Shown piece after piece: positions 1 through 53,833 of a DNA stretch of 53,833 nt. The position numbers were made by a program, and so were the translations under genes. Source of the stretch: Leisingera sp. ANG59 (GTDB lineage Bacteria; Pseudomonadota; Alphaproteobacteria; Rhodobacterales; Rhodobacteraceae); assembly GCF_013317235.1 (NCBI RefSeq), contig NZ_WLCM01000030.1, positions 1 through 53,833 of the forward strand, given 5' to 3'. Numbering within the stretch: position 1 is the first letter of the stretch; every line of letters begins with the position of its first letter. Below the pieces are notes generated by a model that worked only from the letters and a program-made list of their open reading frames with translations, had not been told where the DNA came from and ran no database searches.

Positions 1-259
1 CCTGCACCACGCCCTGCACCACGCTGTGGTCATACAGATCGAAGGTGCCAGCTACCGCCTGCGCAGCCATGCCGACCTCATACCCGAGCATGTCCGCGCC
101 AACGCCCCGATCGCTCCCCCGCCTCCGCCGAAGCGCCGCGGGCGACCGCCAAAGACAAGGAATGGAGCCGCTGATCACTAACGCCGGCTGATCACCGGGA
201 CCGAGCAAGTGGGGAATTTTACTTCGGCACTTTTGGGGAAAATTGAAACGGCGTTGACA
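1..259 (+). mobile_element. IS21-family element, right-hand end (partial)
   Basis: The window opens inside an IS21-type element. Visible are the tail of its istB gene (to 181) and the non-coding right end. That end carries two copies of a GGGGAA-type repeat (GGGGAATTTTAC near 212 and GGGGAAAATTG near 236), an arrangement typical of IS21 ends. The terminal CA at about 259 (rc TGTCAACGCCG) is taken as the outer boundary, because downstream sequence reads as the body of an isochorismatase gene. The target duplication cannot be checked because the left end is outside the window. The end sequence differs from the IS21 end at 53599, so these are two different elements. Confidence 0.7.
2..181 (+). 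CDS. istB: IS21 helper ATPase IstB, C-terminal fragment (cut by window edge)
   Basis: An open frame runs from the window edge to a TAA at 179-181, leaving 59 residues. It ends in a HADLIPEHVRANAP segment followed by a proline run and a basic KRRGRPPK tail. This resembles the C-terminus of IstB, the AAA+ transposition helper of IS21-family elements. The ATPase core (Walker A/B) would lie upstream, outside the window. Assignment rests on this short tail plus the IS21-like end that follows it. Intactness cannot be judged. Confidence 0.65.
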   Translation: MHHALHHAVVIQIEGASYRLRSHADLIPEHVRANAPIAPPPPPKRRGRPPKTRNGAADH

Positions 260-721
260 GACACCATTGTGCTGAACATTTGCTGCTGCACAGGCGTCAT
301 GCGCCAGGGTGACCTTGAAACCCTTGTCGGCCGCAGCGCGAACAGTGGCGTCTATGCACATCTGGGTCATTGCACCGCATATCGTAACTCCTTCTATCTG
401 CGCGCCGCGCAATATGTCCTCCAGATCGGTGCCGACGAAACTGTTCGGCCTGGCTTTTGTGATGACTTTCTCTGTCCCGGTTGGCTCCACGCTGACATGA
501 ATCGCGCTGCCGGGTGTTCCAGGCCGGAAGAACGGCGCGGAATTTGACGGCATCAAATGCTGGACATGGATAATCAACATGCCGGTTTCCCGGGCGGTTG
601 CGAGTAAACGCGCCGCATTTGACGCGGCAGCATCCATGTTCGGCAAGGGCATCTTGCTTCCACCGAAACTTGGGAAATAGTCGTTTTGAATATCGACCAG
701 CAGCAGGGCGGATTTTTTCAT
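260..721 (-). pseudogene. Isochorismatase-family cysteine hydrolase, C-terminus removed by IS21
   Basis: Reading the reverse strand from ATG 721 (GAGGA ribosome site just upstream) gives an isochorismatase-like protein. It begins MKKSALLLVDIQNDYFPSFG, with the usual catalytic Asp in LLVDIQNDYF, and continues through a KARPNSFVGTDLEDILR stretch to the catalytic-Cys region VTICGAMTQMCIDATVRAA. About 154 residues remain. The frame then runs straight into the IS21 end at about 259/260 and stays open to the window edge, so the true C-terminus is lost and replaced by IS-encoded residues. Family members usually have about 180-200 residues. It diverges from the AraC/GlxA regulator starting at 799, an arrangement common for a regulator and its target. 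The function is probably lost. Confidence 0.75.
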
Positions 722-798
722 TTTGTCCTCGTTCATTTGGTGCAACTGGGGCTGTCTCGTCTTTACGTGCTCGCGGACCCTGATTACGATTGGCAGAA

Positions 799-1740
799 AT
801 GACGGATTTTGTGCCAGATATGCCAAAAGCGGCCATCATCAAATATGAAGGTGCCCAACAGTCCGCGTTGTTTGGATTGGGCGAAATTTTTGAGACGGCG
901 AACCGTATGGCCGACGGCGAACCCGGGCCACGTCTCTTCCATGAAGTCCTCGAACCCGCATCGTTGAACAGCCAAGGAAATTTCGATGCGGTCATTCTGC
1001 CGCCAACCCTGACGGGCGCGAGAGGGGCTAGCGACAAGAAGCTGCATCGTTGGATCAGAGACATGCATTCCCGAGGAGCCGTTGTCTGCTCTGCCTGTGC
1101 CGGAGCTTACTGGCTGGCGTATGCGGGGATTCTGGACGGACGGCCGGCCACCACACATTGGGCTCTGGAGAAGGATTTCAGGTCGACGTTTCCCAAGGTG
1201 CATCTTCGGCCGGAACGTATCCTGCTTGATGACAACGACATCATAACTGCGGGAGGTGTGATGGCTTGGGTCGATCTTGGAGTTCAACTTGTTGGCCGCT
1301 GGATGGGGCCATCCGTTGTTTCCCGCATCTGCCGCCAGATGCTTATAGACCCAACCGGGAGGGAACAGCGCAACTACCGTTCGTTCCGTCCCGGCCTGTC
1401 GCACAATGATCAGCCCGTTCGCGCATTGCAGCTTTGGATGGAAGGCAATGCGGACAGCGATCTCTCCGTCAAAGCGCTGGCGGGCCGCGCGAATTTATCC
1501 ATGCGTACCTTGCAACGAAGATTCACCAGCAACACCGGCCTTTCGGTCAATCAGTATGTGCAGGAACTGAGAGTGGAAAAAGCAAAGGGAATGCTCGAAC
1601 TCACGGAAATGACAGTGAGCGAAATTTGCTGGCGCGTTGGTTATCATGATTTGTCGGCGTTCAACCGCCTGTTCAAGTCGGTGACCGGCCTGAGTGCCGG
1701 AGAGTACCGGCGCCGGTTCAAGATCAATTACGCCCAATAG
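799..1740 (+). CDS. GlxA-family transcriptional regulator (DJ-1/PfpI + AraC HTH)
   Basis: This 313-residue protein has an N-terminal DJ-1/PfpI-like domain (about 10-190) with the nucleophile-elbow region VVCSACAGAYWLA (Cys97, Cys100). A C-terminal AraC double helix-turn-helix (about 205-310) follows, including LSMRTLQRRF and the signature GYHDLSAFNRLFKSVTGLSAGEYRR. This is the GlxA architecture of cytoplasmic DNA-binding activators; the DJ-1 part probably senses a small ligand. An in-frame TTG lies at 790, and ATG 799 or ATG 823 are alternatives without a clear ribosome site. It is divergent from the broken isochorismatase-like gene (721), its most likely target. The ligand is unknown. Confidence 0.88.
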   Translation: MTDFVPDMPKAAIIKYEGAQQSALFGLGEIFETANRMADGEPGPRLFHEVLEPASLNSQGNFDAVILPPTLTGARGASDKKLHRWIRDMHSRGAVVCSACAGAYWLAYAGILDGRPATTHWALEKDFRSTFPKVHLRPERILLDDNDIITAGGVMAWVDLGVQLVGRWMGPSVVSRICRQMLIDPTGREQRNYRSFRPGLSHNDQPVRALQLWMEGNADSDLSVKALAGRANLSMRTLQRRFTSNTGLSVNQYVQELRVEKAKGMLELTEMTVSEICWRVGYHDLSAFNRLFKSVTGLSAGEYRRRFKINYAQ

Positions 1741-1921
1741 GAACGAACACCAGAAACCAGATTGCGGCTTTTATTTTTGCCCTGACAGGCTTTCGCACAA
1801 GCACGGTGCGAGAGCATCAGCTATCGTTCCCTCTTGTTGCTTGTTCCAAACCCCGCGAGCTCCCGCTTCAGGCGCCATTCCTGGCATTCCCCTTCACGTA
1901 TTCTGAGGTAATAGTGTCCGC
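1741..1921. other. Intergenic region between two AraC-type regulators
   Basis: These 181 bases lie between two genes pointing the same way. I see no convincing gene or terminator; the region presumably holds the promoter of the membrane AraC gene at 1922. Confidence 0.4.
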
Positions 1922-2995
1922 ATGATTTCCGTGCCGCTGCCCTTCATTGTCGCGCTTGTTCTGACCTTTTTGCTATGTCTCATCATGACACAGAGGGAAA
2001 GCGGCTACAGACCTGCCATAGTCTTTCTGAGTGCCTGTATCACGCTGCTCGTGGTTGTCGGACTGCGGTGGAGCTACGAGGCCCCGGTTTTCCGGTTCCT
2101 GCAACCGGTGACCGCGGCATTTCTGCCACCTGCCGCGTGGCTGTGCTTCTCTGGTCTGAACGGGCTGGCGAAAGGCCCAGCCTGGCACCATTTCGTGCCA
2201 ACGGGAATAGTGTTTGTGCTTTCGGCGCTGTGGCCATGGGTTTATCCTCCTATTGACGCCCTGCTGGCCGCGCTGTTCCTCGGCTACGGTGCAACGCTGA
2301 TGCGGCGTGGCCTCGCAGGAGCGGACCTTCTAACCGGAGCCCGGCTGAGCGATGCCCCGCAATCCGGCCGGGCGGCTGCCTGTGCGGGCGGACTACTGTT
2401 GTTTTCCGGGATGGTCGATCTGGCCATCGCCATGGATTTCGGGCTCGGCGGTGGCGGCCACGTCCGGGGGATCGTCAGCGCTGCAAACCTTCTGGTTCTG
2501 CCGCCGATTGCCTGGGCGGTGATCGTGATGGTGCGCTGCGTGCCGCAGCCCGAATCGGCACCTGTGGCCGGGAATTCCGAGGACCCGGCTTGGCAAGGCC
2601 TCCCGGCACCCGCCGACAACCAAGTCATGGCAGAGGTAGACCGGATTCTGGCCGAGCGCAGGCTTTACCGGGATCCGGACCTGACACTGGACCGGCTTTC
2701 GCGCCGTTTGGGCATTCCCGCCCGGCAGGTCTCCAGAGCTATCAACCGCAAGCTGGGCCAGAATGTGTCGCAGGCCATTAATGGATGGCGCATCCGCGAC
2801 GCAATGGAACTGCTGGTGGAAACAGACCGCCCGGTGACAGAGATTATGTTCGACTGTGGTTTCCAGACGAAGTCGAATTTCAATCGGGAGTTCCGGCGCG
2901 TTGCCGGCACCTCGCCCAGCGGCTGGCGCCGCCAGGCCAGGTCCGGCACAATCGCTTCGGTCAGCGCGGTGGAAGCGTTTCCTCCAGAAAGCTGA
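1922..2995 (+). CDS. Membrane-anchored AraC-family transcriptional regulator
   Basis: The 357-residue protein starts with about six to seven hydrophobic segments within residues 1-205 (for example FIVALVLTFLLCLIM at the N-terminus). An AraC helix-turn-helix pair follows at about 235-340, with LTLDRLSRRLGIPARQVSRAI and MFDCGFQTKSNFNREFRRVAGTSPSGWRR. The regulator therefore appears tethered to the inner membrane and could couple an envelope signal to transcription. Its last 35 bases overlap the 3' end of the hydrolase gene on the opposite strand (2961), a convergent overlap. The start has only a weak AGGT about 15 bases upstream. No ligand or target can be named. Confidence 0.82.
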   Translation: MISVPLPFIVALVLTFLLCLIMTQRESGYRPAIVFLSACITLLVVVGLRWSYEAPVFRFLQPVTAAFLPPAAWLCFSGLNGLAKGPAWHHFVPTGIVFVLSALWPWVYPPIDALLAALFLGYGATLMRRGLAGADLLTGARLSDAPQSGRAAACAGGLLLFSGMVDLAIAMDFGLGGGGHVRGIVSAANLLVLPPIAWAVIVMVRCVPQPESAPVAGNSEDPAWQGLPAPADNQVMAEVDRILAERRLYRDPDLTLDRLSRRLGIPARQVSRAINRKLGQNVSQAINGWRIRDAMELLVETDRPVTEIMFDCGFQTKSNFNREFRRVAGTSPSGWRRQARSGTIASVSAVEAFPPES

Positions 2996-3983
2996 TGATT
3001 GCCGCGGAGATTTCCGCATGGATCTCTGCGCGGCCACGGCTGCCGCCATCCCGGCAGATAATTCCCTCTCCCGGCACTTCCGCCTCGATCAATGCTTCTC
3101 CCCCTGGCTTGCATCGCTGCATGAAGCTGAAGTGGATTGCATCCGGGATTGTCACCTTGCGGGTACTTCCGGCGGGCAAATGTTCGCTAAGCCAACCGGA
3201 TTCCAGTTCCGCCGGCATATCGCCGACATCAATGCCCGCGCCAAGTATGAGGGCAGGAACAGGCAGCGCAGCGAGGCTTTCCGGTGTGAAACCCCGAGCC
3301 AGGCCAAGGTCCAGGGAGACAAAGCTATTCACACGCGGGTCACGAAAATCCTGACCGAGGGCGGCATCAGCCAGCCCGAGTTCTCCGGAAAGGGAACAGG
3401 CCCGGAGATTGGCGTTGACCTCACAATCCCGCGCGAACCGCACCGGGTCGAACCGGCCACCCGCAACAGCTGTCACCGTCCAGCCGCCCAGCGAATGGCC
3501 GATAGCGGCGATGCGGCTTGGATCGATCTCTCCAGCCAGTGCCGGATCTGCCAGAACGCCATCGATGGTGCGGCTCAGATCGCGCGGCCGCTCCCAAAGC
3601 ATCTCAGCCTGAATGGGATTCCGGTCAAAGGTGGTCGTTCCGGGATGATCCGGGGCGGCAACTGCATAACCCTGTCCTGCCAGTTCTCCGGCCAGCCAGT
3701 TGAGGTTCCGCCAGTTGCCGCCGAACCCGTGCGACAACACGATGAGGGGATGCGGCCCTGGTTCCGGCGTTGCTCCGGGAATGGCACTGATGCCGATGAA
3801 CGCCGGATTTTCGCCGATTGGTTGAGGTGGGGCGTTGTCTTCGGCCGGATACCAGAGTGCGACATTCAGCGGACGAGTGCCTTCTCCATCGATACCGAAA
3901 TGGCGAAAACCGGTCGCTTCGGCTTGTGCGGAGGCGGTCACGCAAATCAAGCACGCGCTGGCGGTGAAAGAGGTCTTGAGCAT
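2961..3983 (-). CDS. Secreted alpha/beta hydrolase (dienelactone-hydrolase/PAF-acetylhydrolase-like)
   Basis: This 340-residue protein has an N-terminal signal peptide (about 1-21, ending near ASAQA). Its alpha/beta-hydrolase core has an oxyanion segment VLSHGFGGN (about 83-90), the nucleophile elbow IGHSLGGW (Ser164) and a late Asp/His region (PALILGAGIDVGD; IPDAIHFSF). The form resembles predicted dienelactone hydrolases and platelet-activating-factor-acetylhydrolase-like esterases exported to the periplasm. AAGGACC lies before ATG 3983. The 3' end overlaps the membrane AraC gene tail-to-tail. The substrate is unknown. Confidence 0.8.
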   Translation of the reverse strand: MLKTSFTASACLICVTASAQAEATGFRHFGIDGEGTRPLNVALWYPAEDNAPPQPIGENPAFIGISAIPGATPEPGPHPLIVLSHGFGGNWRNLNWLAGELAGQGYAVAAPDHPGTTTFDRNPIQAEMLWERPRDLSRTIDGVLADPALAGEIDPSRIAAIGHSLGGWTVTAVAGGRFDPVRFARDCEVNANLRACSLSGELGLADAALGQDFRDPRVNSFVSLDLGLARGFTPESLAALPVPALILGAGIDVGDMPAELESGWLSEHLPAGSTRKVTIPDAIHFSFMQRCKPGGEALIEAEVPGEGIICRDGGSRGRAEIHAEISAAIISFLEETLPPR

Positions 3984-4236
3984 AACAAAGGTCCTTCTGT
4001 GCAGTGAACCTGCGCTTCATCAGCCGAAATGACGGCATGCGAGACCTGAATCGCGATCGAGGACCAAAGATTTCTGTTCAAAGGGTGGGTAATATCCACA
4101 TTGGGCTTTGATGAGTTTCTTGGAAAGCATCACGATCGCGAATGCGCCCGCCCAAATCTCTTCATTTGGCAGGTGAGGCATCAGCCCCTAAACCAAAGTC
4201 ACAGAATAATATTCATAATTGGAAAGCGGTCATCAC
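3984..4236. other. Divergent intergenic region
   Basis: This 253-base AT-richer spacer separates the hydrolase (reverse) from the NTF2-like gene (forward). It must hold two divergent promoters. I could not identify a convincing operator or -35/-10 pair. Confidence 0.3.
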
Positions 4237-4623
4237 ATGGAAAACCACGCGGAGCTTTTTGAGGCATTGCAGACATATTTTGACGGTTTGTTTTTCTGCG
4301 ACAAGGACAAGCTGGACGTCGTGTTTCACCCTGCGGCGAGTCTGTTTGACGCGGAGAAAGGTGTGATTTTTGCCGAGCCGGTTGCGAGTTTCAACGCTGA
4401 CGTGGGCGGCAATGCGGCCAACTCGCCCCATGCCCTGGGCCAGGAGCCGGATGCGGAGATCCTGATGGTGGACTACCTGTCGCCGGTCAGCGCGGTCGCG
4501 AAGATCCGCTTTCGCGCGCGCAAGAATGTGTATCAGGATCACCTGTCGCTGCTGAAAGGCGAAAACGGATGGCAGATCGTGGCCAAGGTTTGGTGCCTGG
4601 AGAAAGTGGTGGACCGGATCTGA
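4237..4623 (+). CDS. NTF2-like / putative lumazine-binding small protein
   Basis: The 128-residue protein has an NTF2-like fold pattern: an N-terminal helix (ELFEALQTYFDGLFFCDKDKL), a middle HPAASLFDAEKG segment, and a terminal strand pair ending in GENGWQIVAKVWC. It resembles the putative lumazine-binding / SnoaL-like group, which includes enzymes and ligand carriers; no catalytic residue can be assigned. ATG 4237 was preferred over the upstream in-frame TTG at 4219 because GGAAAG lies about 10 bases before it. It is monocistronic, with no informative partner. Confidence 0.65.
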   Translation: MENHAELFEALQTYFDGLFFCDKDKLDVVFHPAASLFDAEKGVIFAEPVASFNADVGGNAANSPHALGQEPDAEILMVDYLSPVSAVAKIRFRARKNVYQDHLSLLKGENGWQIVAKVWCLEKVVDRI

Positions 4624-4862
4624 GGGAGGGTCAATCCAGCCGCTGCGGGTCTTGTCGGAAACTCCTGGCATGGGCTGCCGCGGCACCGCCCGGCAACCTG
4701 CACCCTGTCCACTGACCTGTTTGCGCGGGCAAGGTGCAGGACCTGCCTGGCCGCTAGGTGTCGCTGCCAAATCGGTCTATCGTTTGTTTAAAGGTGAAAA
4801 ATCCCAGATCCAGACGCGGGGGGGGGGAGAGAGCCGCTATCCCGCAGAAGCGCATCATCATC
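4624..4862. other. Intergenic region with a ten-G tract
   Basis: This 239-base stretch separates two converging genes. It contains an uninterrupted run of ten G at 4818-4827, about 35 bases past the 3' end of the ABC ATPase. No gene or clear terminator is visible. Confidence 0.5.
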
Positions 4863-6260
4863 TCATTTGGATGAAAGCATTGGCGACAAGGCGATCTGGC
4901 GGTCTGTTGCACTGGCGATGAGGTCCGGGTCATGGCTCACCAGAAGCAGGGCGATGCCTTGATCGCGCGCAAGGCCCGTCAAGAGCTGAATAACCTCCTT
5001 TTGGGTCAATGGGTCGAGACGCGAGGTGGGTTCGTCCGCAAAAAGGAACACCGGGTCCAGCAGCAGAGCGCGCGCTATGGAGAGGCGTTGCAACTCGCCG
5101 CCGGAAACCGCGTCCGGCTTGCGTGCGAGAAGGCCTTTCTCAAGGCGGAGCCGTTCCAGCAAGGGCGGCAGACGGTCGCGCGGGATGCCGTGCAGCGCCA
5201 TGAGATCCTCCAGGCCCTTTCCCAAGGCCGGGTGCGGCGCAAAGGAGGCGGGCGGATCCTGCCAGAGTTTCTGGAAGCGCATGCGGGCCTGCCCGTCGCT
5301 GCGCGTCACCCTGCCGGTGGCGGGCGCCGTGATCCCCAGGAGCGTATCGCCCAGCGAGGATTTCCCCACACCGGAAGGACCGCAAAGCCCCACCACCTCA
5401 CCGGCATGCAGCACAAGATCCAGGCTCTCAAACAGTTGACGCCCACCGCGTTCAACGGTGACCCCCTGCGCCGACAGAACAGGCGTTCCCCTCCGGGCGG
5501 AGGGGCTCTTTTGCCAATGCCGCGGCTCCGCAGCGATGAGTTCCGCTGTATAGGGATCGGTCGGGGTCTTGAGCACCTGTTCAGCCGGGCCGCGTTCGAT
5601 CAGCTGTCCCTTGCGCAGCACCAGGATCTCGCCACCTAGGGCCTCTGCCAGCTCAAGGTCATGGGTGATCGTCAGCAGCGCACCGCCGTCGTCTGTCACC
5701 CGTCTCAGGCGCAGTGCAACCTCGTCGCGGCGGGCGAAATCAAGCCCCTTGGTCGGCTCGTCGGCGACGACGATCCGCCCCCCTCCGGCGCGGGCGGCGG
5801 CGATGGCAAGACGTTGCGCCATACCGCCCGACAGCTCGAAAGGGTAGCGCTCGGCGGCCTGGCCGAGACCAAGCGCGGCGAGGTCTTCGCTGGCGGCGGC
5901 GGCGGCATTGGTCTTGCCGGCCACCAGCCTGTGGACCTCCGCGACCTGTTGCCTGGCGCGCATCAGCGGGTCCAGCGCGCGCCACGGCTCCTGCGGCAGC
6001 ACAGAGATGGCGTGCCCCCAGAGGGAGGCAAGCGCCTTGGGATCGTCGAGAGCGACAGGCGCACCCTCGATGTGCAAAGTCCCCTGAGCGTGCAAGCCCG
6101 GTGGCAATGTCCCGAGGATGGCCTGGGCAAAGAGGCTCTTGCCAGAGCCGGTCTCGCCGATCAGGGTGACGGACTGCCCCGCTGCGACACGCAGAGCGAT
6201 CCGTTCGACCATCGCGGCTTGGCTGCCCTTGACGGTCAGGTCAGCATTCAGAAGCGTCAT
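4863..6260 (-). CDS. ABC transporter double ATPase, peptide/nickel type (DppD-DppF fusion)
   Basis: This 465-residue protein contains two complete ATP-binding cassettes. The first has Walker A GETGSGKSLFAQ and signature LSGGMAQRLAIA; the second has Walker A GPSGVGKSSLGD and signature VSGGELQRLSIA. It would energise import through the two permeases encoded upstream. At 465 residues it is a compact fusion of what are usually separate DppD/DppF or NikD/NikE proteins. The start at 6260 (MTLLNADL) overlaps the stop of the permease by four bases; a longer in-frame extension upstream is coding in another frame. It is the last gene of the 9461-4863 operon. Confidence 0.88.
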   Translation of the reverse strand: MTLLNADLTVKGSQAAMVERIALRVAAGQSVTLIGETGSGKSLFAQAILGTLPPGLHAQGTLHIEGAPVALDDPKALASLWGHAISVLPQEPWRALDPLMRARQQVAEVHRLVAGKTNAAAAASEDLAALGLGQAAERYPFELSGGMAQRLAIAAARAGGGRIVVADEPTKGLDFARRDEVALRLRRVTDDGGALLTITHDLELAEALGGEILVLRKGQLIERGPAEQVLKTPTDPYTAELIAAEPRHWQKSPSARRGTPVLSAQGVTVERGGRQLFESLDLVLHAGEVVGLCGPSGVGKSSLGDTLLGITAPATGRVTRSDGQARMRFQKLWQDPPASFAPHPALGKGLEDLMALHGIPRDRLPPLLERLRLEKGLLARKPDAVSGGELQRLSIARALLLDPVFLFADEPTSRLDPLTQKEVIQLLTGLARDQGIALLLVSHDPDLIASATDRQIALSPMLSSK

Positions 6261-7033
6261 ACCTTGGGGCCTCCAGCGATGAGTGTCAGGGCGAGCAGGG
6301 TTGCCATTGTGGCGATGACCGGTTGCAACAGCGCCCAGGGCGCCTCGCGCCAATAGGGCAGCAGTTCGACCATCATCAGCCCCAGTTCCGGCGTCGGTGC
6401 GCGCACGCCTACCGACACGAAGCCGAGCGCGGCAATCCCCATGACGACTGCGGCGAAGGTCAGCGCGAAGGTGGCGCGCAAGACCGGGGCCAGTTCCGGC
6501 CAAAGATGCGTGCGGAAGATATAGATCGGGCCGAAGCCGAGAAGTCTGGCGGCCTCGACCGCCGGCGCGGCAATCTGCGCACGGATGGCGGCGCGCGTGA
6601 GGCGAAAGATCTCGACCCAGAGCGTCGCGGACAGGCCGGCCCAGAAGGCCAGCGGCTGGTTCGGCAGGATCAGCCCGGCGATGAGCACGATCAGAAGCGC
6701 GGGCAGTGCCACAATGGAATCGGCGAAGAGCACCAGCGCACGATCCACCCAACCGCCGCGCCAGCTTGCCAGCGCACCGAGCGCCACGCCAATCGCCGCA
6801 GTGGTCACCAGCGTCACGAAGGCGATCGTCAGCGACAACCGAAGCGCCGCGGCAAGGCGCGCGGACATGGAGCGGCCGAGGTGATCGAAGCCGAAGGGCG
6901 TTTCGGCGGAGGGCGGTTGCAGCGCATTCAGGAGGCTTTGGGCGGTGGGGTCGGTCTCGTTTACCAGCGGCAGGCCGAAGGCGAAGAGCAGAACGGCGGC
7001 GAGGATCGCCAGGCCAAGGCATCTGGGCATCAT
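6257..7033 (-). CDS. ABC transporter permease, DppC/NikC type
   Basis: This 258-residue inner-membrane permease of the binding-protein-dependent type has several hydrophobic spans. It has a TPFGFDHLGRSMSARL segment typical of DppC proteins (usually GTDxxGRD). The EAA-like cytoplasmic loop is around EAARLLGFGPIYIFRTHLWPE. The start (two ATGs, 7033/7030) overlaps the stop of the preceding permease, pointing to translational coupling. It would form the membrane channel with the 7974-7030 product. It is slightly shorter than typical DppC (about 290-300). Confidence 0.86.
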   Translation of the reverse strand: MMPRCLGLAILAAVLLFAFGLPLVNETDPTAQSLLNALQPPSAETPFGFDHLGRSMSARLAAALRLSLTIAFVTLVTTAAIGVALGALASWRGGWVDRALVLFADSIVALPALLIVLIAGLILPNQPLAFWAGLSATLWVEIFRLTRAAIRAQIAAPAVEAARLLGFGPIYIFRTHLWPELAPVLRATFALTFAAVVMGIAALGFVSVGVRAPTPELGLMMVELLPYWREAPWALLQPVIATMATLLALTLIAGGPKV

Positions 7034-7974
7034 TGCGCTGCCTCTCTCGGGTCGAGCACACGCGCGGCGATATCCGCAAGCGCATTGATCAGGACAAAGG
7101 CAAGACCCATGATCAGCGCCGTCCCCTGCACCATGGGCACATCGCGGTGGAACACTGCATGGACGAGCGCATGGCCGATCCCCGGCCAGCCGAAGATGGT
7201 TTCCACAACCACGACCCCTTCCATCAGCGCCACGAATTGCGCGGCGATCAGCGTCAGCACGGGCACCGCCACGTGGCGTAACCCGTGACGCAGGACGACC
7301 TGTCGTTCGGACAGGCCTTTCCAGCGCGCAAAGCGCCACCAATCGGAGTCGCGCGCCTGCACAACCGCCTCGCGGGTGATGCGGGTGGTGTTGGCGGCGA
7401 GACCGAGCGCCAGTGTCAGGCCGGGCAAGATCAGGTGCCGCGCCTCGCCATGGCCGGCAGCGGGCAAGAGCCCCATGCCGATTGCGACCACAACGATCAG
7501 CACCAGCCCCAGAAGGAACTGCGGCGTGGCCTTAAAGACGGAGGCCAGGAGCACCGTGGCCCGGTCGAACCATCCGCCGGGGTGCAGCCCCGCCCAGAGA
7601 CCCAGCGGCGGGCCGATCAGCAGCGACAGGAGGATCGCCACGCCCGCCAGCTCCGCCGTGGCGCCGAACTGATGCGCGATTTCGGCCAGGACGGTTTCCC
7701 CCGTCACCAGCGAGGTCCCGAGATCACCGCGAAACAGGCCCGCGATCCACCCCAAGAAGGCGGAGATGCCCGCCGGGTCGCCGATCTGGCTGCGCACCAG
7801 TTCGGCGTTCTCGGCGGTCACGTTGTCATAGCCGAAACGCGCGGCGGCGATGCGAAAGATCATGTCCCCCGGCAGCGCGCGCATCATGGCGAAACTCAGC
7901 ACGCCGACGAGGATGGCAACCAGCCCCGCCTGCGCCAGGCGCCAGCCCAGAGAGCGGCCAATCGAGAGAAGCAT
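7030..7974 (-). CDS. ABC transporter permease, DppB/NikB type
   Basis: This 314-residue integral membrane protein starts with the DppB-style GWRLAQAGLVAILVGVLSF helix. It carries the large periplasmic loop and the C-terminal signature ALMEGVVVVETIFGWPGIG (ETIFxWPGxG is the DppB/NikB hallmark). The start codon overlaps the stop of the substrate-binding protein by one base (TAATG). With the DppC-type partner it forms the translocation pore. Substrate specificity is set by the binding protein encoded just upstream. Confidence 0.9.
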   Translation of the reverse strand: MLLSIGRSLGWRLAQAGLVAILVGVLSFAMMRALPGDMIFRIAAARFGYDNVTAENAELVRSQIGDPAGISAFLGWIAGLFRGDLGTSLVTGETVLAEIAHQFGATAELAGVAILLSLLIGPPLGLWAGLHPGGWFDRATVLLASVFKATPQFLLGLVLIVVVAIGMGLLPAAGHGEARHLILPGLTLALGLAANTTRITREAVVQARDSDWWRFARWKGLSERQVVLRHGLRHVAVPVLTLIAAQFVALMEGVVVVETIFGWPGIGHALVHAVFHRDVPMVQGTALIMGLAFVLINALADIAARVLDPREAAQ

Positions 7975-9461
7975 TATTCGGCCCAGGTGACGGAGGCGAG
8001 ACCGAGGGTGCGCTCGAACGGGTCGATGACCACGCCGGAGACCTCGTCCGAGACTGCCATGTTGAGCTCGTACCAGGCGATGGGCAGGACCGGCATTTCC
8101 TCGTGCAGCGTGGCGACGAGATCCTCGCGGGTGCCCTCCGGCGCGGTACCCGCGGCCATGGCTTTGACGCCTTTGGTGAAATCACCGTTCGACCAGCCCA
8201 TCGCGCCCCAGTCGCCGCCCGGTGCATAATCCTGCAACAGGGTGCCGACCGGATCGGGAACCAGTGCAAAATTGCGGGCAAAAAGCGCGGTGGAAAGCGT
8301 TCCGTCGTTATGCTTGGCGGGGATTTCGGAGAAATTCGTCGAGTTGATCACCGGCTTTGCGCCCAGGGCGGCAAATTGCTGCTCCAGCACGGCGGCCACA
8401 AGCGGCAGCTCCGGGCGGTCGGGATAGGTCAGCAGCTCGATTTCCATTGGCTTGCCGTCCTTTTCGAGGATGCCCTCTGCGTTCGGCAGCCAGCCCGCCT
8501 CGGCCAGCGCCGCCTTCGCGGCCTCGGGATCGTAAGCGAGCGGTGCCAGCGTCGTGTCGTGCCATCCTGCCATGCCCGGGGGGAACATCTGGGTCGCGCC
8601 GGTTTCGTAGCGCAGCACGGCCTTGGCGATGCCTGCGCGATCAATGGCGAGCGAAAGCGCCTTGCGGGTGGCCTGGTCGAAAATTTCGCTATTGACCTTG
8701 AGCATCAGGACACGCGGGATCGGCGCGGACCGCACCTGCAGACCCTCCGCGCCCTTGAGGCGGGTGAAGGACGCCGGATCGAGCGAGAGAGTGATATCCG
8801 CATCTCCGCTCTCGGCCATCAGAGCGCGGGTCTCGGAGCGGCCGACACCATGGTAGACAGCCCGATCAATAGCCGCCGCATCGCCCCAGTAGTCGCCGAA
8901 GGCTTCGACGGTCATCTTGTTGGGTGGGGAGAATTCGGTCACCCGATAAGGACCGGTGCCGATGACTTCGGTCACCGGCCCGCCAGCGAAGGAAGAGGGT
9001 GCGATAATCGCGGAACGGTGCTCCGCCAGCATGGCGGGCAGCATGGCGAAGGGTTCGGTCAGCGTGATCGTCACAGTCTGGTCTTCGCTCGAGATCGCCG
9101 CGACCGGCGCCTTGGCCAGCAGGCCGCCATTGGCCCGCAACCAGTCCAGCGCCTTGGCGGCAGCGGCGCCATCCATGGCGCTGCCGTCATGGAAGGAGAC
9201 GTTGTCGCGCAAGGTAAAGATCCAGTCCAGCCCGTCAGCGGACGATTTCCATTCAGTGGCCAGACCGGGGACAAGCCTGCCCTCGGCGTCAGCATCGACC
9301 AGTGTTTCGGTCACGTCCATCTTGAGGAAAACATGACCGGAAGTCACCGGATCCGCGCCCGTGAGCTCGAAGGGGGCGACAACGTCAAGCACGCCATCAT
9401 TGGCCATAGCCGGCAGTGCGGTGCCGGCCATCAATAGCGAAAGGGTGAGAGTGCGGAACAT
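7974..9461 (-). CDS. ABC transporter substrate-binding protein, peptide/nickel family
   Basis: The 495-residue periplasmic protein has a signal peptide (about 1-20, cleavage after AMA) and the family 5 extracellular solute-binding fold, with LVPGLATEWKSSADGLDWIFTL and DPEAAKAALAEAGW segments. It is the first gene of a four-gene importer operon. Family members bind oligopeptides, nickel or metallophore complexes, and sequence reading alone cannot separate these. A Fur-family-like dyad about 115 bases upstream (9576-9592) hints at metal control but is weak. CGGAGAC precedes ATG 9461. Confidence 0.88.
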   Translation of the reverse strand: MFRTLTLSLLMAGTALPAMANDGVLDVVAPFELTGADPVTSGHVFLKMDVTETLVDADAEGRLVPGLATEWKSSADGLDWIFTLRDNVSFHDGSAMDGAAAAKALDWLRANGGLLAKAPVAAISSEDQTVTITLTEPFAMLPAMLAEHRSAIIAPSSFAGGPVTEVIGTGPYRVTEFSPPNKMTVEAFGDYWGDAAAIDRAVYHGVGRSETRALMAESGDADITLSLDPASFTRLKGAEGLQVRSAPIPRVLMLKVNSEIFDQATRKALSLAIDRAGIAKAVLRYETGATQMFPPGMAGWHDTTLAPLAYDPEAAKAALAEAGWLPNAEGILEKDGKPMEIELLTYPDRPELPLVAAVLEQQFAALGAKPVINSTNFSEIPAKHNDGTLSTALFARNFALVPDPVGTLLQDYAPGGDWGAMGWSNGDFTKGVKAMAAGTAPEGTREDLVATLHEEMPVLPIAWYELNMAVSDEVSGVVIDPFERTLGLASVTWAE

Positions 9462-9575
9462 TGGTGTCTCCGTTCAAAAAGTTTCGTCGTGCCGTTGCGT
9501 GGTGCTGCCTTCAGGGGCGAGGTAGCAATGTCTGGTAAGCGAGAGGGCCTGCTCCTCCAACGGTCATCGGGCTGA

Positions 9576-9592
9576 TGTGATACTTTATAACA
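9576..9592. promoter_or_regulatory. Possible Fur/Zur-family operator (imperfect dyad)
   Basis: TGTGATA-CTT-TATAACA is a dyad in which six of seven half-site bases match (the right half read in reverse is TGTTATA). TGTTATA half-sites resemble Zur boxes, but the spacer here is three bases rather than one. It lies about 115 bases upstream of the ABC binding-protein gene. Treat as tentative. Confidence 0.3.
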
Positions 9593-9749
9593 TAACGAAT
9601 GCAACAAAAATTTCTCGTTTCAGGCGAGGAACCATTCCTCTGCCTTTTTACGGGCTGGAATGGCGTAGGGGATGAAGCCGAGACGGGGAAAATCACGCTC
9701 CAAAACGGCGCTTCAATTGCGCGGAACAATTGAGTTTGTGCCTTTCCGT

Positions 9750-9787
9750 GCCGGGGCCATGATCCTACTAGAGGTCATGACCCCGGC
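9750..9787 (-). terminator. Stem-loop after the second ABC operon
   Basis: Bases 9750-9762 pair with 9775-9787 over 12 base pairs with one mismatch, around a 12-base loop. The lower stem is GCCGGGG/CCCCGGC and the upper stem CATGA/TCATG. It begins 38 bases past the stop of the DppC-type permease (9825, reverse strand). No U-run follows on either strand, so it may stabilise the transcript end rather than act as a classic terminator. Confidence 0.5.
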
Positions 9788-9824
9788 TGAGGTTGCGGCA
9801 GGAATGATCAAGCCAAGTGGCGCC

Positions 9825-10703
9825 TTAAATATTATCGTTGCGCACGTCGAGAGCGTCGCGGAGGCCGTCGCCGATGAAGTTGAAGCTGGATACGGCGATG
9901 GTGATCGCGGCGCCGGGGATGATCGCCAGCCAGGGAGCGGTTGCCAAGTACTGCTGAGCCCCGTTCAGCATGTTGCCCCAACTGGGCAGCGGCGGCTGAA
10001 TACCAAAACCGAGGAAGCTGATATAGGCTTCCAGCAGGATTGCACGGGCTACGGTCAGGGTGGCGGCGACGATGATTGGCCCCATGGCATTAGGCAGGAT
10101 CTCGCGGAACATAATATGTGACCGGCCTAGCCCCAGCATGCGCCCGGCGAGTACGAATTCCCGCTCTTTGAGCGAACGGACTTCGGCCTCGACGATCCGT
10201 GCAACCTCCATCCAGCTTGTCACGGCTATGATGACAGTGATCATCACCGGGCTCGGTTTCAGAGCCGCCGCCAGGGCCAGAAGCAGGAAGATCGTCGGGT
10301 AGGACAGGAACCCGTCGACGGTCCGCATCAGCACGGCGCTGATCCAGCCGCCGCGATAACCGGCGATCACGCCGACCAGCGTGCCGACCAGGATCGACAG
10401 CACCATGGCGAAGAACCCGACCAGAAGCGAGATCCGTCCGGCCATCAAGAGCCGGGCGGCAATGTCCCGCCCCAGCGGGTCGGTGCCCAGGTAATGATCG
10501 CCCGATAAGGGCGGCGAGAACCTCGCTCGCAGGTCGATATAGAGCGAGTCATAGGGCAGCAGATAAGGCCCGACAACGCAGGCAAGCGTCAGCAAGCTGA
10601 TCATCAGCAAGCCAAGGAGCGCCAGACGATGGCTCAGGAAGCGCCGCATTACGCGGCTTTGCCACCAGCGGCTGGGGGATTGAGTTGCGGCGAGTGTAGT
10701 CAT
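9825..10703 (-). CDS. ABC transporter permease, DppC type
   Basis: The 292-residue inner-membrane permease has an N-terminal membrane helix (HRLALLGLLMISLLTLACVV). It carries the diagnostic GTDPLGRDIAARLL motif of DppC/OppC and an EAA-like loop (LAGRMLGLGRSHIMFREILPNAMGP). It is the last gene of the operon ATPase-binding protein-DppB-DppC running 15131 to 9825, 32 bases after the DppB-type gene. It pairs with the 11686-10736 product to form the channel. Confidence 0.92.
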   Translation of the reverse strand: MTTLAATQSPSRWWQSRVMRRFLSHRLALLGLLMISLLTLACVVGPYLLPYDSLYIDLRARFSPPLSGDHYLGTDPLGRDIAARLLMAGRISLLVGFFAMVLSILVGTLVGVIAGYRGGWISAVLMRTVDGFLSYPTIFLLLALAAALKPSPVMITVIIAVTSWMEVARIVEAEVRSLKEREFVLAGRMLGLGRSHIMFREILPNAMGPIIVAATLTVARAILLEAYISFLGFGIQPPLPSWGNMLNGAQQYLATAPWLAIIPGAAITIAVSSFNFIGDGLRDALDVRNDNI

Positions 10704-10735
10704 TTCGGTGGCCTCTTGTTTCTTCGGGGCTGGCG

Positions 10736-11686
10736 TCAGGCCAGACGAATGCGGGGATCGACGACGGCGACGACGATGTCGGCAATGAGATTTCCTGCGA
10801 TCGTGAGGATGGCCGAGAACATCAGCAGTCCCATCACAACCGGGTAGTCGCTGTAGCCGAGGCTATCGAGGAACAGCCGTCCCATGCCCGGCCAGGTGAA
10901 GACGGTTTCCGTTACCAGCGCCCCGGTCAGGATCGAGGGCAGCTGCACGCCGGCGAGGGTGATCATCGGCAGAAGTGCGTTGCCGACCACGTGCTTCATC
11001 AGCACCCGGCGTTCGCTCACCCCCTTTGCACGGGCAGTCTTGACGAATTCCTGGCTGATCGCGTCCAGGGTTGCAGTGCGCATGTAGCGGCTCCAGATCG
11101 CGATATGGACCAGTGCCAGCACCACCGAGGGCATGATCAGGTGGTGCAGGTAATCCAGCACCGACGCGTCGCCGATCGTGTACATGTTGCCTGCCGGCAG
11201 CCAACCCAGTTTCAGCGAGAAGACGTAGATGCCGATCAGGCCGAACCAGAAGGTCGGGATCGACAGGGCGACCATGGCACCGACAGTCGCAGCATAGTCG
11301 AAGAGCGAGTAGCGGTGGGTGGCGCCGCGAATGCCGATCCACGTGCCGATCGCGATTGCGATTACGGTTGAGGATCCCATCAGCAGGAATGTGGCGAAGA
11401 TATGCCGGCCGATTACCGCCAGCACCGGATTGCCGTCGCGGAACGATGTCCCCCAGTCACCCTGCAGGAGCCGCCAGGCCCAGTCGAAATATTGCACCAA
11501 CAGCGGGCGGTTCAGACCAAGCTGCTCGGCGAGCCGCGCCTTGTCGGCTTCGGTCATCCCCGGATCGAGCGCATATTGAGCCATCGGCCCGCCCGGAATG
11601 AGGTTGAGCACGGTAAAACCAATGATCGAGACGATCACCAGCAATACGATACTCTGAATGAGGCGTTTGAGTAGGAATGCGGGCAT
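10736..11686 (-). CDS. ABC transporter permease, DppB type
   Basis: The 316-residue permease begins MPAFLLKRLIQSIVLLVIVS after a strong GGAGGAG ribosome site. In-frame codons further upstream were rejected because they lie in the spacer. Hallmarks are NLIPGGPM in the first periplasmic loop, the EAA-like region KTARAKGVSERRVLMKHVVGNALLP, and the C-terminal ETVFTWPGMGRLF. It is the third gene of the importer operon, 78 bases after the binding-protein gene. Confidence 0.92.
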   Translation of the reverse strand: MPAFLLKRLIQSIVLLVIVSIIGFTVLNLIPGGPMAQYALDPGMTEADKARLAEQLGLNRPLLVQYFDWAWRLLQGDWGTSFRDGNPVLAVIGRHIFATFLLMGSSTVIAIAIGTWIGIRGATHRYSLFDYAATVGAMVALSIPTFWFGLIGIYVFSLKLGWLPAGNMYTIGDASVLDYLHHLIMPSVVLALVHIAIWSRYMRTATLDAISQEFVKTARAKGVSERRVLMKHVVGNALLPMITLAGVQLPSILTGALVTETVFTWPGMGRLFLDSLGYSDYPVVMGLLMFSAILTIAGNLIADIVVAVVDPRIRLA

Positions 11687-11764
11687 GTTCTCCTCCTTCC
11701 GAGACAGGCAGCGTGGAATAGTGCCCACCGCCCGGGGCAATCGCCCCGGGCAGCGGAAGTCAGT

Positions 11765-13432
11765 TTAGGCCCAGTACCAGGCTGCAGCGTGCCAGGATTC
11801 GGTCCGCGTGTTGGTATTGACCTCGAAGCCCTCGATACCGGCCTTGTGGCCGTAGACGTTCGTGTAGGCGAACAGCGGCAGGAAGGGCAGGTCGTGCCGG
11901 ATGATCTCCTGAATGCGGAAATAGATCTCGCGGCGCTTTTCGGGGTCGAAAGTCCGGCTGCCTTCCACAAGCAGCGCGTCAACCTCGGGGTTGGAATACT
12001 GCGCGTTGTTCGACCCGCTGCCGCCCTTGGCCGCGATGGCATCGGTGTGGAAGCGATAGGTCACGTCCGGATCGCCGCCGACTAGATAGGTGATGCCGAC
12101 CATAACCGAGTCGAATTGTGATTGACCCCAGAAATCGCCCCACATGACAGCGGGAGGCAGGTTCTCGATTGTCATCTCGGCACCGATTTCGGCGAAGGTC
12201 TGCTGCAGGAACTGCTGGGTCTGCTCGCGCAGGTGGTTACCGACCGTGGTCGAGTTCTTGAAGGACAGGCGCACCCCGTCCTTTTCGCGGATGCCGTCGG
12301 CACCCGGAACCCAGCCGGCCTCGTCCAGAATCTGGCGCGCGCGGTCGAGGTTGAACTCCTGCTTCGGCAGGTCCGGATTGTAGTAGTAGGATTGCGGCGG
12401 CATGAAGGTCTCGGCCGGGCTCGGCACGCCGTAATAGAGCGCGTCGATGATCGCCGGGCGATCCATCGCCAGGTACAGCGCCTCGCGCACGGCCTGTTCC
12501 TTGAACACCGGGAGTTCCTGGTTGAGATAGATCGATTCCACCGACCCTTTGGGCTCCGGCGTCACCACCCGATCCGGCAGGTTCTTGGCCTCTGCGTAAT
12601 TGTCGGGCGTGATATAGGCCTGGCCGACCAGGTCGATATCGCCGCTCTTGAACTGGGCGTAGAGCACCGTCATGTCGGGGATGTATTTGAACACCAGCTG
12701 CTCGATATAGGGGCCTTCGCCGAAATAATCCGGGTTGGCCACCAGTTCGAGCCGGTCGCCGGCCAGACGCTGGCCCCATTTGAAGGCGCCGGTGCCGATG
12801 GGTGCCTGGTTGAAGGCGGCCTCGTTCGGGTCGGCCTCGGCCTCCAGGATGTGCTTGGGCACCATGAAGGTCTCGGTCAGGAAGGACATGTAGGGCGCGA
12901 AGGCCTCTTCCATGCGCCAGGTCAGTTCGGTCGGCGAGACCACGGTGATGTCGCGGACCAGATCATGGCCGGTGGTGCGCCAGGCGCGGAAATCGGGATT
13001 GACGATCAGTTCGAGCGTGAACTTGACGTCCTCGGCGGTGAAAGGCGTGCCATCGTGCCATGTCACGTCATCGCGCAGGCGGATGCGCCAGTTCAGCCCG
13101 TCTTCGGAAAGGCCGCCGTTCTCCACACTGGGGACCTCGGTCGCGAGGTTCGGTACGATGACACCATCCACATTGACACGGAACAGCGCGTCGAAAACCG
13201 AGAAGTTCACCCCGTCATCGACCTCGATATGCGGCATCAGCGGGTTGAACACGGTCGGTTCCTGCGACAGACCGACAACGATGCGGCCGGTTGGTGTTTC
13301 CGGCGGGGTCTGGGCAAAAGCGGGCCCGCCCAGAAGGTTGGGCGCGATCAGCCCCGCTGCTCCGCCCGCGGCCATCATCCGCAGCGCAGCGCGACGCGTA
13401 TAGCTGGAGTTGGGTTTGTCTTGCTTGGTCAT
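11765..13432 (-). CDS. ABC transporter substrate-binding protein with Tat signal, peptide family
   Basis: The 555-residue family 5 solute-binding protein has a twin-arginine leader: YTRRAALRMMAAGG near residue 12, with cleavage near AFA. Export of the folded protein is therefore predicted. Core segments include TPTGRIVVGLSQEPTVFNPL, the EDVKFTLE block and REIYFRIQEIIRHDLPFLPL. The start at 13432 is chosen for the AAGGGAG ribosome site and the leader; a longer in-frame reading adds no plausible leader. Divergent oxidoreductase and nearby aminotransferase/dehydrogenase genes suggest that the ligand is an amine, amino acid or peptide degraded by them. Confidence 0.92.
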   Translation of the reverse strand: MTKQDKPNSSYTRRAALRMMAAGGAAGLIAPNLLGGPAFAQTPPETPTGRIVVGLSQEPTVFNPLMPHIEVDDGVNFSVFDALFRVNVDGVIVPNLATEVPSVENGGLSEDGLNWRIRLRDDVTWHDGTPFTAEDVKFTLELIVNPDFRAWRTTGHDLVRDITVVSPTELTWRMEEAFAPYMSFLTETFMVPKHILEAEADPNEAAFNQAPIGTGAFKWGQRLAGDRLELVANPDYFGEGPYIEQLVFKYIPDMTVLYAQFKSGDIDLVGQAYITPDNYAEAKNLPDRVVTPEPKGSVESIYLNQELPVFKEQAVREALYLAMDRPAIIDALYYGVPSPAETFMPPQSYYYNPDLPKQEFNLDRARQILDEAGWVPGADGIREKDGVRLSFKNSTTVGNHLREQTQQFLQQTFAEIGAEMTIENLPPAVMWGDFWGQSQFDSVMVGITYLVGGDPDVTYRFHTDAIAAKGGSGSNNAQYSNPEVDALLVEGSRTFDPEKRREIYFRIQEIIRHDLPFLPLFAYTNVYGHKAGIEGFEVNTNTRTESWHAAAWYWA

Positions 13433-13466
13433 TGGTCGTCTCCCTTGGTTGGTTCTGATTTTGGTT

Positions 13467-15131
13467 TTAAATCTCGGCGGCCACCGGACGGTGCCCGGCG
13501 GGGCGTTCGCCCGGAATGGCGGCCACCAGTTCACGGGTGTAGGCAGATTGCGGATCGAGGAAGATCTGGCTCGGTGGGCCCTCCTCAACGATCTGCCCTT
13601 TCTGCATCACCGCAATGCGATCACAGATTTGGCTGGCTACGCGCAGATCGTGGGTGATGAAAACCATTGACACCCCGGTCTCGCGTTGGATCCGGTCCAG
13701 AAGCTCCAGAATTTGAGCCTGTATCGATACGTCGAGTGCCGAAACCGCTTCGTCGGCAATCAGCAGCTTTGGCTTGAACATCAGTGCCCGGGCAATTCCG
13801 ATACGCTGGCGCTGGCCTCCCGAAAACTCATGCGGGTAGCGGTCGAACGCCCCGGCGTCGAGACCAACAAGGCCGAGAAGCGCACGTGCTTCTTCGCGCG
13901 CACTTGCAATATCCATTCCATGGGCCACTGGCCCGACGGTCAGGATCCGCCCAATCGTCATACGCGGGTTAAGCGAAGCGAAGGGGTCCTGAAAGATCAT
14001 CTGAATTTTCTGACGCAGCGGCCGGAATTCCGCTTCATGAAGGGGCGCGATATCTGTGCCGTTGAACAGAATTTTTCCACCATCGGTTTCCATAAGCTTG
14101 ACCAGCAACCGCCCTAGCGATGACTTGCCCGACCCGCTTTCGCCCACGATGCCGAGTGTTTGCCCAGGAGCCAGCTCAAAGGAGACATTCCTCACTGCGG
14201 GAACAATCCGTTGGGTGCGAAAGATCTTGCTGCCACTGCGATAGGTCTTTTCCAGGTTCTGGACCTTTAGAATCGGCTCGGCCTTATCTGTTTGCGATGC
14301 CGCGCGATCTTCGCCGGTCAGGTGCGGGACGGCGGCGATCAGCCGCTGTGTATAAGGATGTTCGGGAGTATGTAGAACCTTTTTTGCACTGCCATGCTCG
14401 ACGACATGACCTTTTTCCATCACAACGACGCTGTCGGCAATTTCGGCAACGACGCCGAAATCATGGGTGATAAACATCACGCTCATACCCTTGCGGCGCT
14501 GGATATCGCGGATCAGTTTCAGAATTTGTGCCTGAGTGGTCACATCGAGCGCGGTGGTCGGTTCGTCGGCAATCAGGATCGTGGGCTCAAGCGCCAGTGC
14601 CATGGCGATCATCACCCGTTGCCGCTGCCCTCCCGATAGACGGAACGGGTATTGATGATACATCAGTTCCGGATCAGGCAGGCCGACTTCGGTCAGCAGT
14701 TCGATGGCTCTTTCGCGGCGCGACGTTGGGGTGCCGGCGCCGTGGGCTTGCATCGCCTCGTCGATTTGCTCGCCGACCGTCATAAGGGGGTTGAGGGCCG
14801 AAAGCGGATCCTGAAAGATCATTGACACTACCCGCCCGCGGAGGCTGCGCAGCGCCTCGGGGCCCATGCCAACGATGTCGCGTCCCTCAAGTTGGATCGA
14901 CCCAGCGGTAACACCGATCACTTTTGGAAGTAGTCCCATAATCGTATTGGCGGTGACCGATTTTCCTGAACCTGATTCGCCGATAACGCACAAGATCTGA
15001 CCACGACGTAAGTCAAAGGAGATATTTTCGACCGCATGGGCACGCTCCATGCCCTTTGGCAGGCTCACAGTCAGATCGCGCACTGAAAGCGCCACATCGG
15101 GCGTGTCTACCGTGTGGATGTTTGCGGTCAT
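13467..15131 (-). CDS. ABC transporter double ATPase (DppD-DppF fusion)
   Basis: This 554-residue protein has two cassettes. The first has Walker A GESGSGKSVTAN, Q-loop IFQDPLSALNPL and signature LSGGQRQRVMIA. The second has GESGSGKSSLGR, IFQDPFASLNPR and FSGGQRQRIGIA. Each is followed by the oligopeptide-type C-terminal extension (HPYTQRLIAAVP; SAYTRELVAAIP). It is the first gene of the importer operon, and the order (ATPase first) differs from the usual binding-protein-first layout. GGGAGG lies before ATG 15131. It faces the FAD oxidoreductase gene across a 428-base divergent region. Confidence 0.93.
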   Translation of the reverse strand: MTANIHTVDTPDVALSVRDLTVSLPKGMERAHAVENISFDLRRGQILCVIGESGSGKSVTANTIMGLLPKVIGVTAGSIQLEGRDIVGMGPEALRSLRGRVVSMIFQDPLSALNPLMTVGEQIDEAMQAHGAGTPTSRRERAIELLTEVGLPDPELMYHQYPFRLSGGQRQRVMIAMALALEPTILIADEPTTALDVTTQAQILKLIRDIQRRKGMSVMFITHDFGVVAEIADSVVVMEKGHVVEHGSAKKVLHTPEHPYTQRLIAAVPHLTGEDRAASQTDKAEPILKVQNLEKTYRSGSKIFRTQRIVPAVRNVSFELAPGQTLGIVGESGSGKSSLGRLLVKLMETDGGKILFNGTDIAPLHEAEFRPLRQKIQMIFQDPFASLNPRMTIGRILTVGPVAHGMDIASAREEARALLGLVGLDAGAFDRYPHEFSGGQRQRIGIARALMFKPKLLIADEAVSALDVSIQAQILELLDRIQRETGVSMVFITHDLRVASQICDRIAVMQKGQIVEEGPPSQIFLDPQSAYTRELVAAIPGERPAGHRPVAAEI

Positions 15132-15559
15132 TGTAATTCCTCCCTTGTGCGCCGTTTCGGAAAACCGGAATCGCGCTATGTTTCGCTAATTTTGACCTGT
15201 GCCGGACAGAAGAGTCGTTCAAATCTGGTGTCCGCCCCGCACGATCATCTGCTGTCTCTAACCGTAAAGGCATTTTATTCTATTCCTGCCTCAATCTGCA
15301 GATCTGGCGGGTCGGCCTCTTGCGCCGATAGAATTCAAATGCCACGGTCGCTCGCCCTTCCTAGCTTGTCGCTCGCCCGTTGGACTGGCTTTGAGGGTGA
15401 CTCGTTTACTGGCGTCCAGATCTCCAATCCAACTTCAGTCGACAAAACAATCGCCTGAATTTTGGCTAAAAGACCGCAGGATGTACTGCCGCCAGGCAAA
15501 CTCCCTTGCATGGTGGTGCGCGCTGTCGCCTAGGATTGAGCAAAGACCGGAGGAATACG
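15132..15559. other. Divergent regulatory region between importer operon and amine oxidase
   Basis: This 428-base spacer separates the importer operon (reverse) from the oxidoreductase (forward). It contains AT-rich patches (for example around 15270-15290) suited to an Lrp-type regulator, and such a regulator is encoded at 16987. No individual operator or gene could be recognised. Confidence 0.4.
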
Positions 15560-16885
15560 ATGCCCGCACCGCTCATGCATATCAATTCGAGCCCCTCGCT
15601 GCCGCCCAAGGCCGATGTCGTCGTCATCGGCGGTGGAGTCGTGGGCGTTTTTACGGCCTACTACCTCGCGAGACGTGGGATAAAGGTGGCCTTGGTGGAG
15701 AAAGGGCGCGTCGCAGCCGAGCAATCCAGCCGCAACTGGGGCTGGTGCCGCCAGCAGAACCGCGATGCGCGCGAATTGCCGATGGCCACCAAGAGCCTTG
15801 CGCTCTGGGATGCGCTGGCCGGCGAGGTCGGTGCCGACGTCGGGTTCCGCCGCTGCGGGTTGCTGTATTTGTCGCAGGACGAAAGCGAGATCGCGGGCTG
15901 GGCGAAATGGCGTGACTTTGCCCGGACCGTGGGCGTGACCACCCATGTGCTGAGTGCCGCGGAAGCCAGCGAGCGGGGCCGGGCCACAGGGCGCCGGTGG
16001 AAAGGGGGCGTGTTTTCTCCCAGCGATGGGACAGCCGATCCCTCTGTCGCTGTGCCGCAGGTTGCAGCCGCGATCCTGAAACTCGGTGGCTTCGTGCATC
16101 AGAATTGCGCGGCGCGCGGGCTCGAGCTTTCGGCCGGCCGAGTGAGCGGAGTGGTAACAGAAGCGGGCACCATCCGCACTAAAACGGTGGTGATGGCCGG
16201 TGGTGCCTGGGCGTCATCTTTCTGCCACCAACTGGGTATCCGGTTCCCGCAGGCCTCGGTTCGGTCCTCCATCCTGGCCGTGTCACCGGGGGCCGAAGGG
16301 CTGCCCGAGGCACTGCATACGGCCGAGGTGTCGCTCACCCGCCGCCTGAATGGCGGCTACACGCTGGCGATCAGCGGGCGGGCCCGCGTTGATCCCTCGC
16401 CGCAACAGATCCGCTTCGGCCGCGAATTCCTGCCGATGTTCGCCCGCCGCTGGCGCTCGCTCGCACCCGGCGGCACGCAGGGATGGCGGCTGGGCCATGA
16501 AACGCTGAAGAAATGGGCGCTGGACGACATCACCCCGATGGAGCGCAACCGCATCCTCGACCCGAAACCTGATAGCGGACAGATCCGATTGACCTACAAG
16601 CGGGCCGGCACATTGCTGCCCGACCTGGCACGCTGCAAGATTTCGGACGCTTGGGCAGGTTACATAGACAGTACACCGGACGGCGTTCCGGCCATCGGCG
16701 AGGTCGAAAGCGTGCCGGGTTTCATCCTAGCTGCCGGATTCAGCGGGCACGGCTTTGGGATTGGCCCGGGTGCGGGTCATCTGATCGCCGACTTGGTGAT
16801 TGGTGATGAACCCATTGTCGACCCGCGACCCTACGCCCCCGAACGGTTGAATCGCTCCGCATGGGGCAAAGTTGCGGATTTTTAA
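15560..16885 (+). CDS. FAD-dependent amine/amino-acid oxidoreductase (DAO family, PuuB-like)
   Basis: The 441-residue protein has an N-terminal dinucleotide fold DVVVIGGGVVGVFTAYYLARR (about residues 15-35), SSRNWGWCRQQ, and a C-terminal FAD-contact segment FILAAGFSGHGFGIGPGAG. This is the D-amino-acid-oxidase / glycine-oxidase / gamma-glutamylputrescine-oxidase fold. It would oxidatively deaminate or dealkylate an amine-containing substrate, reducing FAD. ATG 15560 follows a strong GGAGGA; the longer upstream frame was rejected. It diverges from an importer operon and is followed by an Lrp regulator and an aminotransferase, suggesting a catabolic module. The exact substrate is unknown. Confidence 0.87.
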   Translation: MPAPLMHINSSPSLPPKADVVVIGGGVVGVFTAYYLARRGIKVALVEKGRVAAEQSSRNWGWCRQQNRDARELPMATKSLALWDALAGEVGADVGFRRCGLLYLSQDESEIAGWAKWRDFARTVGVTTHVLSAAEASERGRATGRRWKGGVFSPSDGTADPSVAVPQVAAAILKLGGFVHQNCAARGLELSAGRVSGVVTEAGTIRTKTVVMAGGAWASSFCHQLGIRFPQASVRSSILAVSPGAEGLPEALHTAEVSLTRRLNGGYTLAISGRARVDPSPQQIRFGREFLPMFARRWRSLAPGGTQGWRLGHETLKKWALDDITPMERNRILDPKPDSGQIRLTYKRAGTLLPDLARCKISDAWAGYIDSTPDGVPAIGEVESVPGFILAAGFSGHGFGIGPGAGHLIADLVIGDEPIVDPRPYAPERLNRSAWGKVADF

Positions 16886-16986
16886 ACAGGCAACGCGCGG
16901 GCCTGAATGCTTGCGCGGCCATGAATTCAGTGACGGATGATACCTGCGATAGTATTCATGGTTGGAACAACGACTGGGTGGCGGGC

Positions 16987-17466
16987 ATGAAGCTTGACAA
17001 GATAGACATAAGAATTCTGTCAGAGTTGCAGAAGAACGGGCGTATCACCAATGTCGAACTGGCTGAATTGGTGCACTTGTCGCCGAGTCCCTGCCTGATG
17101 CGTGTTAAGAAACTTCAGGCCGAAGGCTATATCTCAGGTTACTCAGCGCAGATCAACATTGCAAAACTGGGCCGAAGCCTGACTGTCTTCACCGAGGTAA
17201 CGTTGAAAAACCATCGGCAGATAGACTTTGCGCGGTTTGTTTCAACTGTGAAAAAGATTGATTCAGTGGTCGAATGCCACCTGGTGTCGGGGGGATACGA
17301 TTACTTACTGAAATTCATGACGGCGGGAATCGCCGAATACCAGGCGATCATGGAACGTCTCATCGAGATGGAAATCGGGATCGACAAGTATTTCAGTTAT
17401 GTCATCCTCAAATCGCCCATCGTGAAGGCGCATTTTCCTTTGGACTCGATTGTCGAAGAGGATTGA
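16987..17466 (+). CDS. Lrp/AsnC-family transcriptional regulator
   Basis: This 159-residue protein has an N-terminal winged helix: DKIDIRILSELQKNGRIT, then LAELVHLSPSPCLMRVKKL, the AsnC-type HTH. A C-terminal RAM effector domain follows, with VVECHLVSGGYDYLLKF being the conserved core. An in-frame ATG at 16921 would add 22 residues of low-complexity start and was not preferred; ATG 16987 gives the usual family length. It lies between the oxidoreductase and the aminotransferase and probably regulates both and the importer in response to an amino acid. Confidence 0.92.
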   Translation: MKLDKIDIRILSELQKNGRITNVELAELVHLSPSPCLMRVKKLQAEGYISGYSAQINIAKLGRSLTVFTEVTLKNHRQIDFARFVSTVKKIDSVVECHLVSGGYDYLLKFMTAGIAEYQAIMERLIEMEIGIDKYFSYVILKSPIVKAHFPLDSIVEED

Positions 17467-17468
17467 AG

Positions 17469-17507
17469 CCGGGGACCGACGCCACTGGCAGTCCCCGGGG
17501 GTTTCTT
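17469..17507. terminator. Convergent hairpin terminator
   Basis: CCGGGGAC (17469-17476) pairs with GTCCCCGG (17491-17498) around a 14-base loop, followed by GGGTTTCTT. It lies between the Lrp gene (forward) and the aminotransferase (reverse) and could serve the forward transcript. Confidence 0.75.
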
Positions 17508-18882
17508 AGCCCTTGAGCGCGCGACGCACTTCCTTGTCTTCCAGCGTCTGATCCAACGTCAGCCTCGTGCGCTCGACAATGGCGTCAATTTCGGCCTCGG
17601 TGCAGCTGAGCGGTGGCGCATAGCCCAGGACGCCCTGATTGAAGGCGCGGATGATCAGCCCGTTCTGCCAGGCCCGGTCGAAAATGCGACGCCCGGCATC
17701 CGCTTCGACGGGAAGGGGGGTCTTGCGCGCCTTGTCGGTGACCAGTTCTATCGCCGCCAGCATGCCGCGCCCGCGCACATCGCCCACCAGCGGGTGATCG
17801 GCCAGCGCCTGCAGCCCTTCCATCAGCCTCGCACCTGCCTTGCAGCCATTCTCCAGCAGGCCGTTTTCGTAAAGATCGAGGCAGGCGAGTCCTACCGCGG
17901 CACTCACCGGATGGGCGGAATAGGTCTGGCCATGGCCCACCGGCGCGGCCCCGGCGCCGTCGGCGATGGCGTTGTAAACGCGGTCGGACAGGAACACCGC
18001 GCCCATCGGCACATAGCCCGAGGTCATGCCCTTGGCGACAGTGAGAAGGTCCGGAACGATCCCGTCCTCCGCGCAGGCAAACAGCGGCCCAGTGCGGCCA
18101 AAGCCGGTGATGACTTCATCGGCCACGAACAGGATGTCATGTTGCTTGCAGACCTCCTGCATCGCCTTCATCCAGCCTGCCGGCGGCACCAGCACGCCGC
18201 CCGAACCCTGGATCGGCTCGGCATAGAAGGCGGCGACACGTTCGGCGCCCAGTTCGGCGATCTTGGCGCGTAGCGCAGCCACCGAAGCGGCGATGATCGC
18301 CTCGCCGTCGCTGCCGACCGGATTGCGATACGCGTAATGCGATGGGATCTTGTGTTGCCAGTCATGCGGCGCGCCGAAGCCGGTATGGAAGATCGGCAGC
18401 GCCGTCAGCCCCGCCGAGGATACCAATGATCCGTGATACCCGTTCTCGACCGAGATGAATTGGTCCTTCTGCGGCTTGCCGATGGCGTGATGGTAGTAGC
18501 GGATGAAGCGGATGGTGCTGTCGACCGCATCGGATCCGCCGAGCGAGAAATAAACGTGGTTCAGATCCCCCGGCGCATGGTCCGCGAGCCGGGCCGCAAG
18601 GCGGATCGCGGGTTCCGAGCCCAGGCCGAAATAACCGGTCGCATAGGGCAGTTGCTGCAATTGCTTTGTGGCTGCGTCGATCAGACTTTGCTGGCCGTAA
18701 CCGGCATTGACGCACCAGAGGCCCGCAAAGCCGTCGAGCAGTTCACGACCCTCGGCATCGGTGACGGTTGCCCCCCGAGCCGAGGAAAGTACCCGCACAC
18801 CGGCCGCCTCATGACCGCGATAGGATGCCAGTGGATGCACAAGGTGCGCACGGTCGAGTTCGACAAGTGAATTGGCCAGCAT
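17506..18882 (-). CDS. Class III omega-aminotransferase (PLP-dependent)
   Basis: The 458-residue protein is a fold-type I, class III aminotransferase. It has DGFAGLWCVNAGYG near residue 50, the cofactor-binding Asp255 in VADEVITGFGRTG, and the PLP lysine Lys284 in TVAKGMTSGYVPMGA. The closest-looking relatives are the omega-transaminases and the putrescine/pyruvate aminotransferases (SpuC group), which move a terminal amino group to pyruvate and leave an aldehyde. A semialdehyde dehydrogenase at 20387 would take the product further. AAGGAAT precedes ATG 18882. The precise donor is not established. Confidence 0.88.
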   Translation of the reverse strand: MLANSLVELDRAHLVHPLASYRGHEAAGVRVLSSARGATVTDAEGRELLDGFAGLWCVNAGYGQQSLIDAATKQLQQLPYATGYFGLGSEPAIRLAARLADHAPGDLNHVYFSLGGSDAVDSTIRFIRYYHHAIGKPQKDQFISVENGYHGSLVSSAGLTALPIFHTGFGAPHDWQHKIPSHYAYRNPVGSDGEAIIAASVAALRAKIAELGAERVAAFYAEPIQGSGGVLVPPAGWMKAMQEVCKQHDILFVADEVITGFGRTGPLFACAEDGIVPDLLTVAKGMTSGYVPMGAVFLSDRVYNAIADGAGAAPVGHGQTYSAHPVSAAVGLACLDLYENGLLENGCKAGARLMEGLQALADHPLVGDVRGRGMLAAIELVTDKARKTPLPVEADAGRRIFDRAWQNGLIIRAFNQGVLGYAPPLSCTEAEIDAIVERTRLTLDQTLEDKEVRRALKG

Positions 18883-19145
18883 TTCGGATTCCTTTTTTCT
18901 GCGGCCGGACCTAGCGGCCCATCATTTCAGTCTCGGCCCATCTTGGCGCCGGAGCGGCCGCAAATCCTGCCAATCATCCTCCCGTGAAAGAGGGTTCGCG
19001 CTGTCCTCGCAGGCTTTCGCAAAATCTTTTGCTGTATCTGGGTCGGAGCGGAGGCCGAATGGCAATTCCGATGTCGCGGATCGGAACAGGGTATGGATGC
19101 CGCGCGAGTAGACTACCGGGCGGGGCTGCGGCACATGAAACGAAG
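18883..19145. other. Intergenic region upstream of the aminotransferase
   Basis: These 263 bases between two reverse-strand genes presumably carry the aminotransferase promoter. No gene, operator or terminator could be supported. Confidence 0.35.
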
Positions 19146-20021
19146 TCAGCTTAGCGCATGACCTGCGAGGCCATAGACCCACGGTGCATCCACACTCCGG
19201 TTGAGAAACCGGCGCCCCCTGGACATGGTTGTGACCTTTTCCGAGACCGGGAGGCCGCATTGCTGGATGAACTGCGCAAAGGGCCCGTCTTCTTCGCGCG
19301 TGTCGATCCGCGCGTGACGACCCTCCAGCGCCTGCAGGTGCCAGGCGGCGAGTTGAATTGCATCCTCGTCATTTCGGGCGACAATCGGACCGATCACCTG
19401 GCCCCGACCAAAATCATGGCGCATAGCATAGCCAACGATTTCGCCATTCCGTTTCAGGACGCAGGAGACCGAAACTTCGGCCAGGAGCGCAAGCAGGCGA
19501 GAGCGGTCGGTGCCGAAGGCAGGCCCGTCGATGGCGTATATCGTATCGATCTCGGCGGCTGGCATCTCGGCCAGATTGCCATCGACAGGGCCAAGGTCGG
19601 GCAGTTTCGTCACCGTTCCACGGTGCAGGAAGACCTCTGCTTCGGTCTGGAATTTGAGCGAAACGTATAGCGGAAAGGCGGCCTTCGTCGCATTCAGGCT
19701 CAGGTTACGGCCTTCGCATTGTTCCAACACCTGATCCATCAGCCAGCGACCGGCACCTTGTGCCTGGGCGCGGGGGGTCGTGATGACCAGCCCGACAGTT
19801 GCGAAATCCTCGCCATGCGGAAACCACATCGCGCTGCCGAAGACCCGGCCAATCCCGTCAACGGCCACGATGCCTTGCCCGGCGCGCCGCAGGAAGTCCC
19901 AATCCGCAGGCCGGTGCGGCCAACCGACACCGATCGACAGTGCATGCAGCAAATCAACGTCAACCTCGGAAATGTCCTGCGCGACCAGATCAAAGGACTT
20001 CACGCGAACAGACTTAGCCAT
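19146..20021 (-). CDS. Tandem-GNAT acetyltransferase
   Basis: The 291-residue protein has an N-terminal GNAT fold (about residues 10-140), with the acetyl-CoA loop region VGLVITTPRAQAQGAGRWLMDQVL. A C-terminal second acetyltransferase-like domain of the YitH type follows (AIDGPAFGTDRSRLLALLAE, then GYAMRHDFGRGQVIGPIVA). ATG 20021 with GGAG just upstream was chosen; an in-frame extension to 20177 lies in the promoter spacer. Its position between the aminotransferase and the semialdehyde dehydrogenase suggests it acetylates an amine intermediate of that pathway or detoxifies it. The substrate is unknown. Confidence 0.8.
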   Translation of the reverse strand: MAKSVRVKSFDLVAQDISEVDVDLLHALSIGVGWPHRPADWDFLRRAGQGIVAVDGIGRVFGSAMWFPHGEDFATVGLVITTPRAQAQGAGRWLMDQVLEQCEGRNLSLNATKAAFPLYVSLKFQTEAEVFLHRGTVTKLPDLGPVDGNLAEMPAAEIDTIYAIDGPAFGTDRSRLLALLAEVSVSCVLKRNGEIVGYAMRHDFGRGQVIGPIVARNDEDAIQLAAWHLQALEGRHARIDTREEDGPFAQFIQQCGLPVSEKVTTMSRGRRFLNRSVDAPWVYGLAGHALS

Positions 20022-20386
20022 GAAAACTCCTTCATCAATGAGCGGGGCGCCAAAGAATCCCCTGTGGCACACCGGATTTTCGCCGAAAGCCAATGTGATC
20101 ACCTTCTGAAACATATTGAAACCAGGGAGCCAGCAGAATTTGCTGCATGTGGGCAAATCTTCCGAATCTTCTGCCAAACTTCAGCGCCATTCCGCAGCGA
20201 ACTCTACCACGTCACGGCTATCCTGCCGATGATGCGTAGCCGCACAATTCGGGTGCCCAATGAAGTTATAGAGTTCTTGCTAACCTCAATATCAAGAGCG
20301 CTTTCATCGATCTGTGAACGATCCTCGCCCGAGTTAGATCGATTACGTCTGCCTTGAAGACGGCCCCAATCAGAAAGGAAACACTC
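20022..20386. other. Divergent intergenic region (GNAT / aldehyde dehydrogenase)
   Basis: A 365-base spacer between the reverse-strand GNAT gene and the forward-strand dehydrogenase. It is AT-richer at 20230-20300 (promoter-like) and contains no recognisable gene. Specific operators could not be identified. Confidence 0.35.
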
Positions 20387-21862
20387 ATGAACGCGATCAT
20401 GAAAATCGGCGGTTTCAACGATGCCGGACTGCTACGCCAGCAGGCCCTGATCGGCGGCGTCTGGAAGGATGCCGAGAGCGCCAAGACCGTCGATGTCATT
20501 GACCCTGCCAGCCAGGCGGTGCTTGGCACCGTTCCCGACATGGGTGGGGCGGAGACACGCGCCGCGATCGAGGCGGCGGAAGCCGCGTTCAAGGGCTGGA
20601 AGGCCCGCACCCATGCTGAGCGCGCCGAGGCGCTGGAACGCTGGCACGATCTGATGATCGACAACCTGGAGGATCTGGCCCTGCTCCTGACGCTGGAGCA
20701 GGGCAAGCCGCTGGCGGAATCGCGCGGCGAGATCCGTTATGGTGCCTCCTTCGTCAAATGGTTTGCGGAAGAAGCCCGCCGCATCGGCGGCGCCACTATC
20801 CCCTCGCCCACCGCTGACCGCCGCATCCTGGTGCTGAAGGAGGCCGTCGGCGTCTGCGCCATCATCACGCCCTGGAACTTCCCCAATGCGATGATCACCC
20901 GCAAGGTCGCCCCGGCGCTGGCCGCTGGCTGCACCGTAGTCATCAAACCGTCGGAATTCACACCCTTCTCAGCCCTGGCACTTGGCGTTCTGGCGGAACG
21001 CGCCGGCATCCCCGCCGGAGTGATCAATATCGTTACCGGCATGCCGACCGAGATTGGCAACGAACTGATGGCGAATGAGACCGTACGCAAGATCTCTTTC
21101 ACCGGCTCGACCCGCGTCGGTGCGCTTCTGATGCGCGGCGCGGCTGACAGCATCAAGCGGTTGAGCCTAGAGCTCGGCGGCAATGCGCCCTTCATCGTGT
21201 TTGACGATGCCGATTTGGACATCGCCGTCGAGGGGGTCATCGCCTCGAAATTCCGCAATGGCGGCCAGACCTGCGTCTGTGCCAATCGGATCCTGGTGCA
21301 TGCCGCCATCTACGATGCCTTCGCCGAAAAACTGGGCCGACGCGTGGCACAGCTGAAGGTTGGGCAAGGAACCGACAAAAGCACCGATATCGGCCCGATG
21401 ATCAACGACGCCGCAATCGTCAAGATCGAAAGCCACATCGCCGACGCGCAGGCCAAGGGGGCCCGGATTGTTGCCCAGAGCGAGACCATGCCGGAAGGAT
21501 GCCAATATGCCCGCCCGGTGGTGCTGACGGACGCAACAACCGATATGGTGCTGGCCTCCGAAGAGACTTTTGGCCCAGTCGCGCCGCTGTTCCGCTTCGA
21601 GACCGAGGACGAGGCACTGGCCATTGCCAACGGTACTCCCTTTGGACTTGCCGCCTATTTCTTCACAGAAAATCTCAAACGGTCATGGCGAGTGGCCGAG
21701 GCGCTGGAGTTCGGAATGATCGGGCTGAATACCGGCCTGATCTCGACCGAGGTCGCGCCGTTCGGCGGCGTCAAGCAATCGGGACTGGGCCGGGAAGGGT
21801 CTCAACTCGGGATCGAAGAATATCTCGAAACCAAGGCCCTGCATGTCGGCGGCCTGAGTTAG
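20387..21862 (+). CDS. gabD: Succinate-semialdehyde-type NAD(P)+ aldehyde dehydrogenase
   Basis: This 491-residue cytoplasmic enzyme carries ITPWNFPNAMITRKVAPAL (cofactor segment), catalytic Glu262 in LELGGNAP, and catalytic Cys296 in NGGQTCVCANR. The NGGQTCVCANR block and the C-terminal NTGLISTEVAPFGGVKQSG are characteristic of the GabD group. It would oxidise succinate semialdehyde, or a related semialdehyde made by the neighbouring aminotransferase, to the acid. ATG 20387 is preceded by AAAGGA. The NDH-2 fusion gene follows after ten bases, so the two are probably cotranscribed. Confidence 0.88.
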   Translation: MNAIMKIGGFNDAGLLRQQALIGGVWKDAESAKTVDVIDPASQAVLGTVPDMGGAETRAAIEAAEAAFKGWKARTHAERAEALERWHDLMIDNLEDLALLLTLEQGKPLAESRGEIRYGASFVKWFAEEARRIGGATIPSPTADRRILVLKEAVGVCAIITPWNFPNAMITRKVAPALAAGCTVVIKPSEFTPFSALALGVLAERAGIPAGVINIVTGMPTEIGNELMANETVRKISFTGSTRVGALLMRGAADSIKRLSLELGGNAPFIVFDDADLDIAVEGVIASKFRNGGQTCVCANRILVHAAIYDAFAEKLGRRVAQLKVGQGTDKSTDIGPMINDAAIVKIESHIADAQAKGARIVAQSETMPEGCQYARPVVLTDATTDMVLASEETFGPVAPLFRFETEDEALAIANGTPFGLAAYFFTENLKRSWRVAEALEFGMIGLNTGLISTEVAPFGGVKQSGLGREGSQLGIEEYLETKALHVGGLS

Positions 21863-21872
21863 GAGCACTATC

Positions 21873-23537
21873 ATGGCAGCGGTACCAAGACAAAGAGTCC
21901 TGGTTCTCGGTGGCGGCTTTGCGGGGATGTTTGCTGCACGCGAAATGCAGCGCAGATTCGGCAACCGCGCCGACATCGAGTTGATAAACGAAGTCAATTA
22001 CTTCGTTTTTCAACCGCTTCTGCCCGAGGTTGCCGCTGGCGCAATTTCGACGCGCGATGCCGTGTCGCCCCTGCGTCAGCTGCTGCCCGGCGTGAAGGTA
22101 CGGCAGGCGCGCATTTTCGATATCGACCAAAATCGGCAGGTCGTCACCATCTTTCAGGGCGTGCAGCGCCGCTTTACGGAAGTTACATATGACCATCTGG
22201 TGATCGCGCTTGGGCAAGCGGAGGATCTGTCCCGCTTTCCCGGGCTCAAGGCCCATGCCTTGACCATAAAGTCGCTCAGCGATGCGCACAGGCTGCGAAA
22301 CCATGTGATCGACAAGCTCGAACACGCCGACATCACCGCCATTCCCGAGGTGAAGCGCGAGCTTCTGACCTTCACGGTGATCGGCGGCGGGTTCTCCGGT
22401 GTCGAAACCGCCGGAGAAATGCGCGATCTGATCACCAAGTCGTTGAAATACTATCCCCGGATCGAACCTTCCGAGGTCCGCATCCTGCTGATCGAATTTG
22501 CGGATCGGATCCTGTCTGAACTGTCGCCATCCCTGAGCGGTTACGCGCAGCAGTTCTTTGAACGCCAGGGGATCGAGGTCATGCTGGGTACGGGCGTGGC
22601 CGAAGCCACCGGAACGCAGATCCTGACCACCGGCGGTGAGGTGATCGGAACCCGGACGGTCGTTGCGACTATCGGCAACGGGCCTTCCGAACTCGTTCGC
22701 AGTATGGAACTGCCCATCGCCCATGGTCGCATCAGGACCGACCGCAAGATGCGGGTCCAAGGAACAGCGAACCTATGGGCGCTTGGCGATGCAGCGTTGA
22801 TCCCGTTGCGGGTCGATCCAAGCGAGCGCCACCATTGGGCGCCGCCGACCGCACAATTTGCCGTGCGCGAGGCACGGAGGCTGGCGCAGAATATCGAGGC
22901 GGTCATAGAGGGCCGGAACCCAGCGGACTTCACCTACAAGTCAAAGGGCACGATGGCGTCACTCGGCGCGCATCGCGGAGTGGCCGAAGTGTTTGGTTTT
23001 CGGCTTTCGGGGCGCAAGGCGTGGCTCCTGTGGCGGCTCTATTATCTTTCCTTCGTTCCGGGCTTCACGACCAAGGTGCGAGTTGCAACGAACTGGGCTC
23101 TCGACGCGATTCTTGGCCGAAGTATCGTGCAGACAGCCGCCCAAACGGGATCCGCAACCCGGTACGTCCGCTATCGCAAGGGTGACCGCGTGTTTGAAGC
23201 CGGTAACCGGGCCGACGGATTCTACATCGTGATCGAGGGGAAGGTGGAGCTGACGATCCCTGGTATAGGGGAGAAGGAGAACGTGACCCGAACGATCGGC
23301 GCGAAGGGGCATTTCGGCGACCGCGTACTTTTGGGTGAGGGCCTGCGTACCGGAACCGTGCGGGCACTGGAAGACACCGTCGTTCTCGTCGTCGGGGCCG
23401 CGGACTTTCAACGGATCGTCGCGGCGCTGCCCGTCCTTGAAGAGTATTTCGGGACCTACATCGCATCAGCCTACGGAACTGCGAAAAACCTTGATCTCGC
23501 CGCCGTCGGCGGCACCACGGTCGGCAGGTTGTCATGA
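21873..23537 (+). CDS. Type II NADH dehydrogenase-like flavoprotein with C-terminal cyclic-nucleotide-binding domain
   Basis: The 554-residue protein has two parts. Residues 1-420 form an NDH-2-like disulfide-reductase fold: FAD site RVLVLGGGFAGMFAA, NAD site FTVIGGGFSGVETAGEM, and a WALGDAALIP block. Residues 431-545 form a CRP-type cyclic-nucleotide-binding domain with GFYIVIEGKVEL and a phosphate-cassette-like HFGDRVLLGEGLRTGTVRA, where the usual FGE is FGD. NDH-2 normally has 400-450 residues without a sensor domain. The fusion suggests NADH oxidation at the membrane gated by a nucleotide. AGGAG precedes ATG 21873. It follows the dehydrogenase closely and overlaps the next small frame by ATGA. 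Confidence 0.85.
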   Translation: MAAVPRQRVLVLGGGFAGMFAAREMQRRFGNRADIELINEVNYFVFQPLLPEVAAGAISTRDAVSPLRQLLPGVKVRQARIFDIDQNRQVVTIFQGVQRRFTEVTYDHLVIALGQAEDLSRFPGLKAHALTIKSLSDAHRLRNHVIDKLEHADITAIPEVKRELLTFTVIGGGFSGVETAGEMRDLITKSLKYYPRIEPSEVRILLIEFADRILSELSPSLSGYAQQFFERQGIEVMLGTGVAEATGTQILTTGGEVIGTRTVVATIGNGPSELVRSMELPIAHGRIRTDRKMRVQGTANLWALGDAALIPLRVDPSERHHWAPPTAQFAVREARRLAQNIEAVIEGRNPADFTYKSKGTMASLGAHRGVAEVFGFRLSGRKAWLLWRLYYLSFVPGFTTKVRVATNWALDAILGRSIVQTAAQTGSATRYVRYRKGDRVFEAGNRADGFYIVIEGKVELTIPGIGEKENVTRTIGAKGHFGDRVLLGEGLRTGTVRALEDTVVLVVGAADFQRIVAALPVLEEYFGTYIASAYGTAKNLDLAAVGGTTVGRLS

Positions 23538-23683
23538 TCCTGGCGCATGATCCCGCGCGGCTACGCGCCGTCCTTACCATTCTGTTTCACACCGCCTCCC
23601 CGGCGGTCACGATTCGTCACGGCGACGGGTCCGCCCCTGCCGGGAACCCGACAGCAGGAATTTTCGTCCATGACCAAAAATAG
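23534..23683 (+). CDS. Possible small protein, 49 residues
   Basis: An ATG overlaps the stop of the NDH-2 fusion gene (ATGA) and gives a 49-residue frame beginning MILAHDPARLRAVLTILFHT. It ends at TAG 23681-23683, inside the start of the aspartase fragment. The coupling geometry is typical of real operon genes. However, the frame is short, has no recognised relatives, and could be a leftover. Low confidence. Confidence 0.25.
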   Translation: MILAHDPARLRAVLTILFHTASPAVTIRHGDGSAPAGNPTAGIFVHDQK

Positions 23684-23811
23684 AATCGAAGAGGACTCGC
23701 TCGGGCCCAGGCAGATCCCGCGCGAGGCTCTGTGGGGCGTTCACACCGCCCGGGCACTGGAGAATTTTCCGATCACCGGCGTGCCGCTGGCGTCTTTCCC
23801 GGAGCTGGTCC
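23670..23811 (+). pseudogene. Aspartase/fumarase-family N-terminal fragment, cut by IS6 element
   Basis: From ATG 23670 (AGGAA upstream) the frame encodes about 47 residues starting MTKNRIEEDSLG and containing ALWGVHTARALENFPITG. This is the N-terminal signature of the aspartate ammonia-lyase / class II fumarase superfamily, with the aspartase-like GVHT rather than the fumarase-like GAQT. The frame ends at the left end of the IS6-family element at 23812; the remaining roughly 400 residues are not found on the far side of the IS. A deletion therefore accompanied the insertion. It was probably the next gene of the dehydrogenase-NDH-2 operon. Confidence 0.8.
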
Positions 23812-24640
23812 GGGTCCGTTGCATTAACCGTCGAGATGTCAGAGATATCGTTGCCCCAAGCTGAGGAGTGCGCGATGTCCCAGCGCAATCCGTTCAAGCG
23901 GCACCGGTTTCCGCGCGAGGTCATCCTGCTGGCGGTGCGCTGGTACTGCCGCTACCCGCTTTCGTGCCGGGACGTACGAGATATGCTCGCTGAGCGGGGC
24001 GTTGCTGTTGATGCTTCGACGGTTCACCGCTGGGTGCGAAAGTTTGGTCCCGAAATCCGGAAGCGGGCCCAAGCCCGGCACCGCTCCTGCCGTGGACTGC
24101 AATGGCATGTCGATGAGACCTACCTTCGTGTGGGCGGGCGCTGGCGTTACCTTTGGCGGGCCGTGGACAAGTTCGGCCAGTTGATCGAATTTCGTCTGAC
24201 GGCGCGGCGGGATGCCAAGGCAGCAAGGGCATTTCTGCGCCAGGCGCGAAACACCGTGCGATGTTATCAGCCGCTTACAATCGTCACCGACAAGGCGCAC
24301 AGCTATACAAAGGTGATCGGCGAGATCAACGGCCGACTCGGGCCCGATAATGCTATCCGCCACGTTGACCGCAAGTATTTGAACAATCGGATCGAGAGCG
24401 ATCATGCCGCACTGAAGCAGCGATTGCGTCCCATGCGCGGGTTCCAGACGCTGGCCGGAGCCAAGGCCGCGCTCGCAGGTATCGAAACCTTCCGCACCAT
24501 TCGAAAAGGCCAATTCGAGAATTGTGAAATCGGGGTGATCAACGAGATCGCCTTCATCGCCAAACTGTTTCAGGAGGCGGCATGATAGGCGAGCAAAGCC
24601 GACGACATACACAGCCCTCTGCCGTTAATGCAACGGACCC
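23812..24640 (+). mobile_element. IS6-family insertion sequence, complete
   Basis: This 829-bp element is bounded by perfect 17-bp inverted repeats, GGGTCCGTTGCATTAAC at 23812-23828 and its complement at 24624-24640, with one transposase gene between them. Flanking bases differ (left ...GAGCTGGTCC, right TTTTTGCATC...), so the 8-bp target duplication usual for a simple IS6 insertion is absent. This agrees with the loss of the rest of the aspartase-like gene by an IS-mediated deletion or replicon fusion. Confidence 0.92.
23875..24585 (+). CDS. IS6-family DDE transposase
   Basis: The 236-residue transposase starts with a helix-turn-helix region (SCRDVRDMLAERGVAVDASTVHRW). It has the DDE catalytic triad Asp80 (WHVDETYLRV), Asp139 (TIVTDKAHSY) and Glu174 (NNRIESDH), the spacing and context typical of IS6/IS26-like enzymes. 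The C-terminal AGIETFRTIRKGQ segment is also family-typical. The frame is intact, so the element may be active. ATG 23875 was chosen over an upstream in-frame ATG at 23836. Confidence 0.95.
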   Translation: MSQRNPFKRHRFPREVILLAVRWYCRYPLSCRDVRDMLAERGVAVDASTVHRWVRKFGPEIRKRAQARHRSCRGLQWHVDETYLRVGGRWRYLWRAVDKFGQLIEFRLTARRDAKAARAFLRQARNTVRCYQPLTIVTDKAHSYTKVIGEINGRLGPDNAIRHVDRKYLNNRIESDHAALKQRLRPMRGFQTLAGAKAALAGIETFRTIRKGQFENCEIGVINEIAFIAKLFQEAA

Positions 24641-24693
24641 TTTTTGCATCAGTCACCTGGGCCTTCCTGAGGTCTTTTATCAAGATTTATGGT

Positions 24694-24708
24694 TGACTAA
24701 ATTACTCA
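24694..24708. promoter_or_regulatory. Iron-responsive box (TGA-N9-TCA)
   Basis: TGACTAAATTACTCA fits TGA-N9-TCA, the iron-responsive motif described for RirA and the related Rhodobacterales iron box. It lies 43 bases upstream of the ATG of the iron-type binding protein, inside an AT-rich promoter-like segment. The TTGACT at 24693 could be the -35 element, so a bound repressor would block polymerase. Assignment is by pattern and context only. Confidence 0.6.
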
Positions 24709-24750
24709 GAATTAATAGAGCTGCGGCGTCTTTAGTCCAAGGATCACATC

Positions 24751-25872
24751 ATGACCCTTCGCCCTCTTTACGGCGCTGCGGCGCTGAGCTTTTTCGCCGC
24801 CAGCCTCGTGCAAGCTGATACCATCACGTTGACTGATATTGCCGGTCGCGAAATCACAGTCGATGCGCCCGCGGACCGCGTAATTCTGGGCGAAGGGCGG
24901 CAGATTTTCTTTACCGCCGTGCTGGACGGGGAGAACCCGTTTGAGCGTGTGGTCGGCTGGCGGGACGATTTACTTCAGGCCTCGCCCGAAACCTATGCCA
25001 TCTATGCGGAGAAGTTCCCCGAACTGGAGGATATCCCGACCTTTGGCGGTTTCAAAGACGGCACCTTTGACATCGAGCAGGCGGTCTCACTTCAACCCGA
25101 TGTGATGATCATGAACCTTGAGGCCAAGGCCGCCACCGACGAGGCGGGCTATGAAGAAAAGCTGGCAAAGGTCGGCATCCCGATCGTCTATGTGGATTTC
25201 CGCGAGAAGCCATTTGAGCATACCGCACAATCGATGGCGATCATCGGCACCCTCTTTGGAAAGGACGAGCGGGCGGCGGAATTCAACGAATTCTATCGGG
25301 CGCAGGTTGCCCGGGTTACCGAGGTAATAGCGGCACAGGCCGATCTGGAAAAACCGCTGGTCTTTGTCGAACGTGCCGGTGGTTACTCGGAGGATTGCTG
25401 TATGTCTTTCGGCAATGGCAACTTCGGTCGCTTTGTCGAACTGGCAGGCGGAATCAATATGGCCAGTGAGTTCATCCCTGGCACCTTTGGCACCGTGAAT
25501 GCGGAGCAGGTGATCGCCTCCAACCCGGATCAGATCGTGGTGACTGGTGGCAACTGGGACGCCTATGTGCCCGGTGGGAAATGGATCGGCGTCGGCCCGG
25601 GTTCGGACGTGCAGCAAGCCACCAAAAAGCTCGCCGCGCTGATGGAGCGCCCCGCATTTACCGGAGTCACGGCGGTTGAGGAGGGCAAGGTCCATGCGAT
25701 CTGGCACCAGTTCTACAACAGCCCCTATAGTTTTGTTGCCGTGCAGCGGCTGGCAACCTGGCTGCACCCGGAACTCTTTGACGATCTCGAACCAGAGACG
25801 ACGCTGAAGGAGTTGCACGAACGCTTTCTGCCGGTGGATTATCACCCCGGTTACTGGATCTCCCTCGACTGA
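24751..25872 (+). CDS. Iron/siderophore ABC transporter substrate-binding protein (FecB/FepB type)
   Basis: The 373-residue protein has a signal peptide (cleavage near VQA, residue 22) and the helical-backbone periplasmic-binding fold of the iron-siderophore family: TLTDIAGREITVDAPADRVILGEG near the N-terminus, LQPDVMIMNLEA, and ASNPDQIVVTGG. It would deliver a ferric chelate to the FecCD-type permease encoded 18 bases downstream. It begins a three-gene operon behind an iron box and right after the IS6 element. The ligand may be a siderophore, haem or another metal complex. Confidence 0.88.
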   Translation: MTLRPLYGAAALSFFAASLVQADTITLTDIAGREITVDAPADRVILGEGRQIFFTAVLDGENPFERVVGWRDDLLQASPETYAIYAEKFPELEDIPTFGGFKDGTFDIEQAVSLQPDVMIMNLEAKAATDEAGYEEKLAKVGIPIVYVDFREKPFEHTAQSMAIIGTLFGKDERAAEFNEFYRAQVARVTEVIAAQADLEKPLVFVERAGGYSEDCCMSFGNGNFGRFVELAGGINMASEFIPGTFGTVNAEQVIASNPDQIVVTGGNWDAYVPGGKWIGVGPGSDVQQATKKLAALMERPAFTGVTAVEEGKVHAIWHQFYNSPYSFVAVQRLATWLHPELFDDLEPETTLKELHERFLPVDYHPGYWISLD

Positions 25873-25890
25873 TCTCCTTTGGTGGCACAT

Positions 25891-26952
25891 ATGGCTGTTA
25901 CGTTTACCGGTACTCCTGCCACCGCGCTCGCTTATCGCGGGCTGGTGGCTCGGCGTATCGCCGCACTTGCATCGCTCGCCGCGCTTCTTGTCCTTTCTGT
26001 CGCTGTGGATGTGGCGCTGGGGCCGGCGCGCTACAGTCTCGGCGATGTGCTGAGTACCCTCTTCCTGCCGGGCCGCGCCGAACTGCAGATGCGCGTGGTG
26101 ATCTGGGATATCCGCATGCCGATGGCGGTGCTGGCGGTCACCGTGGGGGCGAGCCTGTCGCTGGCGGGTGCTCAGATGCAGACCATTCTGGCGAATCCTT
26201 TGGCGAGCCCCTTCACCCTCGGCCTTTCCGCAGCGGCGAGCTTTGGGGCGGCGCTGGCGATGGTTCTCGGCGTCGCGCTTTTTCCGACTGCCCTTGCGCT
26301 GATGGTGCCGATCAATGCCTTTGCCATGGCGATGGCCGCGTCACTTCTGATCTTTGGCCTTTCCACCCTTCGCGGTGTGACAGTGGAGACCATCGTCCTC
26401 CTCGGGATCGCGCTGGTATTTAGCTTCAACGCTGCCCTTGCGCTGCTACAATATTTCGCCTCGGAACAGGCGCTCTCGGCGGTAGTGTTCTGGACCATGG
26501 GCAGCCTGACTAAGGCGACCTGGGGCAAGGTAGCGGCGACGGCTGTGATCCTTCTGATCTGCACCCCGCTCTTCGCGCGACGCGCCTGGGCGCTGACCGC
26601 GATCCGGCTCGGCGAGACCCGCGCTGCCGCCATGGGAGTGCCGGTGAAGCGCTTGCGGCTGGAGGCGCTGGTTCTGGTTTCGCTGCTCGCCGCCGTGCCG
26701 GTGTCCTTCGTAGGCACCATCGGGTTTATTGGCATCGTTGGTCCGCATGTGGCGCGGCTGCTCTTGGGCGAAGACCAGCGCTTTTTCCTTCCCGGCGCGA
26801 TGCTGGCGGGTGCGGTGATCCTGTCGGCGACATCGGTGCTGTCGAAGGCGATCCTTCCCGGCGCCGTTCTGCCCATCGGCATCATCACCGCCCTTGTCGG
26901 CGTGCCCTTCTTTGCAGCGCTGATCCTCACGAAAGGACGCAAATCATGGTAA
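25891..26952 (+). CDS. FecCD-type iron ABC transporter permease
   Basis: The 353-residue polytopic membrane protein has about nine to ten hydrophobic segments. It carries the conserved LAGAQMQTILANPLASPFTLGLS motif region (kept in BtuC/FecCD permeases) and a C-terminal GFIGIVGPHVARLLLGEDQR block that contacts the ATPase. ATG 25891 follows GGTGG; a TTG at 25879 is an alternative. Its 3' end overlaps the ATPase gene by seven bases. Confidence 0.9.
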   Translation: MAVTFTGTPATALAYRGLVARRIAALASLAALLVLSVAVDVALGPARYSLGDVLSTLFLPGRAELQMRVVIWDIRMPMAVLAVTVGASLSLAGAQMQTILANPLASPFTLGLSAAASFGAALAMVLGVALFPTALALMVPINAFAMAMAASLLIFGLSTLRGVTVETIVLLGIALVFSFNAALALLQYFASEQALSAVVFWTMGSLTKATWGKVAATAVILLICTPLFARRAWALTAIRLGETRAAAMGVPVKRLRLEALVLVSLLAAVPVSFVGTIGFIGIVGPHVARLLLGEDQRFFLPGAMLAGAVILSATSVLSKAILPGAVLPIGIITALVGVPFFAALILTKGRKSW

Positions 26953-27701
26953 GCCTCGCGCTCGAGCAGATCTCAGCCCGCTATGGCCGCCGTGAGATCC
27001 TGATGGAAGCCTCCACCCCGCCGATCCCCGGCGGCAGCTTGACGGCGCTAGTGGGGGCGAATGCGGCCGGCAAATCGACCCTGTTCCGCCGAATCGCGGG
27101 TCAGCTCGGCGGCACCGGGGCGGTGCATTTAACTGGAACGTCCCGGGACGAACTGCGCTACATGCCTCAGGATACTGCGATGAATGCGTCACTCACGGTT
27201 TACGAGTCCATTATTCTCGCCCTTAAACAGGGTGCAGGCGGCTGGCGGCTCTCGAGTGAGGAACTTGCGGCTGTAGACAGCATGATCACACGATTCGGGA
27301 TCACTCATCTGGCGGAGCGGCAGTTGCCTGAGCTTTCCGGCGGGCAGCGGCAAGCGGTCTCTATCGCGCAAACCTTGGTGACGCGTCCCCGCGTGGTGCT
27401 TATGGATGAACCGACCTCGGCTCTCGACCTCTACCGCCAATATGAAGTCTTGGAGGCGCTGCGCGGCTACGCTGAGGAGACTGGGGCGGTGATCCTTTTG
27501 GCTCTGCATGACCTCAATCAGGTGATGCGCAGCTGCCTCACAACAATGGCGCTGGAAGGTGGACGCATCCTCGCCTGCGGCCCTACTCTAGAGGTCCTGA
27601 CGCCCGGCCTGATCCGCAGCCTGTATGGCATTGACAGCCGGGTCGAGCATTGTTCGAAGGGCTGTCCGATGATGATTGTGGATGGCCCGACGAAGCGCTG
27701 A
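26946..27701 (+). CDS. Iron ABC transporter ATP-binding protein (FecE/FepC type)
   Basis: The 251-residue single-cassette ATPase has Walker A GANAAGKSTLFRR, signature LSGGQRQAVSIAQ, Walker B VVLMDEPTSALD and H-loop LLALHDLNQVMR. It is closest in style to FepC/FecE proteins. It is the last gene of the importer operon, overlapping the permease by seven bases. The C-terminal tail contains paired cysteines (EHCSKGCPM) that are unusual but not diagnostic. Confidence 0.92.
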   Translation: MVSLALEQISARYGRREILMEASTPPIPGGSLTALVGANAAGKSTLFRRIAGQLGGTGAVHLTGTSRDELRYMPQDTAMNASLTVYESIILALKQGAGGWRLSSEELAAVDSMITRFGITHLAERQLPELSGGQRQAVSIAQTLVTRPRVVLMDEPTSALDLYRQYEVLEALRGYAEETGAVILLALHDLNQVMRSCLTTMALEGGRILACGPTLEVLTPGLIRSLYGIDSRVEHCSKGCPMMIVDGPTKR

Positions 27702-28204
27702 AAAAAAATTACCTCATCTGGCCTCTCCGAATTGATTGTTTGTGCAACAGCGGCCTGTCATCCATCGGAATGGTTTCAGAGGTCGAGGGAGTGCGAAAGC
27801 ACAGAACAATGCGGGGGGGTGACCAAAGATTTCGGAGCTATGACCGGAATAGTATTTGAGGATGACACCGGGCAGTCACAGGACCCCCAGCACCTCGCCA
27901 GCCTGGGCTAGGACCTGACAGATGAAGATGGGTAGGCAGATGCAGACCCTGACCGCGTACAGGGCAAGTTTGGTCGAACGTTCCATGGCCCGGCCCAATC
28001 TCACGACAGGAGTTGAAGATGGCCTGACTTTGGACCGGCATTCTGCAATCCTGGCCAAAGAATGCGGCTCATTTGAAGCCCACATGCTTATGAGGAGCGG
28101 AAGGGGCGGATCTCCATCTTGGCGGCGACTTTTGTGTCGACATGCCGCACACGTTTTTTCAGTCCGCAATCAGCGTCAACAAGAAGCCCTTACAGACGGG
28201 ATTG

Positions 28205-28562
28205 GCAATATTTTTTAGAAAGAGGTTTCCCAGGGTGAGGTCAGCAACGGCCTCCTTCAGGGGCGACGCCTCGGCCCGCAGATCTTTCACTTAGGGACTT
28301 GCCGCTTGCCTGGCCGTGTCGCCTGCGAGCAGCTTCTTTTGGCCTCAAGGAACTCTTTCGAGCTGGAATAGTACAGGCTCGTGGCAGTCCTTTCGCGCCG
28401 ACACAACGCAGCGACATTCTCCTCTCCACGCAAACCCTCCAGCGCAATGCAGATCTTTTCCTCCGCCGCATGGTGCTTGCGCGTCTTAAGGTGGATGTCC
28501 TTCACAACCCGAGCGGCCGTTGGTTCTAGCTTTCCGTCTCATCTTAACTCATTGACGGTTCA
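28205..28562 (-). pseudogene. IS3-family orfA remnant (frameshifted)
   Basis: On the reverse strand a frame from GTG 28505 encodes KTRKHHAAEEKICIALEGL, followed by a SLYYSSSKEFLEA segment. This resembles the N-terminus of IS3-group OrfA proteins (HTH, SLYYxWSKEFLEAGK). The frame then shifts; in another frame GDTARQAASP, an in-frame TAA, VKDLRAEASPLKEAV and ADLTLGN continue the OrfA leucine-zipper part. No OrfB was found. TGAACCGTCAA at the 28562 end may be the old terminal repeat. The remnant is inactive. Confidence 0.65.
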
Positions 28563-28706
28563 GATGAGCCAGAAACCTTCCGTTATGCAAATCTCTCAAT
28601 CGGCCCCACAGGTGCTGATGTCAGACACGCAGCCTTTCTCGGATGTAAAAGCAAGACGACAGCTATTAAAGAACCAGCCTAGGAAAGCGGTTAGTCTAAC
28701 CTTGAT

Positions 28707-28729
28707 CTCAGGGCATGCGTGCCCTTGAG
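28707..28729. promoter_or_regulatory. Dyad upstream of the aldehyde dehydrogenase
   Basis: AGGGCATGCGTGCCCT (28710-28725) is a 6-4-6 inverted repeat, with CTC/GAG extending it outward at 28707 and 28729. It abuts the 19-bp motif copy that starts at 28732, so it may be a second regulator site or a stem in the leader. The function is not known. Confidence 0.35.
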
Positions 28730-28731
28730 CA

Positions 28732-28750
28732 AGGACTTTGGTCGAATACC
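28732..28750 (+). promoter_or_regulatory. Copy of the PQQ-island 19-bp motif (site E)
   Basis: CAAGGACTTTGGTCGAATA matches the pqqA-side consensus at 11 of 19 positions and keeps the GGAC and GGTCG-A blocks. It lies about 117 bases upstream of the aldehyde dehydrogenase start. It is the most diverged of the usable copies. Confidence 0.4.
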
Positions 28751-28866
28751 GCGGCTTCTGCCGATGGGATAAACCTTTAGGCAGCACCGGACCGAGTGCC
28801 TGCAATCGAAGGTGCATGGCCGCCAGTTCCGCTGCATTTCTTGGATCAATTCTTGGGAGGAATGGC

Positions 28867-30411
28867 ATGAACATCCACACGAACGGGCTGGCCAACGCGG
28901 CACTGGACACGGCGCATCTGGGCGTCGATTTTCCGTTCAAGCCGCGTTATGGCAACTTTATCAACGGCGAATTCACCGAGCCTCGCTCGGGCCAGTATTT
29001 CGAAAACACCACTCCGATCACCGGCGATGTGATCTGCGAGATTGCCCGGTCCAACGCGGAGGATGTCGAGGCAGCCCTGGACGCGGCCCATGCGGCGTTT
29101 CCGGCCTGGGGCAAGACCTCGACCACCGAGCGCGCCAACATGCTGCTGAAGATCGCCGATATCATGGAGGAAAACACCCAGCTGCTGGCGGCGGCAGAGA
29201 CGCTGGACAACGGCAAGCCGATCCGCGAGTCGATCCACGCCGACCTCGCGCTCTGTGTGGATCACTGGCGCTATTTCGCGGGCTGCATCCGCGCCGAGGA
29301 AGGCCATATCTCCGAAATTGACGCCGACACCTATGCCTATCACATTCCGGAACCGCTGGGCGTGGTCGGGCAGATCATCCCGTGGAATTTCCCGCTGCTG
29401 ATGGCGGTGTGGAAGCTGGCGCCGGCGCTGGCGGCTGGCAACTGCGTGGTGCTGAAACCGGCGGAGCAGACCCCGGCCTCGATCATGGTGCTGGCGGAGC
29501 TGATCGCCGGGGTGCTGCCGGCAGGCGTCCTGAACATCGTCAACGGCTTCGGGCTGGAGGCGGGCAAGCCGCTGGCCTCGTCGAACCGGATCGCCAAGAT
29601 CGCCTTTACTGGTGAGACCACCACCGGGCGGCTGATCATGCAGTATGCCAGCCAGAACCTGATTCCGGTGACGCTGGAGCTGGGCGGCAAGTCTCCGAAC
29701 ATCTTCTTCGAGGATGTGATGGCCGCCGATGACGCCTATTTCGACAAATGCCTGGAAGGCTTCACCATGTTTGCCCTGAACCAGGGCGAGGTCTGCACCT
29801 GCCCCAGCCGGGCGCTGATCCAGGAGTCGATCTACGACGACTTCATGGCCCGCGCCATCGAACGGGTGAAGGCTGTGAAGCAGGGCAACCCGCTGTCGAT
29901 GGACACGATGATCGGCGCTCAGGCCTCGACCGAGCAGAAGGAGAAGATCGCCTCCTACCTGCAGCTGGGCAAGGATGAGGGCGCCGAGCTGCTGACCGGC
30001 GGCAATGTCTCTGCCCTGGAAGGGCTGGAAGGCGGTAACTATATCGAGCCGACGGTGTTCAAGGGCCACAACAAGATGCGGATTTTCCAGGAGGAGATCT
30101 TTGGCCCTGTGCTGTCCGTGACCACCTTCAAGGACGATGCCGAGGCGCTTGAGATCGCCAATGACACGCTTTACGGGCTGGGCGCCGGCGTGTGGACCCG
30201 CGACACCAACCGCGCGTTCCGCTTTGGCCGCGACATTCAGGCGGGCCGGGTCTGGACCAACTGCTATCACGCCTATCCGGCCCATGCGGCCTTTGGCGGC
30301 TACAAGCAGTCGGGCATCGGGCGGGAAACCCACAAAATGATGCTGGATCACTACCGGCAGACCAAGAACCTGCTGGTCAGCTACAGCCCCAATGCGCTGG
30401 GGTTCTTCTGA
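28867..30411 (+). CDS. exaC: NAD+-dependent aldehyde dehydrogenase (ExaC/AcoD-like)
   Basis: The 514-residue cytoplasmic dehydrogenase carries [19 protein letters not shown], catalytic Glu271 (LELGGKSPN) and catalytic Cys310 in [15 protein letters not shown]. The [11 protein letters not shown] sequence is typical of the ExaC/AldB/AcoD acetaldehyde dehydrogenases used in ethanol oxidation. It would oxidise the aldehyde formed by the quinoprotein alcohol dehydrogenase to the acid. ATG 28867 has GGGAGG upstream. It is followed by a DUF779 gene, its usual neighbour. Gene symbol by analogy with Pseudomonas aeruginosa exaC. Confidence 0.9.
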
Positions 30412-30428
30412 ACAGCCGTGTGACGGGC

Positions 30429-30458
30429 GGCCCCGGGTTTCCGGGGCCGTTTCTTTTT
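30429..30458 (+). terminator. Hairpin with U-rich tail between aldehyde dehydrogenase and DUF779 gene
   Basis: GGCCCCGG (30429-30436) pairs with CCGGGGCC (30441-30448) around GTTT, followed by GTTTCTTTTT. It has the form of an intrinsic terminator, yet the DUF779 gene follows within 25 bases in the same direction. It may attenuate rather than end transcription. Confidence 0.7.
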
Positions 30459-30480
30459 CATTCAGCCGGGGGAGTGTGCA

Positions 30481-30828
30481 ATGACCGGTGCAACAGGCAT
30501 GACCGTGAAGGCCACAGAAGCGGCGCTGCAACTGATCGGCGAGCTGAAGGCGCGCTTCGGGCCGGATCTGCTGTTTCACCAATCCGGCGGCTGCTGCGAC
30601 GGGTCCGCGCCGATGTGCTTTCAGCAGGGAGACTACATCGTCGGCGGCAGCGATGTGCTGGTGGGGGAGATCGGCGGGGTGCCGTTTTACATGAATGCCG
30701 ATCAGCACGCGCGCTGGCAGCACACCAATCTTGTGATCGACGCGATCGACGGCATCGGCGGAATGTTCTCGCTGGAAAACGGCAGCGGCAAGCGGTTCCT
30801 GACCCGCTCCGACGTGTGCCTGCGCTGA
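30481..30828 (+). CDS. DUF779 family protein, aldehyde-dehydrogenase partner
   Basis: This 115-residue protein has the DUF779 hallmark HQSGGCCDGSAPMC (about residues 38-51), with a Cys-Cys pair and a further Cys, followed by GGVPFYMNADQHARWQHT. DUF779 proteins are small and routinely sit downstream of ExaC/AldB-type aldehyde dehydrogenases, but their function is not known; the clustered cysteines suggest metal or thiol chemistry. GGGGGAG precedes ATG 30481. A terminator-like hairpin separates it from the dehydrogenase. It converges on the histidine kinase gene. Confidence 0.85.
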   Translation: MTGATGMTVKATEAALQLIGELKARFGPDLLFHQSGGCCDGSAPMCFQQGDYIVGGSDVLVGEIGGVPFYMNADQHARWQHTNLVIDAIDGIGGMFSLENGSGKRFLTRSDVCLR

Positions 30829-30845
30829 GGCGCGCCGCGCCTTGG

Positions 30846-33047
30846 TCAGGACAGCGCGCGCTCCAGGAAGCCGCGCAGCTCGCCGGTGTCGATCGGCTTG
30901 TGCAGCAGCGCCGCGTTCAGCCCGGCGCAGGCCGCCGCCAGATCCGGTGAGCGGTTGGCGGTCACCAGGCAGGCTGGAACCGGGCCGTGCTGCGCCCGGA
31001 GCGCAGCAATCGCATCGGTTCCCAGCGCACCGTCGTCCAGCTGGTAATCGGCGATGATCGCGTCCGGGCCGATGTCGATTTCCTGCAGCAGCGCAAGGGC
31101 GTCGGCGCAGCTGGCGCAGGGCAGCACGTTCAGCCCCCAGCTGTCGAGCGTGATCTCCAGCGCTGCCCTGAGGCCGGCGTCGTTCTCGATCAGCACCACG
31201 ATCCGGTTTTCGAACGGGACCGCGGCGCCGGTGCCGCGGCCGGGCAGCGGCGATGGCGCGCGCGTAACCGTGCTCAGCGGCAGCTCCACCGAAAAGCAGG
31301 TGCCGCGGCCGACCTCCGAGGTGAGGTTCAGCGGATGTTCCAGCAGCCGGCAGGCCCGCTCGACAATGGCGAGACCCAGCCCCATGCCGTCCGACGGGCT
31401 GGCCTTGGCGTTGAGCCGCTGAAACTCCTGGAACACCCTGTCCTGATGCTCCGGCGGGATGCCGGGGCCGGTGTCGCGGACTTCGAGCAGCACCCGGCCG
31501 CGGCGTTGCCGCACCCCGATCAGCACCTTGCCGCTGGTGGTGTAGCGCACCGCGTTGGAGGCGAGATTCTGCAAGATTCGGCGCAGGTAGGCGGCGTCGC
31601 TTTCCACCATCGCGCCGCTGCGCACGACCCGGAATTCCAGCCCCTTGAGCCGGGCGACAGGTTCCAGTTCGTCCTTCAGCTGGTCCAGCATGCCACCCAG
31701 GCTGATGGCGGTCCGGTCGATTGCCGCCAGGCCGGAGTCGAGCTTGGAAATGTCCAACAGGGCGCCAAGGATGCGCTCGACCGCGACCAGTGCGTTGCCG
31801 GCCTTGGCCGCCCGGTCCCTGAAGCCCGCATCCTGCAGGTTGTCCTCCAGCGAGCCGACATAGAGCTTGGCGGCGGACAGCGGCTGCAGCAGGTCGTGGC
31901 TGGCGGCGGCGACGAACCGCGACTTGGAGGCATTGGCGCGCTCCGCCTCCGACAGCGCGTCCTCCAGCTCCAGCGTCCGTTCGGCCACCCGCTGCTCCAG
32001 CGTTTCGTTGACCTGGGAAATGGTGCGGACCGCGGCGCGTTCAGCGGTGACATCGGTAAAGCTGATGACAAAGCCCTTGTCCGGCATCTGCTGCGCAAAG
32101 ACCGCCAGGATTCGGTCGCGGCCCAGTCCGATCTCGAACGACAGGGGCGCCCGCTTGGCGGTGCTGGCCACCCAGGCCTCGACCTCTTCCGGCCGGGTGC
32201 CGCCGAGCAGGCGGATGCTGTCCCCGGCCTGGCGGTAGAGGGTGGCGAAATACATGCCCAGCTGGAACTTGCCCGCAGGCATTGACAAGAGCTCTCCGGC
32301 GCGGCGGTTCCAGCCGACCAGGCGGTTCTGGGCGTCGAAGATGCAGACCCCCTGGTCGAGATGCTCCAGCGTTGCCTTGATCACCCGCGACTGGTCGTCG
32401 AGCAGCCGCTCGCGCTCCTGCCGCTCCAGCCGCATCATGTCGGTGATGTCGGTCTGCAGGATTACGGTGCCGCCGTCCGGGGTGCGGTGCTCGCTGACCT
32501 GCAGCCAGCTGTTGCCGGCCATCATCACGTTGAACACCGCGTGATCGTCCTTGTGGCGGGCGATCCGGTAGGCCTCCCAGTCGGCGGCGGTCTCCCCCTC
32601 CGGCAGCGCCAGATGGGCGCTGGTTGCCACCAGGTTCACGTAATCGGCGAATTTCAGCCCCGGCCTCAGCAGATGGTAGATATCGGCCATGTGCTTGCCG
32701 AACCGGGTGTTGCACATGACCAGCACGTCCTGTGCGTCAAACAGCGCAAAGCCTTCCTGCACCGTCTCGATCGCATTGGCCAAGTTGGCGCGGGCGGCCT
32801 CGGTCTCGGCATTGGCCAGCGCCAGCCGGGCGTTCGACTCGTTGAGCAGGTCCAGCGCGTGCTCCAGCTCGCGGGTGCGCAGGCGCACCTCCTCCTCCAG
32901 CATCACCGCGCGCTGGAACTGGGCGTAGGCCTCGCCGGAGGCTTCCGAGCTCTGCTCGGCCCGGCGCATCAGGGTCTCGACGATCTTCAGCAGCTTCTGG
33001 TTCTGCCGCTCCGGCGGGTCGCGGGGGTCAATCAACTCATGCACCAT
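30846..33047 (-). CDS. Hybrid sensor histidine kinase with PAS domains and receiver (ErcS'-like)
   Basis: The 733-residue protein has an N-terminal coiled coil (about 15-95), two PAS-type segments (about 96-205 and 225-340), a HisKA dimerisation domain with His384 in AAASHDLLQPLSAAK, an ATPase domain (GMGLGLAIVERAC), and a C-terminal receiver with Asp667 in IIADYQLDDG. No membrane segment is seen, so it is probably cytoplasmic. The layout fits the ErcS'/NahK-type kinases of Pseudomonas ethanol-oxidation (exa) regulation. It is cotranscribed with a FIST protein (gap three bases) and a LuxR response regulator, its likely partners. Confidence 0.88.
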   Translation of the reverse strand: MVHELIDPRDPPERQNQKLLKIVETLMRRAEQSSEASGEAYAQFQRAVMLEEEVRLRTRELEHALDLLNESNARLALANAETEAARANLANAIETVQEGFALFDAQDVLVMCNTRFGKHMADIYHLLRPGLKFADYVNLVATSAHLALPEGETAADWEAYRIARHKDDHAVFNVMMAGNSWLQVSEHRTPDGGTVILQTDITDMMRLERQERERLLDDQSRVIKATLEHLDQGVCIFDAQNRLVGWNRRAGELLSMPAGKFQLGMYFATLYRQAGDSIRLLGGTRPEEVEAWVASTAKRAPLSFEIGLGRDRILAVFAQQMPDKGFVISFTDVTAERAAVRTISQVNETLEQRVAERTLELEDALSEAERANASKSRFVAAASHDLLQPLSAAKLYVGSLEDNLQDAGFRDRAAKAGNALVAVERILGALLDISKLDSGLAAIDRTAISLGGMLDQLKDELEPVARLKGLEFRVVRSGAMVESDAAYLRRILQNLASNAVRYTTSGKVLIGVRQRRGRVLLEVRDTGPGIPPEHQDRVFQEFQRLNAKASPSDGMGLGLAIVERACRLLEHPLNLTSEVGRGTCFSVELPLSTVTRAPSPLPGRGTGAAVPFENRIVVLIENDAGLRAALEITLDSWGLNVLPCASCADALALLQEIDIGPDAIIADYQLDDGALGTDAIAALRAQHGPVPACLVTANRSPDLAAACAGLNAALLHKPIDTGELRGFLERALS

Positions 33048-33050
33048 CGC

Positions 33051-34220
33051 TCAGCCCTCGTCCGGCGGGTAGATCGCCACCCCGGTCAGGGTCTGGTTGA
33101 CATGCATCGAGTTGATCTGCTCGCCATAGGTCGAAAAGCCGACCACCCTGTTGTCGCGCAGGATGCGGGAAATGTCCTGCGAGACCTGCTTCTGCTGCGC
33201 TTCCAGCCGCCGCAGGATGCAGTCGCAGGCCAGGATGATCTCGGGGCGGCGCTTGGCGCTGAGCGCGGCCATCTCGCGCTCCAGATGGGTCACCATGTCC
33301 TCCGGCTCGGCCAGGGTCAGCACCACGCCCTCGTCGATGGCGGAGAAGAACACCAGCTCGTCATTGTCGGCGACCCGCTGGATGGCGCGCACATGGTGCT
33401 GGTCGCCGAATTGCACCGCGACGGGATGCGCGGCAAAGGTGAAGGCGGTCAGCTGCTCCGGGTCCTTGCCCAGCACCCGGGCGTATTCGCGGGCGGCGGG
33501 TTCGGCATTGATCTCATGCACCACCCGGCGGGCGGGATCGGCCCCGGTCACCACCATGCGCTTTTGCGACGGGATCAGGTGGTCAGTCTTGAACACCTTG
33601 ATCGGGCAGCGGCTGCGGACCTGGATCAGAATGGCGGCGTTGGAATGGGCCTGGCCGCCATGCAGCACATAGGTCTTGCCGAAGTTGGTGCCGTCGCCCG
33701 CCGAGCCGCCGAAAAAGGCCACCGGCCCCAGCCCTACCGCCAGCTGCGAGGTCAGCGCGTCCTCCTTGGTGGAGAGCCCGTCGACCAGCAGGAAGGTGAA
33801 GTCGGAGATCCAGCCGCCGGCCTCCTGCGCCATGTGGCTGCGGTTTCGGATCATCCGCTCGATCACGCTGTGCGGATCGAAGCTGCCGAGATCCTCAATC
33901 AGGATGGTGCGGGTCTGGAAATGCGACTGTGCAAAGCCGATGGCGACGATTTCGCCCTCGACATAGCCGGCTGCCGAAATCTCCCCCGCGGTGGTGCAGC
34001 CGACAACCTGCGCCGGGGCGAACCGCCGTTGCGCCTCGCCGATCAGCCGGTCAACGTCGGTGTCCGGCGACAGGAACAGCACCACCAGCGACAGGCCGTT
34101 CGGGTTCAGCGCCTGGGCCAGCTGTTCGACGGCGTCCGGCGCCCGGCAGTCGACCGAGCCGGACCGGACAACCTGCGGCTCCGCCACGGGCGCGCCTGAC
34201 GGGCCATCGACAGGGTCCAT
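33051..34220 (-). CDS. FIST-domain sensor protein
   Basis: The 389-residue protein has an N-terminal FIST_N domain (about 40-230; QVVGCTTAGEISAAGYVEGEIVAIGF, then FFGGSAGDGTNFGKTYVLH) and a FIST_C domain (about 240-380). FIST domains are ligand sensors for small molecules, proposed to be amino acids, often paired with kinases. It lies 33 bases after the response regulator and three bases before the kinase, suggesting a complex with that kinase. ATG 34220 with AGGAG upstream was chosen over an in-frame TTG at 34238. Confidence 0.88.
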   Translation of the reverse strand: MDPVDGPSGAPVAEPQVVRSGSVDCRAPDAVEQLAQALNPNGLSLVVLFLSPDTDVDRLIGEAQRRFAPAQVVGCTTAGEISAAGYVEGEIVAIGFAQSHFQTRTILIEDLGSFDPHSVIERMIRNRSHMAQEAGGWISDFTFLLVDGLSTKEDALTSQLAVGLGPVAFFGGSAGDGTNFGKTYVLHGGQAHSNAAILIQVRSRCPIKVFKTDHLIPSQKRMVVTGADPARRVVHEINAEPAAREYARVLGKDPEQLTAFTFAAHPVAVQFGDQHHVRAIQRVADNDELVFFSAIDEGVVLTLAEPEDMVTHLEREMAALSAKRRPEIILACDCILRRLEAQQKQVSQDISRILRDNRVVGFSTYGEQINSMHVNQTLTGVAIYPPDEG

Positions 34221-34253
34221 CCTCTTTCTCCTCCCCAAATTCCGCCCGTCAGA

Positions 34254-34949
34254 CTAGGCGGGCGGCGGCGCGTCTTGCAAGACGTTTGCAAAGCTCGCCT
34301 GCTTGGCGGCCAGCACCGCCTGGGTGCGGCTTTGCACCCCCAGCTTGCGCATGATGGCGGTAATATGGGCCTTGACCGTGGTCTCGGCGATCGACAGCTC
34401 GTAGGCGATCTGCTTGTTCAGCTTGCCTTCGCAGATCAGTTGCAGGATCCGGGCCTGCTGATTGGTCAGCTGCGACAGCCGCTGCAGCACGTCGTCGCTG
34501 CTGTCGGCATTGTCATCGAGCAGCACGCAGCCGTCGGGCAGGAACACCTTGCCCTGATTGATTGCTTCCACCGCCTTCTGGAACACGTCGCGCTGGCTGT
34601 GCTTGGGAATGAAACCGTTGGCGCCGGCATGGATCACCGAGCTGACGATGCGGTTGTCGGCCATAGAGGAGACCACCAGGATCGGGCAGTCCGTCACCTT
34701 GCGCAGCCGCAGCAGCCCGTCCAGCCCGTTGACGTCGGGCAGGTTCAGGTCCAGCACCACCAGGTCGATGCGGATGCCTTCGGCGATCATGTCGAGCGCG
34801 GCCTGCAGGGCCGGCGCGGTGTGCATGCTGCTAATTGCGGTGACCGCCTGCAGTGTCATCGCCAGGGCGTCGCAGAACAGCGGGTGGTCATCCACCAGCA
34901 GCGCCGCGTGGAACCCTGGGGTGGTCGGCGTGTCCGTGTGTGTCGGCAT
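34254..34949 (-). CDS. LuxR/NarL-family response regulator (AgmR/ErbR-like)
   Basis: The 231-residue protein has a receiver (about 14-130: acidic pair Asp20-Asp21, phosphoacceptor Asp67 in VVLDLNLPDVNG, Lys in FIPKHSQ). A C-terminal LuxR-type HTH (about 160-220) has LTNQQARILQLICEGKLNKQIAYELSIAETTVKAH. It resembles AgmR/ErbR and PedR-type activators of quinoprotein operons in Pseudomonas. ATG 34949 is the likely start; an in-frame TTG at 34988 is possible. It leads the regulator-FIST-kinase operon and has a copy of the island motif (35003-35028) upstream, suggesting autoregulation. Confidence 0.88.
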   Translation of the reverse strand: MPTHTDTPTTPGFHAALLVDDHPLFCDALAMTLQAVTAISSMHTAPALQAALDMIAEGIRIDLVVLDLNLPDVNGLDGLLRLRKVTDCPILVVSSMADNRIVSSVIHAGANGFIPKHSQRDVFQKAVEAINQGKVFLPDGCVLLDDNADSSDDVLQRLSQLTNQQARILQLICEGKLNKQIAYELSIAETTVKAHITAIMRKLGVQSRTQAVLAAKQASFANVLQDAPPPA

Positions 34950-35002
34950 ATCTGCACCAGAGCTGTTGTTTTCCTGCCAGCTTAGCAAGCGGGCGGCAGC
35001 AG

Positions 35003-35028
35003 CGGTATACGCCTAAAGTCGCATATGG
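35003..35028 (+). promoter_or_regulatory. Copy of the PQQ-island motif (site F)
   Basis: CGGTAT followed by ACGCCTAAAGTCGCATATGG lies about 54 bases upstream of the response-regulator ATG 34949. Aligned without gaps to site D (36947) it shares CGGTAT, the GTCG core and flanking A residues. It is more diverged than sites A-D. Confidence 0.4.
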
Positions 35029-35091
35029 AGGGCGCCCCCCCGCAGGAGGCGCGCCCGGGTTTGTTGCCTGCGGCCCGCAGCCGGGGCGGGG

Positions 35092-36858
35092 TCAGTCCGC
35101 CTGCGCCAGCTGGCGGGGCAGGCGGAACGTCCAGACCATGCCGCCCTGGTTCAGATAGTTGACCTTCTTGGCGACCTCGCCGCCCCACAGCGGCACCGCG
35201 CCGCCCCAGCCGGACACGACAGAGACATACTGCACGCCGTCCTGTTCCCAGGTGACGGGCTGGCCGACGATGCCGGAGCCGGTCTGGAACGACCACAGCT
35301 CCTCGCCGGTCTCGTCGTCAAAGGCGATGAAGCGGCCCTCGGGAGTGCCGGTGAACACCAGCCCGCCCGCGGTGGTCATCACCCCGGCCCAGAGCGGCGC
35401 GTCGTTCTTGTATTCCCACTTGATCTCGCCGGTGTCCGGGTCGATCGCCTTGAGGCTGCCGATATGGTCCTCGTAGTTCGGCTTGATGGTGAAGCCCGCA
35501 CCCAGGTAGGCGGCGCCCTTCTTGTAGCTGATCGGCTCGTTCCAGATGTCCATACCCCATTCGTTCGAGGGCACATAGAAATTACCGGTGTTTTGCGAGA
35601 ACGCCATCGGCATCCAGTTCTTGCCGCCCAGGAACGACGGCGAGGCAAAGATCACCTCCCCCTTGTTGCCATCGGCTGCGTCCGCCGGGTTTCCGGGGCG
35701 GTTTTCCTCGACAAAGACCGGGCGGCCGGTGTCGTCGATGCGCTCGGCCCAGGTGATGTCCTTGACGAAGGGCGTTGCGCTGACGAATTTGCCGTCCTCG
35801 CGGTTCAGGACATAGAAAAAGCCATTGCGGTCGGCGGTGGCGAAGCGCTTGTTGCCGCTGCGGTCGGAATAGGCGACCACCTCGTTGACGCCGTCATAGT
35901 CCCAGCCCTCGCGCGGAGTAGTCTGGAAGTGCCACTTGATCTCGCCGTTGGAAGGGTCGATGCCGATGCGGCTGGCGGCATAGAGGTTGTCGCCGGTATT
36001 GCCCTCCACCGGGGTGCCGGCGTTGCGCAGGTGGCTGTTCCAGGGCGCCGGGTTGCCGGCGCCGAAGACCAGCGTGTCGGTCTCCGCATCATAGGAGCCG
36101 CCGAGCCAGGTGGCGCCGCCGCCAGTCTTCCACATGTCGCCCGGCCAGGTGGCGTTCAGGGTGCCGGTCATGGTGCTTTCCTCACCCTTGAAGGTGCCCA
36201 TGTGGCCCTCAATCACCGGCCGGGTCCAGACCAGCTCGCCGGTTTCAGCGTCGCGCGCCTGCACCTCGCCGACAATGCCGAACTCGCCGCCGGAGTTGCC
36301 GGTGATCACCAGCCCGTTGACGATCAGCGGCGCCGCGGTCAGCGAATAGCCGGCCTTGTAGTCGGCCACCTTCTTGCGCCACTTCACGTCGCCGGTCTTG
36401 AGGTCCAGCGCCACGATGCGGGCGTCCAGCGTGCCGAAATAGAAGGTGTCGCCATAGATCGCGCCGCCGCGGTTCACCACGTCGCAGCAGGGCAGGATGC
36501 CTTCGGGCAGCCGGGCGTCGTACTGCCAGATTTCGCGGCCGGTCTCGACGTCGATGGCATAGACCCGGCTGTAGGAGCCGGTGATATACATGATGCCGTC
36601 ATAGATCAGCGGCTGGGTCTCCTGACCGCGCTGCTTTTCGCCGCCGAGGCTGAAGGCCCAGGCGGGCACAAGGTTTGCGACGTTGTCCCTATTCAGCGTG
36701 TCCAGCGGGCTGTAGCGCTGCAGGTGGCGCCCCATCCCGTTGGTCACCACCTGGGTGGTGGTTGTCTGGTCGTTCCTGAGGTCGTCCTCGGTGACCCCGG
36801 CGTGGCTGACGCCCGCCATCATGGTCCCTGCGGCGACCGCCGTGATGAAGCGGTTCAT
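35092..36858 (-). CDS. PQQ-dependent alcohol dehydrogenase, lanthanide type (ExaF/PedH-like)
   Basis: The 588-residue periplasmic quinoprotein has a signal peptide (about 1-20) and an eight-bladed propeller. PQQ contacts include the vicinal disulfide Cys124-Cys125 ([11 protein letters not shown]). The catalytic base region reads GWDYDGVNE, with Asp320 followed two residues later by Asp322. Asp at that second position is the mark of lanthanide-binding quinoproteins (XoxF, ExaF, PedH); calcium enzymes have Ala or Ser. By length and neighbours it is closer to ethanol dehydrogenases (ExaA/ExaF/PedE/PedH) than to XoxF methanol dehydrogenase. ATG 36858 follows GGAGGAG. It would oxidise primary alcohols, passing electrons to the cytochrome c550 encoded at 41415. 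Confidence 0.9.
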
Positions 36859-37091
36859 TGGGCTCCTCCCTTTCATTGGATCATCAACAGCCACTGCCCG
36901 GTGCGGGCTGCCGGCCTGCCACAGTATCCAAGGCGCGCCGGAAGAGCGGTATTGCACAATGGTCGTAAGCGGAGGGCGGCAGGGGCAGGGGGGAGGGCCC
37001 GGCACGGCAGCGCCCGGCGCCTTGCGGCCCGGGTTTGCGGTGCAGGCCCCGCGCTGCGTCAGCCTGCGGCGCGGAGCGGGGCGGTTCAGCC
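36859..37091. other. Upstream region of the quinoprotein gene
   Basis: A 233-base spacer between the ABC permease gene and the quinoprotein gene, both reverse. It contains site D (36947-36972) and presumably the quinoprotein promoter. No other signal or gene was recognised. Confidence 0.5.
36947..36972 (+). promoter_or_regulatory. Copy of the PQQ-island motif (site D)
   Basis: ATTGCACAATGGTCGTAAG (36951-36969) matches the consensus ATTGGMCNWWRGTCGTAGG without gaps. It starts 89 bases upstream of the quinoprotein gene ATG, a distance compatible with an activator site. Confidence 0.55.
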
Positions 37092-37886
37092 TTATTTCGC
37101 GGCCTTTCGGATCAGCCCGCGCGCCGGGTCGTAGCCCCAGACCGCCAGTCCCAGCCAGACCAGCCCGGAAAGCAGCACCCAGGCCAGCGCGGCGGCGTTC
37201 AGCTGCTGATAAAGCGCAAAGCGGATCAGCTCGACCGCCTGGCTGAAGGGGTTCACGGCGCAGATATCGCGCAGCAGCGCCGAGCTTTCGGCCATTTTCC
37301 ACAACGGGTAGAGCGCGGTGGACAGGAAGAATATCGGGAAGATCACGAAATTCATCACTCCGGCGAAATTCTCCAGCTGGCGGATCACCGAGGACAGCGC
37401 CAGCCCCAGCGCCCCCAGCATCAGCCCCGCCGGGACCAGGGCGGGCAGCAGCGCGGCATAGCCGACCCAGCCGAAGCGGATGCCGAAAATCGCCGCCAGC
37501 GCCAGGAACACATAAACCTGCAGGATAGAGATCGCGGTGCTGGCGAGCAGGCGGCAGACCAGCAGCCACCAGCGCGGCAGCGGACTGGTCAGCAGCAGCC
37601 GCATCGAGCCCATTTCCCGGTCATAGACCATCGACAGCGAGCTTTGCATGCCGTTGAACAGAAGGATCATGCCGCACAGGCCTGGAACGATATAGACTTC
37701 GTAGGTGGTGTAGGTGGCGTAGGGCGGGGTGATCGACAGGCCAAGCGCGGCGCGAAAGCCCGCGGCAAAGACCACCAGCCACAGCATCGGCCGCACCAGC
37801 GCCGCGACGAAGCGGCTGCGCTGGCCAATGAACCGCAGCGCCTCGCGCTGCGTGATTGCCGCCAGGGCTGCGAGCCAGGCGGTCAT
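37092..37886 (-). CDS. ABC-2 type permease of the PQQ-linked ABC system
   Basis: The 264-residue inner-membrane permease has six hydrophobic segments and the ABC-2 pattern ([41 protein letters not shown]). It fits the permease type that accompanies PQQ-dependent catabolism operons (the TIGR03861-style protein). ABC-2 permeases usually export, so this system may export or position something the periplasmic quinoprotein needs; the cargo is unknown. Its start overlaps the ATPase stop by four bases. It is the last gene of the 41244-37092 operon. Confidence 0.85.
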
Positions 37887-38602
37887 ACCGCCTCTCCTGT
37901 CAGCCTGAGAAAGTGATCGGCCAGCCCGAGCCCGCCGCGCAGCTGGCGGGCCGTGCCGTCTTGCGCCAGCTTGCCGCGGTGCAGGATCAGCAGCTGGTCG
38001 GCGTCTTCGATCTCGTCGGTGAGATGGGTGGCCCAGAGCACCGTCAGCCCCTTGCGCCGCGACAAGTCGTGCACATGGGCGGTGATCGCGTGCCGGGTTG
38101 CCGCGTCCAGCCCCACTGTCGGCTCGTCCAGCAGCAGCACCTTGGGATGGTGGATCAGGCTGCGGGCAATCTCCAGCCGGCGGCGGTGTCCGCCATTGAG
38201 GTCGCGCACCCGCTCACCCAGCCGGCCGGGCATCTCCAGCCGCTCCAGCGCGGCCTCGATCCGGGCCTGTGCCCTAGCGCCGCGCAGACCGTGCAGGGCG
38301 GCGAAATAGCTGAGATTGCGCTGCACCGTCAGGTCCAGGTCCAGCGTTGGCTGTTGGAACAACACCCCCATCCGGCGCAGCGCCTTGCGCGGGGCGCGGG
38401 CCATGTCGTGGCCGTCGATCTCGATCCTGCCCTGCGGCGCGGTGAACAGCCGGGTGAGCAGCGCAAACAGCGTCGACTTGCCTGCGCCGTTGGGGCCGAG
38501 CAGGGCGCAGAAGGTGCCGGGTTCAACCCGGAAGCTGACTGCGTCCAGCGCCTGCCGGGCGCCGTAGGCATAGCTCAGGTTTTCCACCCGCAGCCCGGTC
38601 AT
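37883..38602 (-). CDS. ABC transporter ATP-binding protein of the PQQ-linked ABC system
   Basis: The 239-residue single-cassette ATPase has Walker A GPNGAGKSTLFALL, Walker B VLLLDEPTVGLD and H-loop WATHLTDEI. Its signature is NGGHRRRLEIA instead of LSGGQ; this basic GGHRRR form is characteristic of the PQQ-dependent-catabolism ATPases (TIGR03864 style). It overlaps both neighbours by four bases, so permease, ATPase and the 38599 protein are translationally coupled. Confidence 0.88.
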   Translation of the reverse strand: MTGLRVENLSYAYGARQALDAVSFRVEPGTFCALLGPNGAGKSTLFALLTRLFTAPQGRIEIDGHDMARAPRKALRRMGVLFQQPTLDLDLTVQRNLSYFAALHGLRGARAQARIEAALERLEMPGRLGERVRDLNGGHRRRLEIARSLIHHPKVLLLDEPTVGLDAATRHAITAHVHDLSRRKGLTVLWATHLTDEIEDADQLLILHRGKLAQDGTARQLRGGLGLADHFLRLTGEAV

Positions 38603-39057
38603 CGGATGGTGATCTCCAACCGCTGGGTGTCGCCGGTGGAGCCGGGCACCTTGAGGTGGTAATTCCCAGGCTTCAGCGCGATGAAGCCGATCTCCATCTC
38701 GCCGGCCTCGTCGAACTCGATGCTGTCGAGCCCCAGCGGGCGGATCTCGAGGCCCTCCACTACGATCTCGTCGATCCAGATTGCGCGGAAGAACTCCGCC
38801 CCCGTTAGCGCCAGTTCCTGGCTGCCGTCGCCCTGGATCTCGAACTCGTAATATGTGCCGGAGTTCAGCACCCAGGGTGCATCGGCCAGCGGCATTCCCG
38901 CCGACAGGGTGATGGGCGGCAGGTCCTCCTTGTTGGCAGCGGACAGCAGCCCGGCAAGGCCAAAGCCGGCCTTGCCCGGATCATCACCGTCAGCGGCCAG
39001 GGCGGCGGCCGGCAGCGCAAGGCACAGCGCCGCGGCGAAAAGGCGGGAGTTCAGCAT
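38599..39057 (-). CDS. Exported protein of unknown function in the PQQ operon
   Basis: The 152-residue protein has a signal peptide (about 1-22, cleavage near ALAA) and no recognised domain. The mature part is acidic and beta-rich: a YYEFEIQGDGSQELALTGAEFF segment, then FDEAGEMEIGFIALKPGNYHLKVPG, reminiscent of a cupredoxin-like or Ig-like sandwich but without an obvious metal-ligand set. It lies 49 bases after the beta-propeller gene and overlaps the ATPase start by four bases, so it belongs to the ABC system, perhaps as its periplasmic partner. No function can be given. Confidence 0.75.
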   Translation of the reverse strand: MLNSRLFAAALCLALPAAALAADGDDPGKAGFGLAGLLSAANKEDLPPITLSAGMPLADAPWVLNSGTYYEFEIQGDGSQELALTGAEFFRAIWIDEIVVEGLEIRPLGLDSIEFDEAGEMEIGFIALKPGNYHLKVPGSTGDTQRLEITIR

Positions 39058-39106
39058 CGGGGATCCTCCTGTCAGGATGCGCCGCGCCGCCGGGGCGCAG
39101 CAAGTC

Positions 39107-40084
39107 TCAGGGGCGCAGTGCTGCGCCCCAGGGAAAACGGCCGACCTTGATCGACTTCAGCGCCTGGCGCCGGGCGGTGTCGATCACGGTGACATCTCCG
39201 GACACGCCGTTGGTGGTGAACAGCAGCGACTTGTCGGGCGAAAACGCCATGTGCCAGACCCGGCGGCCGACCAGGATGTAATCCTCCACCTCCAGCGTCT
39301 CAGCATTGACCACCGCCACATGGTTGGAAGGCCCCAGCGCCACAAAGGCGGTCTGTTCATCATTGGTGAAGGCAAACCCGACTGGCTGCACCCGGTCGGG
39401 GTGCACGCCCTTGACATCAAAGGTTATCTTGCCTGTCTCGGCCTGGGTGGCGGTGTCGAAGACGGTGATGGTGCCGCCGATCTCGGAGGAGACCCACAGC
39501 GCGCTGCCGCCGGCGGTGAATTCAGCGTGACGGGGGCGGGCGTCGACCAGAGTGTTGGCAAACAGCTGTTGCGTCTGCGTGTCGATCCAATGCGCCATGT
39601 TGGTGGTCTCGGAGGTGGTGATTGCGATCCGGCCATCGGGCGAGACCGCCATGCCCTCGGGCTCGATCCCGACATTGATCTGGGCAACCACCTTGCGGGT
39701 TTCCGTATCCACCACCGTGGTCACGGCGTCGTCCTCGTTGGCGATGTAGAGATGCCGGTCGTTGGGATGCAGCACGAATTGCTCGGGATCCTCGCCGGAA
39801 GGCAGGTCGTGCAGGATCTCGCCGGTGGCGGCATCCAGAACCTGGACCGTGTCGCTGTCGGAGGCGCAGACATAGACCCGCGAGAAATCCTTGGAGAAGG
39901 TGATGCCGCGCGGCCGCTCCCCCGTTGCGATGGTGCGGACCACCTCAAGCGTGGCGATGTCGATCACGCTGATGGTGTCGTCCTTTTCATTGGTCACCCA
40001 GATTTCCGCGGCGCCTAGGGGCGGCGCCGGGGCCAGCAGCGCCGAGAGGGCGAGGGCGGCAAGGGATTTTGCAGCAAATGTCAT
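39107..40084 (-). CDS. PQQ-dependent catabolism-associated beta-propeller protein
   Basis: The 325-residue exported protein has a signal peptide (cleavage near LGAA). About seven YVTN-type beta-propeller repeats follow; each has an IDTxTxxVV-like strand and a GxxPxGMAVSPDG-like turn (for example IATGERPRGITFSKD, VGIEPEGMAVSPDG). It fits the propeller protein of PQQ-linked operons (TIGR03866 style). No PQQ-binding cysteine pair is present, so it is probably not itself a quinoprotein. ATGA overlap with the upstream binding protein. Its role is unknown. Confidence 0.87.
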   Translation of the reverse strand: MTFAAKSLAALALSALLAPAPPLGAAEIWVTNEKDDTISVIDIATLEVVRTIATGERPRGITFSKDFSRVYVCASDSDTVQVLDAATGEILHDLPSGEDPEQFVLHPNDRHLYIANEDDAVTTVVDTETRKVVAQINVGIEPEGMAVSPDGRIAITTSETTNMAHWIDTQTQQLFANTLVDARPRHAEFTAGGSALWVSSEIGGTITVFDTATQAETGKITFDVKGVHPDRVQPVGFAFTNDEQTAFVALGPSNHVAVVNAETLEVEDYILVGRRVWHMAFSPDKSLLFTTNGVSGDVTVIDTARRQALKSIKVGRFPWGAALRP

Positions 40085-41244
40085 TGGAAGGCTCCGCAGC
40101 GGCTTTCGGGCGCATCAAGGCCCAGAGTGTCGAGTTCGCTGTGCTGGTGCAGGAAGCCGGGCAGGGGCGCCTGCGCCGCCAGCGCGCGGGGAGTGGCAAG
40201 CGGGATCGGTTGGCGCAGCTGGCCGTTCCAGCTGCGGTAGCTGAGCGGGCGGCCCTTGAAGCCGGCCAGCTCGAATGCGTCCGACAGCAGGTAGCGGCGC
40301 AGGACGCCCGCGTCGGACGAGCCGGTGCGGGTCACCGCCTCGCCGATGCTGCGTACCGCGGCCCAGGCGGCGTAATCCCGCGCCAGCATCTTGCGCCCGG
40401 CAAGCTCCTGGAACCGCGACTGCAGCTGCGCGGCGCCCCATTGCTCGACCACCGGCGCCCAGGCGGCGGGGACCAGGCCTTCGGAGCCGGCGACCGGCCG
40501 CGGCAGCCAGGTGTTGTAGGGCAGGTAGCGGGCGAAATCCTGCAGCTCGTCGGCGACCAGCAGCAGATCGTGGCGGCCCAGGCCCTGTGACATCAGCGGC
40601 ACCTCCTGGGCGGCGTTGCGGCGCATGTCGGCGCCATAGTCCCAGGTCCGTTCGGCGGCGATTTCCAGCCCGAACTTGGCGGCGCTCTGGCGCAAGGCAC
40701 CGGCAAAGGCCTGGTCCTGCGGGTTCTTGCCGGTGATCAGCGCCAGCCCGGTCCAGCGCTTGGACAGCGCAAACTGCATCAGCGCATCGCTGCGCATTAG
40801 GTCCGAGGGCAGGGTGTGCAACAGGTTGCGGCGGCAGTCGCCGCTGCGCAGGCCGGTGTCCGGGCTGGCGGTGTTGAACAGCAGCGCCTCCTGCGCCTCC
40901 GGCAGGGCGGCGGCGGCCAGCAGCGCCGGTTTGGGCGCATCCAGAATCAGCAGCGCGCTGCGTGCCAGCGCCGCCCGCGCCGCAGCGGCAAAATCGCCGC
41001 CAGGCGGCACTGCCACCGTCTCCAGGCTGTAGCTGTGGCCAAGGAAGCTGCCGGTGGTCCGGTTGTCTGCCAGCCCCAGCCGGGCGCCGGTCTCGCCCAG
41101 GTCCGCAGGCGGCGGGTCGAGATTGGAGAGGGTGGGGGGCTGCTGCTCCTGCTGTTTCAGGTAGATGACCGGCACCTCGAGCCCGGCGGCCGCGGCAAAG
41201 GCGGCGGGGCAGAGGGCCATCAGGAGTGTGATCAGAAAGCGCAT
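40081..41244 (-). CDS. ABC substrate-binding protein of the PQQ alcohol dehydrogenase system
   Basis: The 387-residue protein has a signal peptide (residues 1-20, MRFLITLLMALCPAAFAAAA) and a type I periplasmic-binding fold like branched-chain amino-acid binders (GDFAAAARAALARSALLILDAPKPA; RWTGLALITGKNPQDQAFAGALR). It fits the binding protein associated with PQQ-dependent alcohol dehydrogenase operons (TIGR03863 style). It is the first gene of the 41244-37092 operon, where it meets an exporter-like ABC pair rather than an importer, so it may be a periplasmic sensor or chaperone. The start at 41244 is set by the signal peptide; the ribosome site is weak. Confidence 0.82.
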   Translation of the reverse strand: MRFLITLLMALCPAAFAAAAGLEVPVIYLKQQEQQPPTLSNLDPPPADLGETGARLGLADNRTTGSFLGHSYSLETVAVPPGGDFAAAARAALARSALLILDAPKPALLAAAALPEAQEALLFNTASPDTGLRSGDCRRNLLHTLPSDLMRSDALMQFALSKRWTGLALITGKNPQDQAFAGALRQSAAKFGLEIAAERTWDYGADMRRNAAQEVPLMSQGLGRHDLLLVADELQDFARYLPYNTWLPRPVAGSEGLVPAAWAPVVEQWGAAQLQSRFQELAGRKMLARDYAAWAAVRSIGEAVTRTGSSDAGVLRRYLLSDAFELAGFKGRPLSYRSWNGQLRQPIPLATPRALAAQAPLPGFLHQHSELDTLGLDAPESRCGAFQ

Positions 41245-41301
41245 CGGGGTACCCGGTTCTGGCTGCATGGGCCGAGCGTACTGCCGCCCGCAGCCCCGCG
41301 G

Positions 41302-41325
41302 CCATTGGACCAAGGTCGTAGGCCG
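41302..41325 (+). promoter_or_regulatory. Copy of the PQQ-island motif (site A)
   Basis: ATTGGACCAAGGTCGTAGG (41304-41322) is the best copy of the motif. It sits in the divergent spacer between the binding-protein operon (ATG 41244, reverse) and the cytochrome gene (ATG 41415, forward), so it could serve either. Confidence 0.6.
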
Positions 41326-41336
41326 CCGGGGCCGGA

Positions 41337-41355
41337 GGCCGACTTAAGTCGCGTA
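41337..41355 (+). promoter_or_regulatory. Weak second motif copy (site G)
   Basis: GGCCGACTTAAGTCGCGTA shares the GAC and GTCG blocks at the same spacing as site A, but only 8 of 19 positions match. Its AAGTCGC-TA half also resembles site F. It is 60 bases upstream of the cytochrome gene. Tentative. Confidence 0.25.
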
Positions 41356-41414
41356 TCGGGGCAGGGCCTGGGCTGGCTATGGTTGCGGCAAGCTCAAACT
41401 TACGGGAGGAACTC

Positions 41415-42092
41415 ATGTTCAAATTGCCTCTTGCGGCCCTCGGGCTCGCGGCTCTTGCCACAACGGCGCAGGCCCACGGAGACGTCGCGCCGCAGCCTGT
41501 GAATACCGATGCCCTGCCCGAAGTGGGCGAAGAATGGCTGACCGAAAACCCCTATCGCGGCCAGGAGGCGGAAGTCTGGCAGGCGGCGATCGACATCGGC
41601 GGCAGCGGCTACAATCAGAACTGCGCCCGCTGCCACGGGCTCGGCGGCGTCTCCGGCGGGCTGGCCCCCGATCTGCGCTACCTGGAGGCAGAGGAAATGG
41701 GCGACGAATGGTTCGTGGAACGGTTCCGCACCGGCTACACCCAGAACGGCATCACCAAGATGCCCGCCTTCGGGGAACTGCTGGGCCAGAAGGCCGCCTG
41801 GGCCATCCGCACCTATTTGGAAACCCGGCCCGATGACGGCGCTCTGGACGAGGCCACCGGCCGGTTGCTGGAAATCCGCGATGAGCTGGCCGCGCTGGCC
41901 GGCGGCAGCGGCGGGGATGCGGCGGCGCTGCAGGCGGAGCTGTCGCAGATTGCGCAAGCGGTTGAAACCGGGTCCGGCGCGCCGGTAGCCGACAGCGCGG
42001 CCTACCGGGCGGCCAGCCTGATCGGCGGCGCGCAGCCGGACTTCGCCGGTGCCGCGGAGGCCCTGACCGTCGGCCTTTCGGCGGCGCACTGA
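41415..42092 (+). CDS. Cytochrome c550 (PedF-like)
   Basis: The 225-residue protein has a signal peptide (about 1-20, cleavage before HGDVAPQP), one haem-c site Cys70-Ala-Arg-Cys73-His74 (NCARCHGLGG) and a likely Met axial ligand in ITKMPAFGEL. The C-terminal 70 residues are an alanine-rich helical tail. It fits the cytochrome c550 associated with PQQ alcohol dehydrogenases (PedF in Pseudomonas putida, ExaB functionally) and would take electrons from the quinoprotein to the oxidase. GGGAGGA precedes ATG 41415. The XoxJ-like gene follows after 18 bases. Confidence 0.88.
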   Translation: MFKLPLAALGLAALATTAQAHGDVAPQPVNTDALPEVGEEWLTENPYRGQEAEVWQAAIDIGGSGYNQNCARCHGLGGVSGGLAPDLRYLEAEEMGDEWFVERFRTGYTQNGITKMPAFGELLGQKAAWAIRTYLETRPDDGALDEATGRLLEIRDELAALAGGSGGDAAALQAELSQIAQAVETGSGAPVADSAAYRAASLIGGAQPDFAGAAEALTVGLSAAH

Positions 42093-42110
42093 CACGGAGG
42101 GGCGCGGCAT

Positions 42111-43013
42111 ATGAGACAGCAGCTGGCCGGGCTTCTTGCGATTGCCGCGCTGGCCTGCGGCTGGGCGCAGGCGGGGCAGGCCCGCTGTGCGGATCATGTG
42201 CCGCAGCCCAAGCCGCAGAACGCCTCGCGCGATATCGTCGGTCAGGATCTTGAGACTATCCTCGAACGCGGTTTCATCACCTTTGCGGCCTATGAGGATT
42301 TTCCCCCCTGGTCCTATCAGGAGGCGGGCCGCATCAAAGGCGCCGACATCGACCTGGCCCGGCTGATTGCGGCGGAGCTGGGGGCCGAGGCCCGGTTCAC
42401 GCTGGTTGCGGCGGGCGAGACGCTGGATGCGGACCTGCGCAACTGGATCTGGAAGGGGCCGGTCGTGGGCGGCAGCGTGGCCAACGTCATGCTGCATGTG
42501 CCCTATTACAGCGAATTTGCCTGCCGGGTCGAACAGGTGGTGTTCACCGGCCAGTACCATGTCGAGGAGGTGGCCATCGCCTACCGCCGGGACGCCTATC
42601 CCGAAGACCCGCCGGTGCCGGCCTATTTCCGCTTCGACAGCGTCGCGGTGGAGAACGACTCGATTGCCGATTTCTACCTCTCGTCCTTTCCGGGCGGCCA
42701 GCTGAGCGGCAATATCCGCCGCTATCCGACGGCGGCAGCGGCCATGGCGGGCCTGGACCGGGCCGAGACCAAGGCGGCGATGGGGCCGCTGGCGCAGCTA
42801 GAGGCCGGGCTGACCGCGCAGACAGCCGTTCACACGCCGCCGCTGCCCGGGTTTTCCGCAGGCACCTGGACCGCCGGTGTGGCGGTTCATTTTTCCTATC
42901 GCCCGCTTGCTTATGCGGTGGAGGACGCCATTGCCGCCGCGCTGCAGGACGGCCGGATTGCTGCCATCTTTGCGGCCCACGGCCTGAGCCACCGGCCGCC
43001 GCAGCTGCGCTGA
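42111..43013 (+). CDS. Quinoprotein-associated periplasmic binding protein (MxaJ/XoxJ/PedG-like)
   Basis: The 300-residue protein has a signal peptide and the family 3 solute-binding fold of MxaJ/XoxJ proteins: ITFAAYEDFPPWSYQEAGRIKGADIDLARLIAAELG near the N-terminus, VGGSVANVMLHVPY, and ENDSIADFYLSSF. Such proteins are encoded beside quinoprotein dehydrogenases; a role in loading or activating the enzyme has been proposed for XoxJ. It follows the cytochrome gene closely and ends six bases from the converging ApbE gene. Confidence 0.85.
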   Translation: MRQQLAGLLAIAALACGWAQAGQARCADHVPQPKPQNASRDIVGQDLETILERGFITFAAYEDFPPWSYQEAGRIKGADIDLARLIAAELGAEARFTLVAAGETLDADLRNWIWKGPVVGGSVANVMLHVPYYSEFACRVEQVVFTGQYHVEEVAIAYRRDAYPEDPPVPAYFRFDSVAVENDSIADFYLSSFPGGQLSGNIRRYPTAAAAMAGLDRAETKAAMGPLAQLEAGLTAQTAVHTPPLPGFSAGTWTAGVAVHFSYRPLAYAVEDAIAAALQDGRIAAIFAAHGLSHRPPQLR

Positions 43014-43019
43014 TCCTGT

Positions 43020-43922
43020 CTACCCCAGTGTTTTCACGCTGCCATCCGGCGCCAGCAGGGTGGCACTGGCGCCGCCCGGAAAGCGCGCCAGCGCGGCGGT
43101 GATTTCCTCTTCATTCATCAGGCAGAAGGCGGTGGAGGCCGCATCGGCCAGCGCGGCGCTGGCGGCCTCGGTGCTGACGGTGGCCCACTGCGGCCGGCGG
43201 TCGAGGGCGGGGTGCAGGATATGCGCGGCACCCCGCAGCTGCAGGGCACCGGGGCTGGAGGTGGCGATGGCGCCACCGGTCAGGCTGCGGGCGGCAAAGA
43301 CGCCTCGCTCCGGGTCGGCCAGGCCGATACGGAACGGGCCGCCAAGTGCCGCAAACTCCCCGGCATTGACCAGAACCCGATCCAGCCCCAGGCGGTTAAG
43401 TGCTGCGCGGACCATGTCGGTGGCAAAGCCCTGGGCAATGCCATTGAAGGTCAGCGCCTGGCCCGGTGCCAGCCGGATCGCCTGTTCTGTCACGGACAAC
43501 TTGTGCCAGCCGGTGAGGCGGGCAGCCCTGCTGATGCCGTCTCCGCGCGCAAGGGCCTGCCACAGCGGCTGCACTGTGGGGTCGAATACGCCTGCCGTTG
43601 CAGCGTGCACCAGGGTGCAGAGCCGGGCCAGATGCAAAAACGGCGGCGGCGGGTTTTTCAGAAACCCGGTCCGGTTCAGCCGGGACAGGGCAGACGCCGG
43701 ATCATAAAGGCTGAACAGTTGTTCGGCCTGCCGCAGCTGCGACAGCGCGGCAGCAATTGCCCGGTCTGCCAGGCGCGGCGGCGCGTAGATGGTCAGGCGC
43801 GCCTCCGCGCCGAAGGCAGACCCGCGCCAGGTAACGGGCGCGGCCCGCGCCGCCGGCGCCGCTGCGCCAAGCGCGGCAGCAGAGATTGCCAGGAACCGGC
43901 GGCGGGTCAGTTGTGCGCTCAT
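43020..43922 (-). CDS. apbE: FAD:protein FMN transferase (ApbE)
   Basis: The 300-residue exported protein has a twin-arginine leader (LTRRRFLAISAAALG, residues 6-20). It carries ApbE core motifs: EQLFSLYDPASALSRLNRTG, FNGIAQGFATDMV, VNAGEFAALGG, and a C-terminal DAASTAFCLMNEE. ApbE uses FAD to attach FMN covalently to a Thr of a periplasmic or membrane protein. The obvious acceptor is the NosR-like protein whose stop codon overlaps this start (ATGA at 43919-43922). ATG 43922 was preferred to the longer in-frame reading. Confidence 0.9.
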   Translation of the reverse strand: MSAQLTRRRFLAISAAALGAAAPAARAAPVTWRGSAFGAEARLTIYAPPRLADRAIAAALSQLRQAEQLFSLYDPASALSRLNRTGFLKNPPPPFLHLARLCTLVHAATAGVFDPTVQPLWQALARGDGISRAARLTGWHKLSVTEQAIRLAPGQALTFNGIAQGFATDMVRAALNRLGLDRVLVNAGEFAALGGPFRIGLADPERGVFAARSLTGGAIATSSPGALQLRGAAHILHPALDRRPQWATVSTEAASAALADAASTAFCLMNEEEITAALARFPGGASATLLAPDGSVKTLG

Positions 43923-46003
43923 TCCGCGGCCTCCAGATGTTGTTTCCGGCGCGCCGCCAGGATCAGCGGCACGCAGCGGGCTGGATCGTCGTGGATTGAC
44001 ACGCAGTCGAGGCAGCCGAAGCATTCGTCATAGCGGACCACGCCGGATGGCCCGATCGCGCCATAGGCGCATTTCACCCGGCACAGCTGGCAGGGGCTGC
44101 CGCAGGCGGCGCGCCGGGCAATCCAGTTGCGCTGTCGCAGCAGCCCGCCAGCCGCCATGGCCGCGCCCAGCGGGCACAGATAGCGGCAAAAGGGCTTGAA
44201 CAGCACCAGACCCGCCGCCAGCCAGAAGACCGCATAGGCGGTGAAATACCACTCGCGCAGGAAGTAGGTGGTGATCGCGGTCTTGAAGGGTTCGACCTCG
44301 GCCGCGGTGTCCACATGTTCCGGCGCCAGGAAAACCAGCGATACCAGCCCGGCCAGCACCCCGTACTTGAGGTATCTGAGCCGCCCGTCCCAGGCCGGCG
44401 GAAGGGCGGTCCGCGGCAGACCCAGCCTGCGGCCAAGATGGTGCGCGAATTCCTGCAGCGCGCCGAACGGGCACAGCCAGCCGCAGAACAGGGCCCGCCC
44501 CCACAGGACAAGCCCGAGGATGGCAAAGCCCCAGAGCAGCAGCGAAAACGGGTCATAGGCAAGAAAGGCAAAGCTGCCGCCCTCGGCCGCGGCGCGCAAA
44601 ACGCCCAGAACGGTGACGATGGACAGCTGGCCCTGGCCCCACCAGCCGGCAAACAGGGTGACAGCTGCCAGCACTGCGAGCCGCAGCGGGGTCAGGGCCT
44701 CGCGGGCGGCGATCCGGCCTTGGCGCAGCAGCAGCGCGGCGGTCAGCGTGGTCAGTAGCAGCGCCAGCAGGGTCAGGTCGGTGCTGCGGCTGCGCAGCGC
44801 CTCCAGCCAGGGCGGCATCGGTGCCGGGGCCTCGTCGCGCAGGAAAAACCGTTCGGGGGTCCGGTGCGTGACAGGAAATTCCACGGTGCCTGTCTCGGGC
44901 TGGAACATGCCGTGCGCGCGCACCGCCTGGGCGTGCAGGGTCCACTCCCGCGCTGGATCAAAGCCGAGGCGGCGGTCGGCCCGCAGGATCATCGCCGTGC
45001 CTTCGTGCAACGGGCCGGGCAGATCCGGCGACAGATCCACCAGCAGGTCGCTGTCCCGCAGCGCCACCGGCAGGCCGTTCTGGGTGGCAAACACCCGGTC
45101 CGGCGCGGTGTTGCGGATGAATTCCGGGCTAACCAGCCCGTGGCGGCCGGTCTCGACCAGCAACAGCGGCTCATCATCGGGGGAGATCGCCAGGAAATCC
45201 TGCAGCTCATTGTAACCGTCGCGAGAGAGGACCGCCTGCGCAATTGAAGGCGGGCCGAGGTCGATAATCCAGAGATCCAGATAGGGCGCCTCAGGGTGTT
45301 GCTGCCCCTCCGGATCGTCATCCGCCCACAGGGTGCCGGCAAAGGCCGCATCAACCTCCGCGTTGGAGACAGTGGCGCGGGCGGCCAGTCCCTGATCCGC
45401 CAAGGCCACCCAGTCCAGCGGCTCGCTGTGGTCCGGGTCAGGCCGGGCCGGGGGCGTGGTGATGACGCCGTGCATCTTCTCGCGCGCGACCGCCAGCGCT
45501 GCCGCCATCACCGAGTCATGCGCGATCCGTACTGACGCGGTCGCCTTGCTGACCCCGTCGAGATAGACCAGGGATGAGCCGGAACCGGTCTCTCCGTAGG
45601 GGGTGCCGACGGTGATCGCCGAAAAGACCGACAGGCCGGGGTACTGCTCGAAGAACTTGTGGAACGGGGCAGGGCCAAGCCCGGAGACAAAGACCGGCTC
45701 GTTATGGTTGATCAGCCGGACATCCAGAAATTTGCCGTTCAGTTCCATGAGCACCAGCATGTTGACCGGCGCCCCCGAAAACCCGGGCAGCGGGGCCAGG
45801 GGTTCGGTTTCAAAGGCATAGCCTGCCTCCGCCCCGCCGGAGTTGAGCAGCGTGTAGACGCCCTTGCCGTTCACCGGCTCCCCCAGGGAGAACGGCGGCA
45901 TGATCAGGGCGCTGATCTCCTCGCGCGGCAAGGGTGACGCTGACAACGCACCAGCCGCAAGCAGCCAGGCCTGAATCAGAAGTATGGATAGGAGCGCGCG
46001 CAT
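43919..46003 (-). CDS. NosR/NirI-like FMN-binding, 4Fe-4S membrane protein
   Basis: The 694-residue protein has a signal peptide, then a periplasmic FMN-binding domain (about 70-180). Its flavinylation motif Asp149-Gly-Val-Ser-Lys-Ala-Thr155 places Thr155 as the FMN acceptor. A middle periplasmic region is followed by about five to six membrane segments and a C-terminal ferredoxin-like part with CGWLCPFGALQ, CRYLCPLGAAM and CQLCRVKCAYGAI / ECFGCLDCVSIH cysteine sets (several 4Fe-4S sites). This is the NosR/NirI architecture, but nos genes are absent; here it sits divergent to pqqA with ApbE downstream. ATG 46003 starts at the signal peptide. An electron-transfer role across the membrane is inferred. 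Confidence 0.85.
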   Translation of the reverse strand: MRALLSILLIQAWLLAAGALSASPLPREEISALIMPPFSLGEPVNGKGVYTLLNSGGAEAGYAFETEPLAPLPGFSGAPVNMLVLMELNGKFLDVRLINHNEPVFVSGLGPAPFHKFFEQYPGLSVFSAITVGTPYGETGSGSSLVYLDGVSKATASVRIAHDSVMAAALAVAREKMHGVITTPPARPDPDHSEPLDWVALADQGLAARATVSNAEVDAAFAGTLWADDDPEGQQHPEAPYLDLWIIDLGPPSIAQAVLSRDGYNELQDFLAISPDDEPLLLVETGRHGLVSPEFIRNTAPDRVFATQNGLPVALRDSDLLVDLSPDLPGPLHEGTAMILRADRRLGFDPAREWTLHAQAVRAHGMFQPETGTVEFPVTHRTPERFFLRDEAPAPMPPWLEALRSRSTDLTLLALLLTTLTAALLLRQGRIAAREALTPLRLAVLAAVTLFAGWWGQGQLSIVTVLGVLRAAAEGGSFAFLAYDPFSLLLWGFAILGLVLWGRALFCGWLCPFGALQEFAHHLGRRLGLPRTALPPAWDGRLRYLKYGVLAGLVSLVFLAPEHVDTAAEVEPFKTAITTYFLREWYFTAYAVFWLAAGLVLFKPFCRYLCPLGAAMAAGGLLRQRNWIARRAACGSPCQLCRVKCAYGAIGPSGVVRYDECFGCLDCVSIHDDPARCVPLILAARRKQHLEAAE

Positions 46004-46036
46004 GTTCGGAAGTCTGCCGGGGGCAGCGCCAGCGTG

Positions 46037-46060
46037 CCATTGGACCAAAGTCTGAGGCCG
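46037..46060 (+). promoter_or_regulatory. Copy of the PQQ-island motif (site B)
   Basis: ATTGGACCAAAGTCTGAGG (46039-46057) is identical to site A at 16 of 19 positions. It lies just upstream of the NosR-like gene (ATG 46003, reverse) in the 150-base spacer shared with pqqA. Confidence 0.55.
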
Positions 46061-46074
46061 CGCAATGACCCTGT

Positions 46075-46097
46075 CCCTACGACCAAAGGCCAATACC
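46075..46097 (-). promoter_or_regulatory. Copy of the PQQ-island motif (site C)
   Basis: On the reverse strand ATTGGCCTTTGGTCGTAGG aligns with site A without gaps at 15 of 19 positions. It ends about 56 bases upstream of pqqA. With site B, which has the opposite orientation, it gives each side of the divergent promoter its own copy. Confidence 0.6.
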
Positions 46098-46153
46098 GGG
46101 GCCGGGGACGGGGGGCTAGGCTGACGGGATTAGAGCCAGCAAAGGAGGATGAA

Positions 46154-46261
46154 ATGGCCTGGTCTGCCCCGAAACTGAAAGAAATCAACTGCGGCATGGA
46201 AATCAACATGTACTCCCCGTCCGAGGACGAGGGCCGCGAATACGAACCCGATCTGTTCTGA
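46154..46261 (+). CDS. pqqA: PQQ precursor peptide PqqA
   Basis: The 35-residue peptide begins MAWSAPKLKEINCGMEINMY. Glu16 and Tyr20, the two residues that become the PQQ carbon skeleton, are spaced Glu-x3-Tyr as in other PqqA. An acidic tail (EDEGREYEPDLF) follows. The strong ribosome site AAAGGAGG lies six bases before ATG 46154. It opens the pqqABCDE operon, divergent from the NosR-like gene, with motif copies in between. Its length is slightly greater than the common 22-29 residues. Confidence 0.93.
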   Translation: MAWSAPKLKEINCGMEINMYSPSEDEGREYEPDLF

Positions 46262-46282
46262 TCGCGAAACAGGAAAACGGCC

Positions 46283-47167
46283 ATGCGGTTTCTGGTTCTT
46301 GGTGCGGCAGCGGGCGGCGGCCTGCCGCAATGGAATTGCGGCTGCCGGAATTGCCGGGACGCGCGTCTCGGCAGGATCGCTTCCGCCACCCAGTCCTCAT
46401 TGGCCGTGACACTGGACGGGCAGAACTGGGCGGTTTTGAACACCTCTCCCGATATCCGTGTTCAGCTGCAGAACTGCCCGCCCATGCACCCGCAATCGCT
46501 GCGCCACAGCCCACTGCGCGCGGTGCTGCTGACCAATGGCGACATTGACCACATCGCGGGTTTGCTGTCCTTGCGGGAACAGTCGCCTTTCAGCCTGTTC
46601 GCCACGGCGGGGCTGCTGGAATTGCTGGCGGCGAACCCGGTGTTCAACGCGCTTCCTACGGCTGTCGGCCGCCATCCGGTGCGGCTGAGCGAAGGTTTCG
46701 AGCTGCTTCCGGGGCTGCAGGCAACGGTTTTTCCGGTGCCGGGCAAGGTGCCGCTGTTCATGGAGGACGGGCAGGTGCAGACGGATGTGATGGGGGAACA
46801 GACGGTTGGCGTCCGGCTGAGCGACGGTGCGAAAACCGCCTATTACATCCCCGGCTGCTCCGGTGTGTCGGGCGGCCTGCTGGAGATGCTGTCGGATGCC
46901 GATCAGATCTTCTTTGACGGCACGCTCTGGCACGACGAGGAGATGATCCAGAGCGGGACGGGCAGCAAGACCGGCCAGCGGATGGGGCATATCTCCATCA
47001 GCGGCACCGAGGGCTCGATCGCCGGTTTGCAGGCCGTGGATGCCGCCAAGACGTTCATTCACATCAACAACACCAACCCCGTCTGGCAGCCTGGCAGCGC
47101 CGAGCGCGCGCAGGTGCTGGCCGCCGGGTGGACAATTGCAGAGGATGGAATGGAGATCGCGCTATGA
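46283..47167 (+). CDS. pqqB: PQQ biosynthesis protein PqqB
   Basis: The 294-residue cytoplasmic protein has the metallo-beta-lactamase-like fold of PqqB. It starts MRFLVLGAAAGGGLPQWNCG, with the paired cysteines NCGCRNC, a NGDIDHIAGLLSLRE metal region and the late HINNTNPV block. PqqB acts in an oxidative step of the tyrosine moiety in PQQ formation. It lies 21 bases after pqqA and overlaps pqqC by four bases. Confidence 0.95.
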   Translation: MRFLVLGAAAGGGLPQWNCGCRNCRDARLGRIASATQSSLAVTLDGQNWAVLNTSPDIRVQLQNCPPMHPQSLRHSPLRAVLLTNGDIDHIAGLLSLREQSPFSLFATAGLLELLAANPVFNALPTAVGRHPVRLSEGFELLPGLQATVFPVPGKVPLFMEDGQVQTDVMGEQTVGVRLSDGAKTAYYIPGCSGVSGGLLEMLSDADQIFFDGTLWHDEEMIQSGTGSKTGQRMGHISISGTEGSIAGLQAVDAAKTFIHINNTNPVWQPGSAERAQVLAAGWTIAEDGMEIAL

Positions 47168-47916
47168 ATGCACACACCCGGAATACGTCTGCGAGCGGGC
47201 CCCTGGAGGCCCGTCTGCGCGCCATCGGCGTCGCCCGTTACCACGACAAACATCCGTTCCATCACAGGTTGCACGGCGGCGAATGCTCGCCCGATCAGGT
47301 CCGCGCCTGGGTGATCAACCGCTGGGCCTACCAGGCGGCGATCCCGATGAAGGATGCTGCCTTTCTGTCCCGCTGCGCTGATCCCGCCATGCGCAGGGTC
47401 TGGCGCAGCCGGATCGAGGACCATGACGGCGGCATCAGCGAGGGCGGCGGCATCCGCCGCTGGCTGCGGCTGGCCGAAGCGGTCGGGCTTGACCCGGACT
47501 ACGTGGCCTCTGGCCGCGGGGTTCTGCCGGCCACCCGGTTCGCTGTCGATGCCTATATCCGCTATGTGCGCGACATGCCGCTGCTGCAGGCGGTGGCCTC
47601 GTCGCTGACGGAACTGTTTGCGCCTGCCATCCACGAACAGCGGATCGAAGGCCTGCTGCAGCACTACGACTTTGCCAACACTGCCAGCCTGTCCTATTTC
47701 CGCAAACGGCTGACCGAAGCGCCGAAGGATGTGAAATTCGGCCTGGCCTGGGTTCTGGAAAACGCAGACACCCCCGAAAAAGAAGACGCCGCCTGCGCGG
47801 CGCTGATCTTCAAGACCGATGTTCTGTGGGCGCAGCTGGATGCGCTTTGGGGCGCCTATGTGGAGCCGGGGCGGATCCCGCCGGGCGCATGGCAGCCGGG
47901 GGAGGGAATGGCATGA
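47164..47916 (+). CDS. pqqC: Pyrroloquinoline-quinone synthase PqqC
   Basis: The 250-residue protein has the haem-oxygenase-like helical fold of Pqq[21 protein letters not shown] near residue 25, [20 protein letters not shown], and RIEDHDGG. It catalyses the final ring closure and eight-electron oxidation to PQQ without a metal. ATG 47164 overlaps the pqqB stop; pqqD starts within its last codons. Confidence 0.96.
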
Positions 47917-48200
47917 AGCTGGCGCTGGCCCCCTCCGACCGTCCCTTTCTGCCGCGCGGCGTGCGCCTGGCGGCGGACAAGGTGCGGGGCGGCACGGTGC
48001 TGCTGTGCCCGGAAAAGGCCATTGCGCTGGACGCCATAGGCGAGGCGATCCTGTCGCGGGTGGATGGCAGCACATCGTTCAAGGAGATTGTTGCCGGTCT
48101 GGCGGCAGCCTACGATGCGCCGGCAGAGCAGATCGCCGGGGATGTGCAGCGCTTTCTGGCTGGCCTGCGGGCGCGGATGTATCTGGCGGTGCGGCCATGA
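47913..48200 (+). CDS. pqqD: PQQ biosynthesis peptide chaperone PqqD
   Basis: The 95-residue protein is of the RRE (RiPP recognition element) fold: [20 protein letters not shown], then [18 protein letters not shown], then [15 protein letters not shown]. PqqD binds PqqA and presents it to PqqE. ATG 47913 overlaps the pqqC stop by four bases, and its stop overlaps the pqqE start. Confidence 0.94.
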
Positions 48201-49282
48201 CCGTGCCTCCGCCAATCGCGATGCTGGCCGAGCTGACGCACCGCTGCCCGCTGGCCTGCCCCTATTGCTCCAACCCGCAGGACCTGCTGGGCCGCGAGGC
48301 GGAGATGACAACCGGCGAATGGGCGGATGCCTTCCGCCAGGCTGCGGAGCTGGGCGTCCTGCAATTGCACCTGTCCGGCGGCGAGCCCGCCGCGCGCCCG
48401 GATCTGGCAGAGCTCACCGCGGCGGCACAGGGCTGCGGCCTGTATACCAATCTGATCACCAGCGGTATCGGCCTGACGCCCAGGCGGCTGGATGCCCTGG
48501 AGGCAGCGGGGCTGGACCATATCCAGCTGTCCCTGCAGGGCACGAGCGCCGGGCTTGCCGATTGGATCGGCGGCTACAAGGGCGGATTTGACCGCAAGGT
48601 GAAGATCGCGGCGGAGATCAAGGCCCGGGGAATTCCCCTGACGCTGAACGCCGTCATGCACCGGCACAATCTGGACGATCTGGAATGCACCATCGAAATG
48701 GCTGTCGAAATGGGCGCCCGGCGGCTCGAAGTGGCCTGCGTGCAGTTCCACGGCTGGGCGTCCCGCAACCGGGCCCAGCTGCTGCCAACGCACGCGCAGA
48801 CAGAGGCCGCCAAACGCATCGTCGCAGAGGCAGAGCAGCGGCTGCGCGGTGTGCTGGCCTTCGACTTCGTGCCGCCGGACTATTATGCGGATTATCCCAA
48901 GGCCTGCATGGGCGGCTGGGGCACGGCCGGGCTGAACATCGCGCCGGACGGCACCGTGCTGCCCTGCCACGCGGCCCAGACCATCCCGCACCTGGACTTT
49001 GACAACGTCCGCAGCAAACCACTGGCGACGATCTGGTACGAGGGCGCGGCATTCAATGCCTATAGGGGCACAGGTTGGCTGCCGCAGCCTTGCCGCAGCT
49101 GCGACCGCAAGGAAAGTGATTTCGGCGGCTGCCGCTGCCAGGCGCTGGCTCTGGCCGGGGACGCAAGCGCAGCCGACCCCGTGTGCCGCAAGTCGCCCCG
49201 GCACCAAGCCGTGCTTGACCTGCTTGAGGCGGGAAGCACCGGCGACAGCGGCGGCTTTGTCTACCGGCGTGCCGCTGGCTGA
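48197..49282 (+). CDS. pqqE: PqqA peptide cyclase PqqE (radical SAM)
   Basis: The 361-residue radical SAM enzyme has a CxxxCxxC cluster site (Cys17, Cys21, Cys24 in [13 protein letters not shown]). It has an [17 protein letters not shown]-contact block and a C-terminal SPASM region with cysteines in [25 protein letters not shown] and DPVCRKSP. It makes the carbon-carbon bond between Glu16 and Tyr20 of PqqA. Start ATG 48197 overlaps pqqD. It is the last gene of the operon; pqqF and pqqG are not in the window. Confidence 0.96.
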
Positions 49283-49417
49283 GGAAACCGGCACCGGCTG
49301 AACGACCACTCCCAGCTTAGCGTAGGATTCCACACTCTTTCGCAAACGCTCCTTTCCAGTCTGCTGCCATAGTCATGATGCCTGTCTCAATTTGATGATC
49401 TGCAGAACAGCAGAAGG
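49283..49417. other. Convergent spacer pqqE / nrdF
   Basis: A 135-base spacer between two genes pointing at each other. I see no strong hairpin with a U-run on either strand; its terminators, if any, are not obvious. Confidence 0.35.
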
Positions 49418-52507
<3,090 letters not shown>

Positions 52508-52526
<19 letters not shown>

Positions 52527-52936
52527 GTCTTTCTCCCCAGGGTTTCCAGCCCAGCCCGCACGCGGGCAATATCTGTTTCGGTGCCAGCCAGCTCAAATGT
52601 ATACAGCAGCGGCACCTTGCATTTTTGCGAAATGATGCGGCCGGCCAGGGCATAGGTCGCACCAAAGTTGCGGTTGCCGGTTCCGATCACCCCGGTCAGC
52701 CGGGCGCGGCGGGCCGGGTCATTCAGGAAGTGGATCACCTGTTTCGGCACTGCGCCGCGGCCTTCGCCATCGGCATAGGTCGGGCAGATCAGGACGAATG
52801 GCTTATCCGGCACGGGAAACCCTGCGCCCTCTTCAACAGGAATGCGCGATGCATCCGCACCAAGGCGTGCCACGAAACGCTGCGTGTTTCCCGATTTCGA
52901 AGAGAAGTAGACGAGCCCCGGCAGCCCGCCGGTCAC
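52508..52936 (-). CDS. nrdI: Flavodoxin-like protein NrdI
   Basis: The 142-residue FMN protein has a [16 protein letters not shown] phosphate loop, an [12 protein letters not shown] region and [15 protein letters not shown]. NrdI supplies the oxidant or reductant that assembles the Mn2-tyrosyl cofactor of NrdF. Its start abuts the nrdH stop (52937), and its 3' end overlaps nrdE. Confidence 0.94.
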
Positions 52937-53161
52937 TTAGGACGCCAGACGGGCGATCATGTCGGGGCGGAAACCGGACCAGTGGTCGGCACCGGCGACA
53001 ACCACCGGAGCCTGGCGGTAGCCCAGCTCGGTCACATGGGAGAGCGCGGCATTGTCCTCGGTCAGATCCACAACGTCATAGCTGATGCCCTTGGCATCCA
53101 GCGCACGGGTGGTGGCGGTGCATTGCACACAGGCGGGTTTGGAATACACGGTAATGCTCAT
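52937..53161 (-). CDS. nrdH: Glutaredoxin-like protein NrdH
   Basis: The 74-residue electron donor has the CxxC pair in KPACVQCTATTRALD (Cys11, Cys14) and the WSGFRPD segment characteristic of NrdH. It reduces the NrdE disulfide with thioredoxin reductase. ATG 53161 (MSITVYSK) with AGAGGA upstream is preferred to an upstream in-frame start. It is the first gene of nrdHIEF, downstream of a cobalamin riboswitch. Confidence 0.95.
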   Translation of the reverse strand: MSITVYSKPACVQCTATTRALDAKGISYDVVDLTEDNAALSHVTELGYRQAPVVVAGADHWSGFRPDMIARLAS

Positions 53162-53261
53162 CTGTCCTCTGTCTCTCTTGTTCAAAGCCGAGGACGCAAT
53201 GGACGGATACCGCCCAAAGCACGCCCCCGAACCCTCCGTTCGCGGTCATCATCATTCGCGC

Positions 53262-53430
53262 TGCGGCAGGTCTCCTGACTCGCGGATCAATGCTTGGGCC
53301 GGCCTTCCCGAAAGCTCGCTTTCAGTGGCGTAGTCAGCCTAGCTCACCGCTTACAGTTGCGGGGGCAGTGCCGGATTTCCACCGGCTTCCCTCTTAGCTT
53401 CCGACGGGAATCGGAAGAACCGAAGCTACA
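53262..53430 (-). ncRNA. Cobalamin riboswitch (adenosylcobalamin-type leader)
   Basis: Read on the reverse strand, the leader contains GCCGGTGGAAATCCGGCACTG, then CCCCCGCAACTGTAAGCGGTGAG, then the B12 box AGTCAGGAGACCTGCC (53265-53280). These are conserved cobalamin riboswitch elements in the right order. It lies upstream of nrdH. The expected effect is repression of this B12-independent reductase when cobalamin is available, so that a B12-dependent class II enzyme can be used. Confidence 0.95.
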
Positions 53431-53472
53431 CGATATTGGTGTTTGAAGGGGTGCGTTGTCAATATATAGCTT
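53428..53472 (-). promoter_or_regulatory. nrd promoter with two NrdR-box-like dyads
   Basis: On the reverse strand TTGACA (53457-53462) forms a -35 element and CAATAT (53433-53438) a weak -10 with an 18-base spacer. CTATATATTG (53460-53469) fits the NrdR box core CwAtATaTwG fully, and an ACAC...ATAT...GTGT dyad (53428-53442) is centred about 30 bases away, close to three helical turns. The two dyads overlap the -35 and -10 respectively. The second is shorter than the consensus by one base, so the pair is probable rather than certain. Confidence 0.5.
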
Positions 53473-53598
53473 TCGAAGCCACGGTTTTTCGTGGTCGCTA
53501 CAGGTCCCTTCCTGAACCTCTGAAACCTACATCGCAGCTCGCCAAGACGCAATCCAATCGAGGACTTCCCCCTGCGATCAACAGCGAGGCGTCTTTAA
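53473..53598. other. Spacer between nrd promoter and IS21 element
   Basis: About 126 bases with no recognisable gene, terminator or operator. The IS element begins at 53599. Confidence 0.3.
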
Positions 53599-53833
53599 TG
53601 TGAATCGGCGTGCAAAATTGACCCACTTTGGTGGGTTATGAGCGAGTAAAATTGACCCACCTGTTTTCGTTAACATCCGCACTAAAAGTGCGGAGGAAAG
53701 AGCAGGTGTTACTGATGGAAAGCGTGTCGAAGATCCGACGATGGGTATTGGTTGAGGGACGCAGCATCCGGTCTGTTGCGCGGGCGACGGGATTATCGCG
53801 GAACACGATCAAGAAGTATCTGAAGGATGAGAG
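53599..53833 (+). mobile_element. IS21-family element, left end (partial)
   Basis: TGTGAATCGGCG at 53599 starts an IS21-like end. It is followed by two direct copies of AAAATTGACCCAC (53613-53625 and 53648-53660), the multiple-repeat arrangement of IS21 ends, and then by istA. Its sequence differs from the IS21 end at 1-259 (AAAATTGACCC here, GGGGAAAATTG there), so it is a second, unrelated copy. The element runs off the window. Confidence 0.85.
53706..53833 (+). CDS. istA: IS21 transposase IstA, N-terminal fragment (cut by window edge)
   Basis: From GTG 53706 (GAGGAAAG just upstream) the frame stays open to the window edge. It encodes a helix-turn-helix: VSKIRRWVLVEGRSIRSVAR, then ATGLSRNTIKKYLKDE. 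This is the DNA-binding N-terminus of IstA. ATG 53715 is an alternative start. Only about 42 residues are visible, so the DDE domain and the integrity of the gene cannot be checked. Confidence 0.85.
   Translation, partial: MLLMESVSKIRRWVLVEGRSIRSVARATGLSRNTIKKYLKDE

Follow-up and report, generated by a model that had tools for sequence, protein, structure and literature searches.

Here, we propose that a 20-bp dyad in the PQQ island of Leisingera sp. ANG59 is probably the operator through which the resident LuxR-type response regulator activates PQQ-dependent alcohol oxidation. The recurrent motif is real, as a dyad, and a copy stands before all seven predicted transcription units. The window (the whole stretch of 53,833 nucleotides that was analysed) holds the following genes, with the domains and family scores on which each name rests:

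28867..30408, forward strand: acetaldehyde dehydrogenase ExaC, predicted target (NF050026 905.3 bits, cut-off 900)
30849..33047, reverse strand: NahK/ErcS-like hybrid histidine kinase, cassette member (PAS_7, HisKA, HATPase_c, Response_reg; below cut-off for near_NosP_CTERM, 355.8 bits of 400, and NO_HK_NahK, 397.2 of 1500)
33054..34238, reverse strand: NosP-like FIST protein, cassette member (FIST, FIST_C; NosP model 405.2 bits, cut-off 450)
34257..34949, reverse strand: LuxR/NarL-type response regulator, predicted binder (Response_reg, PF00072 70.5 bits, and GerE, PF00196 72.8 bits)
35095..36858, reverse strand: PQQ-dependent methanol/ethanol-family dehydrogenase, predicted target (TIGR03075 761.6 bits, cut-off 480)
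37095..41244, reverse strand: binding protein, beta-propeller, small protein without family match, ABC ATPase and permease, putative target operon (TIGR03863, TIGR03866, TIGR03864 and TIGR03861 above cut-off)
41415..43010, forward strand: cytochrome c-550 PedF and a family-3 binding protein, predicted target (TIGR04494 193 bits, cut-off 122; SBP_bac_3)
43023..46003, reverse strand: ApbE-like protein (our reading; no NCBIfam match) and NosR-like membrane protein, predicted target (TransRegNosR 431 bits, cut-off 1000)
46154..49279, forward strand: pqqA, pqqB, pqqC, (putative pqqD) and pqqE, predicted target operon (TIGR02107, TIGR02108, TIGR02111, TIGR02109)

The dyads, with their scores under the matrix described below and the -10-like elements that follow on the same strand, are these:

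28729..28748, forward strand: O1, before the exaC-type aldehyde dehydrogenase gene (ATG 28867) and DUF779; score 14.7; GATAAA at 28768-28773, offset +30
35006..35025, reverse strand: O2, before the regulator cassette (likely ATG 34949); score 18.0; TAAGCT at 34984-34979
36950..36969, reverse strand: O3, before the PQQ alcohol dehydrogenase gene; score 16.6; GATACT at 36928-36923
41303..41322, reverse strand: O4, assigned by geometry to the divergent binding-protein/beta-propeller/ABC operon; score 22.3, the best site of the preliminary description; TACGCT at 41280-41275
41336..41355, forward strand: O5, assigned by geometry to cytochrome c-550 PedF (ATG 41415); score 8.2, with all six innermost base pairs matched; TATGGT at 41378-41383
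46038..46057, reverse strand: O6, before the NosR-like/ApbE operon (ATG 46003); score 19.3; CAGACT at 46016-46011
46076..46095, forward strand: O7, before pqqABC(D)E (pqqA ATG 46154); score 16.6; TAGGCT at 46117-46122

The motif unit has the core GACC-NN-GGTC with T at -8, A at +8 and AT-rich arms, and is compatible with two 7-bp half-sites separated by two bases. The preliminary description had reported instead an asymmetric 19-mer with a constant spacing between ATTGG and GTCGTA upstream of nearly every transcription unit. The sequences it quoted are found at 41304, 46039 and 36951 on the forward strand and at 46076 on the reverse strand, and the weaker relatives it placed before the response regulator (35003-35025) and the aldehyde dehydrogenase (28732) are likewise present; its list lacked the weaker seventh dyad, O5. 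The asymmetric shape is ruled out. A de novo matrix from the cytochrome promoters of 77 non-Leisingera genomes (Leisingera loci being excluded from training) is palindromic, with the consensus TATTCGACCATGGTCGAATA; both strands were offered to this model, which favours a symmetric answer, and one-strand alignments of each promoter class show both arms.

This matrix, derived from a single promoter in other species, predicts the remaining promoters, as expected of the one operator for functionally linked genes that had been suggested. Among relatives, sites scoring at least 14 lie upstream of the orthologous binding-protein gene in 78 of 78 cases, the NosR-like gene in 58/59, the quinoprotein gene in 56/68 and pqqA in 15/17; random 250-bp windows hold such a site in about 3-5% of cases. 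Genes within the same islands served as negatives, and no dyad of at least 12 was found upstream of the propeller (0/78), the permease (0/54) or the second binding protein, after PedF (0/79). The cytochrome promoter has two sites of at least 10 in 74 of 80 relatives, a circular count given that the matrix was trained on cytochrome promoters. In other alphaproteobacterial families, cytochrome loci L188, L190 and L191 have upstream sites of at least 13 and loci L192-L194 have none. Other upstream regions of the aldehyde dehydrogenase gene carry a site of at least 14 in 3 of 8 cases. O2 predicts autoregulation of the regulator cassette, which is not general, since the regulator's upstream region reaches 12 in only 17 of 54 relatives (14 in 13/54). 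A further match before the kinase gene (window position 33118, score 11.3) falls inside the FIST reading frame; in relatives, 8/32 kinase-gene upstream regions score at least 12 and 2/32 at least 14, and we read these matches as coding constraint.

Which protein binds the dyad? The preliminary description had named the resident LuxR-type regulator, and linkage supports this. In genomes without the PedF cytochrome, a dyad of at least 14 is present at 11 of 19 orthologous-regulator loci (10 of these 11 were examined in extended form), in most cases upstream of operons that resemble form II "CO dehydrogenase"; within about 4 kb of the other 8 there is no such site. At loci with a paralogous regulator the dyad occurs in 0 of 20, and the gene arrangement is identical in 17 of the 20. 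In a regulator tree built without entries that had internal stops or matched over a short length, a branch (99/93) sets the paralogous regulators apart. Against the assignment, their recognition helix is near-identical, T190 to A being its single clear fixed change (four long-branch paralogues excluded). Of the 31 PedF-bearing genomes 30 have the regulator, vs 29 of the 118 that lack PedF (p = 5e-14 with kinship ignored). Judged from gene neighbourhoods, the dyad thus tends to accompany the resident NosP-NahK-LuxR-type cassette.

The assignment is a probable one, with one known exception: genome G219 (95% complete), which has no PedF and no regulator closer than 34%, retains a 24.5-bit dyad before its NosR-like orthologue (65% identical). 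Such a genome is what one would expect if the dyad were a genuine island operator whose binder came from a gene elsewhere and had targets in common with the cassette, and the resident regulator's own promoter, below 12 in 37 of 54 relatives, also fits. We regard this as unlikely, however, in view of the contrast between orthologue and paralogue loci and of genome G563. There PedF is absent, the regulator is present and the ExaC site is retained: the ATG of an aldehyde dehydrogenase 91% identical to that of the window has a dyad of 21.7 bits some 130 bp upstream.

Our preferred reading, activation by the resident regulator, also agrees with promoter geometry. In relatives, a TA-type -10 element starts 31-34 bp from the dyad centre, which places the site near -43.5, and this common spacing is a further mark of a single operator. 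Considering only promoters with a site of at least 10 and leaving out 11-12 near-duplicate loci, TA at +31..34 is found in 63/67 cytochrome, 46/66 binding-protein, 37/52 quinoprotein, 49/51 NosR-like, 13/13 regulator and 10/13 pqqA promoters. The stricter TAnnnT occurs at the same offsets in 13/13 regulator, 49/51 NosR-like and 9/13 pqqA promoters and is rare at cytochrome (5/68) and quinoprotein (7/52) promoters; in 71% of the 52 quinoprotein promoters a hexamer with at least 4/6 TATAAT matches stands at +32. Of 63 distal dyads in relatives with two, 45 are followed by TAnnnT at +31..34 on the side of the binding-protein gene and 3 on that of the cytochrome. No -35 box was seen: at none of the offsets from +7 to +13 do more than 14% of promoters carry a TTGACA-like match. 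Relative to predicted transcript starts, the dyad thus lies where LuxR-type operators are expected, immediately before the -35 region or reaching into it.

Might the motif be a repressor operator, or a site of mixed function? Repression is possible for LuxR-type regulators, and a review, as far as its relevant section goes, has RfdRS, a related arrangement, thought to be a repressor (PMC4776306). Nevertheless, with the dyad centre about 43.5 bp before the predicted start and no TTGACA-like box at its arm, the site occupies the usual place of an activator, and we hold a repressor role to be quite improbable.

The strength of the motif does not depend on the original alignment. Taken by itself that alignment makes a marginal case, with 4 window matches (at most 3 mismatches) vs 1.37 expected and 4 reached in 6 of 100 shuffles. 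Under the independent matrix the six sites of the preliminary description take ranks 1-6 in the window, with scores from 22.3 to 14.7. The window has seven matches of at least 13 (the seventh, at 23064, within an open reading frame) vs a mean of 0.3 in 100 Markov-1 simulations. Because simulated windows reach 18.1 (mean maximum 11.6), it is the set of six sites that lies beyond chance, not each weaker site singly. The motif is rare elsewhere in the genome: the strict pattern ATNNGACYWWRGTCNNAT, with at most one mismatch, occurs at 3 places in 5.33 Mb, all within the island, and a 400-kb sample gives 1 place of at least 14.7 and none of at least 16. Exact strict matches in 20 of 149 Rhodobacteraceae genomes are not used as evidence, since they are hardly enriched with the regulator or PedF (11/20 vs 60/149 overall). 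A chance likeness of GC-rich spacers selected by eye, as the marginal excess of the original consensus and the uninformative genome-wide count of a looser symmetric pattern (73 matches vs 133 for a reversed control, no enrichment) might suggest, is ruled out for practical purposes by independent training, held-out promoters, the negative genes within the islands and the 400-kb sample.

In light of the dyad being a probable activator site, what might the pathway be? The NahK-like hybrid kinase would sense a signal, with a possible modulating part for the NosP-like FIST protein, and the response regulator (34257-34949) would be phosphorylated as a result. A regulator dimer would then occupy the dyad centred near -43.5, replacing the -35 box, and recruit sigma-70 RNA polymerase. 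One dyad would serve each predicted unit: ExaC, the regulator, the quinoprotein, the ABC/binding-protein operon, the PedF cytochrome, NosR-like/ApbE and pqqA-E.

The regulon may reach further. Cox genes are present at 37 of 80 named loci, and 23 of 31 cox-bearing loci checked (4 near-duplicate loci were omitted, as were 2 that gave no coxG match) have a site of at least 10 at 58-77 bp near coxG. Dyad-preceded form II operons often sit inside the PQQ island. Each large subunit examined (L296, L299, L303) carries the form II motif AYRGAGR, and L299 has COXG, Fer2_2, MoCoBD and FAD_binding_5 and falls below the CO dehydrogenase model (TIGR02416, 688.5 of 991). The link does not hold in the genome of the window itself, since the scanned stretches of its own form II cox operon (contig C21) have no dyad. 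We tentatively suggest, as a possibility we would not yet favour, that a single Rhodobacterales NosP-NahK-LuxR-type regulon couples PQQ alcohol oxidation with form II coxGSLM, the dyad driving either ExaC or cox, and that the enzyme is an aldehyde-oxidising molybdenum hydroxylase rather than a CO oxidiser. If so, it would consume the aldehydes produced by the quinoprotein. Form II activity is described as unresolved in one paper's account (PMC13240472), and a passage in another says that recent work suggests CO is not the substrate (PMC6794299). Form II operons behind an alcohol-oxidation operator propose a substrate class to try, and the dyad makes their physiological role testable.

How does the system compare with known ones? 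In sections of a review, FlhSR of Paracoccus and AfdRS/RfdRS of Rhodobacter have an extra ORF (orf2/afdT/rfdT) between kinase and regulator, as does the window cassette (PMC4776306). An FlhSR-type formaldehyde regulon is ruled out as the target set, since a dyad stands upstream of the glutathione-dependent formaldehyde dehydrogenase gene at just one of the 30 loci scanned. Of the paralogous-regulator loci covered by both searches, 5 of 8 lie within about 13 kb of such a gene, and 0 of these 5 have a dyad of at least 14. The ACTU motif of CrbR/ErdR, also a LuxR-type regulator and one of acetate utilization, is described as an imperfect inverted repeat that spans -52 to -36 and directly precedes a sigma-70 promoter (PMC5715377). 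The window regulator scores 157.6 bits against an ErdR cut-off of 390, and its predicted targets are those of PQQ alcohol oxidation. Its best-scoring solved structure is NarL (1a04), and a dyad whose half-sites, each about 7 bp long, stand two bases apart agrees with the NarL-type 7-2-7 geometry. NarL operators combine this geometry with the heptamer TACYYMT, from which the half-site TNCGACC differs. That no published consensus matches, as the preliminary description held, agrees with our search of open-licence papers on regulators and operators, which found none for this operator.

There is also a likeness to AgmR/ErbR (PedR1) of Pseudomonas, which the portions of two papers that deal with it describe as a LuxR-type regulator that controls PQQ alcohol oxidation, its gene being listed near one for a hybrid kinase of NahK/ErcS' type and one of NosP/GfdT type (PMC12997753, PMC13390443). 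The window has candidates for both neighbours, which score below the model cut-offs. The regions upstream of pqqA differ: outside Rhodobacterales, among the best three hits for each of 30 pqqB loci (14 outside the class), no dyad of at least 12 was found there, and genomes that are Pseudomonas-like (a guess from pqqA) share another element there, C(C/G)AAAGTA(C/T)CAT. The genes of the AgmR/ErbR target set (pqq, quinoprotein, cytochrome c550, acetaldehyde dehydrogenase) are all present in the window as predicted targets, and a dyad precedes every unit. For this regulon, which occurs across Rhodobacterales, the dyad offers a testable operator whose place in the promoter is defined.

The PQQ alcohol-oxidation island is a regulon marked by a 20-bp palindromic element (the dyad), a real and conserved operator whose binding we infer. 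The preliminary description had named six sequences as instances of a shared 19-bp motif, and all six are found in the window where it placed them, its own consensus being weakly over-represented (4 matches against 1.37 expected, with 6 of 100 shuffles as high). Relatives were gathered with the PedF cytochrome (41415-42089) as query, keeping the best 80 of 218 related loci, which are mostly Rhodobacterales by title and among which the nearest are Leisingera. De novo motif discovery in the 160-bp regions upstream of 77 non-Leisingera cytochrome genes returned the palindrome TATTCGACCATGGTCGAATA, and the matrix trained on these promoters ranks the six sites first to sixth in the window (22.3, 19.3, 18.0, 16.6, 16.6, and 14.7 bits). 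A score of at least 13 is reached at seven window places, the seventh lying within an open reading frame, against a mean of 0.3 in simulations; the top score over 100 simulated windows was 18.1.

In the dyad GACC-NN-GGTC is constant, as are a T 8 positions before the centre (-8) and an A at +8, which makes two half-sites of about 7 bases, 2 bases apart. Discovery used both strands and so favoured symmetry, yet one-strand alignments for each promoter class still show both arms. The earlier find was correct and its explanation nearly so: the motif is shared and the link to the resident regulator is retained, the asymmetric ATTGG...GTCGTA shape is one reading of the dyad's two arms, and one site had been overlooked:

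41336-41355: seventh dyad, core GACTTAAGTC, score 8.2

Two dyads scoring at least 10 precede the cytochrome gene in 74 of the 80 relatives, a count that is circular for the cytochrome promoter. The window dyads are each imperfect, with 3-7 of 10 base pairs matched (random 20-mers, 2.7). Outside Rhodobacterales, Pelagibius marinus (locus L047) has three tandem dyads before its cytochrome gene.

Within the 5.33-Mb genome, ATNNGACYWWRGTCNNAT with at most one mismatch occurs at three places, every one in the PQQ island, and in 400 kb sampled from this genome one place reaches 14.7 bits and none 16. A looser pattern lacking the outer A/T pairs shows no genome enrichment (73 places against 133 for the reversed control), and hence the arms of the dyad matter.

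The cytochrome-trained matrix was then applied to the 250 bp upstream of the other genes, with a site threshold of 14, which about 3-5% of random 250-bp windows from the same loci reach. Sites were found before the quinoprotein (56/68 loci), the NosR-like gene (58/59), pqqA (15/17), and the binding protein (78/78, in a spacer common to the cytochrome gene), as well as before the regulator (13/54) and the aldehyde dehydrogenase (3/8). None was found upstream of the beta-propeller (0/78), the second binding protein (0/79), or the ABC permease (0/54). For the kinase, 2 of 32 upstream regions reach 14 and 8 reach 12, at a place that falls within the FIST reading frame. The small protein of the ABC operon (window 38602-39057, minus strand) has no NCBIfam match. 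Pseudomonas-like loci (L089-L098) carry a different element upstream of pqqA, C(C/G)AAAGTA(C/T)CAT, in 9 of 10 cases (L093 being the exception), with an upstream TACCAA in several; this is possibly an AgmR-type site.

In promoters with a site of at least 10 bits, counting from the centre of the dyad nearest the gene, TA stands at +31 to +34 before the cytochrome (63/67), binding-protein (46/66), quinoprotein (37/52), NosR-like (49/51), regulator (13/13), and pqqA (10/13) genes, compared with 0-23% in shifted bins, save that three bins of the small regulator set reach 31%. The fuller TAnnnT is found at NosR-like (49/51), binding-protein (43/66), regulator (13/13), and pqqA (9/13) promoters and is rare at quinoprotein (7/52) and cytochrome (5/68) promoters (shifted bins 0-8%, with 15% in one regulator bin); 71% of quinoprotein promoters have a GATAAT-like hexamer at +32. 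A TTGACA-like box (4/6 matches) sought at +7 to +13, the end of the dyad arm, was present in at most 14% of promoters at any offset. With the hexamer taken as -12 to -7, the dyad would be centred near -43.5. Where the spacer between the cytochrome and binding-protein genes holds two dyads, TAnnnT accompanies the distal dyad in the direction of the binding-protein gene in 45 of 63 cases and in that of the cytochrome in 3 of 63; for the proximal dyad it is found facing the binding-protein gene in 0 of 63. As read from these sequence patterns, each direction is served by one dyad. All seven inferred units of the window (ExaC, regulator, quinoprotein, binding-protein operon, PedF, NosR-like/ApbE, and pqqA-E) combine a dyad with a hexamer matching TATAAT at 3-4 of 6 positions (best of offsets +30 to +34).

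What, then, might bind the dyad? The candidate is encoded in the island itself:

34257-34949, minus strand: response regulator, a receiver-GerE protein whose top solved-structure match is NarL

Its start is most likely ATG 34949, rather than the TTG that opens the longest reading frame, with a -10-like hexamer at 34984-34979. Its neighbours are NosP-like and NahK/ErcS-like, scoring just short of the curated thresholds for the NosP and near-NosP kinase models. Among 149 Rhodobacteraceae genomes the regulator (E <= 1e-30) is present in 30 of 31 with PedF versus 29 of 118 without (Fisher p = 5e-14, uncorrected for kinship); in a 76%-complete genome (G585), PedF and the NosR-like gene are present and the regulator was not found. 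For 19 genomes with the regulator at E <= 1e-60 and without PedF, about 4 kb around the regulator was scanned (less at contig ends), and 11 of the 19 loci carry dyads (12 sites of at least 14). At 11 of these 12 sites a hexamer whose second base is A and whose sixth is T lies at +31 to +34 on one strand, compared with 21% of random positions. Loci of paralogous regulators have a dyad in 0 of 20 cases, kinase, FIST, and regulator genes standing together in 17 of them. In the regulator tree a single branch (99/93) has all the paralogues on one side, and the PQQ-linked and PedF-free orthologues are intermixed; the recognition helix is nearly alike in orthologues and paralogues (T190 versus A). 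Since 5 of 8 paralogue loci, in genomes common to both searches, are no more than about 13 kb from a gene for glutathione-dependent formaldehyde dehydrogenase, the paralogues may be FlhR-type.

With 11 of 19 PedF-free orthologue loci carrying it and none of the 20 paralogue loci, the dyad tends to track the regulator clade more closely than it does the PQQ genes. One genome (G219) is a counter-example, with a 24.5-bit dyad before its NosR-like gene, no PedF, and no regulator above 34% identity (an ABC-permease-like frame lies on the other side of this dyad). It slightly lowers our confidence in the resident regulator and slightly raises the rival reading, still improbable, that another regulator encoded elsewhere binds the dyad. 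The linkage argues that the resident response regulator is the likely binder, the dyad being its predicted NarL/FixJ-type operator.

What specialists would find new is the link with form II cox genes. We looked further along 10 of the 11 PedF-free loci that carry a dyad, naming genes by reading similar frames, and the dyad precedes coxG-coxS-coxL-coxM-like genes in 8 of 10, coxS-L-M in L301, and a lone coxG-like gene in L304. The products in L299 are CoxG and 2Fe-2S, molybdopterin, and FAD proteins, with the large subunit falling below the CO dehydrogenase model; all three large subunits read contain AYRGAGR, given as the form II signature in the available text of PMC13240472. On the fetched stretches, cox genes accompany PedF in 37 of 80 loci (coxG alone in some). 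The start of coxG is mostly about 1 kb past the end of the PedF gene, and a dyad of at least 10 bits lies 58-77 bp before coxG in 23 of 31 loci checked. Form II CO dehydrogenase-like cox genes adjoin the regulator cassette or sit within the PQQ island (L296-L305 and the 37 loci, e.g. L036, 11602-15959), and most of the loci checked have the dyad before coxG.

At the remaining PedF-free locus (G563), the gene for an ExaC 91% identical to that of the window follows a 21.7-bit dyad, with about 130 bp between dyad and ATG (128 bp in the window). The same genome, with the regulator and without PedF, has a 19.8-bit dyad on another contig (L312, 1706-1725). As the dyad precedes form II cox genes elsewhere and ExaC in G563 and the window, the regulon's common second half may be an aldehyde-oxidising enzyme, ExaC here and a form II "CO dehydrogenase" elsewhere. 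Against the cox link, a form II operon is also present in the genome of the window, on a separate contig, with no dyad in the stretches scanned. In the portions of the sources available, form II CO dehydrogenase activity is described as unresolved (PMC13240472), CO is doubted as a substrate (PMC6794299), and regulatory or accessory roles are mentioned (PMC12996764).

The preliminary description knew of no published consensus, and we likewise found none for the dyad in the open-licence literature on regulators and operators. Papers on the ped cluster describe AgmR/PedR1 together with PedS1 and a gene of the NosP/GfdT type, and their accessible parts give no AgmR/PedR1 operator (PMC12997753, PMC13390443), nor do those of PMC4776306 and PMC8879981 give a binding site for FlhRS and AfdRS/RfdRS. 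ErdR targets have been mapped in P. aeruginosa, the motif letters being absent from the sections at hand (PMC9927353), and the RpuR site is, according to the available text, a direct repeat (PMC9100948). For CrbR the available text describes an inverted repeat, an imperfect one, that spans -52 to -36 directly upstream of the sigma-70 promoter (PMC5715377), the same position as the dyad.
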